This document shows, piece after piece, positions 1 through 64,000 of a stretch of 64,000 bases of DNA (its first letter is position 1; each line of letters opens with the position of its first letter). The stretch lies in NCBI RefSeq assembly GCF_029457495.1, contig NZ_CP120362.1, positions 1-64,000 of the forward strand, in the 5' to 3' direction. The stretch comes from Chelativorans sp. AA-79. GTDB lineage: Bacteria; Pseudomonadota; Alphaproteobacteria; Rhizobiales; Rhizobiaceae. Below the pieces are notes generated by a model. It did not search any database. It saw nothing but the letters and a program-made list of their open reading frames with translations, and had not been told where the DNA came from. A program made the position numbers and the translations under genes.

Positions 1-126
1 GCACATTGGGGCGACGGGACATTGTACCCTCCCTCGTTGCTGGATTGCGTCCGACTGACCTGGACCGGTATGGAAGGTACCGAGCGAAGTGCAGCTTACA
101 CGCTGAATGTTCGGGTTGCGATTTGA
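1..126 (+). CDS. C-terminal end of an unidentified gene (cut by window start)
   Basis: Reading frame 1 is open from the first base to a TGA at 124-126, giving 41 residues that end in NVRVAI. It contains no stop before that point and has ordinary composition, with aromatic and charged residues mixed. It converges on the sulfatase gene, whose stop lies 15 bases further on. I do not recognise the family. A 41-codon open frame at a window edge can occur by chance, so this is tentative. Confidence 0.3.
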   Translation, partial: AHWGDGTLYPPSLLDCVRLTWTGMEGTERSAAYTLNVRVAI

Positions 127-141
127 TCCAATCCTGTGCGT

Positions 142-1563
142 TCACCCTGGTTCGGTAAACGTGACAGGGGTCATCTTCCGGATTGCGGCTTCGCCTCCCA
201 GTTCGCTGACACGCCGCGCTTGATCGGCAAAGGCTACTGTGTTCGTCTTCTCCGGGTCCAGAATCGTTCTCAGCTTAGCCCGAAGCTCTTCGAGCACGAG
301 CGAATATGCCGGCGTCTTCGCAAGATTTGTCATTTCCTCTGGATCCTCGCCGACATCATAGAGCAGGGGGGCATCATCGACATATTCGATAAGCTTAAAG
401 TTGTCCGAACGGAGCATGTAGCTGGCGGTCTTAGATCCCACTGCATGGTACTCCGCGAAGACGGCGCGGCGGAGGTCTCCGGCATGGAGGATGTCCAGCA
501 GGCTTATCCCCGGTCGCGGAGGCCCCAGTACTTCCTGGTCAGATAAGCCTGCAAGGTCCAGGATGGTCGGATAGAGGTCGACCAGGCTCACCGGCGTGTC
601 GCACACCCGTCCAGCGGGAATTCCGGGACCGGCCACTACAAGCGGGACACCTACGCTTTCCTCCCATAGCGTCGATTTGGCCCAAAAGCCTCGAGCCCCC
701 AAGTTGTCACCGTGGTCGGATATGTAGATGACCGACGTGTCTTCGGCGGCCGTGCTGGCTGCAAGTGCGTTCAGCACGCGGCCTATATTTTCGTCGAGCG
801 CACTACATAGGGCATAGTAGTGTGCCAACGCTTCCAGAATGTGTGCCTCATTCTCGAAATAATCCTGATAATTCATCAGCGCACGCATGTCGGCGAGGCT
901 GCGATTCTCGGGGACATAATCGCTCCCCGCCTTCGGTAACGGGAGCTTATCGCGATCGTACATCTCCCTGAAACGCGCGGGCGCGCTGAGCGGAAAGTGC
1001 GGCAGGGCGAACGATATCATAGTGACCCACGGACCATCCGGCCGTGCGTTGTCTAGCCAATCGACCGCTGCATCGGCCACTTGGCGATCATAGTTCCAGT
1101 AAGGGGTTACTTCCTGCCCGACCATGTCCGGCAGTTTCTTCGAACCCGGCCGTTCCATCGGGTCCTTGCGCAGGAGCGAAGAGATGTCTCCGACGCCATC
1201 TTTAACGTGGAGAGGCAGCAGCTGTGTCTCGAAGCCCGTGTCGCACTCCGCATTGGCAAAATGCAACTTGCCGATAGAAGTAACCAATAGGCCGGCATCC
1301 CGCAAGGCATGGCCCCAGCTCGGCACCCTGCCATCATAGGGCGTGGCATTGTCCCAGTAGCGGATCTGGTGCGGGTAATAGCCCGTATGAAAGCTGGCCC
1401 GGGAGGGCACACAGATTGGAGAATTGCAGTATGCGTTCGCAAATCGGGTTCCACCGGCGGCAAGAGCGTCGATTCGGGGCGTGTGGACTTTCCGGTTGTC
1501 ATAGCACCCAACGACCTTGCGGCTATGTTCGTCGGACATGATGATAAGAACATTTCTGGCCAA
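142..1563 (-). CDS. type I sulfatase, cytosolic (module 1)
   Basis: Formylglycine-dependent sulfatase of the alkaline-phosphatase superfamily, hydrolysing a sulfate ester to alcohol and sulfate. Seen: N-terminal metal-binding SDEH, the maturation motif CVPSR with the cysteine at residue 51, a GKLHF catalytic segment and a C-terminal SDHGDN metal site at about 283-287. There is no signal peptide, so it should act in the cytoplasm. I place the start at a TTG (1563) because GAGGAG lies 7 bases upstream and the homologous gene at 36380 begins at the matching point; the open frame continues upstream but would run into tctA. It is the last gene of the leftward tctCBA-sulfatase operon, 37 bases after tctA. 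Its sequence resembles the module 3 sulfatase throughout, including YDG, SDHGDN and EYHAVGS. The substrate is unknown; choline sulfatase and aryl sulfatase relatives are alternatives. Confidence 0.9.
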   Translation of the reverse strand: MARNVLIIMSDEHSRKVVGCYDNRKVHTPRIDALAAGGTRFANAYCNSPICVPSRASFHTGYYPHQIRYWDNATPYDGRVPSWGHALRDAGLLVTSIGKLHFANAECDTGFETQLLPLHVKDGVGDISSLLRKDPMERPGSKKLPDMVGQEVTPYWNYDRQVADAAVDWLDNARPDGPWVTMISFALPHFPLSAPARFREMYDRDKLPLPKAGSDYVPENRSLADMRALMNYQDYFENEAHILEALAHYYALCSALDENIGRVLNALAASTAAEDTSVIYISDHGDNLGARGFWAKSTLWEESVGVPLVVAGPGIPAGRVCDTPVSLVDLYPTILDLAGLSDQEVLGPPRPGISLLDILHAGDLRRAVFAEYHAVGSKTASYMLRSDNFKLIEYVDDAPLLYDVGEDPEEMTNLAKTPAYSLVLEELRAKLRTILDPEKTNTVAFADQARRVSELGGEAAIRKMTPVTFTEPG

Positions 1564-1600
1564 CAGGCTGCTCCTCAAATTTTCGATTCGCGATGCGGGC

Positions 1601-3067
1601 TTATGCCTCGCGTGGTCTGCTGCGTAGGTGGGGTGCCACGAGCATCCCCAGCGCAATGAAGACGAGAACCATCGCAACCGGGTGATTGACGATTCCCAAG
1701 AGACTCCCATCCGAAAGCTGAAGTGCAGTCCTGAGTTCTGTTTCGAAGGGCGTTGCCAGGACAAAGCCGATCACGAACGGGCCCAAGGGCACTCGGGCCC
1801 GGTCGAGGAAGTATCCTAAAACGCCAAATCCCAACATGACCCATACGTCAAACATCCGATTGCCGACCGAATAGGAACCTATGACGCAAAGCACGAAGAC
1901 GACCGGCACGAGAAAGTGGGAGGAGATGTTGATGATCTTCGCGATGTGGCGATAGCTGGCGAACATCAGCACGAACATCATCACATTGGCGATGAAATAA
2001 CCGATCATCATCGCCCAGACGAGATCGCCATTGTTGAGGAACAGCAAAGGTCCCGGCTGCAATTCATGCATGACCATGGCACCAAGCAGAATGGCGTCAA
2101 CGGGCGCACCTGGGATGCCTAAGGTGACGAGCGGAACAAGTGCTCCACCGATATTGGCATTGTTTGCGGATTCCGAAGCGACAACACCGTCGTCGAACCC
2201 GGTCCCAAACCGCTCTGGAGTCTTTGATACAGAGCGCGCCACGGCGTAGGCGACCATCGAGGAAATGCTCGCGCCGGCGCCAGGCAGGATGCCGACCAGC
2301 GTACCGATCGTCGAAGAACGGAGAAGGTTGCGCCCCTGCTTCCACCATTCGCGCATCTTCGGCGTATCACCAAATTTGCCGACGGAGATGATGACTGCCG
2401 CATCTGACTGCTTGGTCACTTCCTTGAAAAGCTGACTGATGACGAACACACCGAGCAAGACCGGAAGAAGCTGGAATCCCGCCACCATATCGTCGAAGCC
2501 GAAAGTCAGCCGCGTCTGGCCGTCTGAAGGCGAGATCCCCGGCAGGGCCGCGGCCACACCAAGCGCGGCCGATATGAGTCCGAGGATCATTGTACCGGCA
2601 GAGATGGCAGCGACCAGAACCAACGCCATGAGCACGAGTGCGGCCAGCTCCCATGGGCCAAACGTCAGTGCCCAGAGCGAAAGGGTCGGGGCGAGTGTGA
2701 TAAGCACTATGCCCGCGAACAAGCCACCCACGAGAGAGCTGCCAATGCCCAGGTTGAGTGCCCGCTCCGCGCGCCCGGCTTCCGCCATGGGATGCCCGTC
2801 GAGCGTTGTAATCAGCGAAGACGGGGTGCCCGGCATGCGCAACAGCGTTGCGCTGATCATGCCGCCGCTGACAGAACCGATATGGATGCCAATCAGAAGC
2901 AGTATGGCGTCAATTGGCTCCATGGCAAAGGTCAGAGGCAGGGCCAGGACCATGAGCATGCCCCCGCCCAAGCCGGGAATGGCGCCGACGACAACACCGC
3001 CCGCGGTACCGATGAGCGTCCAGAGAAGAGAGAGAGGACTTAGCGCCGTCAGCAGTCCTTCGATCAT
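1601..3067 (-). CDS. tctA: tripartite tricarboxylate transporter, large membrane subunit TctA
   Basis: The large integral membrane subunit (488 aa, usual for the family) of a TctABC-type secondary uptake system powered by the ion gradient. Seen: about a dozen hydrophobic segments, the family glycine-proline signature GAIPGLGGGM near residue 30 and a second GILPGAGASIS signature in the middle, which together form the two pseudo-repeats of TctA. Its start overlaps the tctB stop by 4 bases, and the sulfatase follows 37 bases downstream, so all four genes probably share one transcript. Classic TctA carries citrate or other carboxylates with its binding protein. The sulfatase partner suggests an organosulfate or sulfated carboxylate here, which is inference. 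Confidence 0.93.
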   Translation of the reverse strand: MIEGLLTALSPLSLLWTLIGTAGGVVVGAIPGLGGGMLMVLALPLTFAMEPIDAILLLIGIHIGSVSGGMISATLLRMPGTPSSLITTLDGHPMAEAGRAERALNLGIGSSLVGGLFAGIVLITLAPTLSLWALTFGPWELAALVLMALVLVAAISAGTMILGLISAALGVAAALPGISPSDGQTRLTFGFDDMVAGFQLLPVLLGVFVISQLFKEVTKQSDAAVIISVGKFGDTPKMREWWKQGRNLLRSSTIGTLVGILPGAGASISSMVAYAVARSVSKTPERFGTGFDDGVVASESANNANIGGALVPLVTLGIPGAPVDAILLGAMVMHELQPGPLLFLNNGDLVWAMMIGYFIANVMMFVLMFASYRHIAKIINISSHFLVPVVFVLCVIGSYSVGNRMFDVWVMLGFGVLGYFLDRARVPLGPFVIGFVLATPFETELRTALQLSDGSLLGIVNHPVAMVLVFIALGMLVAPHLRSRPREA

Positions 3068-3564
3068 GGAAAGAGCCTCGGGAGGTCAACGTAGAAGACG
3101 GATGTGAGCAGCCACCGGAGTCCTGGCCCCAAGATGGCGGCGGCGGTGGCTGCTGGCAGGATCAATCTTGCCGATTTTCCGATGGTGGGAATGGCCACGC
3201 ATAAAAAAGTGATTGTCGGGATGACAAAGCCAAGGCCGATTTCCATCGCCGCAAGATATGCGACCATCATCGCGAAGGTCAGATAAGGCATGGAGCTGAA
3301 GGGCCACGCCGTTCCGGACGTGTGGACGTTCTCTTGTTGCGGTGGCGCCAGAACGACGACGATATTGACCGCGGCCAGGAAGACCAGGGCGCTGGCGAGG
3401 GCTATCGGCAGGGCTGCCGATCCGACAGGGTCGAACATTGGTGGCGCGATGGACTGTGCGCCCGATAAGAGTAGGCCGGCGACAACGGTGGAAATGGCGG
3501 TGACAACCCAGACTCCACCGCCAAGGCGGCGGAGTCTTTTGCCCAAGTGTAATGATCGGACCAT
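3064..3564 (-). CDS. tctB: tripartite tricarboxylate transporter, small membrane subunit TctB
   Basis: Small membrane subunit (166 aa) of the TctABC system. Four hydrophobic stretches are visible, with the family-like segment PPMFDPVGSAALP after the first one. The same segment recurs in the module 3 TctB at 34378, supporting common origin of the two cassettes. It overlaps tctA by 4 bases and starts one base after the tctC stop, so it should be translationally coupled. TctB proteins are poorly conserved, and the assignment rests on size, topology and position between tctC and tctA. Confidence 0.88.
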   Translation of the reverse strand: MVRSLHLGKRLRRLGGGVWVVTAISTVVAGLLLSGAQSIAPPMFDPVGSAALPIALASALVFLAAVNIVVVLAPPQQENVHTSGTAWPFSSMPYLTFAMMVAYLAAMEIGLGFVIPTITFLCVAIPTIGKSARLILPAATAAAILGPGLRWLLTSVFYVDLPRLFP

Positions 3565-3565
3565 G

Positions 3566-4531
3566 CTATTCGTCTTTCTGGGCCCGAACCTTTTCGGTCA
3601 ACGGTTCGATGCGCCGGGTGATCTCGTCAAGGCGCTCGTCGACCTCCTCGGGCGCGATCCAGGTCGGGTCGGCGTTCAGATCCCTGAGCCGGGTCTGAAC
3701 CGCATCGCTTGCCAGAGCCGTTTGCAGCGTCTCGCGCAGTTTTGTTTCGATTTCCGGACCCAACCCTTTCGGTGCAACAAAGATGAGGAAGATGTCGGCT
3801 GAGAAATCTACGCCGATTTCCTTGGCTGTCGGGGTATCGGGAAACGCCGGATCGCGTTCTTCCGAAAACATGACAAGCGGCCTGATCCCAGAGTCTGCAT
3901 GGGCCAGGAGTTCGGGTCCGCCGAGCTGGGCCGCGTCGGCATGGCCGCCCAAGACGGCCGCGAGACGGGCGCCGCCGCCGCCGGACTGAATGAATTTGAG
4001 CTCAATTCCTGCTTCTTGCGCAAACATCAGTGGGAAGAAATGCACGGGCAGGCCGATGTTGGATGCTATAACGATGCTGTTTGGGGCGGCCTTTGCCTCG
4101 TCGATCAGGTCCTGCGGAGTTTCGAAGCGAGAGTCCGAGCGAACCGCAAGGGAGATGTTGGTGCGATTTGTGCCTCCCAGAATGGTAAAGTCGTTGTGAT
4201 CGAAATCGACCACGCCCATCGCCTTGGAGGTGACAAAACCCGGATGCCATATGCCTATCGTGTAGCCGTCGGGTTTTGCATCCTTGATATTGCGTGTGCC
4301 TATGGTTCCGCCGCCGAGCGGTTGGTTCACGACCACAACCGATGGGTAGAGAGCCATCTCTTCGATGGCTTCCTGCACAACGCGCGCCAGCATATCGACG
4401 CTGCCTCCAGGATTGGTCGGAGCTATAATTCGCAACGGCTGGCTTGGGTAGTCTTGCGCCAACGCCGGGGCCGAACCCGCGACAATGGCCATCATGCCGA
4501 CCACCAATGCAGACTTGAGGGACTTGAACAT
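3566..4531 (-). CDS. tctC: TctC/Bug-family periplasmic binding protein (module 1)
   Basis: Extracytoplasmic solute receptor (321 aa) that captures the substrate for TctAB. Seen: a signal peptide with hydrophobic core VVGMMAIVAGSA and a likely cleavage near ALAQ, followed by the YPSQPLRIIAP opening typical of Bug receptors and the NQPLGGGTIGTRNI segment. The start has a strong GGAGG 5 bases upstream. First gene of the operon, divergent from a LysR regulator over 127 bp. It is closely similar to the module 3 receptor at 33249 (shared KDAxPDGYTIGxWH and MGVxDFDH segments), so the two may bind related ligands. Bug receptors bind carboxylates or amides; which ligand applies here cannot be read from sequence. 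Confidence 0.92.
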   Translation of the reverse strand: MFKSLKSALVVGMMAIVAGSAPALAQDYPSQPLRIIAPTNPGGSVDMLARVVQEAIEEMALYPSVVVVNQPLGGGTIGTRNIKDAKPDGYTIGIWHPGFVTSKAMGVVDFDHNDFTILGGTNRTNISLAVRSDSRFETPQDLIDEAKAAPNSIVIASNIGLPVHFFPLMFAQEAGIELKFIQSGGGGARLAAVLGGHADAAQLGGPELLAHADSGIRPLVMFSEERDPAFPDTPTAKEIGVDFSADIFLIFVAPKGLGPEIETKLRETLQTALASDAVQTRLRDLNADPTWIAPEEVDERLDEITRRIEPLTEKVRAQKDE

Positions 4532-4581
4532 CAGATCCTCCTCTCCTTCTCAAGATTTGATGCCTTGGTCCATTGCTAACA

Positions 4582-4596
4582 TTGTTGTAGTAACAA
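4582..4596. promoter_or_regulatory. LysR-type operator palindrome between tctC and lysR
   Basis: TTGTTGTAGTAACAA is a perfect inverted repeat (TTGTT/AACAA) with the T-N11-A core expected of LysR-family recognition sites. It lies in the 127-bp gap between the divergent lysR (start 4659) and tctC (start 4531). That is the usual place for a regulator that represses itself and activates its neighbour. Assignment is by position and symmetry only. Confidence 0.55.
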
Positions 4597-4658
4597 CAGT
4601 AGGCTATAATTTCTCATACCGTTATCACTATAAGAACTAACATAAGCGGGAACACCGC

Positions 4659-5570
4659 ATGGTCGACCTGAGAAGGCTTTCCCATTTTGTCGCTGTGGCG
4701 GAGCAGCACAGCATTAACGCTGCTGCACAGCAGTGCGGCATCTCTCAAGCGGGGCTGACCAAGAGCATCCGCACGCTGGAGGGGGGCTTGCAGACCATAC
4801 TTTTTCAGCGCAGCCCCAGAGGTGTGGAACTGACGCGGGCGGGTGCGGTCTTTCTGCGCCACGCCCGCTTGATCCTTTCCCAGAGCGAGGCTGCAGCCGC
4901 CGCCCTCGCGCATGAATCGAGTGGGGCGGGCGCGCGTCTGAGGCTCGGCGTCTCCTCGAGCTGGATTGTCCAGGCAATCATGCCACAAGTCCTGAATACC
5001 GCACTCAACGATGCGCGCAGGCCGCACATTAATATTGTGACGAATCTGAGTTCGCAGGAGATGATCGAGGAGTTGCGCAACGGCGCGCTGGATGTGGTCG
5101 TGGCAGCTCCGAACACGCTAGACAATCTTGAGGAAGTTGATGTCCGGCCAATCTCGCAATTCAGGCAGGGCCTGATCGTACGCAGCGGGCACCGGCTCAG
5201 CGACCTTGTTGCGCCGGTCACGTTCGAGGATCTGGCGTATGTGGAATGGATATGCGGTCCGCCAGGGAGTTACTTTCGTAGTTGTCTCGATTCCCTGCAT
5301 CTGACCAATGAAAGGAGGGCGCCTGATCCACGTTTCGTGACGACTTCTCACGATCTCACGCTCGATATCGTCGCTCAATCAGACCTGGTTGGGATTGCCA
5401 TCGACAAGGTCGTTTCCATTCGCCACACGAACCGTGTGATCATGCTGGACTCGATCTTTTCCCTGGATCGATGGGTATCAGTGCTTTCGCGCAAGGGCGA
5501 CATCCTGCCGATGGCCGCAGAGGATTTAATTGAGTCGCTCAGCGTACATTTCGCGGATGCTCGTTCCTGA
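4659..5570 (+). CDS. LysR-type transcriptional regulator (module 1)
   Basis: LysR-family regulator of 303 aa. N-terminal winged helix-turn-helix (residues about 3-60, with the typical SINAAAQQCGISQ helix) and a C-terminal effector domain of the periplasmic-binding-protein fold. It is transcribed away from tctC-tctB-tctA-sulfatase, so it most likely controls that operon in response to the imported substrate or its product. Its start is followed at once by the family opening DLRRLSHFVAVAEQ. It resembles the module 3 LysR (32222) in the first helix (GISQxGLTKSIRxLE). The effector is unknown. Confidence 0.92.
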   Translation: MVDLRRLSHFVAVAEQHSINAAAQQCGISQAGLTKSIRTLEGGLQTILFQRSPRGVELTRAGAVFLRHARLILSQSEAAAAALAHESSGAGARLRLGVSSSWIVQAIMPQVLNTALNDARRPHINIVTNLSSQEMIEELRNGALDVVVAAPNTLDNLEEVDVRPISQFRQGLIVRSGHRLSDLVAPVTFEDLAYVEWICGPPGSYFRSCLDSLHLTNERRAPDPRFVTTSHDLTLDIVAQSDLVGIAIDKVVSIRHTNRVIMLDSIFSLDRWVSVLSRKGDILPMAAEDLIESLSVHFADARS

Positions 5571-5655
5571 ATTTACGAGCCTCGTCGAGCCCGCAAATGC
5601 GAGCGACAAACTCGAGGTTTTCGCAAAATCGAAAGATCCTCCATGATGAATCCGA

Positions 5656-5775
5656 CGAAGCCGCTTTCTGCTTCGTCTCGCGGTGCAGGCTTTCTCCGCT
5701 GAGGTCGATGCGATGGGCGTTGTGGACGAGCTGGTCGAAGTTTGCATCGGCGTGGGCGCTCTGCGATTGGCTGGC
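5656..5775 (-). pseudogene. IstB C-terminal remnant (IS21 family)
   Basis: A short leftward stretch encodes FDQLVHNAHRIDLSGESL, which matches the C-terminal tail seen in IS21-family IstB helper ATPases. Nothing of the Walker motifs remains. It lies directly against the 174-bp repeat at 5779. This looks like a leftover of an old insertion. Confidence 0.6.
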
Positions 5776-5778
5776 CTG

Positions 5779-5952
5779 GCTCTCCGATTCACCGCGATAA
5801 AGGCACTGAATCATGCTTCGCCGCGCAGGAAAACCACAAACTGGAATTGCAAGGAAACGACCCACAACCAGGCAGTTTCCTGCAATCTCGAAACCAACAC
5901 GACAGCCTTTTTCTACGAAATATCAGTGGATTCCGAATTCTTCACGGCCGAC
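5779..5952. repeat. 174-bp dispersed repeat, copy A
   Basis: This 174-bp segment recurs without gaps at 29187-29360 in the same orientation, with about nine mismatches by eye (about 95% identity). It begins GCTCTCCGATTCACCGCG and ends CTTCACGGCCGAC. It has no credible gene on either strand. Both copies abut transposase fragments, so it is probably part of an insertion element, perhaps the upstream end of the IS5-type element at 26.5-28.2 kb. The region 5953-6106 beyond it holds no gene that I can see. Confidence 0.85.
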
Positions 5953-6106
5953 TGTTTCTGCCCTGATCGCCCCACCAGAAGGAATCGAACGCTCGGTCGA
6001 TGATCGGATCGACAATTTCCAAGCCAAGAGAGGTGGAACCTCGTTCCAGCGCAAGCTGCGCCATGACCGCCCAAAGGTTCGTCTGTCAGGCCGCATTCAG
6101 CATGGC

Positions 6107-7351
6107 CTATTTCACCTCCCGGATCCTCACTCGCTTAATTGGAGCAGCTCTGGAACTCCATGCCGAAGAATGATGATGCAGCGATCTGTCCGGCGGTTCA
6201 GTCGGTGGCGATTTCTTGGCCTGTGGAGGCATGGTCTGCCAGAAGCCGCCGAAGCGCGCCTTTTCATAGCCGTAGTTGTAGAGCCGGCGCATCTGATCTG
6301 TTTCGAAGCCGGTTGTTCCGTTCAAGGCGGCCTCCTCATCGATGTAGGTGAGATAAAAGTTGAAGCCGGCCCGTTGCGCGGCTTTGTAGGTTCCAGCCAG
6401 TATTGCCTGCGTTTTCACCGTACTTGAAGTGGCCGTCGAACGTGAGGCGATCGCTATTGTATTTTCAGGCACCACCTCGAAGTTCGGGCCGACGGTGCTG
6501 TTGATGATGATGTAAAGGCTCAGCCGTCGCGCGAGAGTTCGAGATTGGGCCGTGCCGAGCAAGAATGCGTTGGGAAGGGTGAAGACCGGGCGCGCTACGG
6601 CCCCGTCGACATGCATCTCCTCAAACTTTCGGCCGTTGGCTTCCACATCGATCAGGGTCGGGGTGAACACCACCGGAACGCTGGCCGAGGCGGCAAGCAC
6701 GTCCCGGAACAGCTTGCGGGCATTGGGTCGGCCGCTGGCCGCAATGGCGCCCATGTCCCAGATCACCGCGCGTTGCGAATCGAGATGCGTGGTAATCACC
6801 AGGAGCCGGCGGCCCTTAGCGTGTTCGCGGGCGATCACCGATAACATGGCATCATCGACATAACGGCCGATCCATTTGCGGAGCCGATCACCGTTATAAA
6901 TGCCTGCCCCAAAGAGCCCGCCGAAAATGCTTGGGTACTGAATCAACAGCTCCGCCTCGCCGCTGGTGTATGCCTTCTTCAAGATGCCGTCATAGGCGGG
7001 GCCAAGAAAGGCGAGTGGGGCGATCAGTGCGCCGGTGCTCACGCCGGAGACGATGGTAAACTCCGGTCGTCTGCCGGACGCGGTCCAACCATTCAGGATA
7101 CCTGCACTGAAAGCGCCGTCGCTGCCACCGCCCGAAAGCGCAAGGTACGTGAGTGGTTGCCGCACTTTCGGGGCAAGACCTGCTTCGAACAGCTCTGCCG
7201 GTGCATCCGCCCAATAACGCACGTTGGGCATACCGGGGATGACTGCATTGCTTGCCTCCGCCTCTGTATAAGGAATGCGCTGATTACTGGTGCATCCGCA
7301 GATCGCAAGAACTACAACCACAATCGTGGCGAGTGATGTCAATGCTCGCAT
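6107..7351 (-). CDS. patatin-like phospholipase lipoprotein
   Basis: Predicted membrane-anchored acyl hydrolase of the patatin family. Seen: an N-terminal hydrophobic stretch ending in a lipobox-like LAICGC, the glycine-rich oxyanion loop SGGGSDGAF at about residue 73, the nucleophile elbow GVSTG with the serine at about residue 105, and a later HVDGA carrying the Asp of the Ser-Asp dyad. All catalytic elements are present. I prefer the ATG at 7351, placed just before the signal segment; an in-frame upstream ATG at 7417 would add 22 residues. It stands alone between element remnants, with no operon partner. Its C-terminus is rich in Pro, His and Arg and may be slightly altered. Substrate could be phospholipid or another acyl ester. 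Confidence 0.85.
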   Translation of the reverse strand: MRALTSLATIVVVVLAICGCTSNQRIPYTEAEASNAVIPGMPNVRYWADAPAELFEAGLAPKVRQPLTYLALSGGGSDGAFSAGILNGWTASGRRPEFTIVSGVSTGALIAPLAFLGPAYDGILKKAYTSGEAELLIQYPSIFGGLFGAGIYNGDRLRKWIGRYVDDAMLSVIAREHAKGRRLLVITTHLDSQRAVIWDMGAIAASGRPNARKLFRDVLAASASVPVVFTPTLIDVEANGRKFEEMHVDGAVARPVFTLPNAFLLGTAQSRTLARRLSLYIIINSTVGPNFEVVPENTIAIASRSTATSSTVKTQAILAGTYKAAQRAGFNFYLTYIDEEAALNGTTGFETDQMRRLYNYGYEKARFGGFWQTMPPQAKKSPPTEPPDRSLHHHSSAWSSRAAPIKRVRIREVK

Positions 7352-7611
7352 CGAACTTGCCCCCACACCTTCCATTATCACTAAGGTCTGGCTGGTGGTG
7401 AACCGTCTGCCGCCCAAACCGGTGACATATGGCCACAGCGTCGTGACTGCCGCAAGTCGGCAGCCGAACGGCTCGCGTGGTCTCTTTACTTACCTGACGG
7501 TTTGCTCGGGAAAAATCGACCTTGCGCAGAGGCGATAGCCGCTTGGGAATTACCAATTAGAAGGCAACAAGCAACAATTCGTGTGTTGAGGTGGACGGCC
7601 GCCGATGACAT

Positions 7612-7662
7612 CGAATGTGCCCGAATGAGGTCGTTGGAGATCTCAAGCACAGGAGACCGTCC
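7612..7662. repeat. 51-bp inverted repeat, copy A (partner at 16275-16325)
   Basis: TGTGCCCGAATGAGGTCGTT and the bases that follow match, on the opposite strand, the segment at 16275-16325 over about 50 bp with a few mismatches. Both would read as a peptide beginning MC(P/Q)NEVV(G/E)DLK. Copy A lies 48 bp left of the ISAs1-type element. It is probably a small remnant of a gene or element present twice. Confidence 0.6.
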
Positions 7663-7709
7663 CCGAAGAATCTTACGTATGTTGGCGTGGATATGTCAAT
7701 GAGCTTCAA

Positions 7710-8852
7710 TTGAATGCACGGCTGTAAACTCGGGTTGATGCGGTTTCGGACTTGCCGGTTCTGATTCTGTCGGTGGCGGTGATTCGAAGGCCGCTGCCAT
7801 GTTGGATGCTGACAAGAAGCCGCGCCTGCGGCTGTTGCTGGACCATTTCGCGCTGATCGAGGACGAGCGCGAGCCGTGGCGGGTGGCTCATCCGGTGCCG
7901 GAGGTGCTGCTTCTGGCCGTCTGCGGCACGACACTGCCGGCGACGACTTCGACGACATCGCCGACTGGGCAAGGTCAACCTGGCCTTCCTGCGCCGCTTT
8001 CTGCCTTATCATCACGGCATTCCCGGCACGCGCTGGCTGCGCATGCTGATGTACCGGATCGATCCGGGCCTGTTCGCCGCCTGCTTCCAGTCCTAGGCGG
8101 CGACGCTACGGATCCGACGCGCCGGGCCTATTGGCCATCGACGGCAAGACCTCGCGCGGCAGCCACGACCGCGGCAAGCGACGCGCAGCACTGCACCTGG
8201 TTTCGGCCTTCGCCACGCGTGAGCGCCTGGTCATCGGCCAAGAGGCGGTGGCGGAGGGAAGCTCTGCGAGCAGGAGATGATCCCGCTGCTGCTGGAACGG
8301 CTGACCGCCGCCGGCAGCCTGGAGGGCGCGCTCGCCACCATCGACGCCATCGCCTGCAATCCCAAGGTCGCCGCCGCGGTGGTCGATGCCGGCGCCGACT
8401 ATCTCATTGCGTCAGTCCAAACAGCCCGGTCTGATGGGCGAAATCGAACGTTTCCTTCGACGATCCGCAGAGCCCACCGCTCGACCGCGCGGCCGATACC
8501 GACAAGGGCCACGGCCCGGTCGCGGAGCGCCGCGTCGCCGTCTCAGCTCGGGTCGACTGGCTGGCCGGCGAGCGCCGTTTCCCCGGCGAGTACCGCCTGC
8601 CCGACATCGCCGCCATCATCATGGTCGAGGCCGAAGCCTTCGAGAAGGGCAAGGCCACACAAAGCCGCCGCTTCTATGTCTCCTCCCGCGTCATGGCCGT
8701 CCTGCGCCATTTCGCATGCAACCTCATCCGCACGGTCGACGACGAACGATCAATCAATTTGCGCAGAAAACGCGCCGCTCACAACAACAAGTACCTCCAA
8801 GAAATCCTCCAACCCTCACCGCATCAACGCGGATTCATTGCCGTGAATTGAA
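7710..8852 (+). mobile_element. ISAs1-family element, decayed
   Basis: An element of about 1.14 kb bounded by imperfect inverted ends. The left end 7710-7745 (TTGAATGCACGGC ... GTTGATGCGG) matches the reverse complement of 8817-8852 (TTCAATTCACGGC ... GTTGATGCGG). It carries one broken ISAs1-type transposase. No clear target duplication was found. It cuts off the 5' part of a binding-protein gene whose remainder follows at 8864. Confidence 0.7.
7799..8851 (+). pseudogene. ISAs1-family transposase, frameshifted
   Basis: Pieces of an ISAs1 (H-repeat-associated) DDE transposase appear in all three forward frames. They include FALIEDEREPWRVAHPVPEV near 7843, NLAFLRRFLPYHHGIPGTRW near 7980, a central ALATIDAIACNPKVAAAVV near 8330, and a C-terminal FYVSSRVMAVLRHF segment near 8670 ending with RGFIAVN and a stop. 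At least three frame changes are needed to join them, so the gene is dead. Confidence 0.8.
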
Positions 8853-8863
8853 TGTAAGGCTGG

Positions 8864-9386
8864 GTGAACCGGCAGTGGAACGAATCCACGAACACGGTCA
8901 TCGCCGGCGAGACGCTGATGCATTTCCACGGCGACTGGATGGAGGGTCAGTGGAAGGCGAACGGCAAGGAGCTGGGCCAGGACTACAACTGCATGAACCT
9001 GCCCGCCACCAAGACGCTGTCCGTGGCGCTGGACGCCACGGGCATACTCGGCGGCGATCCGGAGTAGCCCGAGCAGATGGGGACCGAGTTCCAGATGGCC
9101 TCAATCGCCGTCGAGCCGGTTAAGAATGCGGAGTGCGCGTCGTACGAGCGTTCCACGCCCGTCCGCGTCGACGCACCGGAAGACAAGCTCGACGTCTGCA
9201 ACAAGCTTATTCTGGATTCGCTGGAAAAGGACAACTTCTGCATGCTCAACCCCCTTCTACATCAGCCATACCGGCTGGATTGATTCCGTCTGGAACACGA
9301 TGTTCACCCTCGAGGGCGATCCATCCATGATGACGAACGACGCGTTCGCCATGTTGAAGGACGAATACGACGCGATCTTCAACTGA
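8864..9386 (+). pseudogene. ABC-transporter solute-binding protein, 3' remnant
   Basis: The C-terminal part of a sugar-type extracellular solute-binding protein. The piece WNESTNTVIAGETLMHFHGD leads to GGDPE and an in-frame stop at about 9065. The same frame then resumes with PEQMGTEFQMAS, and a frameshift near 9253 leads into SHTGWIDSVWNTMF and the natural end DEYDAIFN. The N-terminal half is missing, removed at the ISAs1 element. No transporter membrane genes remain next to it. Confidence 0.75.
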
Positions 9387-9408
9387 TCGATCTTCTTCCC
9401 GCAGCACT

Positions 9409-9437
9409 GGCCGGCTGGGCCTCATCGAGGTCCGGCC
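9409..9437 (+). terminator. stem-loop terminator after the binding-protein remnant
   Basis: GGCCGG at 9409-9414 pairs with CCGGCC at 9432-9437, and inside it CCTC pairs with GAGG around the loop ATC. The hairpin is followed by GGCGCTTTCTC. It sits 23 bp after the pseudogene stop and just before the convergent RND gene end. It may end transcripts from either side. Confidence 0.45.
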
Positions 9438-9498
9438 GGCGCTTTCTCCCACGAAATTCCTGCCGGAGAGGAGTCCAATCAAGTGATCGCCTGACCCG

Positions 9499-12400
9499 TC
9501 ATGCGGGCTGGCTCGCCTTTCCTTGCGCGGACTCCTCCTCGGCCTGGTGATGCTCGTCCGGCGCCTTGGGCAGGAAGCGGGCGAGGCGCCTTGTGATGCT
9601 GTCGATATAGGACAGGATCATCGGCACGATGACGAGCGTGAGGATGGTGGAGCTGATCAGGCCGCCGATCACCGCGTGAGCCATCGGCGCACGCTGCGCG
9701 CCGCCGCCGCCCACGGCAAGCGCCAGGGGCAGCATGCCGAAGATCATGGCGAGCGTCGTCATGATGATCGGGCGGAAGCGGATGGCGCCGGCGTTGATCA
9801 GGGCCTCTCTCAGCGGCAGGCCGCGCTTGCGCTCCTGGTTGGCGAAGTCCACCAGCAGGATGCCATTCTTGGTGACGAGGCCCATCAGCATGATGAAGCC
9901 GATCAGCGAGAACATGTTGACCGTGCTGCCGGCCACGAGCAGCCCGAGGACCACGCCGATGAGCGACAGTGGCAGGGCCGCCATGATGGCGATCGGCTGG
10001 GCGAAGCTGCCGAACTGCGAAGCGAGCACGATGTAGATGAAGATCACCGCCATGGCGAGCGCGGTCACCATGTGGCCCATCGTCTCCTGCATGTCCTCCG
10101 ACTGGCCGCCGAACTGGATGCGGTAGCCGGCGGGCAGGTCCTTCCCGGCGATGAGCGCCTGAAGGTCCGTGGTCACCTCGCCCAGCGTGCGGCCGGAGAC
10201 GTCGGCGCTCACCTTGACCTCGCGCGTCAAGTCGAGGCGCTGGATCTCGGACGCGGTCGTCGCGGTTTCGAAATCGGCCACCTGGTCGAGACGGACCATG
10301 ATGGGCGCGCCATCGTCATCGGTGCGCCCGGTCGCGATCATCAGCTCGCCGAGGGCGGCGGCATCGGCACGCTGCTCCTGCGGCAGGCGCACGACCACGT
10401 CGTAAGTCTCGCCGGTATTGTCCGTCCAGCTGGTCACCTCCTCGCCGCCGACCAGGGCGTTGAGCATCTTGCCCAACTGCTGGACATCGATGCCGAGATC
10501 GCTCGCCGCCTCGCGCTTCAGTCGCACGGAAAGCACCTCGCTCGGCTCTTCGGCGCTCGTCGTGACATCGACCGTGCCGGGTATCTGGCGCATCTCCGCC
10601 GCAAGCTCCTTGGCGATGCGCTCCAGCACGGCACGGTCGTCGCCCATCACGCTGATCTGGATGGGGCTCTGGCCACCGCCGAGGCCTTCCTGCACCACTG
10701 CGATGTCGATGCCGGCAATTGCCGACAGTCTCTCACGGACGGGCGGGGCCAGCGTGGTCGGCGTGCGCTGCCGCTCCTCATGCGGCACGAGCTCGACTAC
10801 GACGGTCGCCTTGTGCTTGCCCGCGCCGGCGCCGGTGTTGATGGTGGAATAGATGGACTCGACCCCCGGAATTTCCTTGAGGGCGCGCTCCACCTGGCCG
10901 AGCTTGGCCGTCGTATAGTCCAGCGAAGAGCCGACCGGCGCGGTGATGTTGACCTGCATGCGTCCCTGATCCGCCGCCGGGACGAACTCCACACCGACGA
11001 GCGGGACCATGAACACGCTGCCGACGAAGATCCCGACCGTCGCGATGAGCGTGACCAGGCGGTGCCGCAGCGTCCAGGAGATCACATGGCGGTAGGCGCC
11101 GGCCAGCGTTTCAAAACCATGGTCGAAGCGCGCCACCAGGCGGCCGAGCGGCCCGCGTTTCGCATTCGGCTGCGCATCCGGATCGTACCAGACGCTGGAA
11201 AGCATCGGATCGAGCGTGAAGCTGACGAAGAGCGAGATGAGAACGGCCGCCGAGACGGTGACGCCAAACTCGTAGAAGAAGCGACCGACAATGCCTTCCA
11301 TGAAGGCGACCGGCAGAAAGACCGCGACGATAGTGGCCGTGGTGGCCATCACGGCGAGGCCGATCTCGTTGGTGCCGTCGAGGGCCGCCCTTATATGCGA
11401 CTTGCCCATATGCAGGTGCCGCGTGATGTTCTCGCGCACGACGATGGCATCGTCGATGAGGATGCCGATCGAGAGCGTGAGCGCGAGCAAGCTCATCGTG
11501 TTGAGAGTGAAGCCGAGGAAGCTGATGACGGCGAGTGTGCCAATCATCGAGATCGGCAGCGTCAGCGCGGTAATCACTGTGCTGCGCCAGGAATTGAGGA
11601 ACAGGAAGACGATGGCGACGGCAAGCGCCGCGCCCTCGATCAGCGTGGATTGCACCTGCTGCACCGACTCCTCGATGGCGATGGATGAATCGCTGACCAC
11701 GCGCAACTGCACGTCCTGCGGCGCCAGCTCCGTATTGAGCGCCGCGATGCGCGCCTTGACGGCATCCGCAACCTCGACCGTGTTGGCGTCCTGCACCTTG
11801 ACCACATTGACCGCCAGCGCCGTCTCGCCATTGTAGATCGCGCGGCTGGTCGGGTCGGCAGCACCTTCGATGATGGTCGCGACATCGCGCAGATAGACCG
11901 GGCCTCCGCCCCGGCGGGCAACGATCATGTCGAGGAAGTCCTGCGGCTCGGAAATCCGGCCCTGGACCTGGATCGTGCGATCCGACAATGCCGTGACAAG
12001 ATTGCCGGCGGGCAGGTTCTGGTTGCCGCTGCGGAGCGCGCTGACCACCTCGTCCACGCCGACGCCGAGGGCTCGCAGCCGGGTCTCGTCGATCCGGATG
12101 TCCACCTGCCGGCTTTGCCCGCCAACGAGCATGGCCTCGCCCACACCGGAGATCGTGCTGAGCTCCTTTACGACCTGCCTGTCGGCGATTGTCGTCAGCT
12201 CGGGCAGGCTCACGGTGGGCGAACTCAGGGCGACCGAGATGATCGGCTGGTCGGACGGGTTGAAGCGCTGGACGAGCGGCTTGTCGACGCCGCTGGGGAA
12301 CGAGGCCTCGAGCGGGGCGACCCTGTCGCGCACATCCTGTGCCGCCACGGCGCCCGAAACCTCGAGCTTGAATCGAGCGATGACGAGTGACCGGCCCTCA

Positions 12401-12654
12401 TAGGAGCTTGAGGTCACCTGGTCGATGCCGCTGATGGTGTTCAGCGCCTCTTCGACAGGCCGCGACACCTCCGTCTCCACGGTCTCCGGCGTGGCGCCGG
12501 GATAGGTGGTCATGACCACGACCACCGGCACGTCGACATCGGGGTACTGGTCGACCCCGAGCCGCTGATAGGAGAACAGGCCGAACACCACCAGCGCCAC
12601 CATCATCATGGTGGCGAAGACGGGATAGCCGACGGAGATGCGCGTAAGGAACAT
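9499..12654 (-). CDS. RND efflux pump inner-membrane transporter (HAE1/AcrB type)
   Basis: Proton-driven efflux permease of 1051 aa, full length for the hydrophobe/amphiphile efflux family. Seen: the N-terminal transmembrane helix after FLTRISVGYPVF, porter-domain signature QYPDVDVPVVVV at about 36, a block of helices around residues 340-480 including GILIDDAIVV with the paired aspartates of the proton relay, and the matching second half after residue 860 (FSLIGFIMLMGLVTKNGILL). The gene begins 6 bases after the membrane fusion protein gene. No TolC-type outer-membrane channel is encoded nearby, so it must borrow one. It is probably controlled by the GbsR/MarR-type gene upstream at 13875. Confidence 0.95.
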   Translation of the reverse strand: MFLTRISVGYPVFATMMMVALVVFGLFSYQRLGVDQYPDVDVPVVVVMTTYPGATPETVETEVSRPVEEALNTISGIDQVTSSSYEGRSLVIARFKLEVSGAVAAQDVRDRVAPLEASFPSGVDKPLVQRFNPSDQPIISVALSSPTVSLPELTTIADRQVVKELSTISGVGEAMLVGGQSRQVDIRIDETRLRALGVGVDEVVSALRSGNQNLPAGNLVTALSDRTIQVQGRISEPQDFLDMIVARRGGGPVYLRDVATIIEGAADPTSRAIYNGETALAVNVVKVQDANTVEVADAVKARIAALNTELAPQDVQLRVVSDSSIAIEESVQQVQSTLIEGAALAVAIVFLFLNSWRSTVITALTLPISMIGTLAVISFLGFTLNTMSLLALTLSIGILIDDAIVVRENITRHLHMGKSHIRAALDGTNEIGLAVMATTATIVAVFLPVAFMEGIVGRFFYEFGVTVSAAVLISLFVSFTLDPMLSSVWYDPDAQPNAKRGPLGRLVARFDHGFETLAGAYRHVISWTLRHRLVTLIATVGIFVGSVFMVPLVGVEFVPAADQGRMQVNITAPVGSSLDYTTAKLGQVERALKEIPGVESIYSTINTGAGAGKHKATVVVELVPHEERQRTPTTLAPPVRERLSAIAGIDIAVVQEGLGGGQSPIQISVMGDDRAVLERIAKELAAEMRQIPGTVDVTTSAEEPSEVLSVRLKREAASDLGIDVQQLGKMLNALVGGEEVTSWTDNTGETYDVVVRLPQEQRADAAALGELMIATGRTDDDGAPIMVRLDQVADFETATTASEIQRLDLTREVKVSADVSGRTLGEVTTDLQALIAGKDLPAGYRIQFGGQSEDMQETMGHMVTALAMAVIFIYIVLASQFGSFAQPIAIMAALPLSLIGVVLGLLVAGSTVNMFSLIGFIMLMGLVTKNGILLVDFANQERKRGLPLREALINAGAIRFRPIIMTTLAMIFGMLPLALAVGGGGAQRAPMAHAVIGGLISSTILTLVIVPMILSYIDSITRRLARFLPKAPDEHHQAEEESAQGKASQPA

Positions 12655-12660
12655 GGGTCT

Positions 12661-13788
12661 TTATCCGGCAGTCGAAATGGTGACAGGCATGTCGGCCTGA
12701 AGCTCCGGCAGCGGCGCGCTGAGAACGGTGTCTCCCGCCACGATTCCGCTGGTGATCTCTACGAGGCGCCCACCGTCCCAGATCGGGCCGAGCTCGACCG
12801 GCCGGCGGACCAGCTTGCCGTCCGTGATCTTCAGCACGTGCTGACCCTCCTCGTCGTCGCGCAGTGCCGTCTGCGGGATGGCAAGCACATCCTCCTCCTG
12901 GCGGACAAGGATGGAGCCGGTCGCGAACATGCCGCCCCAAAGACGGCCCTCGGTATTCTCCAGCCGGATGAACACGGGAACCAGGCGCGAGCCTTCATTG
13001 GCGACAGGGTTGATCCGGTCGACGGTGCCGGTGATGGTGGAGCCTTCCAGCCCGTCCACCTGCAGTTCGGCCGTCTGCTCGACCTTGAGGCGCGTGATGT
13101 CGCGCGTCGAGACGAGCACTTCCGCTTCGAGGACAGAGGTGTCGACGACCGTCATGAGCTCCGTATTGGCGGCGACGGTTTCGCCCGGCTCGACCGACCG
13201 GCTCGCGACGATGCCGTCGAAGGGCGCCACGAGCACGGCATCACCCAGAGCGGTGCGTGCCGTCTCGGACTGGGCTTCAAGGCCCTGGACGTTGGCGCGG
13301 GCGGCGGTCACGTCGCTTTGCGCCTTCTCGAGCGCAGCCGTGGTCGCATAGCCGCGCTCGGCCAGGCGCTCCGTCTTCTCAAGCGTCTGTTCGGCCAGCT
13401 CCAGCTGGGCCCGGGCGGCATCAAGATTGCTGTCCTGCTGCACCAGGGCCGACTGGAGGTCTTCCGTCTCGAAGCGGACGAGAACGTCGCCGCTCTTGAC
13501 GGCCTGCCCCGGCCGCGCATCGACCTCGAGCACGGTGCCGGAGACCTTCGCCTTGACAACCGCCCGGTTCACCGGCTGCAACTCGCCGCTGACGCGAACC
13601 CGCTCGCTCATGGAGCGCGGTTCGACAGTCGTCACCTCGACCTGCGCGAGTTCGCTATATTCGGGCGCCATAGCTCCCGCCTTGGTCGGCTCAGGCGTCC
13701 GTCCGCCCGCCCCGTAAACGACGGCGCCGACAGCTGCCATGGCAAGCACGGCAGCCACTCCAAATCGCTTCGGCCACTTTGGCCCCAT
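12661..13788 (-). CDS. RND periplasmic adaptor (membrane fusion protein)
   Basis: HlyD/AcrA-type adaptor (375 aa) linking the RND pump to an outer-membrane channel. Seen: a short N-terminal membrane anchor (VAAVLAMAAVGAVVYGA), a lipoyl/barrel-sandwich half (VSGTVLEVDARPGQAVKSGD at about 103), a helical hairpin at about 125-190 (ALVQQDSNLDAARAQLELAEQ), then the second lipoyl half (VLVAPFDGIVASRSVEPGE) and beta-barrel. GGAG lies 9-12 bases upstream of its ATG. A near-perfect palindrome at 13802-13821 sits 14 bases upstream of the start and is the obvious operator. The genes are ordered adaptor then pump in one operon. Confidence 0.93.
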   Translation of the reverse strand: MGPKWPKRFGVAAVLAMAAVGAVVYGAGGRTPEPTKAGAMAPEYSELAQVEVTTVEPRSMSERVRVSGELQPVNRAVVKAKVSGTVLEVDARPGQAVKSGDVLVRFETEDLQSALVQQDSNLDAARAQLELAEQTLEKTERLAERGYATTAALEKAQSDVTAARANVQGLEAQSETARTALGDAVLVAPFDGIVASRSVEPGETVAANTELMTVVDTSVLEAEVLVSTRDITRLKVEQTAELQVDGLEGSTITGTVDRINPVANEGSRLVPVFIRLENTEGRLWGGMFATGSILVRQEEDVLAIPQTALRDDEEGQHVLKITDGKLVRRPVELGPIWDGGRLVEITSGIVAGDTVLSAPLPELQADMPVTISTAG

Positions 13789-13801
13789 CTCTTATCTCCT
13801 C

Positions 13802-13821
13802 CGTTCAGTATAAATTGAACG
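13802..13821. promoter_or_regulatory. operator palindrome upstream of the RND operon
   Basis: CGTTCAGTATAAATTGAACG is an inverted repeat with 6-bp arms CGTTCA/TGAACG and an AT-rich centre. It lies 14 bp upstream of the adaptor start and between that gene and the regulator gene. A dimeric GbsR/MarR-type repressor is the likely ligand. No binding data are available from the sequence. Confidence 0.5.
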
Positions 13822-13874
13822 TTAGTGCGTGCAGATTCGGCCCCACTACCAGGGGCAGCTTTGATCTCGTCGGG

Positions 13875-14351
13875 TTAGGCTACGCTCTGCTCTTCCTGGA
13901 TCGCCTCAGCCTCAGCCAGGCCGCGTTCGAGGCCTTCAGCGGCCTTTTGCGCATAAGTTGCGGCCACAATCAGACGGCGCTTGGCCTGGTGCATGTGATC
14001 GGGAAGCTGCTCGGCGGTGCTCCGGTAATACTCGCCGGACCACCTCAATTTCGCGAGCTGCTTCCGGAAGAGGCTGACCAGCCCCTCGGGCGCGATGCGA
14101 TAATAGTCCTGCCGGTCACCCGGCTTCGCCACACGCTCGATCAGTCCGAGATCGTCGAGCAGCCGGGCATTTGTGCTGATGCTCCCCCGGCTGACCTGAA
14201 GACGATCGGCCAGCTCGCCGAAGCTGAACGGACCGCCCTCGACCAGCAGCAGCCCGAACAGACGGCCGGCGATGCGCGGCATCTGCTGGTCCTGGAACCG
14301 CAGGCCTATCGTTTCGACAAAGTCTTGCACGGGGTTATCTTGCTCGGTCAT
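13875..14351 (-). CDS. GbsR/MarR-family transcriptional regulator
   Basis: A 158-aa winged helix-turn-helix protein. The HTH occupies about residues 28-100 (AGRLFGLLLVEGGPFSFGELA, then LQVSRGSISTNARLLDDLGLI), followed by a C-terminal helical region likely used for dimerisation. Orientation is the same as the RND operon, which begins 86 bp downstream. A local repressor of the pump is the simplest reading. Its ATG lies only 6 bp after a good -10 element, so its mRNA may be leaderless or nearly so. Confidence 0.85.
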   Translation of the reverse strand: MTEQDNPVQDFVETIGLRFQDQQMPRIAGRLFGLLLVEGGPFSFGELADRLQVSRGSISTNARLLDDLGLIERVAKPGDRQDYYRIAPEGLVSLFRKQLAKLRWSGEYYRSTAEQLPDHMHQAKRRLIVAATYAQKAAEGLERGLAEAEAIQEEQSVA

Positions 14352-14357
14352 GCCGAC

Positions 14358-14386
14358 GATATAGTACGATCAGAATGTTTTGTCAA
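14358..14386 (-). promoter_or_regulatory. sigma-70-type promoter of the regulator gene
   Basis: On the minus strand TTGACA (14386-14381) and TATATC (14363-14358) are separated by exactly 17 bp. The -35 element lies inside an inverted repeat, AATGT at 14374-14378 and ACATT at 14386-14390, which is itself flanked by GTACG (14364-14368) and CGTAC (14394-14398). Such overlap suggests autorepression. The -10 ends 6 bp from the ATG. Confidence 0.65.
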
Positions 14387-14401
14387 CATTAAACGTACTA
14401 A

Positions 14402-14682
14402 TACCACAGCGGGACGGGGTGAATCATTGAGGTGTTTCGGCCTCCGCTGATCCTTGATTCCCTGGGCGAAAGGGAGATTCGCCCTATTCGCCCCTTTATG
14501 AGGATCTCTCGATCCGAACCTTGAGTTTTCGCCCGCATTCACGAGCGCGACGAGCGCGACAATCCGCGAGGAGCAGCAGGGGATGCATAGCGTCGTCTCG
14601 GACTGAGAACCGGGCGAACCGGCTTGCTGGCGAGTTGTCAGGCGGCTGGAATCTGCGTGTCGCACTCGCCGCCAACCAGCTT
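14402..14682. other. intergenic stretch without a recognisable gene
   Basis: Between the regulator promoter and the permease fragment I see no credible coding frame. A 9-bp unit GAGCGCGAC occurs twice in tandem near 14545-14562. The stretch may be leftover from the event that truncated the downstream permease gene. Confidence 0.4.
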
Positions 14683-14943
14683 TAGGCGATCCAGATGTCG
14701 GTCTTCCTCTTTCTGCCCATCACGCTTCGATCCGAGTTCATCTTTCCGTTTCGCGGCATGCCCGACTGGGCCCAACGGATCGGCGAGACCCTCCCAATGA
14801 CCCATTGTCTCAGGATGGTTCGCGGCATCATGTTGAAAGGAGCTGACCTATCACATCTGGCGATACCCCTTGGCACCCTCGCCCTGTTCACCCTTGTCTC
14901 CATGGCGGTAGCTGTCAACCGGTTCAGCCACACGCTGGACTGA
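14683..14943 (+). pseudogene. ABC-2 type permease, C-terminal fragment
   Basis: About 85 codons encode the end of an ABC-2 export permease. The fragment reads FPFRGMPDWAQRIGETLP, then THCLRMVRGIMLKGADL and a final hydrophobic helix ending in RFSHTLD. These are the usual last two membrane segments of the YhhJ/DrrB-like family. Everything upstream is missing. A HlyD adaptor fragment at 16379 could come from the same lost exporter. Confidence 0.7.
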
Positions 14944-15416
14944 GCGGACCCGGAGATCACTTCAACGGAACGGCCTCTCCTGGCTTGGAAAACGATGGCG
15001 CTTGTAGCTACGGAGAGGCGTTTATGCACTCTTGGCCTAATCATGGCGGCTGCTCAAACATCGTCGCCCTCGGCAGCCGTGACATCGTCCTACGATTGCA
15101 GAATGGCCCACAACGATCTCACCGGCACGATGGGCCACCACGTAGCTACATGGTAATCGTCTGCAAGGGCGGCAGAAGCGCTGTTGTTTTTCCTTTTCCT
15201 TGCGCCCTCAGGTAGGGGGATCCCACTGCCTGGGGATCGCGTCACCAGCGTGTCGCCGGGTCAGTCTTGCTTGTGGTTTCCGCTCCGCCTCAGCCCCCAA
15301 TCTCCCCGGCGAAATGATCGTCTCGATGATGAGCCCCCAAAAACAGGGTTGTGACAACGGCGCCCCATAGATATCAAATTGGCTGTGCGTTCGACCGTGT
15401 GATTCGGGGGAATTCA
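14944..15416. other. intergenic region with a short dispersed repeat
   Basis: No gene is evident over 470 bp. Around 14999-15038 the sequence CGCTTGTAGCTACGGAGAGG, with the following GTTTATGCACTCTTGGCC, is a diverged copy of a segment near 18002-18042. The last bases before 15417 include GGGGG, a possible ribosome-binding site for the outer-membrane protein gene. Confidence 0.4.
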
Positions 15417-16067
15417 ATGAGCGGCATCAAAGCCAGCCTCACTGCGGCCTTTCTGACGGTGTCGGTGATCGCAGCTCATGCGGGCGAAAACGATCCTTTC
15501 ATCTATTTCGCGACTGAAGACCCGTTCATCAGCCCCGAAGTGCCAAACGCGAAGAACGATGTCCATGTCTTCGGCGGCGTCTTTGCCGACGGCTCTTTCG
15601 GCAGCGTCGTTCAATTCTGGGACACCGACTACACCGACAATTTCATGATCGGCGGCATCTATGGCCGCGATTTCAAAGATCTCGGGGCAGGTTTTGTCTT
15701 TGGCGGCGTAGCAGGTGCGGCGATCCGTTTTGGCGATGATGACGATACTACCGGAGAGCTTTGGACCGGATTACGAATCCGCCACCGCGGCTTGGTGATT
15801 GGCGACCTGGCAATCGCGCCGGGATTTACGGCCGGCTTGAGCGTCGTTACCGGACCGACGGAGATCGAGCGCGAGCGCGAAATCCACTACGACGGCGACG
15901 CAAGCTTTCTGGGATTCCTCGGGCCTGAAGTCGCGTTCAGACTTCGGCAGGCTCCGCATGTCGAGTTCGTCTATCAGCTTCACCATAGGTCCGGCGCTGA
16001 CGGAGTATTCGGCGATTTGGGCGAAGGATCCAACGCGAGCACCTTCGGCCTTCGCTATCGCTTCTAA
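15417..16067 (+). CDS. outer-membrane beta-barrel protein, PagL-like lipid A deacylase candidate
   Basis: A 216-aa secreted protein. The ATG at 15417 is followed by a signal peptide (ASLTAAFLTVSVIAAHA, cleavage near AHA). The mature part alternates polar and hydrophobic residues as in a small outer-membrane barrel and ends in the terminal aromatic LRYRF expected of outer-membrane proteins. Near the C-terminus VYQLHHRSGADG resembles the His-Arg-Ser active-site region of the PagL/acyloxyacyl hydrolase family. If right, it would trim lipid A in the outer membrane; the alternative is a porin-like barrel of unknown role. It lies alone among fragments of exporters. An earlier in-frame start at 15351 would spoil the signal peptide. 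Confidence 0.6.
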   Translation: MSGIKASLTAAFLTVSVIAAHAGENDPFIYFATEDPFISPEVPNAKNDVHVFGGVFADGSFGSVVQFWDTDYTDNFMIGGIYGRDFKDLGAGFVFGGVAGAAIRFGDDDDTTGELWTGLRIRHRGLVIGDLAIAPGFTAGLSVVTGPTEIEREREIHYDGDASFLGFLGPEVAFRLRQAPHVEFVYQLHHRSGADGVFGDLGEGSNASTFGLRYRF

Positions 16068-16274
16068 ATTAAAACTAGGAGGGCGTGAGCCTGCGCCGTT
16101 TTTAGGAGGCCGCCCTACCGCCGAAATAAGGGTTCGCCGCTACTGTTGCTGGCAGTCCCGTTTGCCGCGCTGATGCGTCCTCGGATGTCCCGGATCGCCA
16201 GCTCCGGCGACTTCTGCGTTGCTTCTGCCGGCACCGTTCGAAACATGTCGGTTGAGGAGACTAATCTGTTCCAC

Positions 16275-16325
16275 GGACGGTCCCCTTTGCTTGAGATCTT
16301 CAACGACCTCATTCTGGCACATCGA
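16275..16325. repeat. 51-bp inverted repeat, copy B (partner at 7612-7662)
   Basis: The reverse complement of this segment matches 7612-7662 over about 50 bp with a few substitutions, centred on GAATGAGGTCGTTG and GATCTCAAGCA. It lies in a gene-poor stretch between the outer-membrane protein gene and the HlyD fragment. Inversion between the two copies could in principle flip the 8.6 kb that includes the RND operon. Confidence 0.6.
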
Positions 16326-16378
16326 TGCCGTGCGGGGGCCCTCCACACCAACATGCCGATAGTGATCGGCGCCAGCGG

Positions 16379-16606
16379 GTAGTTCGCGCGGCGCAGCAGG
16401 TGGTCGAGGCGGACGAGGCCCAGCTCGGCGTGCTTGAACGGCAGATCGCCACGCTTGGCGCACAGATCGAAGCATTGACCGCGCAGATCGAACAGAAGCG
16501 CATCGACCTGGCGAAGCGCGAAATCCGAGCGAACTTCGACGGCGTGATCGACAGCACCTTCGTTGACGCCGATGAATTTGTCTCGCCCGGCACCAGGCTG
16601 CTTATA
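16379..16606 (+). pseudogene. HlyD-family adaptor fragment
   Basis: About 75 codons from the middle of a HlyD-type membrane fusion protein. A coiled-coil stretch (VVEADEAQLGVLERQIATLG, then ALTAQIEQKRIDLAKREI) leads into the second lipoyl half-motif FDGVIDSTFVDADEFVSPGT. The fragment stops where the 71-bp IS66-like end begins, so an insertion probably cut it. Start and end of the gene are missing. Confidence 0.7.
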
Positions 16607-16677
16607 TCAGATCGATCGCGCAGGCTGATCGCCAGCCCCTTCAAACGCGGGACACCGCGGTCCCCACCTTATGCTTA
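16607..16677. repeat. solo IS66-like right end (copy of 31578-31648)
   Basis: These 71 bp match the right end of the IS66-type element at 31578-31648 without gaps and with few substitutions. It ends in TATGCTTA where the intact end reads TATGCTTAC, the inverse of the GTAAGC tip typical of IS66. No transposase accompanies it here. It marks the point where the HlyD gene was broken. The remaining 80 bp up to the sulfatase-modifying gene hold nothing recognisable. Confidence 0.75.
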
Positions 16678-16758
16678 TCCTGCTCGCGAGCGCTTACGAC
16701 CAGAAGCTGTGACGCCCCACGCGAGGAGGGCCAGTTTACCTCCTTCTCTATCCGCCCG

Positions 16759-17754
16759 CTAACGGACTTCGTAGGTTACTCTGAAACCCACATTGCTGGC
16801 CGCGCTGTCGGGCGAGAGTGCCATACGGGCGGCGATCCGATAGCGATAGCAGTAACTCGCATGGCAAAGGAAAGAGCCGCCTTTCAGAACCTTTTCCGAA
16901 CGGGCAAGTGCCTGCGCATTGCGTTCCTTGGCGCGCCTGGATATTGAACGCAGCCGGAAAGCATCTTTCGTCCATTCCCAGACATTGCCGCACATGTTGT
17001 AGAATCCCAAGTCATTGGGCTCAAAACTCCTGACTGGCGCGGTGCGCTCATAGCCATCACAGACCGTATTCTCTTCAGGAAATCGGCCCTGCCAGATATT
17101 ACAAAAAATGGTCGTGTCATCCGGCTCCTTGTCTCCCCAGGGGAAGCGCCGGCGCAGGCTCCCACCTCGCGCCGCATGTTCCCATTCAGCTTCGCTCGGC
17201 AAGCGCCCGCCAACCCAGGTGGCAAAAGCAATGGCGTCGTTCCATGAGACTTGTGTCACTGGATGATCCTGGCGTTCGTCGACGCAACTTCCCGGTCCTT
17301 CAGGTTGTCGCCAGCAAGCACCGTCCACCCGATGCCACCATGGCAGTTCTGCTCCGGCAGCCCGGGCCGCCTTGAGATGATCGGCGTCGCCAAAAAACAC
17401 AGCCGACCAACCGAAACGCTCGGCCTCTGTGACATAGCCGGTCGCCTCGATGAATTCAGCAAACCGTCTCACGGTTACCGTTTCGGCCTCCAGTGCGAAA
17501 TCGGTAAGTACTACGGCACGCTCGGGCCCTTCCCCATCCTCAGGTATTTTCGGTGCATTCGTCCCGACAAAACTCCTGCCACCGCAAACGCGGATTACGT
17601 TTGCGGGTCGCCCGGGGGGAAACGAGGAAGTACCACCTTTCTGCTCTGCCGACGTGGCATTTACATGCCGCTGCGGCAGAGCACAGCAGTTGCGCTTCGT
17701 GTCCGTTGCGTACGCTCGGACAGTTTCCTTCCTGTGGCTGATTGGAATGTTCAT
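16759..17754 (-). CDS. formylglycine-generating enzyme (sulfatase-modifying factor)
   Basis: Converts the active-site cysteine of type I sulfatases to C-alpha-formylglycine, using copper and oxygen. The 331-aa protein has the whole FGE-sulfatase domain: opening VCGGRSFVGTNAP at about 57, HPVTQVSWNDAIAFATWVGG at 164, LPSEAEWEHAARGG at 185, NMCGNVWEWT at 253 and the catalytic stretch LCHASYCYRYR with Cys297 and Cys302, matching the redox pair of human SUMF1. It is therefore a true maturase and not one of the many FGE-like proteins that lack these cysteines. It stands alone but within 1.5 kb of sulfatase module 2, and presumably serves all three sulfatases in the window. The exact start is uncertain; the first 45 residues are not conserved family sequence. 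Confidence 0.92.
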   Translation of the reverse strand: MNIPISHRKETVRAYATDTKRNCCALPQRHVNATSAEQKGGTSSFPPGRPANVIRVCGGRSFVGTNAPKIPEDGEGPERAVVLTDFALEAETVTVRRFAEFIEATGYVTEAERFGWSAVFFGDADHLKAARAAGAELPWWHRVDGACWRQPEGPGSCVDERQDHPVTQVSWNDAIAFATWVGGRLPSEAEWEHAARGGSLRRRFPWGDKEPDDTTIFCNIWQGRFPEENTVCDGYERTAPVRSFEPNDLGFYNMCGNVWEWTKDAFRLRSISRRAKERNAQALARSEKVLKGGSFLCHASYCYRYRIAARMALSPDSAASNVGFRVTYEVR

Positions 17755-18273
17755 GAGCTACTCATTCGATCGATACGTAGATCAACGCCTTTCGATAGCT
17801 GACCGGGAATCGGAAGAGCTTAGCTCAGCCAAGTGGCTAGGCAAAGGTCGATCATTGCTTCCGAGGGCACCATCTTGCGGCAGCTGAAAAGGGATGCCGC
17901 GGGTTCGCGCTACCCGTTCGAAGTCGAGTGTAAATCGTGGACCGTAAGGCTTGCTGACTGACCTTTCAGTCACTATAGTTCCCCCATGGCTCAAAAACGG
18001 CGCTTGTAGCGACTGGAGAGGTGTTTATGCACCCTTGGCCATCACGGCGGCGCTTCACATGCACCCCACCAAGGGTGAAGCGGCTTCTGTCGAGTGATCA
18101 TTTTTCGGTCCACGGCACGCTGATCGAGGCGTGGGCGCTCGATGAAGAGCGTCAAGCCCAAAGACGGTTCGGGTGGCCGCACAAGCGACAACCTCGCTAA
18201 CGGCGAATGAACCACACCAAGTGAGGAAGAACCTCAAAACCTGGAACTCTAAAATTAATTGTCTCTAAGACTT
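17755..18273. other. intergenic region between the maturase and the module 2 regulator
   Basis: No convincing gene over about 520 bp. Near 18002-18042 the segment CGCTTGTAGCGACTGGAGAG, with following GTTTATGCACCCTTGGCC, is a diverged copy of one at 14999-15038. This suggests both mark the ends of a lost or duplicated element. Confidence 0.4.
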
Positions 18274-19188
18274 TTAAGCGAAGCCCAACTGGGCGACATC
18301 CTGCTTCAGCATCTCGAGTATGGCTTTCACCGGTTCGAGCGAGCGCATGGAACTGCGGTAGGTCACGCCGCTTCTGATCGTCCAGTCGTATGTGCTGACA
18401 TAGAGCGGGCACACCTCCGGATTAATGTTCGGATGCACCAAGGGACGCGGGAGACTGGTAAGAAAACCGTCCTTACGCACGAGTTCAATAGCCAGATTCA
18501 GGGATTGGGTGGAGACGGTCGACTGCGGCGGCGCCAGCCCCGCCGACCGGAAGAGCCGGCCGATCCGCTCTATCGCGATGCTGTCGTAACTCAACATGAC
18601 CCAGGGATGTTTGGCTAGATCATCAACCGCGACCTCGTCCCGCGCGCTTAGGTCGCTGTCCCTCGACGCGACGATGCAGTTCGACTGGTTGTAGAGGAAA
18701 ACCTCTTGCAGGCCTTCTCCGGGGTATTCTTCATACGACCCCAAACCGCCGGCATAGAGGCTGATTTCGCCCGCCTGCAGCGCCGGAATGAGCAGCGCGC
18801 CGACGCCCGTGCGAACGGACACGCGCAGGTTGGGATAATCGCGCGCGAGCCGGGCCAGGACACGCCGCATGAAGACGGCCTGGTAGGTTGGTCCCATCCC
18901 GATGCGCAGTTCCCCGCGCGCGCCATCGCGAGTCGCGCTGAGTTCGATCAGTGAACTGTCCCACTCGGATTGGATCTCCCGTGCCCGCCGGTAGAACGCC
19001 TCTCCCATCGGCGTCAGGACCACGCCCCTGGCCGAGCGATCGAAGAGCGCCGTCTGCAGATGCTCCTCAAGCAACCGAAGCGACTTGGAGAGGGCAGGCT
19101 GACTAATGTGCAGACTGCGAGCGGCACCTTGGACGCTGCCGACCTCGGCAACCGCAAGGAAGTGTTTGAGGCGCCAAATCTGATCCAT
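18274..19188 (-). CDS. LysR-type transcriptional regulator (module 2)
   Basis: A 304-aa LysR regulator with an N-terminal winged HTH (RLKHFLAVAEVGSVQGAARS, then ISQPALSKSLRLLEE) and an effector-binding domain. It diverges from the module 2 sulfatase over 82 bp, so it most likely governs the sulfatase-ABC transporter operon. The N-terminal half follows the family closely and the length is usual. The inducer is unknown but is likely the transported compound or its desulfated product. Confidence 0.92.
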   Translation of the reverse strand: MDQIWRLKHFLAVAEVGSVQGAARSLHISQPALSKSLRLLEEHLQTALFDRSARGVVLTPMGEAFYRRAREIQSEWDSSLIELSATRDGARGELRIGMGPTYQAVFMRRVLARLARDYPNLRVSVRTGVGALLIPALQAGEISLYAGGLGSYEEYPGEGLQEVFLYNQSNCIVASRDSDLSARDEVAVDDLAKHPWVMLSYDSIAIERIGRLFRSAGLAPPQSTVSTQSLNLAIELVRKDGFLTSLPRPLVHPNINPEVCPLYVSTYDWTIRSGVTYRSSMRSLEPVKAILEMLKQDVAQLGFA

Positions 19189-19270
19189 AGATCCAAGTTA
19201 TATCGAATATCTCCGTAAGAATTACCCGCCATCCGCCCGATTGTCTAGGATGATCGTACAGGAGGTGTTC
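19189..19270. promoter_or_regulatory. divergent regulator/sulfatase promoter region (module 2)
   Basis: The 82-bp gap between lysR and the sulfatase must hold both promoters. It contains the small symmetric element ATATCGAATAT near 19200-19210, a plausible part of a LysR-type site, and the strong ribosome-binding site GGAGG 5 bases before the sulfatase ATG at 19271. Confidence 0.4.
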
Positions 19271-20815
19271 ATGCGCGCAGTCTTCGTGCTTTTCGATTCA
19301 CTGAACCGCACCGCGCTCGGGTGCTATGATGGAAAGCAGATAGCCACGCCGAATTTCGACCGTTTTGCGCGGCGTGCGGTTACATTCGACAAGCATTATG
19401 TCGGATCGCTGCCCTGCATGCCGGCCAGGCGCGACATCCACACCGGCCGCCTGAACTTCATGCACCGGTCGTGGGGGCCGTTGGAGCCGTTCGACAATTC
19501 GATGCCGGAGATACTGAAGTCGGCCGGTGTTTATACCCATCTCATCTCCGACCACTTCCATTATTTCGAGGATGGCGGCGCGACCTATCACAGCCGCTAC
19601 AGCACCTGGGAATTTGTTCGCGGGCAGGAATACGATCCCTGGATTGCACTGGTGGAACCGCCGATCGAGCGCTTCAAAGAGATGTATTCTGACCGGCACT
19701 ACAACGTCCCGACCGAACCGAAGCGTCGGCAGCATCAGATCAACCGGGAAAAGATCAGGTTGGAGGAGGAGTATCCAGGACCTCAGTGCTTCCAGCGGGC
19801 GTTCAGATTCCTCGACGACAACCGGGGCGCCGACAACTGGATGCTTCATCTGGAGTGCTTCGATCCGCACGAGCCGTTTCATGCGCCGGACAGGTACAAG
19901 GACGCCTACCGGACATCCTACAACGGGCCGATCCTCGACTGGCCGAAATACGCGCCAGTTCGCGAGAGTGAACTGGAGATTGCCGAGATCCGTGCCAACT
20001 ATGCCGCCTTGGTGGCGATGTGCGATGCGTATTTCGGCAAGCTTCTGGACTACTTCGACGGGCATGACCTGTGGTCGGACACCTGCCTGATCCTGACCAC
20101 CGACCACGGTTTCCTGCTCAGCGAGCACGATTGGTGGGGCAAGAACCTGACACCCTACTACGAGGAGATTTCGCATCTCCCGCTGATCGTCCATCACCCG
20201 CACTTCGCCAGTCGGGCGGGCACTCGGGTCGGCGAGCTCACGCAGACAACGGACTTGATGCCGACAATGCTCGACATCTTCGGCAAGCCGTGCCCGCCGG
20301 AAGTGACTGGCCGTTCATTGTTGCCAATCTTGGATGGAGGGCAGGGGCCGGAAGCGGTCATTTTCGGCATGTTCGGCGGGCCGATCGGCGCAACGGATGG
20401 CGAATACAGCTATTTCCGTTATCCCCAGGACCTGTTCGACGAGCAGTTGGGCGAGTACACGCTGATGCCGACCCACATGACCGGCTTCTTCAATCACAAC
20501 GAGCTCAGGACGGCCTCGCTTGCCGGACCGTTCGATTTTACCAAGGGGCAGAAGCTGCTTCGCTACGACGCTCTCAACGAGGCCCGACGCCCCCCGGGAT
20601 TGGACGGAACGAAGTTCGGAGCCTTCGAGTCCGCAACCTATCACAATGCGAGCGACCCCAACCAGTTGAGGCCCATACAGAACCCGGCCGTCGAGGCCCG
20701 GCTCAGGGACGCGATCGTCCGCATCCTTGGAGAGCATGACGCGCCGCCGGAATATTTCGCCTGGATGTCGCTCGATCAGTTCACCTCAACCTCACCAATG
20801 CAAGGGAGGAAATGA
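19271..20815 (+). CDS. type I sulfatase, cytosolic (module 2)
   Basis: A 514-aa formylglycine-dependent sulfatase without a signal peptide. Seen: N-terminal metal segment VFVLFDSLNRTALGCYDG, maturation motif CMPAR with the cysteine at residue 49 (Pro and Arg kept, Ala in place of the usual Ser), FDPHEPFHAP in the middle and LTTDHGFLLSEHDWWGK as the second metal site. The start at 19271 follows GGAGG by 5 bases; an upstream frame extension lacks a good site. It heads the operon: its stop overlaps the reading frame of the binding-protein gene. It differs clearly from the module 1 and 3 sulfatases, and its sugar-type ABC partner and epimerase-like neighbour point to a sulfated sugar or glycoside. 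Confidence 0.88.
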   Translation: MRAVFVLFDSLNRTALGCYDGKQIATPNFDRFARRAVTFDKHYVGSLPCMPARRDIHTGRLNFMHRSWGPLEPFDNSMPEILKSAGVYTHLISDHFHYFEDGGATYHSRYSTWEFVRGQEYDPWIALVEPPIERFKEMYSDRHYNVPTEPKRRQHQINREKIRLEEEYPGPQCFQRAFRFLDDNRGADNWMLHLECFDPHEPFHAPDRYKDAYRTSYNGPILDWPKYAPVRESELEIAEIRANYAALVAMCDAYFGKLLDYFDGHDLWSDTCLILTTDHGFLLSEHDWWGKNLTPYYEEISHLPLIVHHPHFASRAGTRVGELTQTTDLMPTMLDIFGKPCPPEVTGRSLLPILDGGQGPEAVIFGMFGGPIGATDGEYSYFRYPQDLFDEQLGEYTLMPTHMTGFFNHNELRTASLAGPFDFTKGQKLLRYDALNEARRPPGLDGTKFGAFESATYHNASDPNQLRPIQNPAVEARLRDAIVRILGEHDAPPEYFAWMSLDQFTSTSPMQGRK

Positions 20816-20817
20816 CC

Positions 20818-22158
20818 ATGTATGCCGCAACGAGAATCAAGAACCGGCAGCGCGTATGCCGTACTCTGGTGGCCGCGCTTTTGATGTCGGCCGGGGCAGG
20901 TGCTGCCTCGGCCCAGGACCAGCCGACGATTTCAATGGCAATCAACCAGTCGCCCTGGCTAGACTCATTCGTTGCAATGGTCGATCAATACGAGGAGGAA
21001 ACCGGCAACCGGGTGGAACTCGACGTTACGCCGTTCGGCGGGCTACTCGAGAAGATACGCAACTCGGTGCGGGCCTCGCAGGGTTCATACGACATCGTGA
21101 ACGTAAATTCGCTTTGGCTTTCCGAAATTTATTCCGGAGGCTTCCTGGCGCCACTTGGCGAGATCGAGGCGAACTATCAGCTGCCGGAAGGCGTGCTTTC
21201 ATATGGCAACACCACCAACTGGGACGCTTCGGCCGCCACCTTCTCATCTGATGGTGCGCTCATGGGCGTTCCGGTTAACGGCAATGTCCAGGTGCTCTAT
21301 TACAATACCGAGATCTATGAGCAGTTTGGTCTCAAGCCACCGAAGACCTGGGACGACCTTTTCGCAAACGCTAAGGCCATCCAGGAGGGCGGGGAGTATT
21401 ACGGATTCGTGCCGCGGGCGGCGCGCGATTCAATCGTGTACAATTTCACGCCCTATCTGTTCAGCCATGATGCCGCGTTCTTCCGCATCACCGGCCCCGA
21501 CCAGGCGGAGGTCACGCTCAACAGCCCGGAAGGGCTGAAGGCGCTCGAGACATACGTCAAAATCGCGACCGAGGCCGGCCCTCCCGGACCCGGCAACATC
21601 GCGCAAGGTGAACTGATCCAGTTGATGGCGACCGGCAAGGGCGCGCAGGCGATCGCGGTTATTGCCGCCTGGGGACAACTCGAAGACCCCAACGCCTCGC
21701 GCGTCGTCGGCAAAATCAATGCGGCGCTGCTTCCTGCCGGACCGGACGGCATGATTGCGTCGAGCGCGGGCCACTGGGTCGCCGGCATTCCGAAGAATGT
21801 CGCCCCGGAAAAGCAGAAGGCGGCGCTCGCCTTCCTCGACTGGTTTGCCCAGAAGGAACGGCAGGTCGACTATGTCCGCGCCGGCGGCGTCCCGGTCCGC
21901 GGCGACATCACGGGTGCCGATCTCGGCGACGAAGCCGCCTTCCGCTTCATCGAGGCCTATTCCCAGAATGCGCGACATGCGGTGATGGGGCTGCCCTTCG
22001 CCAGCGCCGCCGAAGCGTCCGACGCCATGGCGCTGAGCTTCAACCGTGCGGTCATTGGGGAACTCACGCAAGTGCAGGCGCTAAACCAGGCAGCCGCCGA
22101 TCTGGCAGGCGTTCTGGAGCGGGCCGGCTTCACGGTCTCGAAGCTGCCGGACCTGTGA
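20818..22158 (+). CDS. ABC transporter sugar-type solute-binding protein (module 2)
   Basis: Periplasmic receptor of 446 aa for a CUT1-type (carbohydrate uptake) ABC importer. It has a signal peptide (LVAALLMSAGAGAASAQ) and then the class-1 extracellular binding-protein fold, with typical MAINQSPWLDSF and VLYYNTEIYEQFGLKPPKTW segments. I choose the ATG at 20818, with GGAGG 8 bases upstream; another ATG at 20812 overlaps the sulfatase stop. A GC-rich hairpin at 22167-22188 follows the gene, as is common after binding-protein genes that need more product than the membrane subunits. The ligand is probably the sulfatase substrate. Confidence 0.9.
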   Translation: MYAATRIKNRQRVCRTLVAALLMSAGAGAASAQDQPTISMAINQSPWLDSFVAMVDQYEEETGNRVELDVTPFGGLLEKIRNSVRASQGSYDIVNVNSLWLSEIYSGGFLAPLGEIEANYQLPEGVLSYGNTTNWDASAATFSSDGALMGVPVNGNVQVLYYNTEIYEQFGLKPPKTWDDLFANAKAIQEGGEYYGFVPRAARDSIVYNFTPYLFSHDAAFFRITGPDQAEVTLNSPEGLKALETYVKIATEAGPPGPGNIAQGELIQLMATGKGAQAIAVIAAWGQLEDPNASRVVGKINAALLPAGPDGMIASSAGHWVAGIPKNVAPEKQKAALAFLDWFAQKERQVDYVRAGGVPVRGDITGADLGDEAAFRFIEAYSQNARHAVMGLPFASAAEASDAMALSFNRAVIGELTQVQALNQAAADLAGVLERAGFTVSKLPDL

Positions 22159-22166
22159 TCGCACAA

Positions 22167-22188
22167 GGCGCCGGCCTCTGCCGGCGCC
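22167..22188 (+). terminator. hairpin between binding-protein and permease genes
   Basis: GGCGCCGGC pairs perfectly with GCCGGCGCC around the loop CTCT, a 9-bp stem placed 8 bases after the binding-protein stop and 25 bases before the first permease gene. There is no T tract. It is better read as a partial terminator or mRNA-stabilising stem that raises binding-protein levels. Confidence 0.6.
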
Positions 22189-22213
22189 ACTCTCGGATCG
22201 GACTGGACAAACG

Positions 22214-23134
22214 ATGGCCCCTGCAGGACTCGACGAGAAGGCCCGGCGTAACCGGCGATGGGTGGTCGTTTCCCTCTTGCCTGTCGCCGCGTTCTTCATC
22301 GTGCTCACGGCGTTCCCTGTCGTCAATCTGCTCGGCCTGAGCTTTTTTCACGTCGAATGGCAAGACGGCGCGGCGCGATTCGATTTCGTAGGCATGGAGA
22401 ACTTCCGACGGCTATTTTCGCAGGAGACTGTCTTCTGGGCCGGCGTGCGAAACAATATCGTTTTCGCGGTCGTAGCAGTCAGCGGCCAGATGATCCTCGG
22501 CTTTTCGATGGCTCTGGCGGTGAAAACCGCCGGTTCCTATGGCCGCGCATTGCTGACGGGCATCTTCCTCCTGCCGATCGTGGTGCCGCCGATCGTGATC
22601 GGAACGATGTGGCGGCTGATCATGGGTCGCGAGTTCGGACTGGCGAACACGCTGCTGGGTTTCTTTGGCCTCGGCCCGGTGGACTGGCTGGGCGATCCGG
22701 ACCTTGCGCTGGCATCGGTCATTTTCGTCGATATCTGGCACTGGACGCCTTTCGTCTTCCTGCTGATGCTGGCCGGTCTCGAATCCCTCGACGGGGAGGT
22801 GCTGGAAGCGGCGCGCATCGACACCGTGAGCCGCTGGCAGCAGATCCGCCATGTCATTATGCCGATGATGCTGCCGACCATCGCCATCACGCTGCTCTTT
22901 CGCGTCATCCTCTCGTTCAAAGTCTTCGACGAGGTCTACCTCCTGACGTCCGGGGGCCCCGGAACCGCGACGGAAGTCGTGAACTTCTCGATATACAGAA
23001 CATTCTTCCGGCAGGACCAGGTCGGCTACGGTGCCGCGATGTCGGTCGTGACGCTGTTTTCCATCAGCCTCATCATTATTCTCGCCCGCGCCTTCGTGCA
23101 GCGGCGGGCGTCGAGACGGGAGGCCGCGACATGA
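22214..23134 (+). CDS. ABC transporter permease, MalF/UgpA-like (module 2)
   Basis: First inner-membrane subunit (306 aa) of the CUT1-type importer. Six hydrophobic helices are visible and the cytoplasmic EAA loop that contacts the ATPase reads EAARIDTVSRWQQIRHVIMP near residue 196. Its stop overlaps the ATG of the second permease (ATGA), indicating coupled translation. It should form a heterodimer with the next gene product. Confidence 0.92.
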   Translation: MAPAGLDEKARRNRRWVVVSLLPVAAFFIVLTAFPVVNLLGLSFFHVEWQDGAARFDFVGMENFRRLFSQETVFWAGVRNNIVFAVVAVSGQMILGFSMALAVKTAGSYGRALLTGIFLLPIVVPPIVIGTMWRLIMGREFGLANTLLGFFGLGPVDWLGDPDLALASVIFVDIWHWTPFVFLLMLAGLESLDGEVLEAARIDTVSRWQQIRHVIMPMMLPTIAITLLFRVILSFKVFDEVYLLTSGGPGTATEVVNFSIYRTFFRQDQVGYGAAMSVVTLFSISLIIILARAFVQRRASRREAAT

Positions 23135-23958
23135 ACCGGAGCCGTGTCGGAGGTCTGCTCGCCAATTCGGTCGTCTGGGGCTATGCCCTGATGATACTGG
23201 GGCCGACATTGTGGGTGCTTTCCAACGCTTTCAAGTTCAAGATCGACATCATTACGGGCGCCACCCTGTCGCCTTTTACCTGGATGAACTTCCAGGAACT
23301 GCTTTTCTCCCGCCAGTCGGATTTCCTGGCGAATCTGTTCAACAGCGCGCTGATCGGCGTCGTGTCGACAGCCATTGTGATCATCGCCGCCACGATGGCG
23401 GCGTTTACCCTTGCCTACCTGGAGGTGAAACCGTGGGTCCGTTGGGCGATACTTGGGTGGGCGCTTCTGTTCCACATGCTGCCGACGCTGACCTTTGTCG
23501 GATCGTGGTACCTGATGTACTCTTCGATAGGGCTGCACGGCACCTATTTCGCTGTCATCATGACGCATGCCGTGCACAACCTACCGATGGCGCTGTTCCT
23601 CATGGTCAGCTTTGTCGGCGCGTTGCCGCGCGAGCTCATCCAGGCAGCGCGGATGGACGGCTGTACCTATGCCCAGGTGTTCTGGCGCATCGTCTTTCCG
23701 CTCGTGCGCGGCGGCATGATCGCGGCTACCGCGCTCACCTTCATCTTCTCATGGAGCGACTTCGCCATCTCGCTCACTTTGACGTCGCGCGACACGATGA
23801 CTGTTCCGGTGGCGATTGCCACCTTCGCCCAGGAATACGACATACGCTACGGCGAGATGGCGGCCGGAACGCTTTTGTCGATCATGCCCGCGCTGCTTCT
23901 CATATTGGTCGGGCAGAACTTCATCGTGCGCGGCCTGCTTGCGGGAGCGGTGAAATGA
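23131..23958 (+). CDS. ABC transporter permease, MalG/UgpE-like (module 2)
   Basis: Second inner-membrane subunit (275 aa) of the importer. Six helices and the EAA loop QAARMDGCTYAQVFWRIVFP around residue 171 are present. The ATG at 23131 overlaps the previous stop by 4 bases. The same frame stays open further upstream, but that stretch lies inside the first permease gene and is not meaningful. Its own stop overlaps the ATG of a tiny frame leading to the ATPase gene. Confidence 0.92.
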   Translation: MNRSRVGGLLANSVVWGYALMILGPTLWVLSNAFKFKIDIITGATLSPFTWMNFQELLFSRQSDFLANLFNSALIGVVSTAIVIIAATMAAFTLAYLEVKPWVRWAILGWALLFHMLPTLTFVGSWYLMYSSIGLHGTYFAVIMTHAVHNLPMALFLMVSFVGALPRELIQAARMDGCTYAQVFWRIVFPLVRGGMIAATALTFIFSWSDFAISLTLTSRDTMTVPVAIATFAQEYDIRYGEMAAGTLLSIMPALLLILVGQNFIVRGLLAGAVK

Positions 23959-24008
23959 GCAATATGAAACTGGCGCCCTTGCGCCGCGACGGGGATGTCG
24001 ATGTCTAA
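23955..24008 (+). CDS. 17-codon open frame bridging permease and ATPase genes
   Basis: An ATG at 23955 overlaps the permease stop (ATGA) and opens a frame of 17 residues starting MSNMKLAPLRRDG and ending at TAA 24006-24008, which overlaps the first codons of the ATPase gene. It may act only as a coupling device that carries ribosomes across the gap, or it may be chance. No product function is proposed. Confidence 0.3.
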   Translation: MSNMKLAPLRRDGDVDV

Positions 24009-25101
24009 CGTTTCGCTGAGAGGCCTGAAAAAGTCCTACGGGAGCGTCGAGGTCATCCCGTCGCTCGACCTCGATATTCGCTCGGGCGAGTTTGTCGTGC
24101 TGGTCGGTCCCTCGGGCAGCGGCAAATCCACGCTGCTGAGGATGATCGCGGGACTGGAAAGCATCGGTGCCGGCACCGTCAGCGTAGAGGGGGAGGACGT
24201 CACGCAACGCGATCCGGGCGACCGCGACATGGCGATGGTGTTCCAATCCTACGCGCTTTACCCGCATATGACGGTCGCGGAGAACATGACATTTGCGCTG
24301 CGCATGCGCGGCATGGACAAGACCACGATCGGCGAGCGGCTGACCGAGTCGGTGCGAATGCTGTCCCTAGAGGGGCTTGAGCACCGCAAGCCCGGACAAC
24401 TGTCCGGCGGACAGAGGCAGCGCGTGGCGATGGGCCGGGCAATCGTGCGTCAGCCGCGGGTATTCCTCTTCGACGAGCCGCTCTCCAACCTGGATGCGAA
24501 ACTGCGCGCCAGAACCCGTATCGAACTGCGTGAGCTGCACGAAAAGTTGGGCGCGACCTCCATCTTCGTCACGCATGATCAGATCGAGGCCATGACGATG
24601 GCCGACCGCATCGTGCTGCTTGAGAAGGGGCGTATCCAGCAGGTTGGTTCTCCGCGTGAAATATACGAGAGGCCGCGCAACACCTTCGTCGCCAGCTTCA
24701 TCGGCTCTCCCGAGATCAACATGATGGAAGGAAAGCTGTGGTTCGACAACGGCACGGCCTGGTTCGAACAGCTCGTTCTTAGGTCGCGCGGGTCGGAGTC
24801 CGCCTCGCTTGCGGGCGTGGCCGCCGGTGGCTATACGCTTGGCATCCGTCCCGAGGGTTTCGATATAGCGCGCGAACCACTGGAGGGCAGCGTGCCGATG
24901 GTGGTGGGAGCGGTCGAATACACCGGTTCCGATACCTATGCATTCGGGAAAAGCCCAATGGGCGATCTAACGGTCAAGATTGCGGCCGACTTTCAGGCTG
25001 TAGCCGAGACGCTTCACACGGGAGAGACACTTCATGTCAAAGCTCTGGCCGACGGCTGGCACCTGTTCGATTCTTCGGGCGAGCGCGTCACCGGCGGTTG
25101 A
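24001..25101 (+). CDS. ABC transporter ATP-binding protein, MalK/UgpC-like (module 2)
   Basis: The ATPase (366 aa) that drives the importer. Seen: Walker A GPSGSGKST at about 36, Q-loop VFQSYALYP, ABC signature LSGGQRQRVAMGRA at about 133, Walker B RVFLFDEPLSNLD, switch histidine FVTHDQIEA, and a C-terminal MalK-type regulatory OB-fold region from about 240 (GIRPEGFDI, TVKIAADF). The preferred ATG at 24001 has GGGG 6 bases upstream; an ATG two codons earlier (23995) is possible. It ends directly against the DUF4432 gene. Confidence 0.93.
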   Translation: MSNVSLRGLKKSYGSVEVIPSLDLDIRSGEFVVLVGPSGSGKSTLLRMIAGLESIGAGTVSVEGEDVTQRDPGDRDMAMVFQSYALYPHMTVAENMTFALRMRGMDKTTIGERLTESVRMLSLEGLEHRKPGQLSGGQRQRVAMGRAIVRQPRVFLFDEPLSNLDAKLRARTRIELRELHEKLGATSIFVTHDQIEAMTMADRIVLLEKGRIQQVGSPREIYERPRNTFVASFIGSPEINMMEGKLWFDNGTAWFEQLVLRSRGSESASLAGVAAGGYTLGIRPEGFDIAREPLEGSVPMVVGAVEYTGSDTYAFGKSPMGDLTVKIAADFQAVAETLHTGETLHVKALADGWHLFDSSGERVTGG

Positions 25102-26103
25102 ATGTCCTCAGGAGGGAGCAAGGTTCGCTCCGTATTCCACGCGTCCGGATATTGCCTGAGCATGCTTCCGGCACCTTCAGTCCTTCGCAGCCTCGTCGGC
25201 GATCTCAAACAGGTCGCCAGTTTGCGCCGCGTTACGCTCATGGACGGGCCCGAAGCCGGGGTCGAGGCGCTCGTCTTTTCCACCGGAGGCGGACTGGACT
25301 TCTGGGTGGTGCCGGGCCGCATGCTCGATATTGCCGCGCTTTCGTGGCACGGCAGCCAGATCGCTTGGCAGAGCCCGGCGGGGATGCGGCCCGTGGATGT
25401 GTCGGGGGGCGATCAGCGCGTGTTCGAGCATGGCTTCGGAGGCTTTCTCAACACCTGCGGCTTCGATCATATCCGCCAGCCGGTTGACGGGTTGCCGCTC
25501 CACGGTTCGGCGCCATTCACCCCGGCCCGGCTGTTGAGTTTCGGCGAGAACTGGGATGCGGAGGAGCCTATCCTCCGTTGCGAGGGCGAGGCGACATGTT
25601 GGCGCCATGGTGGTTACGGATATCGGCTGCGCCGGCGGATTGAGGCTCCGATCGGGGGAGCGACAATCCGCATCCGCGATCGTGTCGAGATCATCGGTCC
25701 CGACCCTGCCGCGGTGCTCGCGCTTTATCATTTCAATCTCGGCTATCCCGCGGTACGCAACGGCACCCAGGTGCTTCTGGACGGGAACCGTGTCGTCGGT
25801 CCGCTCTCGCCGCCGGAGTCAAAGCCCCAGACCCCAACGCTTCATCGCGCGTCTGCTGGATGGGCCGTTTGTCACGTCGTCTTGGCCCACCGCGGAGCTG
25901 CGATCGCCTTTCGCTGGCGCACTGACACACTGCCATGGCTCCAGCTTTGGCGGGATCTACGACCACATCGCGGCGTGTTGTCCATCGAGCCCTGCAGCAT
26001 CGGCCGCCTTCCCGACGGCGCCAACGAGCCGTCGCCGCCAATCAATGCCGGCGAAGCCCGTTCATTCGCAATCGACATCGCGTTCGCTTCGAACCCGTTG
26101 TAA
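25102..26103 (+). CDS. DUF4432 family, aldose-epimerase-like protein (module 2)
   Basis: A 333-aa protein of the DUF4432 group in the galactose-mutarotase fold. Family-like features seen: RMLDIAALSWHGSQIAWQSP at about 73, FEHGFGGFLNTCGFDH at about 109, LHGSAPFTPARLLSF at about 133 and ALYHFNLGYP at about 212. Mutarotase relatives bind sugars and interconvert anomers; the catalytic chemistry of DUF4432 itself is not settled to my knowledge. Last gene of the module 2 operon, starting right after the ATPase stop. The first ATG has no clear ribosome-binding site; ATG 25162 is an alternative start. Context supports a role in processing a sugar freed by the sulfatase. Confidence 0.8.
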   Translation: MSSGGSKVRSVFHASGYCLSMLPAPSVLRSLVGDLKQVASLRRVTLMDGPEAGVEALVFSTGGGLDFWVVPGRMLDIAALSWHGSQIAWQSPAGMRPVDVSGGDQRVFEHGFGGFLNTCGFDHIRQPVDGLPLHGSAPFTPARLLSFGENWDAEEPILRCEGEATCWRHGGYGYRLRRRIEAPIGGATIRIRDRVEIIGPDPAAVLALYHFNLGYPAVRNGTQVLLDGNRVVGPLSPPESKPQTPTLHRASAGWAVCHVVLAHRGAAIAFRWRTDTLPWLQLWRDLRPHRGVLSIEPCSIGRLPDGANEPSPPINAGEARSFAIDIAFASNPL

Positions 26104-26505
26104 CCGGCAACCCAACTGCTGGCAGGGGAGCTCAAGTCTGACGCTGCGTTCCTCCCGAAGGAAGCAGCCAAGCGGAATGTATGAAACACATGGAGCGCAG
26201 CACTGAAGCACTTGGCGGGTCATCCACACGGGCGCGGGCTACACTGGCGCAGGTTCCAGTTACTCTCACGCTGTCCGTCTCAGCAGCGAGGAAGAGGCAC
26301 GTGTGGCGACTAGCGCCTTACGGCGCGTCCATTTTCTGGGCGAGGAAGCTCCTCGAACGTAATCGAAGTCTGTTAGAGCCAACCTATCAGCAATATCGCA
26401 TCCTGGATCCAGGCCGAGCCACCGCGCCGTGGACGGATCTGGCCCGCAAACTGGGGTGTGCTGCGCAACGGCGCCCCTTCAAGTCGATCGTGAACAATCC
26501 GGGTT
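26104..26505. other. intergenic region without a recognisable gene
   Basis: About 400 bp between the epimerase-like gene and the IS5-type transposase end. One open frame of 132 codons crosses it, but it has no family resemblance, is rich in Arg and Ser as shadow frames are, and overlaps the element end. I see no promoter or repeat worth naming. Confidence 0.35.
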
Positions 26506-27190
26506 TTAAGCGACGGCCTGCTTCGGCCGGAATTGAAGCACAGCTATCAAGAACGATAAAAAGTCCTTCAACCACCTGAGCAGGAGAGAGAAGTTGTAGC
26601 CGGCGGCGGCCAGGATGGCGTTGATGGCATTGCCCTGGGCGTGGGCGAGGTAGTTGCGGCCCATCCTGTGTTCGCTCTTGATATGGCCGATCACCGGCTC
26701 GACGGCGGATCGTCGTCGCATCTGGCGCTAGATGGCCGGCGTCACGCGACGCTTCTGGCCTACGGCGAAGACCCTGAACCTGTGGCTTTGCGGCGCGTTT
26801 TGGCCGCGGTAGCCGGCGTCGGCGAGGATGCGCTCGATCTCGGCGCCGACGCTGTCTTGTATCGCGGGGATGACCGTTCCCAGCGTATGGCCGTCATAGG
26901 GGTTGCCGGGAAGGGCCATGGCGTGCAGAGCGAACTGGCCGCCCTTCGAGCGCTTCAGCGTGGTGGCGACCGAGACTTTGACGCCGAACTCGTAGGGCGC
27001 GTGGGTCCGCCGCGTGTCCTGCGGCTTCATCGTGCCAGTCTTCACTGCCACCGCAAGGCTTTCCTGCAGCAGGGCCGTGATCCGCTCCTCGCCCATGCGC
27101 TGACGCCAGCGCGTCATCGAGGAGCGGTCAAACGGCAGTTCGTGCTGGAAGAACTCCTCGCCGCACAGGTATTGTGGAGTAGGAAGCGCG
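26506..27190 (-). pseudogene. IS5-family transposase, central and C-terminal part
   Basis: Leftward remnant of an IS5-type DDE transposase. It reads CGEEFFQHELPFDRSSMTRW near the interruption, then ERITALLQESLAVAVKTGTM, then jumps by an internal deletion (PQDTRRT joined to HAPYEFGVKVSVATTL). After RRVTPAI an in-frame TAG (26730-26728) stops it, and the same frame resumes with MRRRSAVEPVIGHIKSEHRM and runs to a natural end. The N-terminal part lies at 27968-28172, separated by a group II intron remnant. It is inactive through stop, deletion and interruption. Confidence 0.75.
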
Positions 27191-27967
27191 TGAGGGTAGC
27201 GATCATGTCCACCGCGGCTGTATGATGATTGCCGGAGAGCGCGTCGGTATTGTCGTGACCACGGACATGCGTCCACTCGATCCCCGCTTGCGGATAATCC
27301 GGTGCCCGAGGAAGATGAAGCCATCGTCGACGTGGGTGATATCGGCTTTATCCATATTCAACGTCAGTTTCAGATGGCCTTCCAGAAAGGCCGCCATTCC
27401 GCGCGGATGGCCTCGGCATGTGCCCTGGTACCCTTGACGATGACGACAAAGTCATCGGCAAAGCGACAGTAGGCGACAGCCGTTTCCATTGCCGGTTCTC
27501 GCGAACCGCAATGGGGATTTCCTACTGGATCCCGAAGTTCCATGCCCAGCGATCTTTACGGTTCAGGTATTTCGCTTCCAGCCAAGCATCGAACTCGTGG
27601 AGCATGGTGTTGGAAAGGCACGGTGAGAGAACCCCACCTTGCGAAACACCTTCACTTGATGCCCTGAACAGACCACGGTCAATGTGGCCTGCCTTCAGAA
27701 ATCGCCAGAGCAGCTCGATAACCCCTTCAGCCCTCGGATGCGGATTAACCGGTTCGTGTTCCTCAACCTTCCAATGCTCCAGCCTTGGAGACCTTCTTGG
27801 CGTAACGGCTTTCGCCTCAATCCCCTTTACCTGCGGGCTACGTCACCCTGCCAGTTGACCGCAGGTCACCGCCGCTAGGGCTCACGCCCCCTCACAGCAG
27901 AAGGCACGGCTTTCGTTCATTTCCTCCTTTCTCTTAAGCATTCCAGACACATGCGCCCGAGGCGCAC
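27191..27967 (-). mobile_element. group II intron remnant with broken reverse transcriptase
   Basis: On the minus strand the intron seems to begin with GTGCG at 27967, the usual 5' tip of bacterial group II introns, right inside the IS5 transposase codons for ENPCF. It carries pieces of an LtrA-type reverse transcriptase: SEGVSQGGVLSPCLSNTMLH near 27655, the catalytic AYCRFADDFVVIVKG near 27460 (FADD in place of YADD), EGHLKLTLNMDKADITHVDD near 27380 and FIFLGHRIIRKRG. At least two frameshifts and a TAG break it. The maturase end and the 3' ribozyme domains are missing. Confidence 0.75.
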
Positions 27968-28172
27968 GAAAACAGGGGTTCTCGTTCCAGCGCTCACACA
28001 GTGCCTCATCCGACAGGTCGAAGGTGTGCTTGAGGATCGCTAGCCGGGCCATCAGCCGTGTCGGCAAAGGCGGCATGCCCTGCCCGTCGGAATAGACCGC
28101 GCCGAAACGCTCTTCCAGCACCGGCCAGTCGATGGCCTGCGTCAACCGCACCAGCTCGTGTGGTTTGCCCAT
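27968..28172 (-). pseudogene. IS5-family transposase, N-terminal part
   Basis: The opening of the same transposase: LVRLTQAIDWPVLEERFGAV, then PPLPTRLMARLAILKHTFDL and DEALCERWNENPCF, where the intron interrupts it. The gene starts 3 bp inside the left target duplication of the IS481-type element, which therefore inserted just upstream of the transposase start. Confidence 0.75.
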
Positions 28173-28179
28173 CGCCTAG

Positions 28180-29183
28180 GTGTTTAATCCCGCATTTTGA
28201 TGGTGCAATCTTTTCCCATGAATGGAAGGAGGCACTATGGGACAAGTTCACCACGGGAGCGCCACGACGACAGCGGCAGTCCGTCGAGCGATACAACATG
28301 GTCAAGAGAGCCTGAGGACACTGGCCAGGCGCTACGGGATCAACCAGAAGACTGTGGCGAAATGGAAAAAGCGCACATCGGTTGCCGATTTGCCGACCGG
28401 GCCGAAGGAACCGCATTCCACGGTGCTATCGCTGGAGGATGAGGCCGTCATCGTCGCCTTCCGCAAGCATACGCTGCTGCCGCTCGATGACTGCCTCTAT
28501 GCCCTTCAGGCGACGATCCCGCATCTGTCCCGATCATCGTTGCATCGCTGTCTGGAGCGTCATGGCATCTCGCGGCTGCCCGATGTCGAAGGCGACAAGC
28601 CAGTCCGGAAGAAGTTCAAGAGCTATCCGATCGGCTACTTCCACATCGACATCGCAGAGGTGCAGACGGCTGAGGGCAAGCTCTATCTGTTCGTGGCCAT
28701 CGACCGGACATCAAAGTTCGCTTTCGCCCAACTCCATCTCAAAGCCGGCAAGATGATTGCGGCGCAGTTCCTGCGCGATCTCGTCGCGGCGGTGCCCTAC
28801 ACCATCCACACCGTACTGACCGACAACGGCATCCAGTTCACCAACCACGCCCGTCACAAATATGCGTTCCACCACATCTTCGACCGGGTCTGCGACGACA
28901 ACGGCATCGAACACAGGCTCACCAAAATCAACCATCCGTGGACGAACGGACAGGTGGAACGGATGAACCGGACCATCAAGGAGGCGACTGTCAAGCGCTT
29001 CCACTACGACAATCATGACCAACTGCGCCGGCATCTTCAGGACTTCATCGACGCATACAACTTCGGGCGAAGGCTGAAGACGCTCAAAGGCCTCACACCT
29101 TACGAGTTCATCTGCAAACGATGGACTTCAGAGCCGGATCGATTCATCCTCGACCCAATCCATCAAATGCCGGAACTGAACAC
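28180..29183 (+). mobile_element. IS481-family insertion sequence, complete
   Basis: A compact 1.0-kb element between two CTAG tetranucleotides (28176-28179 and 29184-29187), which fit the CTAG target duplication characteristic of IS481. The ends are imperfect inverted repeats: GTGTTTAATCCC at the left and the reverse complement of CGGAACTGAACAC at the right, both followed inward by GCATTT and TGATGG. It carries a single intact transposase gene and looks recent. Confidence 0.85.
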
Positions 29184-29187
29184 CTAG
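28237..29187 (+). CDS. IS481-family transposase
   Basis: Intact DDE transposase of 316 aa. It has an N-terminal helix-turn-helix (TLARRYGINQKTVAKW at about 30) and an integrase core with the catalytic residues in FHIDIAEV (D), LTDNGIQF (D) and WTNGQVERMN (E). The ATG at 28237 follows GGAGG by 4 bases. The stop codon TAG is made from the last bases of the CTAG target duplication, so the element does not encode its own stop. Probably functional. Confidence 0.9.
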   Translation: MGQVHHGSATTTAAVRRAIQHGQESLRTLARRYGINQKTVAKWKKRTSVADLPTGPKEPHSTVLSLEDEAVIVAFRKHTLLPLDDCLYALQATIPHLSRSSLHRCLERHGISRLPDVEGDKPVRKKFKSYPIGYFHIDIAEVQTAEGKLYLFVAIDRTSKFAFAQLHLKAGKMIAAQFLRDLVAAVPYTIHTVLTDNGIQFTNHARHKYAFHHIFDRVCDDNGIEHRLTKINHPWTNGQVERMNRTIKEATVKRFHYDNHDQLRRHLQDFIDAYNFGRRLKTLKGLTPYEFICKRWTSEPDRFILDPIHQMPELNT

Positions 29188-29360
29188 CTCTCCGATTCAC
29201 CGCGATAAAGGCAGTGAATCACGCTTCGCCACGCAGGAAAATCACAAACTGGAATTGCAAGGAAACGACCCACAACCAGGCTGTTTCCTGCAATCTCGAA
29301 ACCAACACTGCAGCCTTTTTCTACGAAATATCAGTGGCTTCCGGATTCTTCACGGCCGAC
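29187..29360. repeat. 174-bp dispersed repeat, copy B
   Basis: Copy of 5779-5952 in the same orientation, ungapped and about 95% identical. It begins at the last base of the IS481 target duplication and ends beside an IS21-type istA fragment. Before the IS481 insertion it would have lain directly upstream of the IS5-type transposase start, so it may be the 5' flank of that element. Confidence 0.85.
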
Positions 29361-29371
29361 CATTCAAGGAA

Positions 29372-29590
29372 TGGGTTTTGCCGACCAGCTTGGATCGGGT
29401 GCAGTGCAGGCTCGCCCGTCTCGGCGACGGCGACCGGCAGATGGTGAGCATCCTGTCGGCCGTGCTGAGCGACGAGATGCCGACGGTCGAAGCCGCCTGC
29501 GCGGAAGCGCTGCGCGAAGGGCACCTGCTCGGCCGATTTCTTCACTAACATCCTGGCGCGCCGGCGCGAGAGACCGTGCGGCCGCCATGA
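29372..29590 (+). pseudogene. IstA C-terminal remnant (IS21 family)
   Basis: Encodes LARLGDGDRQMVSILSAVLS and VEAACAEALREG, the typical C-terminal region of an IS21-family IstA transposase, then shifts frame at about 29520 into SADFFTNILARRRE. Only the last 70 or so residues survive. Confidence 0.7.
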
Positions 29591-29611
29591 CCTTCTGAGG
29601 AGGGTCGTCTG

Positions 29612-29700
29612 ATGGAACGCATCGACATTCTCGCCATGATGGGCGCGCTCAAGCTCTTCGGTATGAAGGACTATGACGAGATCATCCGACGAAGCGTCAC
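29612..29700 (+). pseudogene. IstB N-terminal remnant (IS21 family)
   Basis: Starts with ATG after a GGAGG-type site and reads MERIDILAMMGALKLFGMK and DEII, the normal opening of the IstB helper ATPase that follows IstA in IS21 elements. The similarity then ends; the rest was replaced by the IS66-type remnant. The order istA-istB and the spacing are natural. Confidence 0.65.
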
Positions 29701-29832
29701 CCTTGAGGCGGCCGGCGGGCATGCGGCAGCCGGGTTTCTTTCACTTTGTCATCCCCCTTGTTTCAGAGACTCCAAATTGCAATCTTTGCTCTCAATGAGA
29801 GCATTGGAGCACGGCGATGACCGGCAATTTGC

Positions 29833-31381
29833 ATGGCCGACGTTGAGGCCGCGGCGGCCAATGCGCAGGCCGACTTGTCCAGTCGGGAAGCGCTGATCGC
29901 GCATCTCAAGCTCGAGATCGAAAAGCTGCGCCGCGAGCTCTACGGCAGCCGCTCTGAGCGCAAGGCGCGGCTGCTTGAGCAGATGGAACTGCAGCTGGAG
30001 AATTTGGAGACGGCCGCGAGCGAAGACGAACTGGCGGCAAGCCAGGCAGCGGCGCAGGCGCAGACGGTCCAGTCCTTTCAACGAAAACGGCCCGCGCGCA
30101 AACCCTTTCCCGAACACCTGCTGCGCGAGCGGGTCGTCATCGCCGCGCCGGAGAATTGTCCGTGCTGCGGCTCGGCCAAGCTGTCGAAGCTGGGCGAGGA
30201 CATCACCGAGACGCTGGAGGTGATCCCCCGCCAGTGGAAGGTGATCCAGACAGTGCGCGAGAAGTTCACCTGCCGGGAGTGCGAGAAGATCACGCAGGCG
30301 CCGGCGCCTTTCCACGCCACCCCGCGCGGCTTTGCCGGCCCTAATCTCCTGGCAACAATCCTGTTCGAGAAGTTTGGCCAGCATCAACCACTGAACAAGG
30401 CAGAGCGAGCGCTACCGGCGCGAAGGCATCGATCTCTCCGTATCGACGCTGGCCGACCAGGTCGGCGCCTGTACCTTTGCCCTTGAGCCGCTGCATGCGT
30501 TGATCGAGGGGCATGTGCTGGCCGCCGAACGACTGCACGGCGACGACACGACGGTGCCGATCCTGGCCAAGGGCAAGACCACCACCGGCCATATCTGGAC
30601 CTATGTGCGCGATGATCGGCCCTTCGGCGGGACTGCTCCGCCGGCGGCCCTTTATTACGCCTCCCGGGATCGGCGACAGGAGCATCCGGAGCGCCATCTC
30701 AAGACCTTCACCGGCATTCTGCAGGCCGACGCCTATAGCGGATACAACACGCTTTACGATCCCGCGCGGGCGCAGGGAGCGATAACGCCAGCGCTGTGTT
30801 GGGCCCATGCGCGGCGCCAGTTCTTCGAGCTGGCTGACATCGCTGCCAACGCGCGCCGCGGCAGGCAAGCGCCCACTATCTCGCCGATCGCCCTGGAAGC
30901 GGTAAAGCGCATCGACGCACTGTTTGACATCGAGCGCGCGATCAACGGCCTGAGTGCCGAGCAGCGGCTTGAAGCCCGTGAGGAAAGAAGCGCGTTGCTG
31001 CTAACGGAGCTCGAAGCGTGGCTGCGCCAGGAGCGCTCCCGCCTCTCGCGCTCGGCCTCGGTCGCCAAGCCGATCGACTACATGCTGAGGCGCTGGGACC
31101 GCTTTGCCCGGTTCCTCGAAGACGGCCGGATCTGCCTGACCAACAACGCCGCCGAGCGGGCGCTGCGGGGCTTCGCCCTCGGCCGCAAATCGTGGCTGTT
31201 CGCCGGCTCCGAGCGCGGCGCCATGCGTGCCGCGGCCATGACGACGCTGATCATGACGGCGAGGCTCAACGACGTCGACCCGCAGGCCTGGCTGGCCGAC
31301 GTGCTTGCCCGCATCGCCGACACGCCGCAAAGCCGGCTTCCTGAACTGCTGCCTTGGGCGTGGAATAAGCGGGCAGTGTAG
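29833..31381 (+). pseudogene. IS66 transposase TnpC, single frameshift
   Basis: Full-length IS66 TnpC of about 515 codons if repaired. It has an N-terminal leucine-rich helix (LKLEIEKLRRELYGSRSERK), a zinc-finger CPCCGSAKLSKLGEDITETL with CRECEK, the catalytic core (HGDDTTVPIL, ADAYSGYN, CWAHARRQFFE) and the C-terminal LTNNAAERALRGFALGRKSW. Reading shifts at about 30394, where AACAAGGCAGAGC has one more A than the frame needs (AACAGGCAGAGC restores LNRQSERYRREG). Otherwise intact, so this is a very recent loss or possibly a sequencing error. Confidence 0.85.
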
Positions 31382-31383
31382 TT

Positions 31384-31599
31384 ATGGCAGCCGTCAGCCA
31401 CGTCTTCACGATCCGCCGCGCGGCGCAAATCCTGGACCGCGACGAAGAGCTGCTGTGGGATCTCTCGGATCAGCTCGAGCCCGAAGACGGCAAGCTGTGG
31501 ATCCATGATGTCGATGATGTCGACTTCCTCGCCTTCACATTCGAAGGCATCGAAGCACTTCGCGAGATCATAAAGGATCAGATCGATCACGCAGGCTGA
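31384..31599 (+). CDS. small IS66-associated protein
   Basis: A 71-aa acidic protein beginning 3 bases after the tnpC stop, well inside the element. It opens with FTIRRAAQILDRDEELLWDL, helix-turn-helix-like in character, and ends EIIKDQIDHAG. Small genes at this position accompany some rhizobial IS66 elements; I know of no assigned role. The last codons lie in the 71-bp right end. Confidence 0.6.
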   Translation: MAAVSHVFTIRRAAQILDRDEELLWDLSDQLEPEDGKLWIHDVDDVDFLAFTFEGIEALREIIKDQIDHAG

Positions 31600-31648
31600 T
31601 CGCCAGCTCCTACAAATGCGGGACACCGCGGTCCTCACCGTATGCTTA
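31578..31648. repeat. IS66 right end (copy of 16607-16677)
   Basis: The terminal 71 bp of the element, matched by the solo end at 16607. The tip reads CCGTATGCTTAC. The two copies have the same orientation. Confidence 0.75.
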
Positions 31649-32200
31649 CGGCGAGTTTACTGGCGAGCTCGTGCAGCCGCGACACAAATGCCTCACCCTG
31701 CGGATTGGCATCGGTGGCCGCGACAAGCCATACGTCCGGCCGCTCGCCCAAAAGGCGAATTGCGCGGTCAGTCGCCGGCGACCAGCCGCCGCCAGTGCTG
31801 ACGTACATTGTATCCCGTCGGATAGTCTCGATCGACGCAAGGCTCATGGCATCGATCGCCGCCTCGGTAACGCAGAGCCGGTGCCCATGGGGCCGGCCGA
31901 GACAGAACAGCATCTTGGCGCCTCCGGACGCGAAGCCGCGCCAATCGGGACGCGCTCCTCCCAGCCCGTCACCTGGCTGGCGTGATCGGTGTGGCCGGCC
32001 CACATGCTGCCCTTCGGGCCTTCGCGCAAGACGTTTGTGGCAATGGCCTTTCGGATGACAGGCTCAGGAATGTGGCACGTGCCGTGGAGATAACGCCATG
32101 TCGCCGAGCCGGGCCAGGGTTGCGCCGGACCCGCCAGCGTTCCGTGATCGTCAGGTCGGGCGCACGGCCCCTGGCCTTGCGTGTCCAGACCGGCCACTTC
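31635..32200 (-). pseudogene. DUF3991/TOPRIM-domain protein, remnant
   Basis: Three leftward pieces in different frames give a DUF3991-TOPRIM protein, a plasmid-associated DNA-processing family related to primases. They are ERWRVR near 32130, PWPGSATWRYLHGTCHIPEP with VLREGPKGSMWAGHTDHASQ near 32120-31990, then DWRGFASGGAKMLF, LCVTEAAIDAMSLASIETIR and STGGGWSP down to VAATDANPQGEAFVSRLHEL. At least two frameshifts. The end of the gene is replaced by the IS66 right tip at 31649, and the start is lost before the LysR gene. Such genes usually accompany plasmid mobilisation regions. Confidence 0.7.
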
Positions 32201-32221
32201 GGCTCCAGAAGGAATTCTGCG

Positions 32222-33127
32222 TCAGTTGACCCGCATTTCAGCCGCAACATCGAACAGACGGCGCGTCAGCATTTCCGCCAGCATGCTGCGTGCCTCGTCC
32301 GCCCGCATGATAATGCCGGCGTGCCGCTCCCAGCCTATCCCGGCGACCTCGAGGCTCACAATCTCGTCCTTGGCCGAGGGCTTGAAGATGGAGCTGGTGG
32401 CGAAGCTCAGGAGATCAGTCTTCTTGACGACCTCGAAGATGAAGGCGATGGAATCGGATTCGATTGCGGGCACGGGCTCGTGCAAACCGTTATAGGCGAA
32501 GATGGCGTTGAAGCGCTGGCGCTGCGCCATCCGCCTGCTGGGCAGCGCCCATCCCGCATCCGCGAGATCGGCGATGGCGAGGTCCGAGCGAGCGGCCAGC
32601 GGATGCCCCCGCCGCGCGATGACGGACTGACGGTCGCGCGTCAGCGGAACTACCTCGAGCGCCCTGTCGTGGCGCGCCTCCTCGCAGGCGGCGATGATGA
32701 GGTCGTATTCCCCCTGCTTCAGCGCTTCGATGAGCTGAGCGTCGAAGCCGCCGGTCACCTTGACCTCGGCGCCCGGCGATGCCTGCAGCAGCTGGGCGAT
32801 CGCCTCGGGCAGGCCGCGGCGCATCCAGGACGGACCGGCGCCGATGGTGAGCCTTCCGGCCGCCCCGTCGCGCAGCGCCTCCAGCTCCCGCCGGGCCTCC
32901 CGCCACTGGGCGACGATCAGGCGCGCGCGATGCGCGAGCGCCTCGCCCTGGGGGTTCGGCCGCATGCCCCGCGACTGCCGCTCCAGGAGCGGCATGGCGA
33001 CCAGATCCTCCAGCGCGCGGATGCTCTTCGTCAGGCCCGATTGGCTGATGCCGGTTTTCTCCGCCGCGCGGCTTAAACTGCCGCAATTGAGCACCGCCAG
33101 GAAATGATCCAGATGCCGGATGTTCAT
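32222..33127 (-). CDS. LysR-type transcriptional regulator (module 3)
   Basis: A 301-aa LysR regulator. The ATG at 33127 is preceded by GAGGGAG at 6 bases and gives the normal opening RHLDHFLAVLNCGSLSRAAE, then GISQSGLTKSIRALEDL. The effector domain follows. Divergent from tctC-tctB-tctA-sulfatase over 121 bp, so it likely controls that operon. It resembles the module 1 regulator more than the module 2 one. Longer upstream frames exist but cross the promoter region. Confidence 0.92.
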   Translation of the reverse strand: MNIRHLDHFLAVLNCGSLSRAAEKTGISQSGLTKSIRALEDLVAMPLLERQSRGMRPNPQGEALAHRARLIVAQWREARRELEALRDGAAGRLTIGAGPSWMRRGLPEAIAQLLQASPGAEVKVTGGFDAQLIEALKQGEYDLIIAACEEARHDRALEVVPLTRDRQSVIARRGHPLAARSDLAIADLADAGWALPSRRMAQRQRFNAIFAYNGLHEPVPAIESDSIAFIFEVVKKTDLLSFATSSIFKPSAKDEIVSLEVAGIGWERHAGIIMRADEARSMLAEMLTRRLFDVAAEMRVN

Positions 33128-33248
33128 ATGACACTCCCTCATATCTTTATGCTGAAAAGAAACTTGTCGGAATGTATCTGGGACGTCAACATATGTCCGG
33201 CCTATCCTGGAAATAGCGATGCGACACGGACGATTCGAGGAGGAGAAT
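33128..33248. promoter_or_regulatory. divergent lysR/tctC promoter region (module 3)
   Basis: The 121-bp gap contains two small symmetric elements close together, GGGACGTC near 33180 and ACATATGT near 33189, which could form part of a LysR-type site, and the ribosome-binding site GAGGAGGAG just before the tctC ATG at 33249. No match to the module 1 palindrome was found. Confidence 0.35.
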
Positions 33249-34214
33249 ATGAATATCTTTAGAAGCGCAGCGGCGGTCCTAGCGGTCGCCGGGCTCATGA
33301 CGACGGCCGCAGGAAACGCGCTTGCGGACTATCCGGAAAAGCCTGTCAAGATCATCGTTCCCACCGATGCCGGCGGAGCGATCGACGGCATCGCACGCAT
33401 CTTCCAACGGGCTTTCGAGCAGGATGAGGAATTCGGCGCCACGGTTGTGGTGACGAACATGCCGGGTGCGGGGGGGACGCTCGCCACGCGCGAGATCAAG
33501 GACGCCGACCCGGACGGCTATACGATAGGCCTGTGGCACAACGGACTGGTCACCTCGGCGGCCATGGGGGTCACGGATTTCGACCACACCGCCTTCGACA
33601 TCATCGGCTCCACGGGCTTCGTTGCCCTTGGTCTCGGCGTCAATGCCGAGAGCGGGCCGGAATCCTTCGAGGCCATGCTTGAGCAGGCTCAGCAGGAACC
33701 GGAAAGCATTAAGGTCGCCGTCAATATAGGCCTCCCGGTGCACTTCATCCCGCTCATGGTCTCGGAGGCCAATGGCGGTAACATGCGCATGGTCCAGGCC
33801 GGCGGAGGTGCCAAGCGCCTGTCCTCCGTGCTGGGCGGGCACACCCACACCGCGCTCTTTTCCGTCCAGGAGCTCGTCAAATACCGGGAGTCGGGGCTGA
33901 AGCCGGTGGTCGTGTTTTCCGAGGAGCGCGTGCCGCAGTTGCCCGATGTCCCGACCACCCGGGAGGCGGGTATCGACGTGCTGGCGACGGACGGACGGAT
34001 CTGGCTGGCGCCGAAGGGTGTCCCGGAGGACCGCATGCAGGTACTGCGTGCGGCGTTCGAACGTGCCATGGAGCAGCCCGAGGTCAAGGACCAGCTCGAA
34101 TCCTACGGCATCACACCCGCCTTCATCGACAGCGATGCCGTCACGGCCGAGCTCAGCCGCGTGCGCGACGAGGTGCTGCCGCTGGTGGAGAAGGTACGCG
34201 CGGCGGCGAACTAG
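33249..34214 (+). CDS. tctC: TctC/Bug-family periplasmic binding protein (module 3)
   Basis: Solute receptor of 321 aa, the same length as the module 1 receptor. Signal peptide (SAAAVLAVAGLMTTAAGNALA), then YPEKPVKIIVPTDAGGAIDG and the receptor fold with TREIKDADPDGYTIGLWHNG and NIGLPVHFIPLMVSEANGG. The ATG at 33249 follows GAGGAGG by 5 to 6 bases. The two receptors share long stretches (PDGYTIG, NIGLPVHF, AGGGAKRLSSVLGGH against SGGGGARLAAVLGGH), suggesting similar ligands. The gap to tctB is 163 bp and contains a hairpin. Confidence 0.92.
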   Translation: MNIFRSAAAVLAVAGLMTTAAGNALADYPEKPVKIIVPTDAGGAIDGIARIFQRAFEQDEEFGATVVVTNMPGAGGTLATREIKDADPDGYTIGLWHNGLVTSAAMGVTDFDHTAFDIIGSTGFVALGLGVNAESGPESFEAMLEQAQQEPESIKVAVNIGLPVHFIPLMVSEANGGNMRMVQAGGGAKRLSSVLGGHTHTALFSVQELVKYRESGLKPVVVFSEERVPQLPDVPTTREAGIDVLATDGRIWLAPKGVPEDRMQVLRAAFERAMEQPEVKDQLESYGITPAFIDSDAVTAELSRVRDEVLPLVEKVRAAAN

Positions 34215-34291
34215 CCCCGCCACCCGCATCGGATCCCCACGGTTTGATCCAGCCGTGGAAGGCTCTAGGCTGCGGTGACCACTTAAGAATT

Positions 34292-34311
34292 GGCTGCGCC
34301 GCAGCCTTATT
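34292..34311 (+). terminator. hairpin between tctC and tctB (module 3)
   Basis: GGCTGC pairs with GCAGCC around GCC, followed by TTATT, in the 163-bp gap after tctC. This could be a partial terminator that keeps receptor mRNA more abundant than tctBA-sulfatase mRNA. In module 1 the matching gap is a single base. Confidence 0.45.
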
Positions 34312-34377
34312 CGCGGAAGGCCGGCCAGTGTCGGCGGTCGGCCTCCGCTCCTTCTGTCTTCAACCCCCGGGGGCGAA

Positions 34378-34848
34378 ATGAACCGTAGCGACTTCTGGTG
34401 GGACACCGGCTGGACCGCTGGCCTACTGGCCCTCTCCGGCCTCGTCTGGTGGGCCGTCGAGCAACTCCCGCCGCCGATCTTCGATCCGGTGGGATCGGCC
34501 GCGCTGCCCAAGGTGACCGTGGTGGTGATCGCCGCCTTGAGCGTGGCCATGGGAGCGGCTGCCTGGCGCAGCCGGCATGCGCCACCCAAACCGGCGTCGG
34601 CGCCGGATCAGGAGGGGGGCGGTCGCCCGATCTACGGGATGCAGATGCTGGCTCTGCTGATCGCCTACGCGCTGCTCCTGCCGCTCCTGGGTTTCGCGGC
34701 GGCCACTTTCCTGTTCGTTCTGGCCGGTGGCGTCATCCTGGCGCGCGGCGATCGCAAGGCGATGCTGGCGAGCCTCGTCTCGGCGGTCCTGCTCAGCGTC
34801 GGATGCCAGTACCTCTTCACCGACATCTTCTACATCGACCTGCCCTGA
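34378..34848 (+). CDS. tctB: tripartite tricarboxylate transporter, small membrane subunit TctB
   Basis: A 156-aa membrane protein with four hydrophobic stretches. It holds the segment PPPIFDPVGSAALP, nearly the same as in the module 1 TctB, and ends FTDIFYIDLP where the module 1 protein has SVFYVDLPRLFP. It sits between tctC and tctA, with 11 bases to tctA. It should assemble with TctA and take no direct part in ligand capture. Confidence 0.88.
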   Translation: MNRSDFWWDTGWTAGLLALSGLVWWAVEQLPPPIFDPVGSAALPKVTVVVIAALSVAMGAAAWRSRHAPPKPASAPDQEGGGRPIYGMQMLALLIAYALLLPLLGFAAATFLFVLAGGVILARGDRKAMLASLVSAVLLSVGCQYLFTDIFYIDLP

Positions 34849-34859
34849 CGGAGCGTTGA

Positions 34860-36383
34860 ATGTTGGCCAGCCTGGGCGGCGCCCTCCTCGAAATGCTGCA
34901 TCCGGTGCCCTTCTTCTGGGTGGCGCTCGGCGTCGTCTCTGGCATCTTCGTCGGCGCGATCCCGGGACTGTCCGGCGGCATGCTGATCGTGCTCGTCATG
35001 CCGCTGACCTTCTACATGGACCATACGCTGGCCCTGATCCTGATGGTCGGCATCTATGTCGGCTCGGTGGCCGGCGGCCTAATCAGCGCCACGCTGCTCA
35101 GGATGCCGGGCACGCCGTCCTCGGTGGTCACCACCTTCGACGGCTATCCGATGGCGCGGGGCGGCCAGCCGGCGCGCGCGCTGGCGCTCGGCATTTCGGC
35201 CAGCCTCTTCGGCGGGTTCGTCGCCGGCTTCTTCCTGGTGGTGCTCTCGCCGCCGCTGTCGCGCTGGGCGACGAGCTTCGGCCCGTGGGAATATTTCGGG
35301 CTCGTTCTGATGGCGCTGGTCCTCATCGCGGCCATCAGCCAGGGCTCCATGGTCAAGGGGCTGATCTCTGGCGCGCTCGGCCTGCTTGCCGCCATGCCCG
35401 GCCTCAACGCCTCCGACGGCCAGCTCCGGCTCACCTTCGGCTTTCACCAGATGGATGCGGGCTTTGCGCTGCTGCCGGTGCTGCTCGGCGTCTTCGTGGT
35501 CAGTCAGATCATCCGCGACGCGATGGACGGCGACAAGGTGCCCGAGGCGGTCGACGTCTCCCGCAACATCGTGCTCCTGGAAGCCGCCGCATGGGTCCGC
35601 CATGCATGGAACATGCTGCGCTCGGCGCTGATCGGCACCTGGATAGGCATCCTGCCCGGTGTGGGCGCCAGCATCTCCTCCATGGTCGCCTATGGAGTGG
35701 CGCGCACGGTCTCGCGCCGGCCGGACGCCTTTGGCAAGGGCAGCGAGGAGGGAGTCGTCGCTTCGGAATCGGCCAACAACGCCAACGTGGGGGGCGCGCT
35801 GATCCCGCTCGTCACCATGGGCATTCCCGGCAGCCCGATCGACGCCTTCCTTCTGGGAGCGCTGCTGTTGCACAACATTCAGCCGGGGCCGCTGCTGTTC
35901 CAGACCAACGGCGACCTCGTCTGGGCCATCATCGCCGCCTATCTCGTCGGCAATGTCCTGATGTTCCTGGTCATGTCGACCACGGTGCGCTTCACCGCCC
36001 GTCTCGCCAACATCAATCCGGCGGTGCTCCTGCCGGCGATCTTCGTCTTCTGCATCATCGGCGCCTATGCGCTCAGCAACCGGCTCTTCGACGTCTGGGT
36101 CATGATCGGCTTCGGCATTTTGGGCTTTTTGTTGCAGCGGGCCGCCTTCCCGCTCGGCGCCTTCGTCATCGGCTTCGTGCTCTCGCCCATCTTCGAGGCG
36201 GAGCTTCGCTCGGCGGTCATGTCGTCGGGCGGCACTATCTGGGAACTTTTCACCCGTCCGATTGCGCTCACCTTTATCGCCGTGGCTGTCCTCGTACTTT
36301 TCCTGCCTCTACTGCGCGGATTGCGCAGGCGTCCCGGCGACGGTCCAGACGAAGCCGGGCAAACCCGCCAAAGCAAACCATGA
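34860..36383 (+). CDS. tctA: tripartite tricarboxylate transporter, large membrane subunit TctA
   Basis: Large membrane subunit of 507 aa. It contains GAIPGLSGGMLIVLVMPLTF near 33 and GILPGVGASISSMVAYGVAR near 265, the two repeat signatures of TctA, and SANNANVGGALIPLVTMGIP, also found in the module 1 protein as SANNANIGGALVPLVTLGIP. About a dozen hydrophobic segments. The stop overlaps the sulfatase ATG (ATGA), so transport and hydrolysis genes are directly coupled. Confidence 0.94.
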   Translation: MLASLGGALLEMLHPVPFFWVALGVVSGIFVGAIPGLSGGMLIVLVMPLTFYMDHTLALILMVGIYVGSVAGGLISATLLRMPGTPSSVVTTFDGYPMARGGQPARALALGISASLFGGFVAGFFLVVLSPPLSRWATSFGPWEYFGLVLMALVLIAAISQGSMVKGLISGALGLLAAMPGLNASDGQLRLTFGFHQMDAGFALLPVLLGVFVVSQIIRDAMDGDKVPEAVDVSRNIVLLEAAAWVRHAWNMLRSALIGTWIGILPGVGASISSMVAYGVARTVSRRPDAFGKGSEEGVVASESANNANVGGALIPLVTMGIPGSPIDAFLLGALLLHNIQPGPLLFQTNGDLVWAIIAAYLVGNVLMFLVMSTTVRFTARLANINPAVLLPAIFVFCIIGAYALSNRLFDVWVMIGFGILGFLLQRAAFPLGAFVIGFVLSPIFEAELRSAVMSSGGTIWELFTRPIALTFIAVAVLVLFLPLLRGLRRRPGDGPDEAGQTRQSKP

Positions 36384-37855
36384 AAGGCTCGAGAGTGACC
36401 GCCAAGAACGTCCTTTTCATCCTATCCGACGAGCATGCACGTGGTATCACGGGCTGCTACGGAAACAATGCCGTCAAGACGCCGAATATCGATGCGCTCG
36501 CGGCCGCCGGCACTACATTCGAGAACGCCTATTGCAACAACCCGATCTGCGTTCCCTCGCGCGCCTCCCTCGCCACAGGCCGTCACACGCACGAGATCGG
36601 CTTCTGGGACAACGCCCAGCCCTATGACGGCTCGGTGCGCGGCTGGGCGCACGCGCTTTCGGAGGCGGGGCACAGGGTCGCCTCCATCGGCAAGCTGCAC
36701 TACCGCGACGCGGACGCGCCCGTCGGCTTCACCGAGCAGATCCTTCCCATGCACGTTGTGGAGGGCAAGGGCGACCTGCACGGGCTGCTGCGCAGTCCGC
36801 CGCGCATCCGCCCCAGCATGAAGAACCTCAGCGCGGAGCTCGGGCCGGGCGATTCCGACTATTCCCGATATGATTCCGCTATCACGGACGCCGCCTGCCG
36901 ATGGATTGCGGAGCGCGCCCGCAAGCCCGACGAGAAGCCTTGGGCCGCCTTCGTTTCGCTCGCCTGCCCCCATTTCCCGCTGGTGGCGCCAAAGCGCTTC
37001 TTCGACCTCTACGACCCGGCGAAGCTGCCTTGGCCCAAGGGGCGCGACGGCAACGGAGCGCTCGCCCATCCGGTGCTCGCCGCCTTCCGCAAATACCAGA
37101 ACTACGATGACTATTTCACCGGCGAGGAGCATGTGCGCCTGGCTGTCGCCTCCTATTACGCGCTGGTCTCCTTCCTCGACCACAATATCGGCCGCATCCT
37201 GGAGTCGCTCTCCGGGAGCGGGCTCACCGAGGACACGCTCGTCATCTATACGAGCGACCATGGCGACAATCTCGGCGCGCGCGGCTTCTGGGGCAAGTCG
37301 CTTCTGTTCGAGGAAAGCGTGGGGGTTCCGATGATCATGGCCGGGCCCGGCGTGCCGCGGGGCCGTCGCGTCGCCACGCCGGTGTCGCTGGTGGATGTCG
37401 CGCCCACCATCATGGACGCGGCCTGCGAGGAGGTCCACAGCAGCGAGGCCACCGATCTGCCCGGCCGCTCCCTCCTTTCGATCGCCGGCGATCCCGACGA
37501 CCCGGACCGCACCGTGCTCGCGGAGTATCACGCCGTTGGCTCGATCACCGGCTGCTTCATGATCCGCTTCGACCGATGGAAATACATACATTTCGTGGAT
37601 TATCCGCCGCTCCTGTACGATCTCAAGGCCGATCCCGAGGAGATGTGCGATCTCGCCGAGGATTCGGAATATGCCGGTGTTCGTTCGCGGGCCGAGGCGC
37701 GATTGCGCGCCATTGTCGACCCGGAGAAAGTAAGCGCACGGGCTTTTGCGGATCAGCAGCGTATAATCGAACGCAACGGGGGGATAGAGAGGATCCTAAG
37801 CCGTGGAGAGTTCCCGCATACGCCGGTACCTTACGCAGACCCCTCGTTCAACTAG
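36380..37855 (+). CDS. type I sulfatase, cytosolic (module 3)
   Basis: A 491-aa formylglycine-dependent sulfatase. Seen: KNVLFILSDEHARG at 9, maturation motif CVPSR with Cys57, NAQPYDGSVRGWAHALSEAG, GKLHY, and YTSDHGDNLGARGFWGKS as second metal site. It is co-linear with the module 1 sulfatase (also ENAYCNNPICVPSRAS against ANAYCNSPICVPSRAS, and EYHAVGS). No signal peptide. The ATG at 36380 overlaps the tctA stop; an in-frame GTG at 36395 is a minor alternative. The upstream extension of the same frame lies inside tctA and is not coding. Confidence 0.92.
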   Translation: MKGSRVTAKNVLFILSDEHARGITGCYGNNAVKTPNIDALAAAGTTFENAYCNNPICVPSRASLATGRHTHEIGFWDNAQPYDGSVRGWAHALSEAGHRVASIGKLHYRDADAPVGFTEQILPMHVVEGKGDLHGLLRSPPRIRPSMKNLSAELGPGDSDYSRYDSAITDAACRWIAERARKPDEKPWAAFVSLACPHFPLVAPKRFFDLYDPAKLPWPKGRDGNGALAHPVLAAFRKYQNYDDYFTGEEHVRLAVASYYALVSFLDHNIGRILESLSGSGLTEDTLVIYTSDHGDNLGARGFWGKSLLFEESVGVPMIMAGPGVPRGRRVATPVSLVDVAPTIMDAACEEVHSSEATDLPGRSLLSIAGDPDDPDRTVLAEYHAVGSITGCFMIRFDRWKYIHFVDYPPLLYDLKADPEEMCDLAEDSEYAGVRSRAEARLRAIVDPEKVSARAFADQQRIIERNGGIERILSRGEFPHTPVPYADPSFN

Positions 37856-37910
37856 TCATACGGAACTGTAATTCGTATCATTGATCCGATCGATTTCGGG
37901 AGGTGGTGCG

Positions 37911-39032
37911 ATGGTGGGTCGAGTAGCGGACGAAGTGGTGCTGAGCGATGAGGAGCACATCTTTCTCGAAGCGCAGGTTCGACGGCACAAGGCGGCGCGC
38001 TCGCTGTCGGACCGGCACCGTATGATCCTGTTGTGCGCCGAGGGCCTTCAAAGTAAGGAGGTCGCCGAGCGGCTCGACGTGCATGAACACACGGTGGGCA
38101 AATGGCGTGGGCGTTTCGTGCAGGATCGGATCGAAGGGCTCACCGATGAGTATCAGCCGGGCGCCCACGCACAGTGTCGGATATGACAGTGTCGGATATG
38201 ACAGTGTCGGATATGCAGGTGGCCGAGGTGGTCGAGCGCACGCTGAACACTACACCGAAGGACGCCACCCATTGGTCGATCCGTTCTATGGCTGCGGCAA
38301 CGGGCCTGTCGCACACCACCATCCGCCGGATATGGTCCGCCTTCGCCTGCAGCCACATCGCAGCGAGACGTTCAAGCTCTCGACCGATCCGCTGTTCGTC
38401 GACAAGGTGCAGGACATCGTAGGTCTCTACATATCACCGCCAAACCGAGCCATCGTGTTGTGCGTGGACGAGAAGTCCCAGATCCAGGCGCTGGATCGAG
38501 AGCAACCGGTGCTGCCAATGGCGCCCGGCGTAGCTGAACGCAGAACCCATAGCTATATCCGCCATGGCACGACATCGCTGTTTGCCGCGCTCGACATTGC
38601 AACAGGGGCGGTGATCGGCAAATGCTACAAGCGCCACCGGGCGACCGAGTTTCTCGACTTTCTCAAAAAGATTGACGCAGCCATGCCGAAAGGGTCGGAC
38701 GTCCATCTGGTGATGGACAACTACGCCACGCACAAGACGCCCAAGATCAAGGCTTGGTTCGCCCGCCACCCGCTTTAGCACGTGCATTTCACACCTACCT
38801 CGGCCAGTTGGATCAATCAGGTGGAGCGCTGGTTCGCCGAGCTGACCCGCAAGCAGTTGCAATGCGGCGTCCACCGCTCAGCCGCCGAACTCGAGGCCGA
38901 CATCGCAGCCTTCATCTAGGCCCACAACGAAAACCCCAAACCCACCGATGGGTCAAATCTGCCGACGAAATCCTCGCCTCCGTCAAACGATTCTGCCAGC
39001 GAACACAGGAAACGCTATGTGCCGAACTTTAG
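37911..39032 (+). pseudogene. IS630-family transposase, decayed
   Basis: An IS630-type transposase with many lesions. N-terminal HTH part: RVADEVVLSDEEHIFLEAQV, then [21 protein letters not shown] base is lost near 38161 and a 15-bp unit is repeated three times there. A second frameshift lies near 38350 (SAF, then [20 protein letters not shown]). The catalytic part follows ([31 protein letters not shown]), with in-frame stops at 38776 and 38918 and a frameshift before AHNENPKP. It resumes as VKSADEILASVKRFCQRTQE to the end at 39032. Confidence 0.8.
38171..38215. repeat. three tandem copies of a 15-bp unit
   Basis: ACAGTGTCGGATATG occurs three times head to tail at 38171, 38186 and 38201, all identical. 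In the transposase frame one unit encodes TVSDM, and intact relatives would be expected to have it once. Slippage or unequal crossing-over probably amplified it inside the dead gene. Confidence 0.95.
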
Positions 39033-39130
39033 ATTCAGGTGACTAGAGCACGTCCGTTGAACTCCGAGTCGTAGCGTTGATGACACGGATTGGGTTTTAT
39101 GATTCACCGTCGCCGTTGCAGGAGATGGCG

Positions 39131-39508
39131 ATGGCTCGAGCTTACGGTGAGGATCTTCGGATGCGGGTTCTGGATGCTGCAGCGGCAGGCGCTTCGGCGC
39201 GCTCCGTCGCGGCACGGTTTGGCGTCGGCGTTTCGACGGCAATTGTCTGGATCAGGCGGGCGCGTGAGAACGGGGAACGCTCGGCGCGGCGTCAGGGCAA
39301 GCCGCGGGGCTCACGCCTGGATGCGCACGAGACGTTCGTTGTTGCCATGATCGAGGCGAACAAGGACGTGACGCTGAACGAGATGGTCGAGCGGCTCGCA
39401 GCCGAGCGCTCCGTGTGTATCGGCCGCAGTGCCCTGAGCGCCTGGCTGCGCGGGCGGGGCTGGACGTTCAAAAAAGTCCGCGCATGCATTGGAGCAGGAC
39501 CGTCCTGA
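39131..39508 (+). CDS. IS630 transposase, first frame (DNA-binding part)
   Basis: 125 codons: an N-terminal helix-turn-helix ([20 protein letters not shown], then [14 protein letters not shown]) and a linker ending [11 protein letters not shown]. The ATG at 39131 has GGAG 6 bases upstream. Near 39467 the sequence TTCAAAAAAGTCC allows slippage into the second frame, which continues as [12 protein letters not shown]. The alternative tail of this frame is only 11 residues long. A fused, active transposase is likely made through frameshifting or transcript slippage. Confidence 0.8.
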
Positions 39509-40076
39509 TGTCCTGAAGCGCCGGCAGGATTGGTTCGAAGGCCAACTCGACCTCGACCCTGCCAGGCTTGTCTTCATCGATGAGACCGGCCTGTCCACCA
39601 AGATGGCCCGCCTGCGGGGTCGCGCGCCATGCGGCGAACGCTGCCGAGCCGGCATGCCGCATGGGCACTGGAAAACCACCACCTTCACCGGCGCACTGCG
39701 CCTGTCCGGCATGACCGCGCCCTTCGTCTACGATGGCGCCATGAATGGCACCGTCTTCCTCGCTTATGTCGAGCAGGTCCTGGTCCCCACCCTGAGGCGC
39801 GGCGATGTCGTCATCATGGACAACTTGCCGGCACACAAGGCAGCAGGCGTCCGCGACGCGATCGAGCAAGCCGGTGCAACCCTCATGTTCCTGCCGCCCT
39901 ATAGCCCGGACTTCAACCCCATCGAGAATGCCTTCTCAAAGCTCAAAGCGCTCCTGCGGGCAAAAGCCGAGCGCACCATCAAAGCGCTCTGGGATACCGC
40001 TGGCGCACTCCTCGACCAGTTCACTCCCGCAGAATGCGCAAACTACTTCAGGGCTGCTGGATATGACCCGGATTAA
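39489..40076 (+). CDS. IS630 transposase, second frame (DDE catalytic part)
   Basis: 195 codons covering the DDE domain: [20 protein letters not shown] with the first Asp, [20 protein letters not shown] with the second, and [19 protein letters not shown] with the final Glu. It overlaps the first frame and needs a shift near 39467-39472 to be joined to it. All catalytic residues are present. Confidence 0.85.
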
Positions 40077-40092
40077 GCCGGACGTGCTCTAG

Positions 40093-40716
40093 GACTTTAC
40101 GCCGCTGTGGTCGGCGACGCCGAACAGCTTCGCCATCGTCGTACGCAAGAACGAGGAGCGGTTCACCGACTTCCCGCCTCTCGTCTCCTATGCGAAGGAG
40201 AATCCCGGTGAACTGCGCTACTCTCCCGGCTCTACAGACACGCTGCCTCACATGGTGGTGGCGAGGGTGATGCAGATGTCAGACGTGATCGCCCAGGTCG
40301 CTCCCTATCCCGAGATCGACAATGCGGTGAAGGGTCTGCGCGGCGGCGTTCTCGATTTCATGGTCATCAACCCGGGCGTCTACACGACCAACAAGGAGGA
40401 CCTGAAGGTGCTCGCGGTGTTGTCTGACCTTGAGCGCTCTTCGGAGACCTACGACGGGGCACCCCGCGTCCAGAATTTCGGCATCGAACTCGGCATGAAG
40501 GGACTGGCGCCGATGGGCTGGAACTGGTGGCTGGTGCGCAAGGAAACGCCGGAGGACGTGGTCGCGAAGTTGCGCGAGGCGATGGGCAACGCCCTGGCGC
40601 GTAAGGACGTGCAGCAGAGGCTCCTCGACATGGGTGAACGCCATTATATGCGAGGCCCAGGACCGGCGACGAAACGCCAGGCCTCCAAATTGAGCTCTGA
40701 CAGCCCCAAAACATGA
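40093..40716 (+). pseudogene. TctC/Bug-family receptor, 5' truncated by IS630
   Basis: The frame is open from the TA target site onward and encodes the C-terminal two thirds of a Bug-type receptor: DFTPLWSATPNSFAIVVRKN, then LRYSPGSTDTLPHMVVARVM, FMVINPGVYTTNKEDLKVLA and VVAKLREAMGNALARKDVQQ. The signal peptide and first lobe are gone, removed by the IS630 insertion. The last 20 or so residues are also atypical. It is not a duplicate of the other two receptors. No TctAB genes follow, so this is a relic of a third tct system. Confidence 0.75.
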
Positions 40717-41309
40717 AGACGCCGGGCAACCGGCCGACATCGGCCTTTTGACCATTGCGCGCCTCCTCCGACTGACGCCGCGAGCGCCGAGCTTGTCTGC
40801 AATGACAGCTCTCTGCTAGTGGAAGGGGGTCTTGGTTTTCGCTGCAACAAGGGTCGGTGTGGGTTCCTAGAGGAGCAGATGATGCCGCCGAGCTATCCCG
40901 CGCGCCCTTGACGGAACCATATGGCGCGACCCAAGCTGAAATATTTAAGTACAACCCGATCATCAAGGGCATTGCGACGGGTCGGATCTGACCACGCATG
41001 ATCCTTGATTTTCTGCAGCCACTGTGCCTCTAAAGGTGATGGTAAAAGTCGACTTTTTTCGACACAGTCACCTCCCTGTTCCACCCGGCGTACGTCCTCC
41101 TCGACACCGCCGATCTAGAGCCCGCCACCATGCACAAAAGCCGTGCGTCATGATTTTGGCGAGCTGTACGCCAAAGCTGAGCTCGTCGCCGTATCGTCGG
41201 CGCGTGTGCCAGCTCTTAAATGCGGCCGGCCGGGTGATTTGTCGCCGCTGCGGCGGAATTATCAGCGGTCGTACGCACTACAGCACAGCACTGCAGAAGG
41301 AGCTTGAGC
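40717..41309. other. intergenic region upstream of luxR
   Basis: Nearly 600 bp with no credible gene. It holds an AT-rich patch near 40940, the perfect 14-bp palindrome AAAAGTCGACTTTT at 41044-41057 and, at its end, the ribosome-binding site AAGGAG 7 bases before the luxR ATG. The luxR promoter must lie here. Confidence 0.5.
41044..41057. promoter_or_regulatory. perfect 14-bp palindrome upstream of luxR
   Basis: AAAAGTCGACTTTT is fully self-complementary and is followed by TT. It lies about 250 bp before luxR. It may be an operator or a weak hairpin terminator of upstream transcription; symmetry alone cannot decide. Confidence 0.35.
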
Positions 41310-42059
41310 ATGAGACGGCGCGATAAAAATGACACTGACCTGGAACTGTTCGAACTGCTTGTAAAGCTTGATAAGCTCGCAGAAACGACTCGGATTCCCG
41401 CGCTCTTGTGCAAGCTACTCGAGATTTATGGACTGAAGTCCGTCGCATATCTGGGCTGTGGGCTCACGGCTCAGCCTGGGCAAGGTCCATACCTCGCGGT
41501 GACCTATTCGGACGACTGGGTCGATCACTACAAGGCCCAGCGCTTTGTCGATGTTGATCCTGCTGTGCAGATCGGCATGCGACGCATGCTGCCGATCGAC
41601 TGGGATACCTTCGATCGGAGAGACAAGAACGTTCGGCGTCTGTTCGGAGAGGCCACCGAGTTCGGCCTCGGTCGCCGCGGCATTTCCATACCTGTCCACG
41701 GTCAGCATGGCGACCGGGCACTTGTCTCAATTACGCGTGATGCCAGCGATCGCGACTGGCGGCATCTTCGCCTCCATTACATGCGGGACTTCCAAGTGCT
41801 GGCCCTTCACCTGCATCAGGCGATATTGCGGCTCGAGGGCCAGAGAATTGTGTCCATCAGCCTGTCTCCGCGTGAACGTGAGTGCCTGCTGTGGGCCGCC
41901 GAGGGTAAGACGGCTTGGGAGACCGCCGTCATCCTCGGCCTGTCGGAGCACACGGTGCGTTGCTATCTCGAGAGCGCCCGCCACAAGCTCGGCGCCGCCA
42001 ACAACACTCATGCGGTCAACAAAGCCGGCAAGGCTAATCTGCTCAGCCAATTGCCGTAA
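41310..42059 (+). CDS. LuxR-family quorum-sensing regulator
   Basis: A 249-aa acyl-homoserine-lactone receptor. The N-terminal autoinducer-binding domain has the typical WVDHYKAQRFVDVDPAVQIG segment and FGLGRRGISIPVHG, which carries the conserved Gly. The C-terminal LuxR helix-turn-helix is SPRERECLLWAAEGKTAWET, then LGLSEHTVRCYLESARHKLG. The ATG at 41310 follows AAGGAG by 7 bases. The synthase gene follows 83 bp downstream, so the two form a cognate pair. It is distinct from the TraR-like gene at 43440 and closer in layout to chromosomal-type LuxR/LuxI pairs of rhizobia. Confidence 0.9.
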   Translation: MRRRDKNDTDLELFELLVKLDKLAETTRIPALLCKLLEIYGLKSVAYLGCGLTAQPGQGPYLAVTYSDDWVDHYKAQRFVDVDPAVQIGMRRMLPIDWDTFDRRDKNVRRLFGEATEFGLGRRGISIPVHGQHGDRALVSITRDASDRDWRHLRLHYMRDFQVLALHLHQAILRLEGQRIVSISLSPRERECLLWAAEGKTAWETAVILGLSEHTVRCYLESARHKLGAANNTHAVNKAGKANLLSQLP

Positions 42060-42142
42060 ATCCGGCCGATCCACCGGATTTCGGGGCCGTCTTCCGGGGT
42101 CTAGTTGCTTCAGCGTTTTCAACAAACGCAAGGAGCAACACC

Positions 42143-42802
42143 ATGATCACCATCGTCGAAGGCGCGGATCGCGACCATCACCCCCACCTGATCGACGAGA
42201 TGTTTCGGATGCGGGCGGCGGTCTTCGCCGACCGGCTCGAATGGGACGTCACCGTCACCGATGGCAGGGAGATCGACCGCTTCGACGCAGAGGATCCCCT
42301 TTACCTGCTGTCGCTCGACGACCGGACCGGAGCACTGCAGGGCGCCGTGCGATTGCTGCCGACTACCGGCCCGAACATGTTGCGTGACGTCTTCCCGGTT
42401 CTTGTACCCGGCGGCGCCCCGGCAAGTCCCCTCATCTGGGAGAGCTCCCGGTTCGCCGTGAACCCTGCCACATACAACGCATGCGAACGCGCAGAGGCCA
42501 ACCATGTCGTCAATCGTACGACGATCGAGCTTCTGTGCGGCATCGTCGAGGTTTGCCAGAGCGCCGGCATCGAGCACGTTGTGTCGGTCTTCGACGCGCG
42601 GATGGCTCGGATCTTCCGGTCGATCGACTGCGCCTTCGAAGTCATCGGAACCCCGACCCGCATCGGCAGGACGATGACCTATGCCGGCGTGTTCGACATG
42701 TCAGACGACATGCGCGAGCGTTTGGGGGACGCCGGCAGGCTTCTTTCGCCTGTGCTGGCGAAAGTTGAGGCGCAGCAGAACCCGAACCCCCGCTACGCCT
42801 GA
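42143..42802 (+). CDS. acyl-homoserine-lactone synthase (LuxI family)
   Basis: A 219-aa LuxI-type synthase that makes an acyl-homoserine lactone from S-adenosylmethionine and an acyl carrier. Family residues are present: FRMRAAVFADRLEWDV (Arg, Phe, Trp), DGREIDRFDAEDPLYLL with the acidic triad, GAVRLLPTTGPNML (Arg, Pro, Thr) and WESSRFAVNP. The ATG follows AAGGAG by 7 bases. Located next to luxR and not at the head of the trb operon, where Ti-type traI sits. A stem-loop at 42863 ends the transcript. Acyl chain length cannot be predicted. Confidence 0.93.
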   Translation: MITIVEGADRDHHPHLIDEMFRMRAAVFADRLEWDVTVTDGREIDRFDAEDPLYLLSLDDRTGALQGAVRLLPTTGPNMLRDVFPVLVPGGAPASPLIWESSRFAVNPATYNACERAEANHVVNRTTIELLCGIVEVCQSAGIEHVVSVFDARMARIFRSIDCAFEVIGTPTRIGRTMTYAGVFDMSDDMRERLGDAGRLLSPVLAKVEAQQNPNPRYA

Positions 42803-42862
42803 TCGCCCGTCGCTTTTGTCCCATGGTTCTCTGGTCGACGCGGCAACCATGTCCTATAAGGG

Positions 42863-42890
42863 CCCCGAGGCGGTACGCGCCGCCTCGGGG
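42863..42890 (+). terminator. strong hairpin downstream of luxI
   Basis: CCCCGAGGCGG pairs with CCGCCTCGGGG around TACGCG, an 11-bp perfect stem 60 bp after the luxI stop. There is only a short weak T run after it (CTTAGAAA), but stem strength makes a terminator likely. The remaining gap to traM at 43095 shows no gene. Confidence 0.6.
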
Positions 42891-43094
42891 CTTAGAAACC
42901 CCACCACAGAGCAGGTGTCGGCTATCGCGACACCAAGGATCCTCTGGCCATCGGCCGGGGGCCTGCGGCGTATGTCCAGGTACCTCGGTGCTAAAGGTCG
43001 TAGGGACCGTCTGTGGCGGTTTTCTAACCCCCGGCTTGGGGTCGAGATCTTATCGTTCGCGGGGGCGTACCGCGAACCAAGCCGCAGGGATTGC

Positions 43095-43424
43095 ATGCGA
43101 ACAAAACCAGACCTCGACATCGGACCCGGCCGCGCGGCGACATCCAGTGTCATCAACGCCCTCTTGGCCGAGCTGACGGAGAACGAACTGGAACAAGTGG
43201 CCATCGCGGTTATCCGGGAGAACAGGAGCCGGCTGCAGAAGGCCCAGGAGCTATTCGAGGAGGTCAGCCAGCTTGACGCCGTCGGTTCGAGAGACGAGCA
43301 GCTGAGGCACGACTACTGGATCGCCATGCTCAACCTCCACGCCCAGCATCAAATCGTGCGCCTGGTCGTCGAGCGCCTCGGTTTCGTGCCCGAGATCGAC
43401 GGAGAACGCCCGGTGCTCAATTAG
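43095..43424 (+). CDS. traM: TraM-like quorum-sensing antiactivator
   Basis: A 109-aa, mainly helical protein. Its middle and end (LLAELTENELEQVAIAVIRE, then RRLQ-type helix, and MLNLHAQHQIVRLVVERLGF ending VPEID) match the layout of Ti-plasmid TraM, in which LPPADLETITIDAIR and IEMHAQMSALNTLISILGYI end with a similar tail. TraM binds TraR and blocks it until signal is high. Its length (TraM is 102 aa) and position converging on the TraR-like gene support this. The ATG at 43095 has AGGGA 4 bases upstream; the frame is open further upstream but has no family features there. Confidence 0.7.
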   Translation: MRTKPDLDIGPGRAATSSVINALLAELTENELEQVAIAVIRENRSRLQKAQELFEEVSQLDAVGSRDEQLRHDYWIAMLNLHAQHQIVRLVVERLGFVPEIDGERPVLN

Positions 43425-43439
43425 CCGGGTCTATCGGAG

Positions 43440-44222
43440 TTAGATCAGTCCAATTCGTGTGGCAATCGTGCCTGCCTGCCGGCTGTTTGCGGCCCCGAGC
43501 TTGTTTGTCGCCTCGTCGATATAGGACCGCACCGACCGATACGAGATGTCCAGCATGAGCGCGATGTCGGCCATCGACATTCCCTCTGCGAACCACCGCA
43601 GGCATTCCGCCTCGCGCGGCGATAGCCGGATGGCGGACGCCAGCGAAGCGTCGCCGCTCGCCGCTCCCAACCGCGAGTGCACGTAAGCGACCGAGACCGC
43701 CGCGGTGACCGGATCGATGTCCTCGCTCAGCTTCGACACGGGCCTCCCGCTCGCAAGCGTGAACACCATGCGGTCCCGGAACCCCACGGGAATCGATATA
43801 GAGATTCCGGACCTGATGCCGAAGCGGTCTGCCTCAACGAAGAACCTGATCACATCCCGCCGTCCGTTGCGCCTCGCCTCATCGGCCGACCACGAAAACA
43901 GCGGAGGTCCGTGCTTTGCCTTGGTCACGACCGGGTCGACCCGAATGAAGTCACGTTCGACATAGAGTTCCTGCCACGCGCGCGGGTAGTTCGAGACCGC
44001 AAAACTCTCGGGACCGCGAAGATAGAGGTAGGCGAAGAAGTCGAAGCCCGTATCTTCCGCGAAATCCCGCAAAGACCGACGGGCCGCACGCTCGTCGAGC
44101 GGCAGCGAAAGCCTGTCGATGAGATTGAGCAGATTGGCGTTCAATGGTGGGCGGGTCCAATGGCAAGCCGTGCGACAGAAGGCGACCCTTCTGCACGGTG
44201 CGTTGAAAACGAAATGGGTCAT
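43440..44222 (-). CDS. traR: TraR-like LuxR-family conjugation regulator
   Basis: A LuxR-family activator of up to 260 aa. Features of TraR are seen: NYPRAWQELYVERDFIRVDP (Trp, Tyr, Asp of the pheromone pocket), LFSWSADEARR, DRFGIRSGISISIPV, and the C-terminal HTH SPREAECLRWFAEGMSMADI with SYRSVRSYIDEATNKLGAAN. The gene begins 2 bp after the trbI stop in the same direction and meets traM head-on. In several rhizobial plasmids traR also follows trbI. The start is uncertain: the first 26 residues are not family-like, and a TTG at 44144 would give a length nearer to TraR (234 aa). It presumably activates trb, and perhaps rep, promoters. Confidence 0.85.
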   Translation of the reverse strand: MTHFVFNAPCRRVAFCRTACHWTRPPLNANLLNLIDRLSLPLDERAARRSLRDFAEDTGFDFFAYLYLRGPESFAVSNYPRAWQELYVERDFIRVDPVVTKAKHGPPLFSWSADEARRNGRRDVIRFFVEADRFGIRSGISISIPVGFRDRMVFTLASGRPVSKLSEDIDPVTAAVSVAYVHSRLGAASGDASLASAIRLSPREAECLRWFAEGMSMADIALMLDISYRSVRSYIDEATNKLGAANSRQAGTIATRIGLI

Positions 44223-44224
44223 CG

Positions 44225-45526
44225 CTACCGATAGGACCCGGGGAAGACGATGTCCTGGTCGACCAGGACGTTGAACCGGTAACCCGGGCGGATCTCCAGT
44301 GTCGGCTGGACGTTGAGATTGCGCGAGACCGTCTGCTCGGAGATCTGCCCGAAGGTTTCGGCGAAGGAGCGCCTGGCGGCGTCCTCGGCACTGTTGGCCG
44401 TGCCGAAGCTGTTGCGATCCTGCGGCAGCATCATTTCGGTCCCGGCGCCGATAAGAGCGACGAGGATCGCCGAGCCGAACGTGCGCAAATAGTGGTTGTC
44501 CACCTGGTCTCGGAATCCGCCATAGCCAGCTGAATCGGTCCCCGCCATCCCGCCGATCTGCAGCGTCGATCCGTTCGGAAAGATGAGGTCGGTCCAGATG
44601 ACGAGCACGCCGTCCTGCCCGAATGTGACCTCGGAATCGTAGCGGCCGAAGAGTTTCGATCCCTGCGGGATGAGAAGGTGCCGGCCCGTCGCGCTGTCAT
44701 AGACATTCTGCGAGACCTGAGCCGTGATCCGCCCGGGAAGGTCCGAGTTGATACCCGTGATGAGCGTTGCCGGGATGACCGACCCGCGCTTGAGCTCATA
44801 GGGCGAGATCTGCCCGATGACCGGATTGGGAAGGTATCCCAGATCCCGGATGTCCTGATTGAAGAAACGCTCCTTGGCCGCCTGCCCGTTCGCGTCCGCG
44901 GCGCCACCAACGCCCGCCTCCATGGCCGCGGCGTAGAGGTCGAGCGCGCTCTGTGGCCGGGTTGTCGACGACTGCGGATTGCCAGGCCCCGAGGTTGTGC
45001 CGTCGTTAGTGTCTGCCGAAAGGTCGCCCAGCGAAACGGCGATCGGGGAATCGAACGCCGCGTCATTCGCTTGATAGCGCGCCATGCGCTGACGATGCAG
45101 CTCGCGCATGAGCTGTTCTTCTTGCTCTCGCTCGAGGCGCGCGCGCCATATCTCTTCGGGCTCCAGCGCCGTCTGTTGCTGTTTAGCCGTGGACGCATCC
45201 GGTGGCTTCGGCATGAACGGGTTTTCCTCTGGCTCCGCAGGCTCGACCGGGATCGGTTGCGGCTGCGGTTGCGCCGGTTCGCCGATGATGCCGTCCGGGA
45301 CACCCTCCTTGAGCTGGTCCGCATGGGTCGAGGCCGGGCGGGACCCAGGTGTGAACGCTGCATCATCATCGCCCAGGCGGAGACCGCGCGAGGACAGGCC
45401 ATAGAAAATCGCGGCAAGGAAAAGCACCACCAGCACGATCGCGACGACGATCGGCAGGCGATTGAGGCGCCGGATTCTCGGCCCGCCAGCGAGATCGGAG
45501 CCGCCGAGCCTGAGACTCTCGGTCAT
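44225..45526 (-). CDS. trbI: conjugal transfer protein TrbI (VirB10 type)
   Basis: A 433-aa VirB10/TrbI protein, which spans from the inner membrane to the outer-membrane core of the mating channel. It has one N-terminal membrane helix (LPIVVAIVLVVLFLAAIFY), a long proline-rich periplasmic linker (PQPQPIPVEPAEPEENPFMP), and the conserved C-terminal domain with LKRGSVIPATLITGINSDLP and GSKLFGRYDSEVTFG. The start at 45526 overlaps the trbH stop by 4 bases; longer open frames upstream run through trbH. Last trb gene. Confidence 0.93.
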   Translation of the reverse strand: MTESLRLGGSDLAGGPRIRRLNRLPIVVAIVLVVLFLAAIFYGLSSRGLRLGDDDAAFTPGSRPASTHADQLKEGVPDGIIGEPAQPQPQPIPVEPAEPEENPFMPKPPDASTAKQQQTALEPEEIWRARLEREQEEQLMRELHRQRMARYQANDAAFDSPIAVSLGDLSADTNDGTTSGPGNPQSSTTRPQSALDLYAAAMEAGVGGAADANGQAAKERFFNQDIRDLGYLPNPVIGQISPYELKRGSVIPATLITGINSDLPGRITAQVSQNVYDSATGRHLLIPQGSKLFGRYDSEVTFGQDGVLVIWTDLIFPNGSTLQIGGMAGTDSAGYGGFRDQVDNHYLRTFGSAILVALIGAGTEMMLPQDRNSFGTANSAEDAARRSFAETFGQISEQTVSRNLNVQPTLEIRPGYRFNVLVDQDIVFPGSYR

Positions 45527-45990
45527 GACGGCTCCCTTCCATCGCGCTGCATCATCGACAGCGGCGAGATCGGCGTCGCCCCCTCCCCGCCCATCTGGTA
45601 CATGCGTGTGAGGTCGAGCGCGCGGGTCGACAACCGGACCAGGATGCTGCCCTCGAACGTGTCCACGACATAGGCGAGGGCAACGGTAGTCGCCCCCTCC
45701 GTCGCCTGGTCCGTGGCGACGGCATAGCCCCATTCCCTGAGCGAAGACTCCAGCGCCTCGCCGAATAGGGAGCCGTCCGGCTCAAGCTGGATCGTCGTCG
45801 TGCCTGGACCGACCTGCTCGGCAAACCGCCCGATCATATCCCCGGCGATCGCGGACGCCGCCTCCGGGGTGAGCTGCGCGGTTGCCGAACTTGTGACCAG
45901 ACCCGCACCGCCCAGTGTCTGGCACCCGGCCAGCAGTGCGGCGCACAGCACGAAAACCACCAGGCGAGGTTGGAAAATCGAGCGGTGCAT
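45523..45990 (-). CDS. trbH: conjugal transfer lipoprotein TrbH
   Basis: A 155-aa lipoprotein with signal peptide and lipobox LLAGC at about residues 19-23. TrbH proteins are small envelope lipoproteins of P-type mating systems, needed in some plasmids and dispensable in others. Assignment is by size, lipobox and position between trbG and trbI; the mature sequence is poorly conserved in the family. It overlaps trbI by 4 bases and follows trbG after 3. Confidence 0.8.
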   Translation of the reverse strand: MHRSIFQPRLVVFVLCAALLAGCQTLGGAGLVTSSATAQLTPEAASAIAGDMIGRFAEQVGPGTTTIQLEPDGSLFGEALESSLREWGYAVATDQATEGATTVALAYVVDTFEGSILVRLSTRALDLTRMYQMGGEGATPISPLSMMQRDGREPS

Positions 45991-45993
45991 CCC

Positions 45994-46818
45994 CTACCCT
46001 CCCCGCCTGATCGTGATTTTCTCCTGAGAGCGTCCGACGCCCGAGACGAGGATCGCCCTGTCGATGTAATAGTCGACCACCATCATGGTGCCGTTCATGC
46101 GGTAGTTGACGATCCGGTTCTCGCCGCCGGAAACCACGAACAGCACCGGCGCATCCTGGCCCGACAGCGACGAGGGGAACTGGATGTAGGTTTTCTGGCC
46201 GTCGCTGTAGATGCGGGTCGGCCGCCACCTCGCCGTTCCGCTCACACGGAATGAGAAATTGAGCTGCTCGGCCGGCACGCCGGCGCCAGGCACGATGCTC
46301 GCCTCCATGCGCGCGGCAATCTCGGCGAAGCGCGCATTGACGTCCTCGGGATAGTCGAACCCGACCCGCGCCATGTAGTTTGAGTGATGGGACTTGAGCT
46401 GGATGTGATAGGTGCGCCGCGAGGTTGTCACCACCATCGAGGTGACGAGGCCGGTTTCCGACGGCTTGACGATCAGATGCACCGCCTGGCTGCCCGGCGC
46501 TCCGGACGTCGCCGGCTCGACCTTCCAACGCACAGTATCGCCAAGCAGCACGTCGCGCACGATCTCGCCCGGCTGGAGCTCGATGTCGCACACCTGGAGC
46601 GGCGAGCAGACCACCGAAGGCTGAACTTGGCCGAAGAGGAAGATGACCTTTCCGTCGGGGCCGCGCGTCACGACCCCCTGCCCTTGCTGCCACTGGCCAG
46701 AGATGCTCGTGCCGCGCTGTTCGTTGACGCTCAGGGGCTGCGCCATAGCCGGCACTGCAATCGTCGAGAAAACAAGTCCGGTGCAAAGTGCTGCGCTCCG
46801 GAATTTGGAAAAGTTCAT
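45994..46818 (-). CDS. trbG: conjugal transfer protein TrbG (VirB9 type)
   Basis: A VirB9/TrbG outer-membrane-complex protein of 274 aa from the preferred ATG. Signal peptide ([18 protein letters not shown]), an N-terminal beta domain with [20 protein letters not shown] and a C-terminal domain with [20 protein letters not shown], the usual TrbI-contact region. I favour the ATG at 46818 with GGAGG 9 bases upstream; an ATG at 46842 overlapping the trbF stop is possible. It lies between trbF and trbH as expected. Confidence 0.92.
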
Positions 46819-46838
46819 GAAAGGGATCCTCCGGGCAC

Positions 46839-47501
46839 TCACAACTGCGCCGTCCAGTCGAAATCTCTGAGGTAAAGGCCGATCGGGTTGAGGCGAATGA
46901 CCGCCTCGTCCTGGGGCGGGGTGAGCGTGACGGTGGCCACGCCGCGAAACCGCTTTACGTCCTGTTCCCTGCCCTGCCGGTCGCGCTCATATTCCGTCCA
47001 GTCGACCTGGTAGCTCTGGTTGGAGAGCGGCACGATGTTGGTGACCTCGATAGCAACCGTCATGGTGCGGGCGCGGTCGAACGGGGAGTTGCCCCGGAAC
47101 CAGGCGTTGACCTTCTCGGTCGCCGGATCGGAGGTCCGCAAATGCGCATAGGTGCGGTCGATATATTGCTTCTGCACCACGGCATCGGGCGTGACCGACC
47201 GGAAATTGCTGACGAAGCTGCCGAGCGTCGCACGCACCACGCGCGGGTCGGCATATTCGATTTGCTGCGGGAAGCCGGCGCTCGCCGCCGTGCCGAGCCG
47301 ATCGACTTCCACGATATAGGGCACCAGCTGCACCTGTGTGCTCTGATACAGCGCATAGGAGAAGCCGATCACCGCCATCAGCATCCCGGTCACGCCGACG
47401 ATGCGCCAGGACGCGGCCGCTTTCACATACGAGCCGTAGCGCTCGTTCCATTCCTGGCGTGCGGCAAGGTAGGGATTTTCCGGTGGGCTCTTTGCGGCCA
47501 T
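46839..47501 (-). CDS. trbF: conjugal transfer protein TrbF (VirB8 type)
   Basis: A 220-aa inner-membrane VirB8-type assembly factor. One membrane helix near the N-terminus ([20 protein letters not shown]) is followed by the periplasmic domain with [20 protein letters not shown] and [15 protein letters not shown]. It starts 8 bases after the trbL stop. Length and features are normal. Confidence 0.92.
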
Positions 47502-47509
47502 GGTCTACG

Positions 47510-48676
47510 TCACGCCTTATCGTCTGCTGATTTTCTGGTGATGGGGCGGCCCTGGCTCTGGTCGAGCTTGGAATTGGCGAGGCCGAGCGTCGATGCGCCC
47601 CAGGTGCCGGGAACGCCGATCGCCTTGTCCCGCCCGGCCGAGGCGAGCGCCGAGCCGGCAGCGCTCGCGCCGCTGGTCATGCCCTTGAGTGCGGCCGCGC
47701 CGAACGAGCTGCCGGCCGCCCGCGCGTCGGAATAGGCCGAGGCCCCTGCCCGCGCCCCGCCCCAGGCCAGCGCGGCGCCGCCGGCGGCCATGGTCGCGGC
47801 CTGGCCGCCGTGGCGGATCGTCTCCATGCCGCCGGTCACCGATACCCCCTGCACGACACCCTGGACGATGTTGGGTACGTACATGGCGATGACGAACACC
47901 ACGACGGAAATGCCGCCGATCGCCAGCGTGGAGAGAAACTCGTCGGCGCCCGAGGGGGAGTTGGCGAGATTGATGAGGACTTCAGAACCGATGCGCGCGA
48001 TCATCACCAGCGCCATCAGCTTCATGCCGACCGAGAACGCATAGACGAGATACCGGACGGCGAAGTCCTTGGTGAAGCTCGAGCCGCCGAGACCCAGCAT
48101 GATCATCCCGGCGAGCAGCCCGACATACATCTCAGCCATCACGGCCACGAAGATCGCGGCCACCAGGCTGAAGGCAATGACGACGATCACCATGGCGAAC
48201 ACCGCCGCGATCGCCAGCGCATTGTCCTCGAACAGCCCGAACTGCGCTTTCTCCGACATCTGGCTGGCGACCTGCAGGCCGGCATTGAAGACGTTCGCCG
48301 GTGAGGCCGATCCGCCCCCTGCGCCGATCTGGAACAGGCTGTCGACCATTGCCCGTGCGAAGTCCGGTCCCTGCTCAAGGATGAAGACGAACAGGCCGAT
48401 GAACATGATGCGCCGCACCAGCTCGGCGAACCATGAGTCGAGCGATGCCGCGCCGAGCGCTAGCCAGACCGCCGCAATACCGACCTCGATGCCGGCAAGG
48501 ATCCAGAACAGCGAGCGCGCCGCCTGCATAACGGTCGTCTCCCAGCCCTGCGCGGCATCCGCGACCTCATTTTCCAGCGTCGTGAGGAGCGAGCCATCCT
48601 GTGCAAGGGCGGGCTGGACAAGAAGCAGGGCGCCGAGGCTTGCGACCAGGGCGAGTCTAGTTCCCGGGGGCCTCAT
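47510..48676 (-). CDS. trbL: conjugal transfer protein TrbL (VirB6 type)
   Basis: A 388-aa polytopic inner-membrane protein of the VirB6/TrbL group. It begins with a signal-like segment (LALVASLGALLLVQPALA) and has about six hydrophobic helices in the middle, including ALAIAAVFAMVIVVIAFSLV and AEMYVGLLAGMIMLGLGGSS, with a Gly/Ala-rich tail. It overlaps the trbK frame by 20 bases. Full length for this plasmid group, though some TrbL are longer. Confidence 0.92.
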   Translation of the reverse strand: MRPPGTRLALVASLGALLLVQPALAQDGSLLTTLENEVADAAQGWETTVMQAARSLFWILAGIEVGIAAVWLALGAASLDSWFAELVRRIMFIGLFVFILEQGPDFARAMVDSLFQIGAGGGSASPANVFNAGLQVASQMSEKAQFGLFEDNALAIAAVFAMVIVVIAFSLVAAIFVAVMAEMYVGLLAGMIMLGLGGSSFTKDFAVRYLVYAFSVGMKLMALVMIARIGSEVLINLANSPSGADEFLSTLAIGGISVVVFVIAMYVPNIVQGVVQGVSVTGGMETIRHGGQAATMAAGGAALAWGGARAGASAYSDARAAGSSFGAAALKGMTSGASAAGSALASAGRDKAIGVPGTWGASTLGLANSKLDQSQGRPITRKSADDKA

Positions 48677-48866
48677 CGCCCTGCCCCTCTACGTTGCCCC
48701 AGCGCGGCCGCATCTCCTGCCCGCCGGTGGTGTCATACTCAGGTGGTGTGTCGAGGACGCTGCGTGCCCGGTCTGATCCCCCGCCAAGGTTCGGGACGAC
48801 CCAGATAGCAACAGCGATTCCGACAATGACAGTGGCTGCCGCCATGATAATAAGGGTTCTCGTCAC
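48657..48866 (-). CDS. trbK: entry-exclusion protein TrbK (small form)
   Basis: A 69-aa protein from a GTG that overlaps the trbJ stop (GTGA). It has one N-terminal membrane helix (LIIMAAATVIVGIAVAIWVV) and a short polar tail. Its position between trbJ and trbL identifies it as the TrbK-type protein that blocks uptake of a second copy of the same plasmid. Longer readings upstream in this frame fall inside trbJ and are not coding. Confidence 0.75.
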   Translation of the reverse strand: MTRTLIIMAAATVIVGIAVAIWVVPNLGGGSDRARSVLDTPPEYDTTGGQEMRPRWGNVEGQGDEAPGN

Positions 48867-49663
48867 CAGCGCGGCTCCATGACCTGGCCGCCCGATGTCG
48901 ACGGCGCGTTCGAGTTGAAAAAGTCCTCGCGGCGTGTCTGCGCGAGATCCTTTGCGGCCTGCTCGGATTGATGCCAGGTCGCCATCATCGTGATCTGCTG
49001 GGAGACGAGGCCGCGCAGTTTCTGCGTCTGCGCCACCTGTTGCGCGGCAATCTGATGGCCGACCTGAAGCGCCTGCATCTGTCCGACGGAGCTCTGCGAC
49101 ATTGAGCGAAGCTGGCTCATCGTCGCCTCTTCGCTGGCGAACTGGTCGGCCGTCAGTCCGGCCGCCCGCAGCGTGGCGGAAATCGTCTCGCGGTTGGTGT
49201 CCGACCACGACTGGTAGCTCGAGGAGAAATCCTCGCCGTTCGCGAGCCCTGTCTCGAACTCGGCGAAGCTCTCGAAGCGCTGCTTGAGAACGTCGTCGAT
49301 ATTGCCCATCGCGAAGGCGATGCCTTCGCCCTGGTTGACGAGCTTCTGGAGCGCCATGAGGTCGCTTTCGACCTGGCCCCAGACGTGATCGGGAAGCTGC
49401 AGCGTGTTCTGCAGCATGTTCTCGTAGATGCGGAGCTGATTCTGGATTTGCTCAGAAAGTTGCGTGATCTGCGTGATCTGGTTCTGGATCTGCTCGGCTG
49501 ACTGACCCGTGAGTCCCACCAGCTCGGCGTTGTTGAGGAGCTGCGTCCATTCGGTTGCGTTCCCGGTTACGGCCCCGGCATGGGCCGGCCCCGGGAGAAC
49601 CAGGCACGCGCTCATCACCGAGGCGGCCGTGATCTCAATCGCGTGTAAGAATGGCTTCGGCAT
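48863..49663 (-). CDS. trbJ: conjugal transfer protein TrbJ (VirB5 type)
   Basis: A 266-aa secreted VirB5/TrbJ protein, the minor pilus or adhesion component. Signal peptide (ASVMSACLVLPGPAHA), then a long coiled-coil region rich in Gln (LTGQSAEQIQNQITQITQLS, then EQIQNQLRIYENMLQNTLQL). Its ATG lies 29 bases inside the end of trbE, so translation is coupled. Order and size are normal. Confidence 0.92.
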   Translation of the reverse strand: MPKPFLHAIEITAASVMSACLVLPGPAHAGAVTGNATEWTQLLNNAELVGLTGQSAEQIQNQITQITQLSEQIQNQLRIYENMLQNTLQLPDHVWGQVESDLMALQKLVNQGEGIAFAMGNIDDVLKQRFESFAEFETGLANGEDFSSSYQSWSDTNRETISATLRAAGLTADQFASEEATMSQLRSMSQSSVGQMQALQVGHQIAAQQVAQTQKLRGLVSQQITMMATWHQSEQAAKDLAQTRREDFFNSNAPSTSGGQVMEPRW

Positions 49664-52082
49664 TGCCTATTCCCCTTTCCATAAGCCACGCAGCCGGCCA
49701 GTCCGGACCATGATCCTTGTGCAGCTGATCGATGCGTTTGAGGTCTTCCTTGCCCGAGGCGCCTGCGAAGGCGAGCGCGATTGGGCCCAGCGACATGTCG
49801 AAAAGCCGCCTGCCCTCGGGGCTTGCGACATAGTATTCACGCTTCGGCGTCGCGGTCGCGACGATCTCGATCTGGCGCTCATTGAAGCCGATGCGCTCAT
49901 AGAATTCGCGCGTGCCCGGCTCTCGCGCAGCACCATTCGGCAGGCAGATCTTGGTCGGGCAGCTCTCCTTGAGCACGTCGATGATGCCCGAACGTTCGGC
50001 GTCGGAGATCGACTGCGTGGCGAGCAGCACGGCGCAGTTTGCCTTGCGCAGCACCTTGAGCCACTCCCGGATCTTGTCCCTGAAGGTGGGATGGCCGAGC
50101 ATCAGCCAGGCCTCATCGAGAACGATGAGGCTGGGCGCGCCTGTCAGGCGCTTTTCGATCCTGCGGAAGAGATAAAGCAGCACGGGCACGAGATTGCGCT
50201 CGCCCATGTTCATCAGCTCCTCGATCTCGAAGGTCTGGAATGCGCCGAGCGCCAGCCCGTCCTCCTCAGCGTCGAGGAGTTGCCCCATTGGCCCATCGAC
50301 CGTGTAGTTTTGGAGCGCGTCCTTGATTTCGCGCATCTGCACCCCGCTCACGAAATCCGAGAGCGAGCGGCCGCGCGCCGACGCCATGAGACCGACCTGG
50401 CGTGAGATCGCGTTGCGATGATCGGGCGTGATCGCGACCCCCTGCATGGCGATCAGCGTCTCGATCCATTCGCTTGCCCAGGCCCGATCTCCCTCGGTCG
50501 ACAACTCGGCCAGCGGGCAGAAAGACAGAGAAGTCCCCTCCCCTGCCCCGACCTCATAATGATCGCCCTCCGCAGCGATCGTGAGCGGGCGCAGCGACCG
50601 ACCCTTGTCGAAGGCGAAGATCTGCGCGTTCTCGTAGCGGCGAAACTGCGCCGCGATCAGCGCGAGCAATGTCGACTTGCCCGATCCGGTCGGCCCGAAG
50701 ACAAGCGTATGCCCCACATCGTCGACATGCAGGTTCAGCCGGAAGGGTGTCGAGCCCGAGGCGACCTGCATCAAGGGCGGCGAACCGGTCGGATAGAACG
50801 GGCACGGCGCAGTCGTGCTTCCCGACCAGACCGTGTTGAGAGGGATGAGATCCGCCAGATTGCGCGTGTTGACGAGCGGCTCGCGGACATTGGCATAGGT
50901 GATGCCCGGCAGGCTGCCGAGATAGGCTTCGGTCGCGTTGAGCGTCTCGATGCGGGCGCCAAACCCTTCGGCCTGGACAAGCCGGCGCACCGCCTCGGCC
51001 TGGTCGCGCAGCCGCGCGTCGTCGGTATCGAAAAGAATGATCACCGGTGTGTAGTAGCCAAAGGCGACGAGCTGGGACGAAGCCTCGGCAATGGCGTCCT
51101 CGGCTTCTGCGACCATCGTCATGGCGTCCTGGTCGATCGCTCGGCTCTGGGTCTGGAAAAGCTGGTCGAAGAACGGCCGCACCTTCTGCTGCCATTTCTT
51201 GCGCGTGCGTTCGAGCTTTGCACGCGCTTCCTGGTCGTCGAGGAAGATGAAGCGGCTCGACCACCGGTAAGTGAGCGGCATCAGGTCGAGCGAATTGAGA
51301 ATCCCCGGCCAGCTCTCGGCCGGAAACCCGTCGATCGCGACGACCGCAAGATACCGTCCGTCGACCACCGGCGAGAGGCCGTGGTGGAACTCGGCCGTAG
51401 CCAGCCAGTCGAGATACATCGGGATCGCCGGCAGGCGCACCGGATGGCTCTCGCCCACGATGCAGAACCGGATGAACTGGAAGAGTTCGTCATACCGGAT
51501 CTCGCGGCCGGTCTCAGGCTCGGCGACCGTGCGCGTCACCATGCGACGGATCGACAGCACGTTGGCCAGGTACTGCTCGAACTCGCGGATCGACGTGCGG
51601 AAGGTGTCCAGGACCACATCGGCATAGGTCTCCGCGCGGCTCTCACTGTCGGAATAGACATAGCGCGCGAGCCCCGACCTCCGTCGTTCGGGCGGCCGGT
51701 AGGTGAGAATGATCGCGTGTTGGCTCTCAAAATGCCCACTCTCGGCCTCGAAATGCGCTCGGCGTTCGTTGTCGATCGCGCGCGTCACGGAATCGGGGAA
51801 ATGGCAGTCCTCGCGGGCGGGATAAGCGACCGTGGGGATGCGCACGGCCTCGACCTGGATCATCCAGCCCGATCCGAGCCGGGACAGGATCGTGTTGATC
51901 TGCCGCGACACCTCATTGCGCTCGAGATTGGTCGAGCTCTCCGAGTCCGGACCAGCGAAATACCAGCCGGCCATGACCGACCCATCCTTGAGCAGGATCA
52001 CGCCGTCGTCGACCAGGCCCGCATAGGGCAGAAGGTCGGAGAAGGATGGCCGGGTGTTGCGGAACTGACGAAGCGCGACCAT
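49635..52082 (-). CDS. trbE: conjugal transfer ATPase TrbE (VirB4 type)
   Basis: An 815-aa VirB4-class ATPase that powers pilus assembly. Walker A FGPTGSGKSTLLALIAAQFR at about residue 461 and Walker B SLIVLDEAWLMLG at about 652 are intact, followed by the ATQSISDAERSG motif. The N-terminal CagE/TrbE domain begins with FSDLLPYAGLVDDGVILLKD. It starts 6 bases after trbD. A 563-codon open frame on the opposite strand is its shadow. Confidence 0.95.
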   Translation of the reverse strand: MVALRQFRNTRPSFSDLLPYAGLVDDGVILLKDGSVMAGWYFAGPDSESSTNLERNEVSRQINTILSRLGSGWMIQVEAVRIPTVAYPAREDCHFPDSVTRAIDNERRAHFEAESGHFESQHAIILTYRPPERRRSGLARYVYSDSESRAETYADVVLDTFRTSIREFEQYLANVLSIRRMVTRTVAEPETGREIRYDELFQFIRFCIVGESHPVRLPAIPMYLDWLATAEFHHGLSPVVDGRYLAVVAIDGFPAESWPGILNSLDLMPLTYRWSSRFIFLDDQEARAKLERTRKKWQQKVRPFFDQLFQTQSRAIDQDAMTMVAEAEDAIAEASSQLVAFGYYTPVIILFDTDDARLRDQAEAVRRLVQAEGFGARIETLNATEAYLGSLPGITYANVREPLVNTRNLADLIPLNTVWSGSTTAPCPFYPTGSPPLMQVASGSTPFRLNLHVDDVGHTLVFGPTGSGKSTLLALIAAQFRRYENAQIFAFDKGRSLRPLTIAAEGDHYEVGAGEGTSLSFCPLAELSTEGDRAWASEWIETLIAMQGVAITPDHRNAISRQVGLMASARGRSLSDFVSGVQMREIKDALQNYTVDGPMGQLLDAEEDGLALGAFQTFEIEELMNMGERNLVPVLLYLFRRIEKRLTGAPSLIVLDEAWLMLGHPTFRDKIREWLKVLRKANCAVLLATQSISDAERSGIIDVLKESCPTKICLPNGAAREPGTREFYERIGFNERQIEIVATATPKREYYVASPEGRRLFDMSLGPIALAFAGASGKEDLKRIDQLHKDHGPDWPAAWLMERGIGNAEAILTRD

Positions 52083-52088
52083 TCCAGG

Positions 52089-52388
52089 TCAGGGCCTCGA
52101 CCATGGTGAGGCGGTCGGACGGTAGCCCGCGCGATAGCCGATATGACGCAGATAGACCTGCCGCATCATCGGATCGGCTTTGGCCATCATGCGAAGCGCC
52201 GCCAACACGGCGGCCCAGATGGCGATCCCGAGCAGCACGGAAAACCACGTCAGGACCACGAAGATCAGGATCACCGCTGCAAGACCGGTCAGCAACACCA
52301 GTTCCCGATCGGCGCCCATCAAATGGTTCGGGCGCGAAAGCGCCCGGTGGATGCGGGATCGTGAGAGAGCAACGCCAGGCTCAGCCAT
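52089..52388 (-). CDS. trbD: conjugal transfer protein TrbD (VirB3 type)
   Basis: A 99-aa VirB3-type inner-membrane protein. Two closely spaced hydrophobic helices ([20 protein letters not shown] and [20 protein letters not shown]) follow the family opening [17 protein letters not shown]. The ATG at 52388 overlaps the trbC end by 8 bases. Upstream reading of the same frame lies in trbC. Confidence 0.9.
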
Positions 52389-52758
52389 CGCTCCCCTCCC
52401 CTGCCCCGGCCTGCGGCGCCTCGTTGGCCGGATAGCCGATCGAGGCGCCGCTCGCGCCGAATAGGCCGACGATCTGCGTGGCGCCGAGGAGGATGCCGGC
52501 GACCAGCACGACATACATCAGCCTGCGCGCGAAATCGTTGAGCTCGCCGCCGAAGATCAGCATGCCGCCTGCGACCGCAACGGCGGCCAGCGCGATGAAG
52601 CCCGCAACCGGACCGGTAATGGATTGCTGTATCTGTTGGAGCGGCCCTTCCCAGGGCAGACCGCCACCACTTGACGCGAGCGCTGGCGTGGCAAGCGCGA
52701 CAAGCAAGAGCGTTGCCGCGACCGGGATGGCGGCCAGTGCGCGGGTGTTATGCGGCAT
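52381..52758 (-). CDS. trbC: conjugal transfer prepilin TrbC (VirB2 type)
   Basis: A 125-aa VirB2-type pilin precursor. A long signal region ([20 protein letters not shown]) ends at ALASSGGG, and two hydrophobic helices follow ([20 protein letters not shown] and [20 protein letters not shown]), as in all TrbC/VirB2 pilins. The ATG at 52758 overlaps trbB by 11 bases. Confidence 0.92.
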
Positions 52759-53719
52759 GACATTCCTCGTCGATCTGGGGATGGTGATCGGTCGTGTAGC
52801 GCGCGCCGTCGAAGCCCGTGACATGCATGACATCACGCACCCGCCGCCCATGGCCGGCACGTCCGATGGACACGACGAGGTCGACGGCTTCGCCGATGAC
52901 CTCGCGCATCGGCTGCTGGCTGACCTCCGCGGTCAATTGCTCGAGGCGGCGAAGCGCGGAGATGGCGCTGTCGGCGTGAATGGTCGTCACACCGCCCGGG
53001 TGCCCGGTATTCCATGCCTTGAGCAGGGTGAGCGCGGCACCATCGCGAACCTCGCCGACGATGATCCGATCCGGCCTCAGCCGCATCGTGCTCTTCAGCA
53101 GCCGGGCCATGTCCACTGTGTCGCTGGTATGAAGGGCAACCGCGTTCTCGGCGGCGCACTGGATTTCCGAGGTGTCCTCCAGGATGACGAGCCGGTCGTC
53201 CGGCGACAGCGAGACAATCTCCGCAATCACGGCGTTGGCCAATGTCGTCTTGCCCGATCCGGTGCCGCCGCTGATCACGATGTTCATGCGCGAAGCAACG
53301 GCGCTCCGCAGCATGGTTGCCTGGCGGTGGGTCATGATTCCGGCGCGCACATATTCCTTGAGCGGGATGAGCCGGGATGCCCGCCTTCGAATGGTGAACG
53401 TGGGCGCAGCGACGATCGGTGGAAGCAGACCCTCGAAGCGGTGCCCGCCGATGGGGAGTTCGCCCGAGATGATCGGCTGGCTTGCATCCACTTCGGTCTG
53501 CAGCGCATGGGCCACGCTGCCGATAATGATTTCGGCGGCGCCGGGCGCGAGCTCACCAATGGGCTCGACCCCCTGCCCCAGCCGTTCAACGAACAGGCGG
53601 CCGTCCGGATTGAGCATGATCTCGACGACCAGTGGATCCTCGAGTGCCCCGCAGACCACCTCGCCAAGTGCGTCCATCAGTTTGCGCACGAGTCGGTCGT
53701 GCGAACGCATCTGACTCAT
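52748..53719 (-). CDS. trbB: conjugal transfer ATPase TrbB (VirB11 type)
   Basis: A 323-aa VirB11-family hexameric ATPase. Walker [17 protein letters not shown] at about 148, Asp box [12 protein letters not shown], Walker [21 protein letters not shown] and the His box THPGG-like [13 protein letters not shown] are present. First gene of the leftward trb operon; the 472-bp region in front of it, shared with repA, holds two 18-bp palindromes that may be quorum-sensing sites. Confidence 0.95.
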
Positions 53720-53855
53720 GAGGCAGCATCCGGAGGCTCGCCAGAGACTGTTCTGTCATGTTGAGCGGCTCCGCACCGCTCTCCTCTCCTTGCCATGAAT
53801 CCGTCCCACCAGTGAAAATGAGGGCCTATCGATCACGAACAATGCGCTCCGTCAG

Positions 53856-53873
53856 CCCGGCAAAATTGCCGGG
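53856..53873. promoter_or_regulatory. 18-bp palindrome 1 between trbB and repA (candidate lux/tra box)
   Basis: CCCGGCAAAATTGCCGGG is an inverted repeat with 8-bp arms CCCGGCAA/TTGCCGGG and AA between. It has the length and symmetry of the sites bound by LuxR/TraR dimers, though not the sequence of the Ti tra box. Centre about 145 bp upstream of trbB. Confidence 0.5.
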
Positions 53874-53951
53874 TTTGGTCCCGGTGAGTCGGGGTCTGGA
53901 CGGCAAATCAGGTGAAATTGGCGTTCCTCGGGTCCGACTGCCGGATTCGGC

Positions 53952-53969
53952 CCCGGCAATTCTGCCGGG
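53952..53969. promoter_or_regulatory. 18-bp palindrome 2 between trbB and repA (candidate lux/tra box)
   Basis: CCCGGCAATTCTGCCGGG has 7-bp arms CCCGGCA/TGCCGGG and differs from palindrome 1 only in the middle. The two centres are 96 bp apart. The recurrence of one palindrome in one gap strongly suggests a binding site. It lies on the repA side, about 230 bp from the repA start. Confidence 0.5.
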
Positions 53970-54191
53970 CAAGGTTCTGCGTTCCGCGTATTCGGGTGCG
54001 CCTGCTAAGTCGTTGTGTACACAGGGAAAAGACGTGCAATGCCACGGCTGGCGCTGGCAGGGGTCGCCATTCTGGCAACCTTTCGTTAACCTAAAATCGC
54101 TTGCCAGTGAACGGGAATCGCTCATACTGGCGCCAGATTGGCCGATTGGCCGAATATGGCGCTATTTTCTCGTTCGGGGGACAAAGCGGAG

Positions 54192-55379
54192 ATGGCATTT
54201 CTCCCAAGTTTTGAGTTTGACGACAAGATCCTTGCCCAAGGGGCCGAGATCTCGCGCAAGCTCGATCAATTGCGGGTCGAAAAGTTTCCAACCGAGGGGC
54301 AGAAGACGCTTCGGCGGTTCTCGATGGCCGAGGTCGCCCACTATCTCGGGATCAGTCCAAACAATCTAAAGCGCCTCCATCTCGAGAAGAAGGGCCCCGA
54401 GCCGTTCGTCGGTGCCGGCGGGCGGCGCTTCTACTCGGCCGAGCAGATGACCGAGCTTCGGGACTATCTCGATAAGCACGGGCGATCGGATTCCAAGAAA
54501 TATGTGCCCTACCGAAAACCCGGCGAGAAGCTGCAGGTCATTGCGGTCGTCAACTTCAAGGGCGGGTCGGGAAAGACCACCACCACGGCCCATCTCGCGC
54601 AGCATCTTGCGCTCACGGGTCACAGGGTCCTGACGGTAGACCTCGATCCGCAAGCTTCGCTTTCAGCCCTCCACGGCTTCCAGCCCGAGCTCGACAAGAA
54701 CCCCTCGCTGTACGACGCGATCCGGTACGAAAACCCCGCCCCGGTCGAAGATGTCATCCGCCGGACGAACTTCCCCTTGCTCGACATCATCCCGGCGAAC
54801 CTTGAGCTGCAGGAATATGAGTATGAGACGCCGCTTGCGATGCAGTCTCCGTCTCAAGAGGGAAAGCGGTTCTTTACTAGGGTCGCCCGGGCATTCGATA
54901 CGGTCAGCGAGCGCTACGACGTCGTGGTCGTCGATTGCCCGCCTCAGCTTGGTTATCTGACACTCTCGGCGCTGTCGGCTGCTACGTCGGTTCTGATCAC
55001 CGTCCATCCGCAGATGCTGGACCTGATGTCCATGAGCCAGTTTCTGCTGATGCTGGGCAATATCATGAAGTCGATCAAGAATGCTGGCGCCCAGGTCCAG
55101 CTGGACTGGTTGCGCTATCTCATCACCCGATATGAGCCCACGGACATTCCCCAGGCACAGATGGTCGGCTTCATGCAGTCGATGCTTGCCGAGGAAATCC
55201 TCAAAAACCCGATGCTCAAATCCACGGCGATTTCTGACGCCGGCCTCACCAAGCAGACGCTCTATGAGGTCGAGCGATCGAACTTCAATCGCGACACCTA
55301 CGATCGGGCGATCGACAGTATGGATGCCGTGAACTTCGAGATTCAGGGACTGATTCACCAGGCATGGGGGCGGTTGTGA
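54192..55379 (+). CDS. repA: plasmid partition ATPase RepA (ParA type)
   Basis: ParA-like ATPase of repABC plasmids, which moves the plasmid through RepB-parS complexes and represses the operon. 395 aa from the ATG at 54192. Seen: an N-terminal MerR-like HTH (RRFSMAEVAHYLGISPNNLK), deviant Walker A VVNFKGGSGKTTTTAHLAQH at about 119, LTVDLDPQASLSAL and DVVVVDCPPQLGYLTLSALS. The start is uncertain: 54192 fits the usual RepA opening but has GGAG directly against it; an ATG at 54156 is also in frame. It diverges from trbB. Confidence 0.92.
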   Translation: MAFLPSFEFDDKILAQGAEISRKLDQLRVEKFPTEGQKTLRRFSMAEVAHYLGISPNNLKRLHLEKKGPEPFVGAGGRRFYSAEQMTELRDYLDKHGRSDSKKYVPYRKPGEKLQVIAVVNFKGGSGKTTTTAHLAQHLALTGHRVLTVDLDPQASLSALHGFQPELDKNPSLYDAIRYENPAPVEDVIRRTNFPLLDIIPANLELQEYEYETPLAMQSPSQEGKRFFTRVARAFDTVSERYDVVVVDCPPQLGYLTLSALSAATSVLITVHPQMLDLMSMSQFLLMLGNIMKSIKNAGAQVQLDWLRYLITRYEPTDIPQAQMVGFMQSMLAEEILKNPMLKSTAISDAGLTKQTLYEVERSNFNRDTYDRAIDSMDAVNFEIQGLIHQAWGRL

Positions 55380-55380
55380 T

Positions 55381-55396
55381 GTTGACTGCCGTCAAA
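55381..55396. promoter_or_regulatory. parS-like site between repA and repB
   Basis: GTTGACTGCCGTCAAA agrees with the repABC centromere pattern GTT-N4-GC-N4-AAC except for the last base, and its core TTGAC/GTCAA is symmetric. It lies in the 75-bp gap between the repA stop and repB start, one of the known places for parS. A second small palindrome, GTTTCAAAC, follows at 55416-55424. Confidence 0.45.
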
Positions 55397-55454
55397 ACCG
55401 CCAAAAAAGTGCGCAGTTTCAAACGCATAAGCCAAATAAGGGGCTGCTAGTCAA

Positions 55455-56465
55455 ATGGCGCGGAAAAATCCCTTTGCGAGCATTATGGACAACGGCAACG
55501 CACCCGCGGAGCGCCCGGTCGCGCGAGACTACACATTCAAGGGTGCATCACGCTCGCTCATTAGCTCGATCGACGAGATGGCAGCTCAGGCAGGCAAGCT
55601 GCTCGAGGGTGAGACGATAATCGAGGTCGATCCCAACCTGGTGGACCAATCCTTCGCCAACGACCGGCTGAACGTTGATCAGGAGGATTACGAAGCTGAC
55701 TACGCCCAGGTCCTGCAGTCGATCCGCAGCTCCGGCCAGAACTCCCCTGCCCTCCTTCGCCCCCACCCTGAGCGGCCCGGTCGCTACATGCTGGTGTTCG
55801 GCCGCCTCCGCTGGCGCGCCGCAAAGGAGCTTGGACTCAGGCTTCGGGCTGTCGTCAAAGAGATTTCCGAGCGCGATCATGTGATCGCCCAGGGACAGGA
55901 AAACACCGCACGAGCGAACACGTCCTTCATCGAGAAGGCGCTGTTCGCCGCAGACATCGTCCAGCGGAAGTTTGACGAGGACAACTCCACCGCCCTCGCC
56001 GCGATCGGCGTTGATCGACCGACTCTTTCGAAAATGCTTTCCGTCGCATCAATTCCCAAGGAGTTGCTTGAGGCGATCGGCCGCGCAAAAGCCGTCGGCC
56101 GTGATCGCTGGTACGAGCTCAAACTCCTCCTCGACAAGCCGGGCAATGTCGACACCGCCCTGGCTCTGGCATCGAATTCCGATTTTCAAGGGATGCCGAG
56201 CGAAGCGCGGTTCGATGTGATCGTCGCGAAGCTGAAATCCTCCAAGCCGCGCCGCCGGGCCGCGCAGGCACCATCAAAACGCACCTGGGCGCCGTCTGAT
56301 GGGCGTGTCGCCGCGGAGTTGGTGGCCAGTGGCAAGAAATTCACCATCGCCCTCAAGGCGAAGGGGACCGACGCAACAGCGTTCGGTGATTACCTCTCGG
56401 AGAACCTCAGCGAGTTGTACGAGGCTTTCCGTCGGGAAAAACGAGCAACCACAAACGGAGATTGA
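55455..56465 (+). CDS. repB: plasmid partition protein RepB (ParB type)
   Basis: A 336-aa ParB-family centromere-binding protein. It opens with the RepB-type RKNPFASIMD, has the ParB/sulfiredoxin nuclease-like core with LRPHPERPGRYMLVFGRLRW, then GQENTARANTSFIEKALFAA and an HTH region (ALAAIGVDRPTLSKMLSVAS). Order repA-repB-repC is standard. Works with RepA and a parS site to segregate the plasmid. Confidence 0.93.
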   Translation: MARKNPFASIMDNGNAPAERPVARDYTFKGASRSLISSIDEMAAQAGKLLEGETIIEVDPNLVDQSFANDRLNVDQEDYEADYAQVLQSIRSSGQNSPALLRPHPERPGRYMLVFGRLRWRAAKELGLRLRAVVKEISERDHVIAQGQENTARANTSFIEKALFAADIVQRKFDEDNSTALAAIGVDRPTLSKMLSVASIPKELLEAIGRAKAVGRDRWYELKLLLDKPGNVDTALALASNSDFQGMPSEARFDVIVAKLKSSKPRRRAAQAPSKRTWAPSDGRVAAELVASGKKFTIALKAKGTDATAFGDYLSENLSELYEAFRREKRATTNGD

Positions 56466-56471
56466 GCGCAA

Positions 56472-56526
56472 AAGAAAAAGGCCCCCGAAACGGCATTCCG
56501 GAAGACCTTCTCTTTAAGTTTGGCGA
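56472..56526 (-). ncRNA. repABC antisense RNA (ctRNA) that limits RepC
   Basis: In the 165-bp gap between repB and repC the minus strand has a promoter (TTGACT, 17 bp, GATTCT) whose start should lie near 56526. About 55 nt later there is a terminator: CCGGAA and TTTCGG pairing followed by GGGGGCC and TTTTTCTTTT. Size and position fit the small counter-transcribed RNA that controls repC translation in this plasmid family. Confidence 0.75.
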
Positions 56527-56531
56527 CTGAG

Positions 56532-56560
56532 AGAATCCCACTTCCGCGAATCATAGTCAA
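56532..56560 (-). promoter_or_regulatory. promoter of the antisense RNA
   Basis: Minus-strand TTGACT (56560-56555) and GATTCT (56537-56532) are 17 bp apart. The surrounding CCACTTCCGCGAATC is well placed for the conserved repABC intergenic sequence. It should fire toward repB, opposite to repC. Confidence 0.65.
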
Positions 56561-56630
56561 GACCATTCAGGTCGGTTTGAGCGCCGATTCGGCGAGCAGG
56601 TTTCTTTTGCCTAGCGATAGGTGAAGAAAA

Positions 56631-57965
56631 ATGCAGACGCATACCCCAACGACGCCCTTTGGGCGTCGAACAATGTCGCTTGGCATGATGGCAAGCCAGG
56701 CTGTGGCAAGGACCGTGCCGGAAGGTGCGCAGGTCCAGAAATGGAAGGTGTTCCACACGATCCGGGAAGCGCGCGACCTGCTCGGGGCCACGGACCGCTC
56801 GCTGGCCATCCTCAATGCCCTGCTTTCGTTCCACCCGGAAACGGAGCTCGCAGGCGATGGTGAGCTCATCGTCTGGCCGTCGAACGAGCAACTCATGGCC
56901 CGAGCCAACGGCATGCCGGCGACAACGCTGCGGCGGCACCTGGCCGTCCTGGTCGAATGCGGGCTGATTATCCGGCGGGATAGTCCGAACGGAAAGCGCT
57001 TCGCTCGCAAGGGCAGGGGTGGGCAGGTCGAACAGGCCTACGGGTTCGATCTTTCTCCGATCGTCGCCCGCGCAGAGGAATTCGAGGAACTGGCGGACGC
57101 TGTTCGAGCCGAGAAGAACGCCTTTCGGCTTGCCAAGGAACGCCTGACGCTACTGCGCCGCGACGTCGTCAAGCTCATCGAGACGGGCATTGAGGAGAAC
57201 GTTCCGGGCAATTGGGGCAGGGTACAGCAGACCTATCAGGCTATTGTCGGCCGCTTGCCGCGATCGGCCCCGCGGCAACTCATCGAAGACATCTGCTGTG
57301 ATCTCCACGGCCTCTACACGGAGATCCTCGAGGTATTGGAATCATTCGCAAAAACACAGAATCCGGACGCCAATGAGTCCCATTCTGGTCGCCACATACA
57401 GAATTCAAACCCAGACTCTATATCTGAATCTGAAAAGGGCTCTCGAAAAGAAGATGAAGCGAGCGGCACCGCCGCGGACACCGACAACGTGCGGAGCCTG
57501 CCGAAACGAGATCTGCCTTTGGGGATCGTATTAGATGCCTGCCCGAACCTGCTGGAACTGGCGCAGGGCGGCCATATCCGGCATTGGCGCGATTTTCTGA
57601 TCGCAGCGGATCTGGCGCGGCCGATGCTGGGGATCAGTCCCAGCGCCTGGCGCGAAGCCTGTGAGATCATGGGCGAGCGGCACGCGGCGATCACGCTCGC
57701 GGCGATCTACCAACGCACGGAAAACATCAACAGCGCCGGCGGCTATCTGCGCAGCCTGACTGATAAGGCGAGGGAAGGGAAATTCTCGACCTGGCCGATG
57801 ATCATGGCGCTGCTCCGCGCAAAGCTCGAGACTGGAAGATCCCGAGGCACTGGCTCCGATGAAGCTCCGCGGTTGCAGGGCGATCACACCGATGCACCGC
57901 CAAATGGAGCTGGCCTGGAGGTCTCTGACGCGTTGCGGCGGAGCCTGCGAAACAAACCGTGGTGA
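56631..57965 (+). CDS. repC: plasmid replication initiator RepC
   Basis: A 444-aa RepC initiator, essential for replication of repABC plasmids. The N-terminal winged-helix domain includes RSLAILNALLSFHPETEL at about 62, WPSNEQLMARANGMPATTLR and CGLIIRRDSPNGKRFARKG; the C-terminal part has CPNLLELAQGGHIRHWRDFL and ITLAAIYQRTENINSAGGYL. The ATG at 56631 follows GGTGAAG by 4 bases. An AT-rich linker segment at about 57395-57445 is the likely origin, since repABC origins lie within repC. Expression is limited by the antisense RNA upstream. Confidence 0.95.
   Translation: MQTHTPTTPFGRRTMSLGMMASQAVARTVPEGAQVQKWKVFHTIREARDLLGATDRSLAILNALLSFHPETELAGDGELIVWPSNEQLMARANGMPATTLRRHLAVLVECGLIIRRDSPNGKRFARKGRGGQVEQAYGFDLSPIVARAEEFEELADAVRAEKNAFRLAKERLTLLRRDVVKLIETGIEENVPGNWGRVQQTYQAIVGRLPRSAPRQLIEDICCDLHGLYTEILEVLESFAKTQNPDANESHSGRHIQNSNPDSISESEKGSRKEDEASGTAADTDNVRSLPKRDLPLGIVLDACPNLLELAQGGHIRHWRDFLIAADLARPMLGISPSAWREACEIMGERHAAITLAAIYQRTENINSAGGYLRSLTDKAREGKFSTWPMIMALLRAKLETGRSRGTGSDEAPRLQGDHTDAPPNGAGLEVSDALRRSLRNKPW
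57395..57445. other. AT-rich segment in repC, candidate replication origin
   Basis: Within repC the stretch around CATACAGAATTCAAACC and CTCTATATCTGAATCTGAAA is clearly richer in A and T than the rest of the gene and holds the inverted pair ATTCA/TGAAT. Known repABC origins lie in an AT-rich part of repC. Position is therefore inferred and not proven. Confidence 0.45.
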
Positions 57966-57982
57966 CGGAAGGAAGGTGGGTG

Positions 57983-58594
57983 ATGGAGAACCGTGTACTC
58001 ATTGGCCCAGCGATTGCCGCTGCCTTATCGCGAGCGCGCGAGGTTGAAAAACGTGCCCCACGGACGCTGCGTATCCGCTTGCACCTGGTGACAGACAATG
58101 GCGGTGGCCTGCAGATTACTGCGCGTATTTCCGCGGAGACGGACGAGGAACTTATGGTGCAAGAGAAGAAGGGGAGGCGGCTCGTTTCCTGGGATGAGCT
58201 GGATGAAACTGCCGATCGGCTCGTCGAAATCGTCGAGGAGGTCGCCGCGGAGGTTTTGTCTTCCGTCCAAAGTCTTCCACGTCCGACTCGACAGTCGGGC
58301 GGAGGTACACTCAGCGAAGGTCTCCAAAGGGAAGCGGCATTGGCTGAGCTGTGCGCGGAAAAGGTGGTGAGAGCCGCGGATAGGGCCATCAATGATCCAA
58401 CCGTGAACCTGGATGCTGCGGCGAAAGCCGAAGCCGCTATGATGGCTGGGCTGAAGCTCGCCGCACTTTCCGCCTTTGCGATCGGCGTTAAGGCTGCCGA
58501 GTTGGTCGAGGAGTTGGAATGTGAATTGGCCAACCTTAAGCAGGGCATACGTGACCACCCAACGTTTTCCATGCATCGAAAACTACATTCGTAG
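57983..58594 (+). CDS. hypothetical protein downstream of repC
   Basis: A 203-aa protein of no recognised family. The ATG at 57983 has AGGTGG close upstream. It reads ENRVLIGPAIAAALSRAREV near the start, a beta-rich middle (RIRLHLVTDNGGGLQITARI), then long Ala/Glu-rich helices (LVEIVEEVAAEVLSSVQSLP and AAAKAEAAMMAGLKLAALSA). No signal peptide; the Ala-rich helix near residues 155-170 is too polar at its edges to be a sure membrane segment. It follows repC by 17 bp and may share its transcript, so a role in maintenance or incompatibility is possible. Confidence 0.6.
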   Translation: MENRVLIGPAIAAALSRAREVEKRAPRTLRIRLHLVTDNGGGLQITARISAETDEELMVQEKKGRRLVSWDELDETADRLVEIVEEVAAEVLSSVQSLPRPTRQSGGGTLSEGLQREAALAELCAEKVVRAADRAINDPTVNLDAAAKAEAAMMAGLKLAALSAFAIGVKAAELVEELECELANLKQGIRDHPTFSMHRKLHS

Positions 58595-58675
58595 CCGATC
58601 ATGCGGTCTTGCAGGCGAGGTGAGGGGCGATTTGTGGCGCGTTCGCGCGCCAAGATCATTCTATGGTTCGCGCAT

Positions 58676-59599
58676 TCAGGCCGCCTCGAGCAAGCCGCTT
58701 CGCTTTGCCCGGTCGAGAAGATTCTTGACGGAGGAAGGCGCCCATCTCGTACCGCCACGCGGTGTGCGCTCATGAAGGCGCTCGAGCTGATTGGCGATTT
58801 CGCGCAGAGTGAGGTGCGGATTGGAGGAATGGATGCCCGCCACAAGTGTCATCAGGCGATCCTCGGGCGGTCGAGGCGGCGACTTCCTCAGCAGCGACTT
58901 GTCGGCCATGCCTTCGCTGACCATCCATTTTACCGCGCGCCGCAAGCGCTCCGGGGTCCAATCGAAGCCGCGTTGCTTGAGGACGCGCGAAATATCGTCC
59001 CAGGTGTGGTCCGGTCGCATGCGCCGGACGATCGGAAGCCATTGATTGGCAGTGGACTGGATGCGCGCGCCGTAGGCCGCCTTCTGAGCAGCCATCATCT
59101 TGGCCAGCATCTCCGGCCGACGTTCCCTGACCCCGGGATTGCCTGGTAGCCGGCCTTTTGCCTTGGCAGCTTTGACGCCTGCCTTCGTCCGCTCCGAGTT
59201 GAGAGCCCGTTCCAGCTGGGCGACGGCGCCAAGGACCTGCAGCGAAAACATGCCCTGCGGCGTCGTGGTATCGATGGGATCGCTCAGCGAGCGGAAATAT
59301 GCGCCTTTGGTCGTCAGCTCCTCGATGACATTGAGCAGGTGGCTCACCGAGCGCGCCAGGCGGTCGAGCCGAACCACAACGAGGGTGTCGCCGGTGTCTA
59401 TCACACGGACCAGCCGGGCGAGGGCAGGGCGGGTCCGCGAGGCGCCGGAACCATGCTCCTGGATGATTGTATCGCATCCGGCCGACCTCAGTTCCATCTC
59501 CTGCGCTTCCGTCGTCTGCTCGTCCGTGGAGACGCGCGCATAGCCGATAAGCCGACCCTGTGGTCGACGAGAGGAGGGATTGGGCGGTGTTTTGGTCAT
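58676..59599 (-). CDS. serine resolvase/invertase
   Basis: A serine recombinase of about 307 aa. The N-terminal catalytic domain starts RLIGYARVSTDEQTTEAQEM, with the catalytic serine in RVST, and continues through DTLVVVRLDRLARSVSHLLN and FSLQVLGAVAQLERALNSER. A longer than usual C-terminal part (about residues 140-307) contains two HTH-like regions (LTLREIANQLERL and WDDISRVLKQRGFDWTPERL). Start ATG 59599 is preferred; an ATG at 59617 lies within the transposon end. It probably resolves plasmid multimers. The transposon at 59612 sits directly against its upstream side. Confidence 0.88.
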   Translation of the reverse strand: MTKTPPNPSSRRPQGRLIGYARVSTDEQTTEAQEMELRSAGCDTIIQEHGSGASRTRPALARLVRVIDTGDTLVVVRLDRLARSVSHLLNVIEELTTKGAYFRSLSDPIDTTTPQGMFSLQVLGAVAQLERALNSERTKAGVKAAKAKGRLPGNPGVRERRPEMLAKMMAAQKAAYGARIQSTANQWLPIVRRMRPDHTWDDISRVLKQRGFDWTPERLRRAVKWMVSEGMADKSLLRKSPPRPPEDRLMTLVAGIHSSNPHLTLREIANQLERLHERTPRGGTRWAPSSVKNLLDRAKRSGLLEAA

Positions 59600-59611
59600 T
59601 TGGATCGCCTG

Positions 59612-59631
59612 TGTCATTTGTCAAAGTTAGC
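59612..59631. repeat. left terminal inverted repeat of the Tn5053-like transposon
   Basis: TGTCATTTGTCAAAGTTAGC matches the reverse complement of 63560-63579 at 15 of the first 17 positions. It begins with TGTCATTT, close to the TGTCATTTTC tip of the Tn5053/Tn402 family. Flanked on the outside by CCTG, as is the right end. Confidence 0.75.
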
Positions 59632-59748
59632 TTCAATGCGGAACGCAGAAAATCAATACCTTAGCGATGGCCATGGTCACACCCGTCGGCCCCTGATTCC
59701 CCATAGTTGTCTTCACTATATAGCATAAATTGCCCATACTTCCCTTCA

Positions 59749-61476
59749 ATGTCTGCGATTCGGGTGGCGCGTGAGAGAGGGCCTTTGGCAGAGCTGAAGG
59801 AAGATGCTGATCGGATTGCCGAACGCGGTACGCTTTCGCTGTCCGCCCAGGCACGACAGGAGGCGCAACGCCGCTATCCCGTGATAGCGCCCCTGGCGGC
59901 CCAGGAAGTTGTCTCAGCCGTCGATGCGCGAGCCGCAGCCGATCTTTTGGGGATCAGCTCTCGAACCATATACGCACTCGTCGCTCGTTTCCGGGCATCG
60001 GGTGGAGTGATGAGTTCTCTGGCTCCGGGAAAGCCATCCGGCGGCCGAGGCAGATCGAGAATGCCGGCCCGCGTCGACGACATTGTCACCGCTGCAATCT
60101 ACGACACCTACCTGACGCGGCAAAAGCGTCGGATCGTTCGGCTCGTCGAGGAAGTTCAACTTCGCTGCAAGAAGGCCGGATTGGTGGCTCCATCCGCGAA
60201 AACCATCCGCCGCCGTCTTGAGACTATTCGCGCCGAAGAGGTTGCCCGCCGCCGTGAGGGCCCAGGCAGCACTTCCGCACGACGGTTGACCTCGGCAGCC
60301 GGACATGGACCGATATCGCACGCACCTCTTGATGTTGTTCAAATCGACCACACGCCGATCGATATCATCCTGGTGGACGAAGTCAGCCGCTTGCCGGTCG
60401 GGCGGCCGTGGCTGACGGTGGCGATTGACGTCTATAGCCGTTGCATCACCGGCTTTCTGGTCTCGTTCGAAGCCCCATCGGCCACCAGCGTTGGATTGTG
60501 CCTCGCTCACACCGGCATCGAGAAGCAATCTTATCTCGAAGGTCTCGGTCTGGATACCGAGTGGCCCATCGCCGGTATTCCGCGTCTCCTGCATCTCGAC
60601 AACGCGGCGGAGTTTCATGGCGAAGCTCTTGCACGCGGTTGTCAGCAGCATGGGATCGACCTGGAGTACCGTCCGAAGGGCCAACCGCATTTTGGCGGCG
60701 TGATCGAACGCCTGATCGGCACATTGATGGGCCTGGTGCACGATCTGCCGGGTACGACGTTCTCGAATCCGGCCGAACGTGGGACCTATGACAGCGACGC
60801 TGCAGCGGTTCTGACCCTGTCCGAACTGGAGCATTGGCTGGCTCTGGCGATCACCGGTCGATATCATCAAGAGGTCCACGAAGGGATCATGGAACCGCCG
60901 CTGGCACGGTGGAAGCGCGGCATTGCCGAGCATGGTGCCCCGCGAGCAGTCGGCAATGGCCGGGAATTTCTGGTCGATTTCCTTCCGGTGGTGCGACGAA
61001 CGATCCAACGGGATGGCTTCACGCTCGACTACATCACCTACTATTCCGACGTTCTGCGCCCATGGATCGCAAACCGGGATCGCTGCCGATCCTTCCTGAT
61101 CCGCCGCGATCCCCGCGACCTGTCGCAGATTTTCGTGCTCGAGCCAGACGGCCGCAGCTATGTGAAAGTGCCCTGCCGGCGTCTGGAGCGGCCCGGAATC
61201 TCGCTTTTTGAGCATCGCCAGGCCGTTCGAATGATCAAGGCTGGCGGTCGGGCCGAGGTCGATGAAGAGGTTATCTTCAGGACGGTAGAGCAGCAGCGCG
61301 GGCTGGTGAAAGCCGCGGCACGGAAATCCAGAGCGGCGCGGCGGCAGTTGGCGCGACAGACTCCAACCCCCGAGGCGCCGGTGGATTGTGTGGTTGCTCT
61401 GCCGACCATCGGAAATGAAAGCGACGGTGATGATCTGGCTACCGTCCCACCGCCATTTCCGGTGGAAAAATGGTGA
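59749..61476 (+). CDS. tniA: transposase TniA (DDE, Tn5053/Tn402 type)
   Basis: A 575-aa Mu/TniA-type transposase. It has an N-terminal HTH region (ADLLGISSRTIYALVARFRA), the catalytic core with VVQIDHTPIDIILVDEVSRL (first Asp), LHLDNAAEFHGEALARGC (second Asp) and PHFGGVIERLIGTLMGLVHD (Glu), and a Mu C-terminal beta-barrel region (VLRPWIANRDRCRSFLIRRD). The ATG at 59749 gives the natural opening SAIRVARERGPL. It overlaps tniB by 7 bases. Confidence 0.92.
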   Translation: MSAIRVARERGPLAELKEDADRIAERGTLSLSAQARQEAQRRYPVIAPLAAQEVVSAVDARAAADLLGISSRTIYALVARFRASGGVMSSLAPGKPSGGRGRSRMPARVDDIVTAAIYDTYLTRQKRRIVRLVEEVQLRCKKAGLVAPSAKTIRRRLETIRAEEVARRREGPGSTSARRLTSAAGHGPISHAPLDVVQIDHTPIDIILVDEVSRLPVGRPWLTVAIDVYSRCITGFLVSFEAPSATSVGLCLAHTGIEKQSYLEGLGLDTEWPIAGIPRLLHLDNAAEFHGEALARGCQQHGIDLEYRPKGQPHFGGVIERLIGTLMGLVHDLPGTTFSNPAERGTYDSDAAAVLTLSELEHWLALAITGRYHQEVHEGIMEPPLARWKRGIAEHGAPRAVGNGREFLVDFLPVVRRTIQRDGFTLDYITYYSDVLRPWIANRDRCRSFLIRRDPRDLSQIFVLEPDGRSYVKVPCRRLERPGISLFEHRQAVRMIKAGGRAEVDEEVIFRTVEQQRGLVKAAARKSRAARRQLARQTPTPEAPVDCVVALPTIGNESDGDDLATVPPPFPVEKW

Positions 61477-62378
61477 CAACGGATCTCAACCACCTTGCTC
61501 CAGACCTGCGAACGGTTGCCGCGGAAGACGACGCCCAAAGAATTGCGTTCATCCGGGGGCAGTGGTGGATTGGCTATCCCCATGCACAAGCCGCACTCGA
61601 TCTACTTCGCACGGCCATAGAGAACGAGCCCGGACGCGTTCGACCGCAGTGCTTTCTCCTGCTGGGGCCGACCAACAACGGAAAATCGATGATTGTCGAG
61701 AAGTTTCGACGGGATCATACGCCAGCGGCCTTGCCCGGCCGTGACGAGGAAGACATTCCCGTTGTCGTCGTGCAGATGCTGACCGATCCGGGTGTTGCGC
61801 GGTTCTACCAGCATCTCCTGGAGGTCCTGGGAGCGCCGGTCCGGAGAACCGCCCGCAAGCATGATCTCGAGGCGCAGGCGTTGTCCATTCTCAAAAGGGT
61901 GGGCACCAAGGTCCTCATCATTGACGAGCTGCACAACATTCTCGCCGGTACGTCGCCGGCGCAGCGTGAGTTCCTCAATTTGCTGCGTTTCCTCGGCAAC
62001 GAATTGCGGATCCCGGTCGTGGGGGCAGGGACCCGGGACGCCTACCTCGCCATCCGTACCGATCCGCAGCTTGAGAACCGGTTCCATCCGATCATCCTGC
62101 CGGTATGGGAGGAGGGTGACGAGCTCAGCCGGCTGATCCAGAGTTTTGTGGCGACGTTTCCGCTTCGAAAACCCTCATTTCTCAACTCGGCCGACCTGCA
62201 GCGCTGGGTCTTGGCTCGCACCGGCGGGACAATCGGCGAAATCGCTGCTCTTCTGCGTTCGGCGGCTGTCGCTGCGGTGGAAAGTGGAGAGGAGGCGATC
62301 AATCAGCGGTCACTCCAACTGATGAAATATTACGGTCCGGCAGAGCGGCGGCGCCTGACTGAGAAGCTGCTGACCTGA
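61470..62378 (+). CDS. tniB: transposition ATPase TniB
   Basis: A 302-aa AAA+ ATPase that selects target DNA with TniQ. Walker A is LLGPTNNGKSMIVEKFRRDH at about 65, Walker B KVLIIDELHNILAGTSPAQR at about 146, and sensor-1 region RIPVVGAGTRDAYLAIRTDP. The first ATG overlaps the tniA stop by 7 bases. It ends 2 bases before tniQ. Confidence 0.93.
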   Translation: MVTTDLNHLAPDLRTVAAEDDAQRIAFIRGQWWIGYPHAQAALDLLRTAIENEPGRVRPQCFLLLGPTNNGKSMIVEKFRRDHTPAALPGRDEEDIPVVVVQMLTDPGVARFYQHLLEVLGAPVRRTARKHDLEAQALSILKRVGTKVLIIDELHNILAGTSPAQREFLNLLRFLGNELRIPVVGAGTRDAYLAIRTDPQLENRFHPIILPVWEEGDELSRLIQSFVATFPLRKPSFLNSADLQRWVLARTGGTIGEIAALLRSAAVAAVESGEEAINQRSLQLMKYYGPAERRRLTEKLLT

Positions 62379-62380
62379 CG

Positions 62381-63535
62381 ATGGCGACGAGGCTGCCAAT
62401 ACATCCTCAGCCATTGCCGCTAGAAGCTCTGTCGTCATGGCTATGGCGGCTCGCAGATGCATATGACATGGGCGCCGGCGAATTCGCTGAGGCCGCCTTG
62501 AGGATCAAGAGGCTGGATATCCGGCTGGTCGATTTCTGGCCATCCGCCGCCTTGATCAGGAAGCTGGCGGAACGCACCGGTGTGGCTTCCGGTCGAATCC
62601 GGGCAATGACAATGGCGGCCTACGTACCCTATCTGCTGGACAGGCTGGCGCCGCAAAATGACATCTTTCCCTCCTATTGTTGTCAATTCGGTGCTTTCGA
62701 AAACCCAGCCCTGCGGGTGCGCCCGGTGCGGGATGCTTGGTGGCTCCCTTGGCTTTCCGGAGATCTCGCCGGCGGTAAGATGATCGGATGCATTGACTGC
62801 CTGCGGAGAGATAGGCAGAGGTTTGGCCGTCTACACTGGCGAGCGAACTGGATGGCGAGTTGTCCGGAGCATGGCGTCCTGCTGCAGGCTGCCAGTCCCG
62901 CCGAGCAATCCGAATATCCAGTTCCCCAAGAAGCTGCTGCAGAACTCGCCTCGCTCGACGGCCTGACCCTGCAGGCCATTACGAAGGGCAGGGTACAATT
63001 GCCTGGTGGCCGCAATGTTCACGGTGGTCTTTGGCTTCGCGTTCTACGAGGCGTGATTGATGAGATCTGCCGGCCGCGTCGCATGAAGGATCCGGCACGC
63101 CCGAAGATCGAGGCGGCGTGGGCGGCTGCAGGTCTGCCCTATCGCCACGCCGTGGGGCGCTGGGGCATTTACGAGAAGCTGGGTCGCCTCGAGCGGGCCA
63201 ACGTCTTGAAAGTCGCGGCATTGGCCTTGCAGCCGCTGATCCGGGCGGGGTTCAAGCCGGTGAAGATATCAGCAGGCCCGTCGGTGACCGGAGCATCACG
63301 CGCCGGCGTCCTCTCTCGGGATTTCGAGCAAATATCGGTCCAAATCGAAAAGATCACCATGCTCGCCCGTGAAAACGCCGATGTTGCGATCGATCTGCGT
63401 CGGATGCTCAATCATCAGCCACGCAGCGCACGGTTCGTCGCTCAAACTGACGAAACCCTCGAAAGCCTGGGAATTCCAGTGCTGGCACCGCTTCTGGTTG
63501 CTGGGGCGCTCGACTGCGCCGGTCACCCCTACTGA
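62381..63535 (+). CDS. tniQ: transposition target-selection protein TniQ
   Basis: A 384-aa TniQ/TnsD-type protein. The opening IHPQPLPLEALSSWLWRLAD is characteristic of the family. It has a zinc-finger-like cluster with CIDCLRRD and CPEHGVLLQA at about residues 136-170, followed by a helical C-terminal half. It directs insertion with TniB. 44 bases separate its stop from the right transposon end. Confidence 0.88.
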   Translation: MATRLPIHPQPLPLEALSSWLWRLADAYDMGAGEFAEAALRIKRLDIRLVDFWPSAALIRKLAERTGVASGRIRAMTMAAYVPYLLDRLAPQNDIFPSYCCQFGAFENPALRVRPVRDAWWLPWLSGDLAGGKMIGCIDCLRRDRQRFGRLHWRANWMASCPEHGVLLQAASPAEQSEYPVPQEAAAELASLDGLTLQAITKGRVQLPGGRNVHGGLWLRVLRGVIDEICRPRRMKDPARPKIEAAWAAAGLPYRHAVGRWGIYEKLGRLERANVLKVAALALQPLIRAGFKPVKISAGPSVTGASRAGVLSRDFEQISVQIEKITMLARENADVAIDLRRMLNHQPRSARFVAQTDETLESLGIPVLAPLLVAGALDCAGHPY

Positions 63536-63559
63536 AGACAGCTTTGTCCTGTCAGTGCA

Positions 63560-63579
63560 GTCCACTGTGACAAATGACA
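63560..63579. repeat. right terminal inverted repeat of the Tn5053-like transposon
   Basis: The reverse complement reads TGTCATTTGTCACAGTGGAC and goes on into TGCAC, quite like the Tn402 end. It matches the left end at 59612. CCTG follows on the outside. Confidence 0.75.
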
Positions 63580-63724
63580 CCTGAGAGCCGCATTGAAGCC
63601 GAATTTACAAACATAGAAGATACGGATAACCGATCGTTTGCAGGCATCTTGCCATCAAGCCATCAAGAGACATCTTGATGGCTTGATCACGCTCTGCTAT
63701 ATTTGCTCAAAGAAGGAGGCGTCC

Positions 63725-63973
63725 ATGGCCGAACCCCAGCTTTCCGTTCGCAGCGCCAAAGCGCGTGATCTAGCACATCGACTCTCTCGCCGCGAAAATC
63801 GTTCAATTGCCGATATCGTTGAGCGGGCCCTCGAGGCCTATGAAGTGCGCGAAGCTGGCCGCGAGCCAGCATCGGCCTTCTATACCCGCATGGCCAAGGC
63901 CTACGGCACTGATATCGACCTTGAAGCGGTGATCCAGGATGATCGACGGGTTCATACGGGGCCCGAGCTTTGA
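63725..63973 (+). CDS. vapB: VapB-type antitoxin
   Basis: An 82-aa antitoxin of the Rv0623/PSK-like VapB group. It starts with the short ribbon-helix-helix-type SVRSAKARDLAHRLSRRENR and SIADIVERALEAYEV, followed by a flexible, acidic toxin-binding tail (IQDDRRVHTGPEL). It should repress its own operon and neutralise the VapC toxin encoded next. The ATG at 63725 follows AAGGAGG by 6 bases. Toxin-antitoxin pairs stabilise plasmids. Confidence 0.8.
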   Translation: MAEPQLSVRSAKARDLAHRLSRRENRSIADIVERALEAYEVREAGREPASAFYTRMAKAYGTDIDLEAVIQDDRRVHTGPEL

Positions 63974-64000
63974 TTTTTCTCGACACCAATGTAATTTCGG
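63970..64000 (+). CDS. vapC: VapC-type PIN-domain toxin, N-terminal fragment (cut by window end)
   Basis: A TTG at 63970 overlaps the antitoxin stop (TTGA) and opens a frame reading IFLDTNVIS, the exact opening of a PIN-domain ribonuclease with the first catalytic Asp. Only ten codons are in the window. The start codon is TTG, as in some coupled toxin genes. Confidence 0.75.
   Translation, partial: MIFLDTNVIS

Follow-up and report, generated by a model that had tools for sequence, protein, structure and literature searches.

Organization of the plasmid locus

The stretch of DNA analyzed (hereafter the window) comprises positions 1-64,000 of plasmid C2 of Chelativorans sp. AA-79 (NZ_CP120362.1). 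The replicon is of the repABC/Trb type, with genes for RepA, RepB and RepC (54138-57965) and others of the Trb/VirB type (44225-53719), which supports the plasmid-borne location proposed in the original prediction. The same prediction held that the DNA carries three LysR-flanked operons, each encoding an importer and a cytosolic type I sulfatase. Pfam families, gene order and the CxPxR motif of the sulfatases bear this out: TctA, TctB, TctC, LysR, FGE-sulfatase, Sulfatase, SBP_bac_1, BPD_transp_1, ABC_tran and DUF4432 were all found where expected. A scan of the window with Rfam yielded no family at gathering score.

Module 1 is encoded on the minus strand by the genes for a cytosolic sulfatase (sulfatase 1, 473 aa, motif CVPSR; 142..1563; PF00884, 164.7 bits for the longer open reading frame 142-1764), for the large permease of a tripartite tricarboxylate transporter (TTT; tctA1, 1601..3067; PF01970, 457.3 bits), its small permease (tctB1, 3064..3564; PF07331, 35.2 bits, cut-off 29.1) and its periplasmic receptor (tctC1, 3566..4531; PF03401, 116.9 bits), with the divergent regulator gene lysR1 on the plus strand (4659..5570; PF00126 and PF03466). 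Module 3 has the opposite orientation: lysR3 on the minus strand (32222..33127, likely start ATG 33127; PF00126 and PF03466) is followed on the plus strand by tctC3 (33249..34214; PF03401, 99.5 bits, scanned from 33219), tctB3 (34378..34848; PF07331, 56.7 bits), tctA3 (34860..36383; PF01970, 476.6 bits) and the gene for sulfatase 3 (cytosolic, 486 aa, CVPSR; 36395..37855; PF00884, 140.1 bits, scanned as a longer open reading frame). In both modules TctA, TctB and TctC are all present and score above the Pfam cut-offs, as expected of TTT systems. The gene order tctC-tctB-tctA-sulfatase is common to both, the gap between tctA and the sulfatase gene being 37 bases in module 1 and 11 bases in module 3. 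Sequence identity between the two modules is 52% for the sulfatase, 56-57% for TctA, 44% for TctC, 29-31% for TctB and 28% for LysR; judged by order and identity, a single TctC-TctB-TctA-sulfatase operon is present here in two diverged versions, its genes presumably being co-transcribed.

The long sulfatase open reading frames beginning at 1764 and 34727 were rejected as over-extended frames running into tctA. The corrected start is a TTG behind GAGGAG for sulfatase 1 (142-1563, minus strand) and a GTG for sulfatase 3 (36395-37855, plus strand). From the corrected starts, all three sulfatases of the window start with the fold's first beta-strand and, as inspected by eye, lack a signal peptide, just as had been predicted; TctC1, TctC3 and the receptor of module 2 have signal-like N-termini, likewise by eye.

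Module 2 is an operon of a different kind. Next to the divergent regulator gene lysR2 (18274..19188, minus strand; PF00126 and PF03466) it encodes on the plus strand a cytosolic sulfatase (sulfatase 2, 514 aa, CMPAR; 19271..20815; PF00884, 117.2 bits, scanned from 19241), a sugar-type ABC receptor (20812..22158; PF01547, 127.1 bits), two ABC permeases (22214..23134, PF00528, 72.8 bits; and 23131..23958, assigned by similarity only, to a carbohydrate ABC permease of Nitratireductor thuwali), an ABC ATPase of the UgpC type (23995..25101; PF00005 and PF08402) and a DUF4432 protein (25102..26103; PF14486, 147.2 bits). It belongs to a sugar-ABC/DUF4432/sulfatase operon that plasmids of Nitratireductor, Roseibium and Neorhizobium carry as well, with identical gene order and differing from module 2 in sequence divergence only (sulfatase 2 is 90% identical to its N. 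thuwali counterpart); pSmeSM11a of S. meliloti has the portion that comprises the genes for LysR, sulfatase, receptor and permease. No characterized member of this operon was found, and a literature search for DUF4432 gave nothing relevant.

Formylglycine-generating enzymes

Adjoining module 2 lies a gene for a formylglycine-generating enzyme (FGE) (16759..17754, minus strand; PF03781, 248.9 bits), whose motif GGSFLCHASYCYRYR aligns to GGSYMCHRSYCYRYR of human SUMF1. With PF03781 and both catalytic cysteines it has the marks of an aerobic FGE, and the original prediction was right to place such an enzyme among the modules. That it is the one maturase serving a single island did not hold. Five genes of the genome encode an FGE with the CxxxxC pair (L002-L006), three of them on C2, and a broken fragment lies on C3. 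The FGE of the window has a copy with 100% amino acid identity on C3 and one with 88% at C2:170.5 kb, where the order FGE, LysR, module-2-type sulfatase is repeated (L111).

The single island as such is weakly supported: modules 1 and 2 are about 11 kb apart, with genes for an RND pump and other proteins in the interval, modules 2 and 3 have transposase genes between them, and in a 37.8-kb stretch of an N. thuwali plasmid module 2 occurs without modules 1 and 3.

Recurrence of the TctA-sulfatase pairing

A check of public genomes for tctA near a sulfatase gene had been suggested, and the pairing proved recurrent. In a sample of 49 relatives of sulfatase 3, drawn from 39 genomes, 11 have a TctA gene within 6 kb, where 0.96 would be expected from the 188 TctA matches in the 154.6 Mb of the same genomes; chance adjacency was rejected on these numbers. 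Seen from the transporter side, 7 of the 11 close TctA relatives have a sulfatase gene at most 6 kb away (with an FGE gene as well at two of these loci), the other four being without a sulfatase in the stretch read. At C2:170-177 kb the plasmid carries a third TctABC-sulfatase operon, accompanied by an FGE gene of its own. Among open-licence PMC papers, searched by titles and the starts of abstracts, we found no description of a TTT-sulfatase pairing.

In the remaining 38 of the 49 relatives, some on short contigs, no TctA gene was seen within 6 kb, and the other plasmid-borne relatives that were opened lie beside TRAP, ABC or MFS genes or have no clear importer; the sulfatase family is therefore not tied to one transporter. 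One arrangement is common to 6 of the 11 linked loci, which reduces the number of independent events. In a TctA tree, in which 20 of the 23 unlinked rows come from one genome, the sulfatase-linked TctA proteins fall into several separate groups, with eight label changes, six of them forced by starred branches. The topology suggests repeated recruitment of TctA to the pairing.

Proposed function and candidate substrates of modules 1 and 3

We propose that in modules 1 and 3 the TctC receptor would capture a small sulfated carboxylate in the periplasm, that TctA and TctB would carry it into the cell, and that the cytosolic type I sulfatase, matured by an FGE, would release sulfate and the free carboxylate; the operon is probably under the control of the divergently encoded LysR protein. 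In module 2 a sulfated neutral sugar would probably be taken up by the sugar-type ABC importer and desulfated inside, the DUF4432 protein probably acting on the sugar released. The original prediction had whole sulfate esters imported and then cleaved in the cytosol. This remains the natural reading of importer-coupled cytosolic sulfatases, although the substrate is inferred, and on the gene content we regard import-coupled intracellular desulfation as highly probable. That the substrate of modules 1 and 3 is a carboxylate sulfate seems rather probable; sulfated sugar acids (aldonates or uronates) would be the most likely class, a narrower assignment that we put somewhat short of an even chance.

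The sugar acids are suggested by gene context. Of the 10 loci read for the TctA group of the window, 7 have enolase-superfamily genes nearby (L134, L191, L193-L197), L193 having a true L-rhamnonate dehydratase (778 against 393), and such genes are also present in 2 of the 4 loci of this group that lack a sulfatase. The nearest sulfatase-free TctA of this genome shares its operon with a gene for L-arabinonate dehydratase (1080 bits; cut-off 882). Both TTT operons of the window lack a sugar-acid enzyme. Enolase-superfamily genes were not commoner at TTT-linked sulfatase loci (4 of 27) than at unlinked ones (8 of 99; p 0.28, tblastn, both sets recruited through the sulfatase and read alike); the sugar-acid signal therefore belongs to the TctA group, and because this contrast failed our confidence in sugar acids was set slightly lower. 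A first neighbor contrast, in which MR_MLE_C was found in 9 of 129 proteins at TTT-linked loci (six long open reading frames of the 135 listed there having been left out) and, at TTT-free loci, in no more than 1 of 112 (p about 0.02), was withdrawn because the control was hand-picked (112 of 194 proteins, 25 of 35 loci), because the gene calls had missed an enolase-type gene in L169 and because 5 of the 27 linked loci derived from the TctA search. ComA-domain neighbors also appear in the locus scan.

The lack of a sugar enzyme in the window operons and of an enrichment of sugar-acid genes at linked loci would also fit sulfated aromatic acids, such as sulfated phenolic acids, imported as a sulfur source. 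Terephthalate and nicotinate are among the known ligands of TTT receptors (PMC5812351), and some relatives lie beside genes for an FAD-linked oxidase, a ring-hydroxylating dioxygenase or the homogentisate pathway. The enolase-superfamily genes around the window's own TctA group and the L-arabinonate dehydratase of the neighboring TctA lineage speak against aromatic substrates, which we consider unlikely.

Still less likely is that the TTT system imports an unsulfated carboxylate while the sulfatase acts on something different, the two having no more than a regulator or a niche in common. This genome is rich in TTT genes (25 PF01970 matches), and the close TctA relatives without a sulfatase would fit separate functions; the short tctA-sulfatase gaps in the window and the combination of distinct TctA groups with distinct groups of sulfatases do not.

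Relation of the sulfatases to choline sulfatase

Sulfatases 1 and 3 with CVPSR and sulfatase 2 with CMPAR score above the PF00884 cut-off, as type I sulfatases do; PADLOC gave no match for the three. In 126 distinct relatives the nucleophile Cys and the motif Arg are always kept. In sulfatase 3 numbering, Lys100 and His102, which we take to be metal/sulfate ligands, are conserved in 126/126, as are His193, Asp288 and His289; Asp12 is kept in 125, Asn73 in 112 (Ser in the other 14) and Lys301 in 123. Ligand roles of the residues equivalent to Asp12, Asn73, His193, Asp288, His289 and Lys301 have been reported (PMC9063841).

Phosphonate and phosphodiester hydrolases belong to the same superfamily, and PMHs may also use formylglycine. 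PehA (NF045661) is the best NCBIfam model for sulfatase 2, and PMH structures are among the close folds of sulfatase 3 and the close sequences of sulfatase 2. The PehA scores of 143.6 (sulfatase 1) and 144.4 (sulfatase 2), the two proteins run, are far below the cut-off of 900, and FGE genes recur beside the operons, making it very improbable that the enzymes are such hydrolases rather than sulfatases.

The AlphaFold model of sulfatase 3 (pLDDT 91.5) has choline sulfatase as its nearest fold, and the nearest solved structures by sequence are also choline sulfatases. In the choline-O-sulfate operon of R. leguminosarum (pRLG203) betC is likewise combined with an importer and a LysR gene, the importer being of the betaine ABC type in contrast to the TTT systems of modules 1 and 3. 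Glu386 of SmCS, which recognizes the quaternary ammonium group and is reported to be fully conserved in choline sulfatases (PMC5870055), is replaced by Val in sulfatases 1 and 3, and no acidic residue is present at this position in any of the 126 relatives. In the NCBIfam run on sulfatases 1 and 2, TIGR03417 gave 291.6 and 91.3, respectively (cut-off 433.45). Identity to most of the listed BetC proteins is about 33-37%; one, with 46.6%, is itself a member of the present clade. According to the model and alignment, the type I sulfatases of modules 1 and 3 fold like choline sulfatase and are devoid of its choline-binding glutamate. The equivalents of Trp129 and His145 are Asp and Lys in sulfatase 3; this is not taken as proof, since the alignment is poor there and the anchor sequence, BetC of R. 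leguminosarum, does not have the published motif. Arg133 (116/126) and His379 (124/126) are conserved in the clade; since SmCS has a Lys opposite Arg133, no specificity is claimed for this residue.

Choline-O-sulfate, an option raised in the original prediction, or another cationic sulfate ester is therefore the least probable substrate of modules 1 and 3, TTT systems moreover carrying mainly carboxylates (PMC5812351). At least one protein of the clade, from Neorhizobium, is annotated as "choline-sulfatase", a label against which these residues argue.

Known TTT systems and significance

TTT systems have been reported for sulfolactate and for galactarate/glucarate (PMC5812351), and one for alginate oligosaccharides (PMC13390454). 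SlcHFG, the TTT system for 3-sulfolactate, also imports an organosulfur carboxylate; its substrate is a sulfonate rather than a sulfate ester, and the excerpted text of that report mentions no sulfatase (PMC5812351). The alginate-oligosaccharide TTT of Vibrio sp. C42 (PDB 25HK) transports sugar-acid oligomers, and its receptor is the best PDB match of TctC1, a distant one (107.6 bits, the next at 104.0, with 4x9t barely behind); here, too, the excerpted text is silent on a sulfatase (PMC13390454).

TctABC systems are normally linked to organic acids, and the pairing with a sulfatase hints at a use of sulfated acids that has not been described. In its widest form the proposal is that of a widespread route in which TTT systems take up intact sulfated carboxylates, be they sugar acids or others, and a separate clade of cytosolic formylglycine sulfatases, akin to choline sulfatase yet different from it, desulfates them, several TTT lineages having been recruited repeatedly and the genes often being plasmid-borne; to this we would give slightly less than an even chance. 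If true, sulfate-ester carboxylates would join the substrates of TTT systems, the range of which is described as not fully explored (PMC5812351). The use of sulfated matter is usually told in terms of exported sulfatases. A carboxylate importer combined with a cytosolic sulfatase points instead to small sulfated acids taken up whole, and the TctC-sulfatase pair would provide a concrete receptor-enzyme handle for finding them.

The plasmid and its three modules

The genome of Chelativorans sp. AA-79 has 5.76 Mb in three contigs (C1 to C3); the window covers bases 1 to 64,000 of C2 (236 kb). Judged by its RepA-, RepB- and RepC-type genes (54138-57965) and its Trb/VirB-type genes (TrbI, VirB8, TrbL, TrbE and a secretion ATPase, between 44225 and 53719), C2 is a plasmid. 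The original prediction of three modules, each with a LysR regulator, an importer and a cytosolic sulfatase, was borne out by the gene families found; two sulfatase starts were corrected (to 1563 and 36395).

Between module 1 (142-5570) and module 2 (18274-26103) lie a patatin-like phospholipase gene near module 1 (6107-7417) and an RND efflux pump with membrane-fusion protein and MarR regulator (9499-14351). An IS66 transposase (30500-31381) and, nearer module 2, an rve-type integrase gene (28222-29187) separate module 2 from module 3 (32222-37855); beyond module 3 there is a DDE transposase (38083-38778). The stretch 27923-40897 matches a contig of Chelativorans intermedius at 99.99%, which places the host in this species or very near it. 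The domains Mu-transpos_C/rve, TniB and TniQ mark transposition genes at 59707-63535.

Modules 1 and 3 (tctC-tctB-tctA-sulfatase) are homologous gene for gene and in the same order. Module 2, with a sugar-type ABC importer and a DUF4432 protein, has nothing in common with them beyond membership of the sulfatase superfamily (25-26% identity) and of the LysR family. By gene order, module 2 is itself a recurrent arrangement: its 7.8 kb are also present on Nitratireductor thuwali p1536_2 (82% DNA identity), its order is repeated in Roseibium and in Neorhizobium, there with a formylglycine-generating enzyme (FGE) gene downstream, and S. meliloti pSmeSM11a has a part of it (LysR, sulfatase, receptor and permease). 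A decayed copy lies on a second replicon (L113, G000:C3:138000-157800), about 10 kb from a gene for an identical FGE protein; it retains LysR (74%), a sulfatase fragment (91%) with an in-frame stop in the sulfatase, and DUF4432 pieces.

The FGE of the window (16759-17754, minus strand) has both catalytic cysteines. Among seven FGE-domain matches in the genome, the CxxxxC pair is present in five genes (the window's, C2:106.5 kb, C2:170.7 kb, C3:143.5 kb and C1:4.017 Mb) and kept in a broken fragment (C3:142.2 kb); it was looked for and not seen at C1:4.327 Mb. The C3 copy encodes a protein identical to that of the window gene (DNA 99.1% over 1526 bases). At C2:170-177 kb an FGE gene (88% to the window's) adjoins a LysR gene, which diverges from a sulfatase of the module 2 type (62%). 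By position, the FGE of the window is thus grouped with sulfatases of this type, as a putative maturation partner. At C2:170-177 kb the sulfatase is followed by TctC, TctB and TctA, which makes this locus a third TctABC-sulfatase operon on the plasmid, outside the window. A TctC gene fragment at 40091-40716, with a Pfam score just below cut-off, shares 78.7% DNA identity over 545 bases with the TctC of this operon (C2:174 kb) and is read as the remnant of another such transporter operon.

Recurrence of the transporter-sulfatase pairing

The adjacency of tctA and a sulfatase gene, whose count in public genomes the original prediction had proposed as a check, does recur. Relatives of the module 3 sulfatase (sulfatase 3) were sampled regardless of context in 199 family genomes (10 with a match) and 385 class genomes (31), the own genome included in both; scoring stopped at 7 or 4 candidates per genome, and paralogues can therefore be missed. 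Every listed match outside the own genome went into the first set (49 matches, 39 genomes), with about 8.5 kb fetched per side where the contig allowed. TctA was found within 6 kb of the sulfatase in 11 of the 49. With 188 TctA matches over the roughly 154.6 Mb of these genomes, 0.96 would be expected (Poisson P about 7e-9 with kinship among genomes ignored; a single MarR-type arrangement accounts for six of the 11).

A genome-contig scan gave at least 583 matches, and its best 80 form the second set; one of them is module 3 as found in C. intermedius, and three contigs are shared with the first set. Among these best 80, TctA was within 6 kb in 17, a TctC gene within 700 bp without TctA in another 23, and another recognised transporter in 9; in 31 the small reference set used recognised no transporter. 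The 23 loci weigh less, since certain beta-proteobacteria have TctC genes in very large numbers, according to an excerpt of PMC5812351.

From the transporter side, a sulfatase was found within 6 kb (once at 4.9 kb) of 7 of 11 non-own relatives of the module 3 TctA (E 1e-140 or better; same samples, with scoring limited to 3 or 7 candidates per genome), and none in the stretch read of the other four. The order tctC-tctB-tctA-GntR-sulfatase with an FGE nearby is seen in L197, from a congener, and in L199, from a further relative; their sulfatases are only 28-29% identical to sulfatase 3. Of the 18 sulfatase-3-like plasmid loci listed with at least 42% identity, ten were opened. A complete tripartite tricarboxylate transporter (TTT) lies beside the sulfatase in three of these ten: Paracoccus seriniphilus, Sulfitobacter sp. 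SK012 and S. mediterraneus, where there is also an FGE. Haloarchaeal plasmids (L016 and others) carry relatives at about 40-42% identity, in the one locus opened beside ABC importer genes.

A TctA tree was built from 54 of 58 rows (L017, two from L034 and L150 were dropped beforehand). Sulfatase-linked rows formed pure starred groups of 8, holding both TctA of the window, and of 11, plus smaller groups; the label changed 8 times versus 17.7 in shuffles, 6 changes being forced by starred branches. The pairing would thus have several origins in this tree, in counts that are rough because the unlinked rows are 20 from the own genome and 3 others.

Substrate class

The nearest solved structure, by sequence and by fold (predicted model, pLDDT 91.5), is the S. 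meliloti choline sulfatase. Its Glu386 recognises choline and is reported, in the part of PMC5870055 available, as fully conserved in choline sulfatases. Opposite it both sulfatases 1 and 3 have Val, and none of 126 distinct aligned relatives, these two included, has Glu or Asp; the catalytic residues are kept.

TTT systems transport mostly carboxylates, as stated in an extract of PMC5812351. A TctA of the own genome (L207, G000:C1:4478000-4490000) groups next to the TctA group of the window (97% SH-aLRT). Its operon holds an enolase-superfamily gene, TctC- and TctB-sized ORFs, an L-arabinonate dehydratase above cut-off, a KdgD/DapA-type gene and a LacI-type regulator, apparently for aldonate uptake and catabolism. 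The 11 close TctA relatives come from ten loci, and seven of these ten have an enolase-superfamily gene as well. Seven such proteins from six loci were compared with NCBIfam: one scored above cut-off (L193, L-rhamnonate dehydratase), and the others are related to sugar-acid dehydratases and cycloisomerases with scores below threshold. Both signals point to sugar acids, via the transporter. Against such a reading, enolase-superfamily genes were not significantly commoner at TTT-linked (4/27) than at unlinked (8/99) sulfatase loci (p 0.28; this supersedes an earlier, flawed neighbour contrast). Taken together, the case for a carboxylate comes chiefly from the transporter family, that for a sugar acid from relatives of the transporter. 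The substrate is the main uncertainty, and all functional readings of the modules are drawn from sequence. The 129 neighbours of TTT-linked sulfatases (alignment A2) include two ComA (phosphosulfolactate synthase) and four DUF3604 proteins.

Known and new

For neither the TTT-sulfatase combination nor the sulfatase clade involved was a description found in searches of the open-licence PMC literature. Choline sulfate operons show the same kind of grouping as the modules, with importer, sulfatase and LysR gene, and a TTT for an organosulfur acid, sulfolactate, is on record in a section of PMC5812351. With these two already known, what would be new here is the joining of a TTT with a sulfatase, together with the clade to which that sulfatase belongs.
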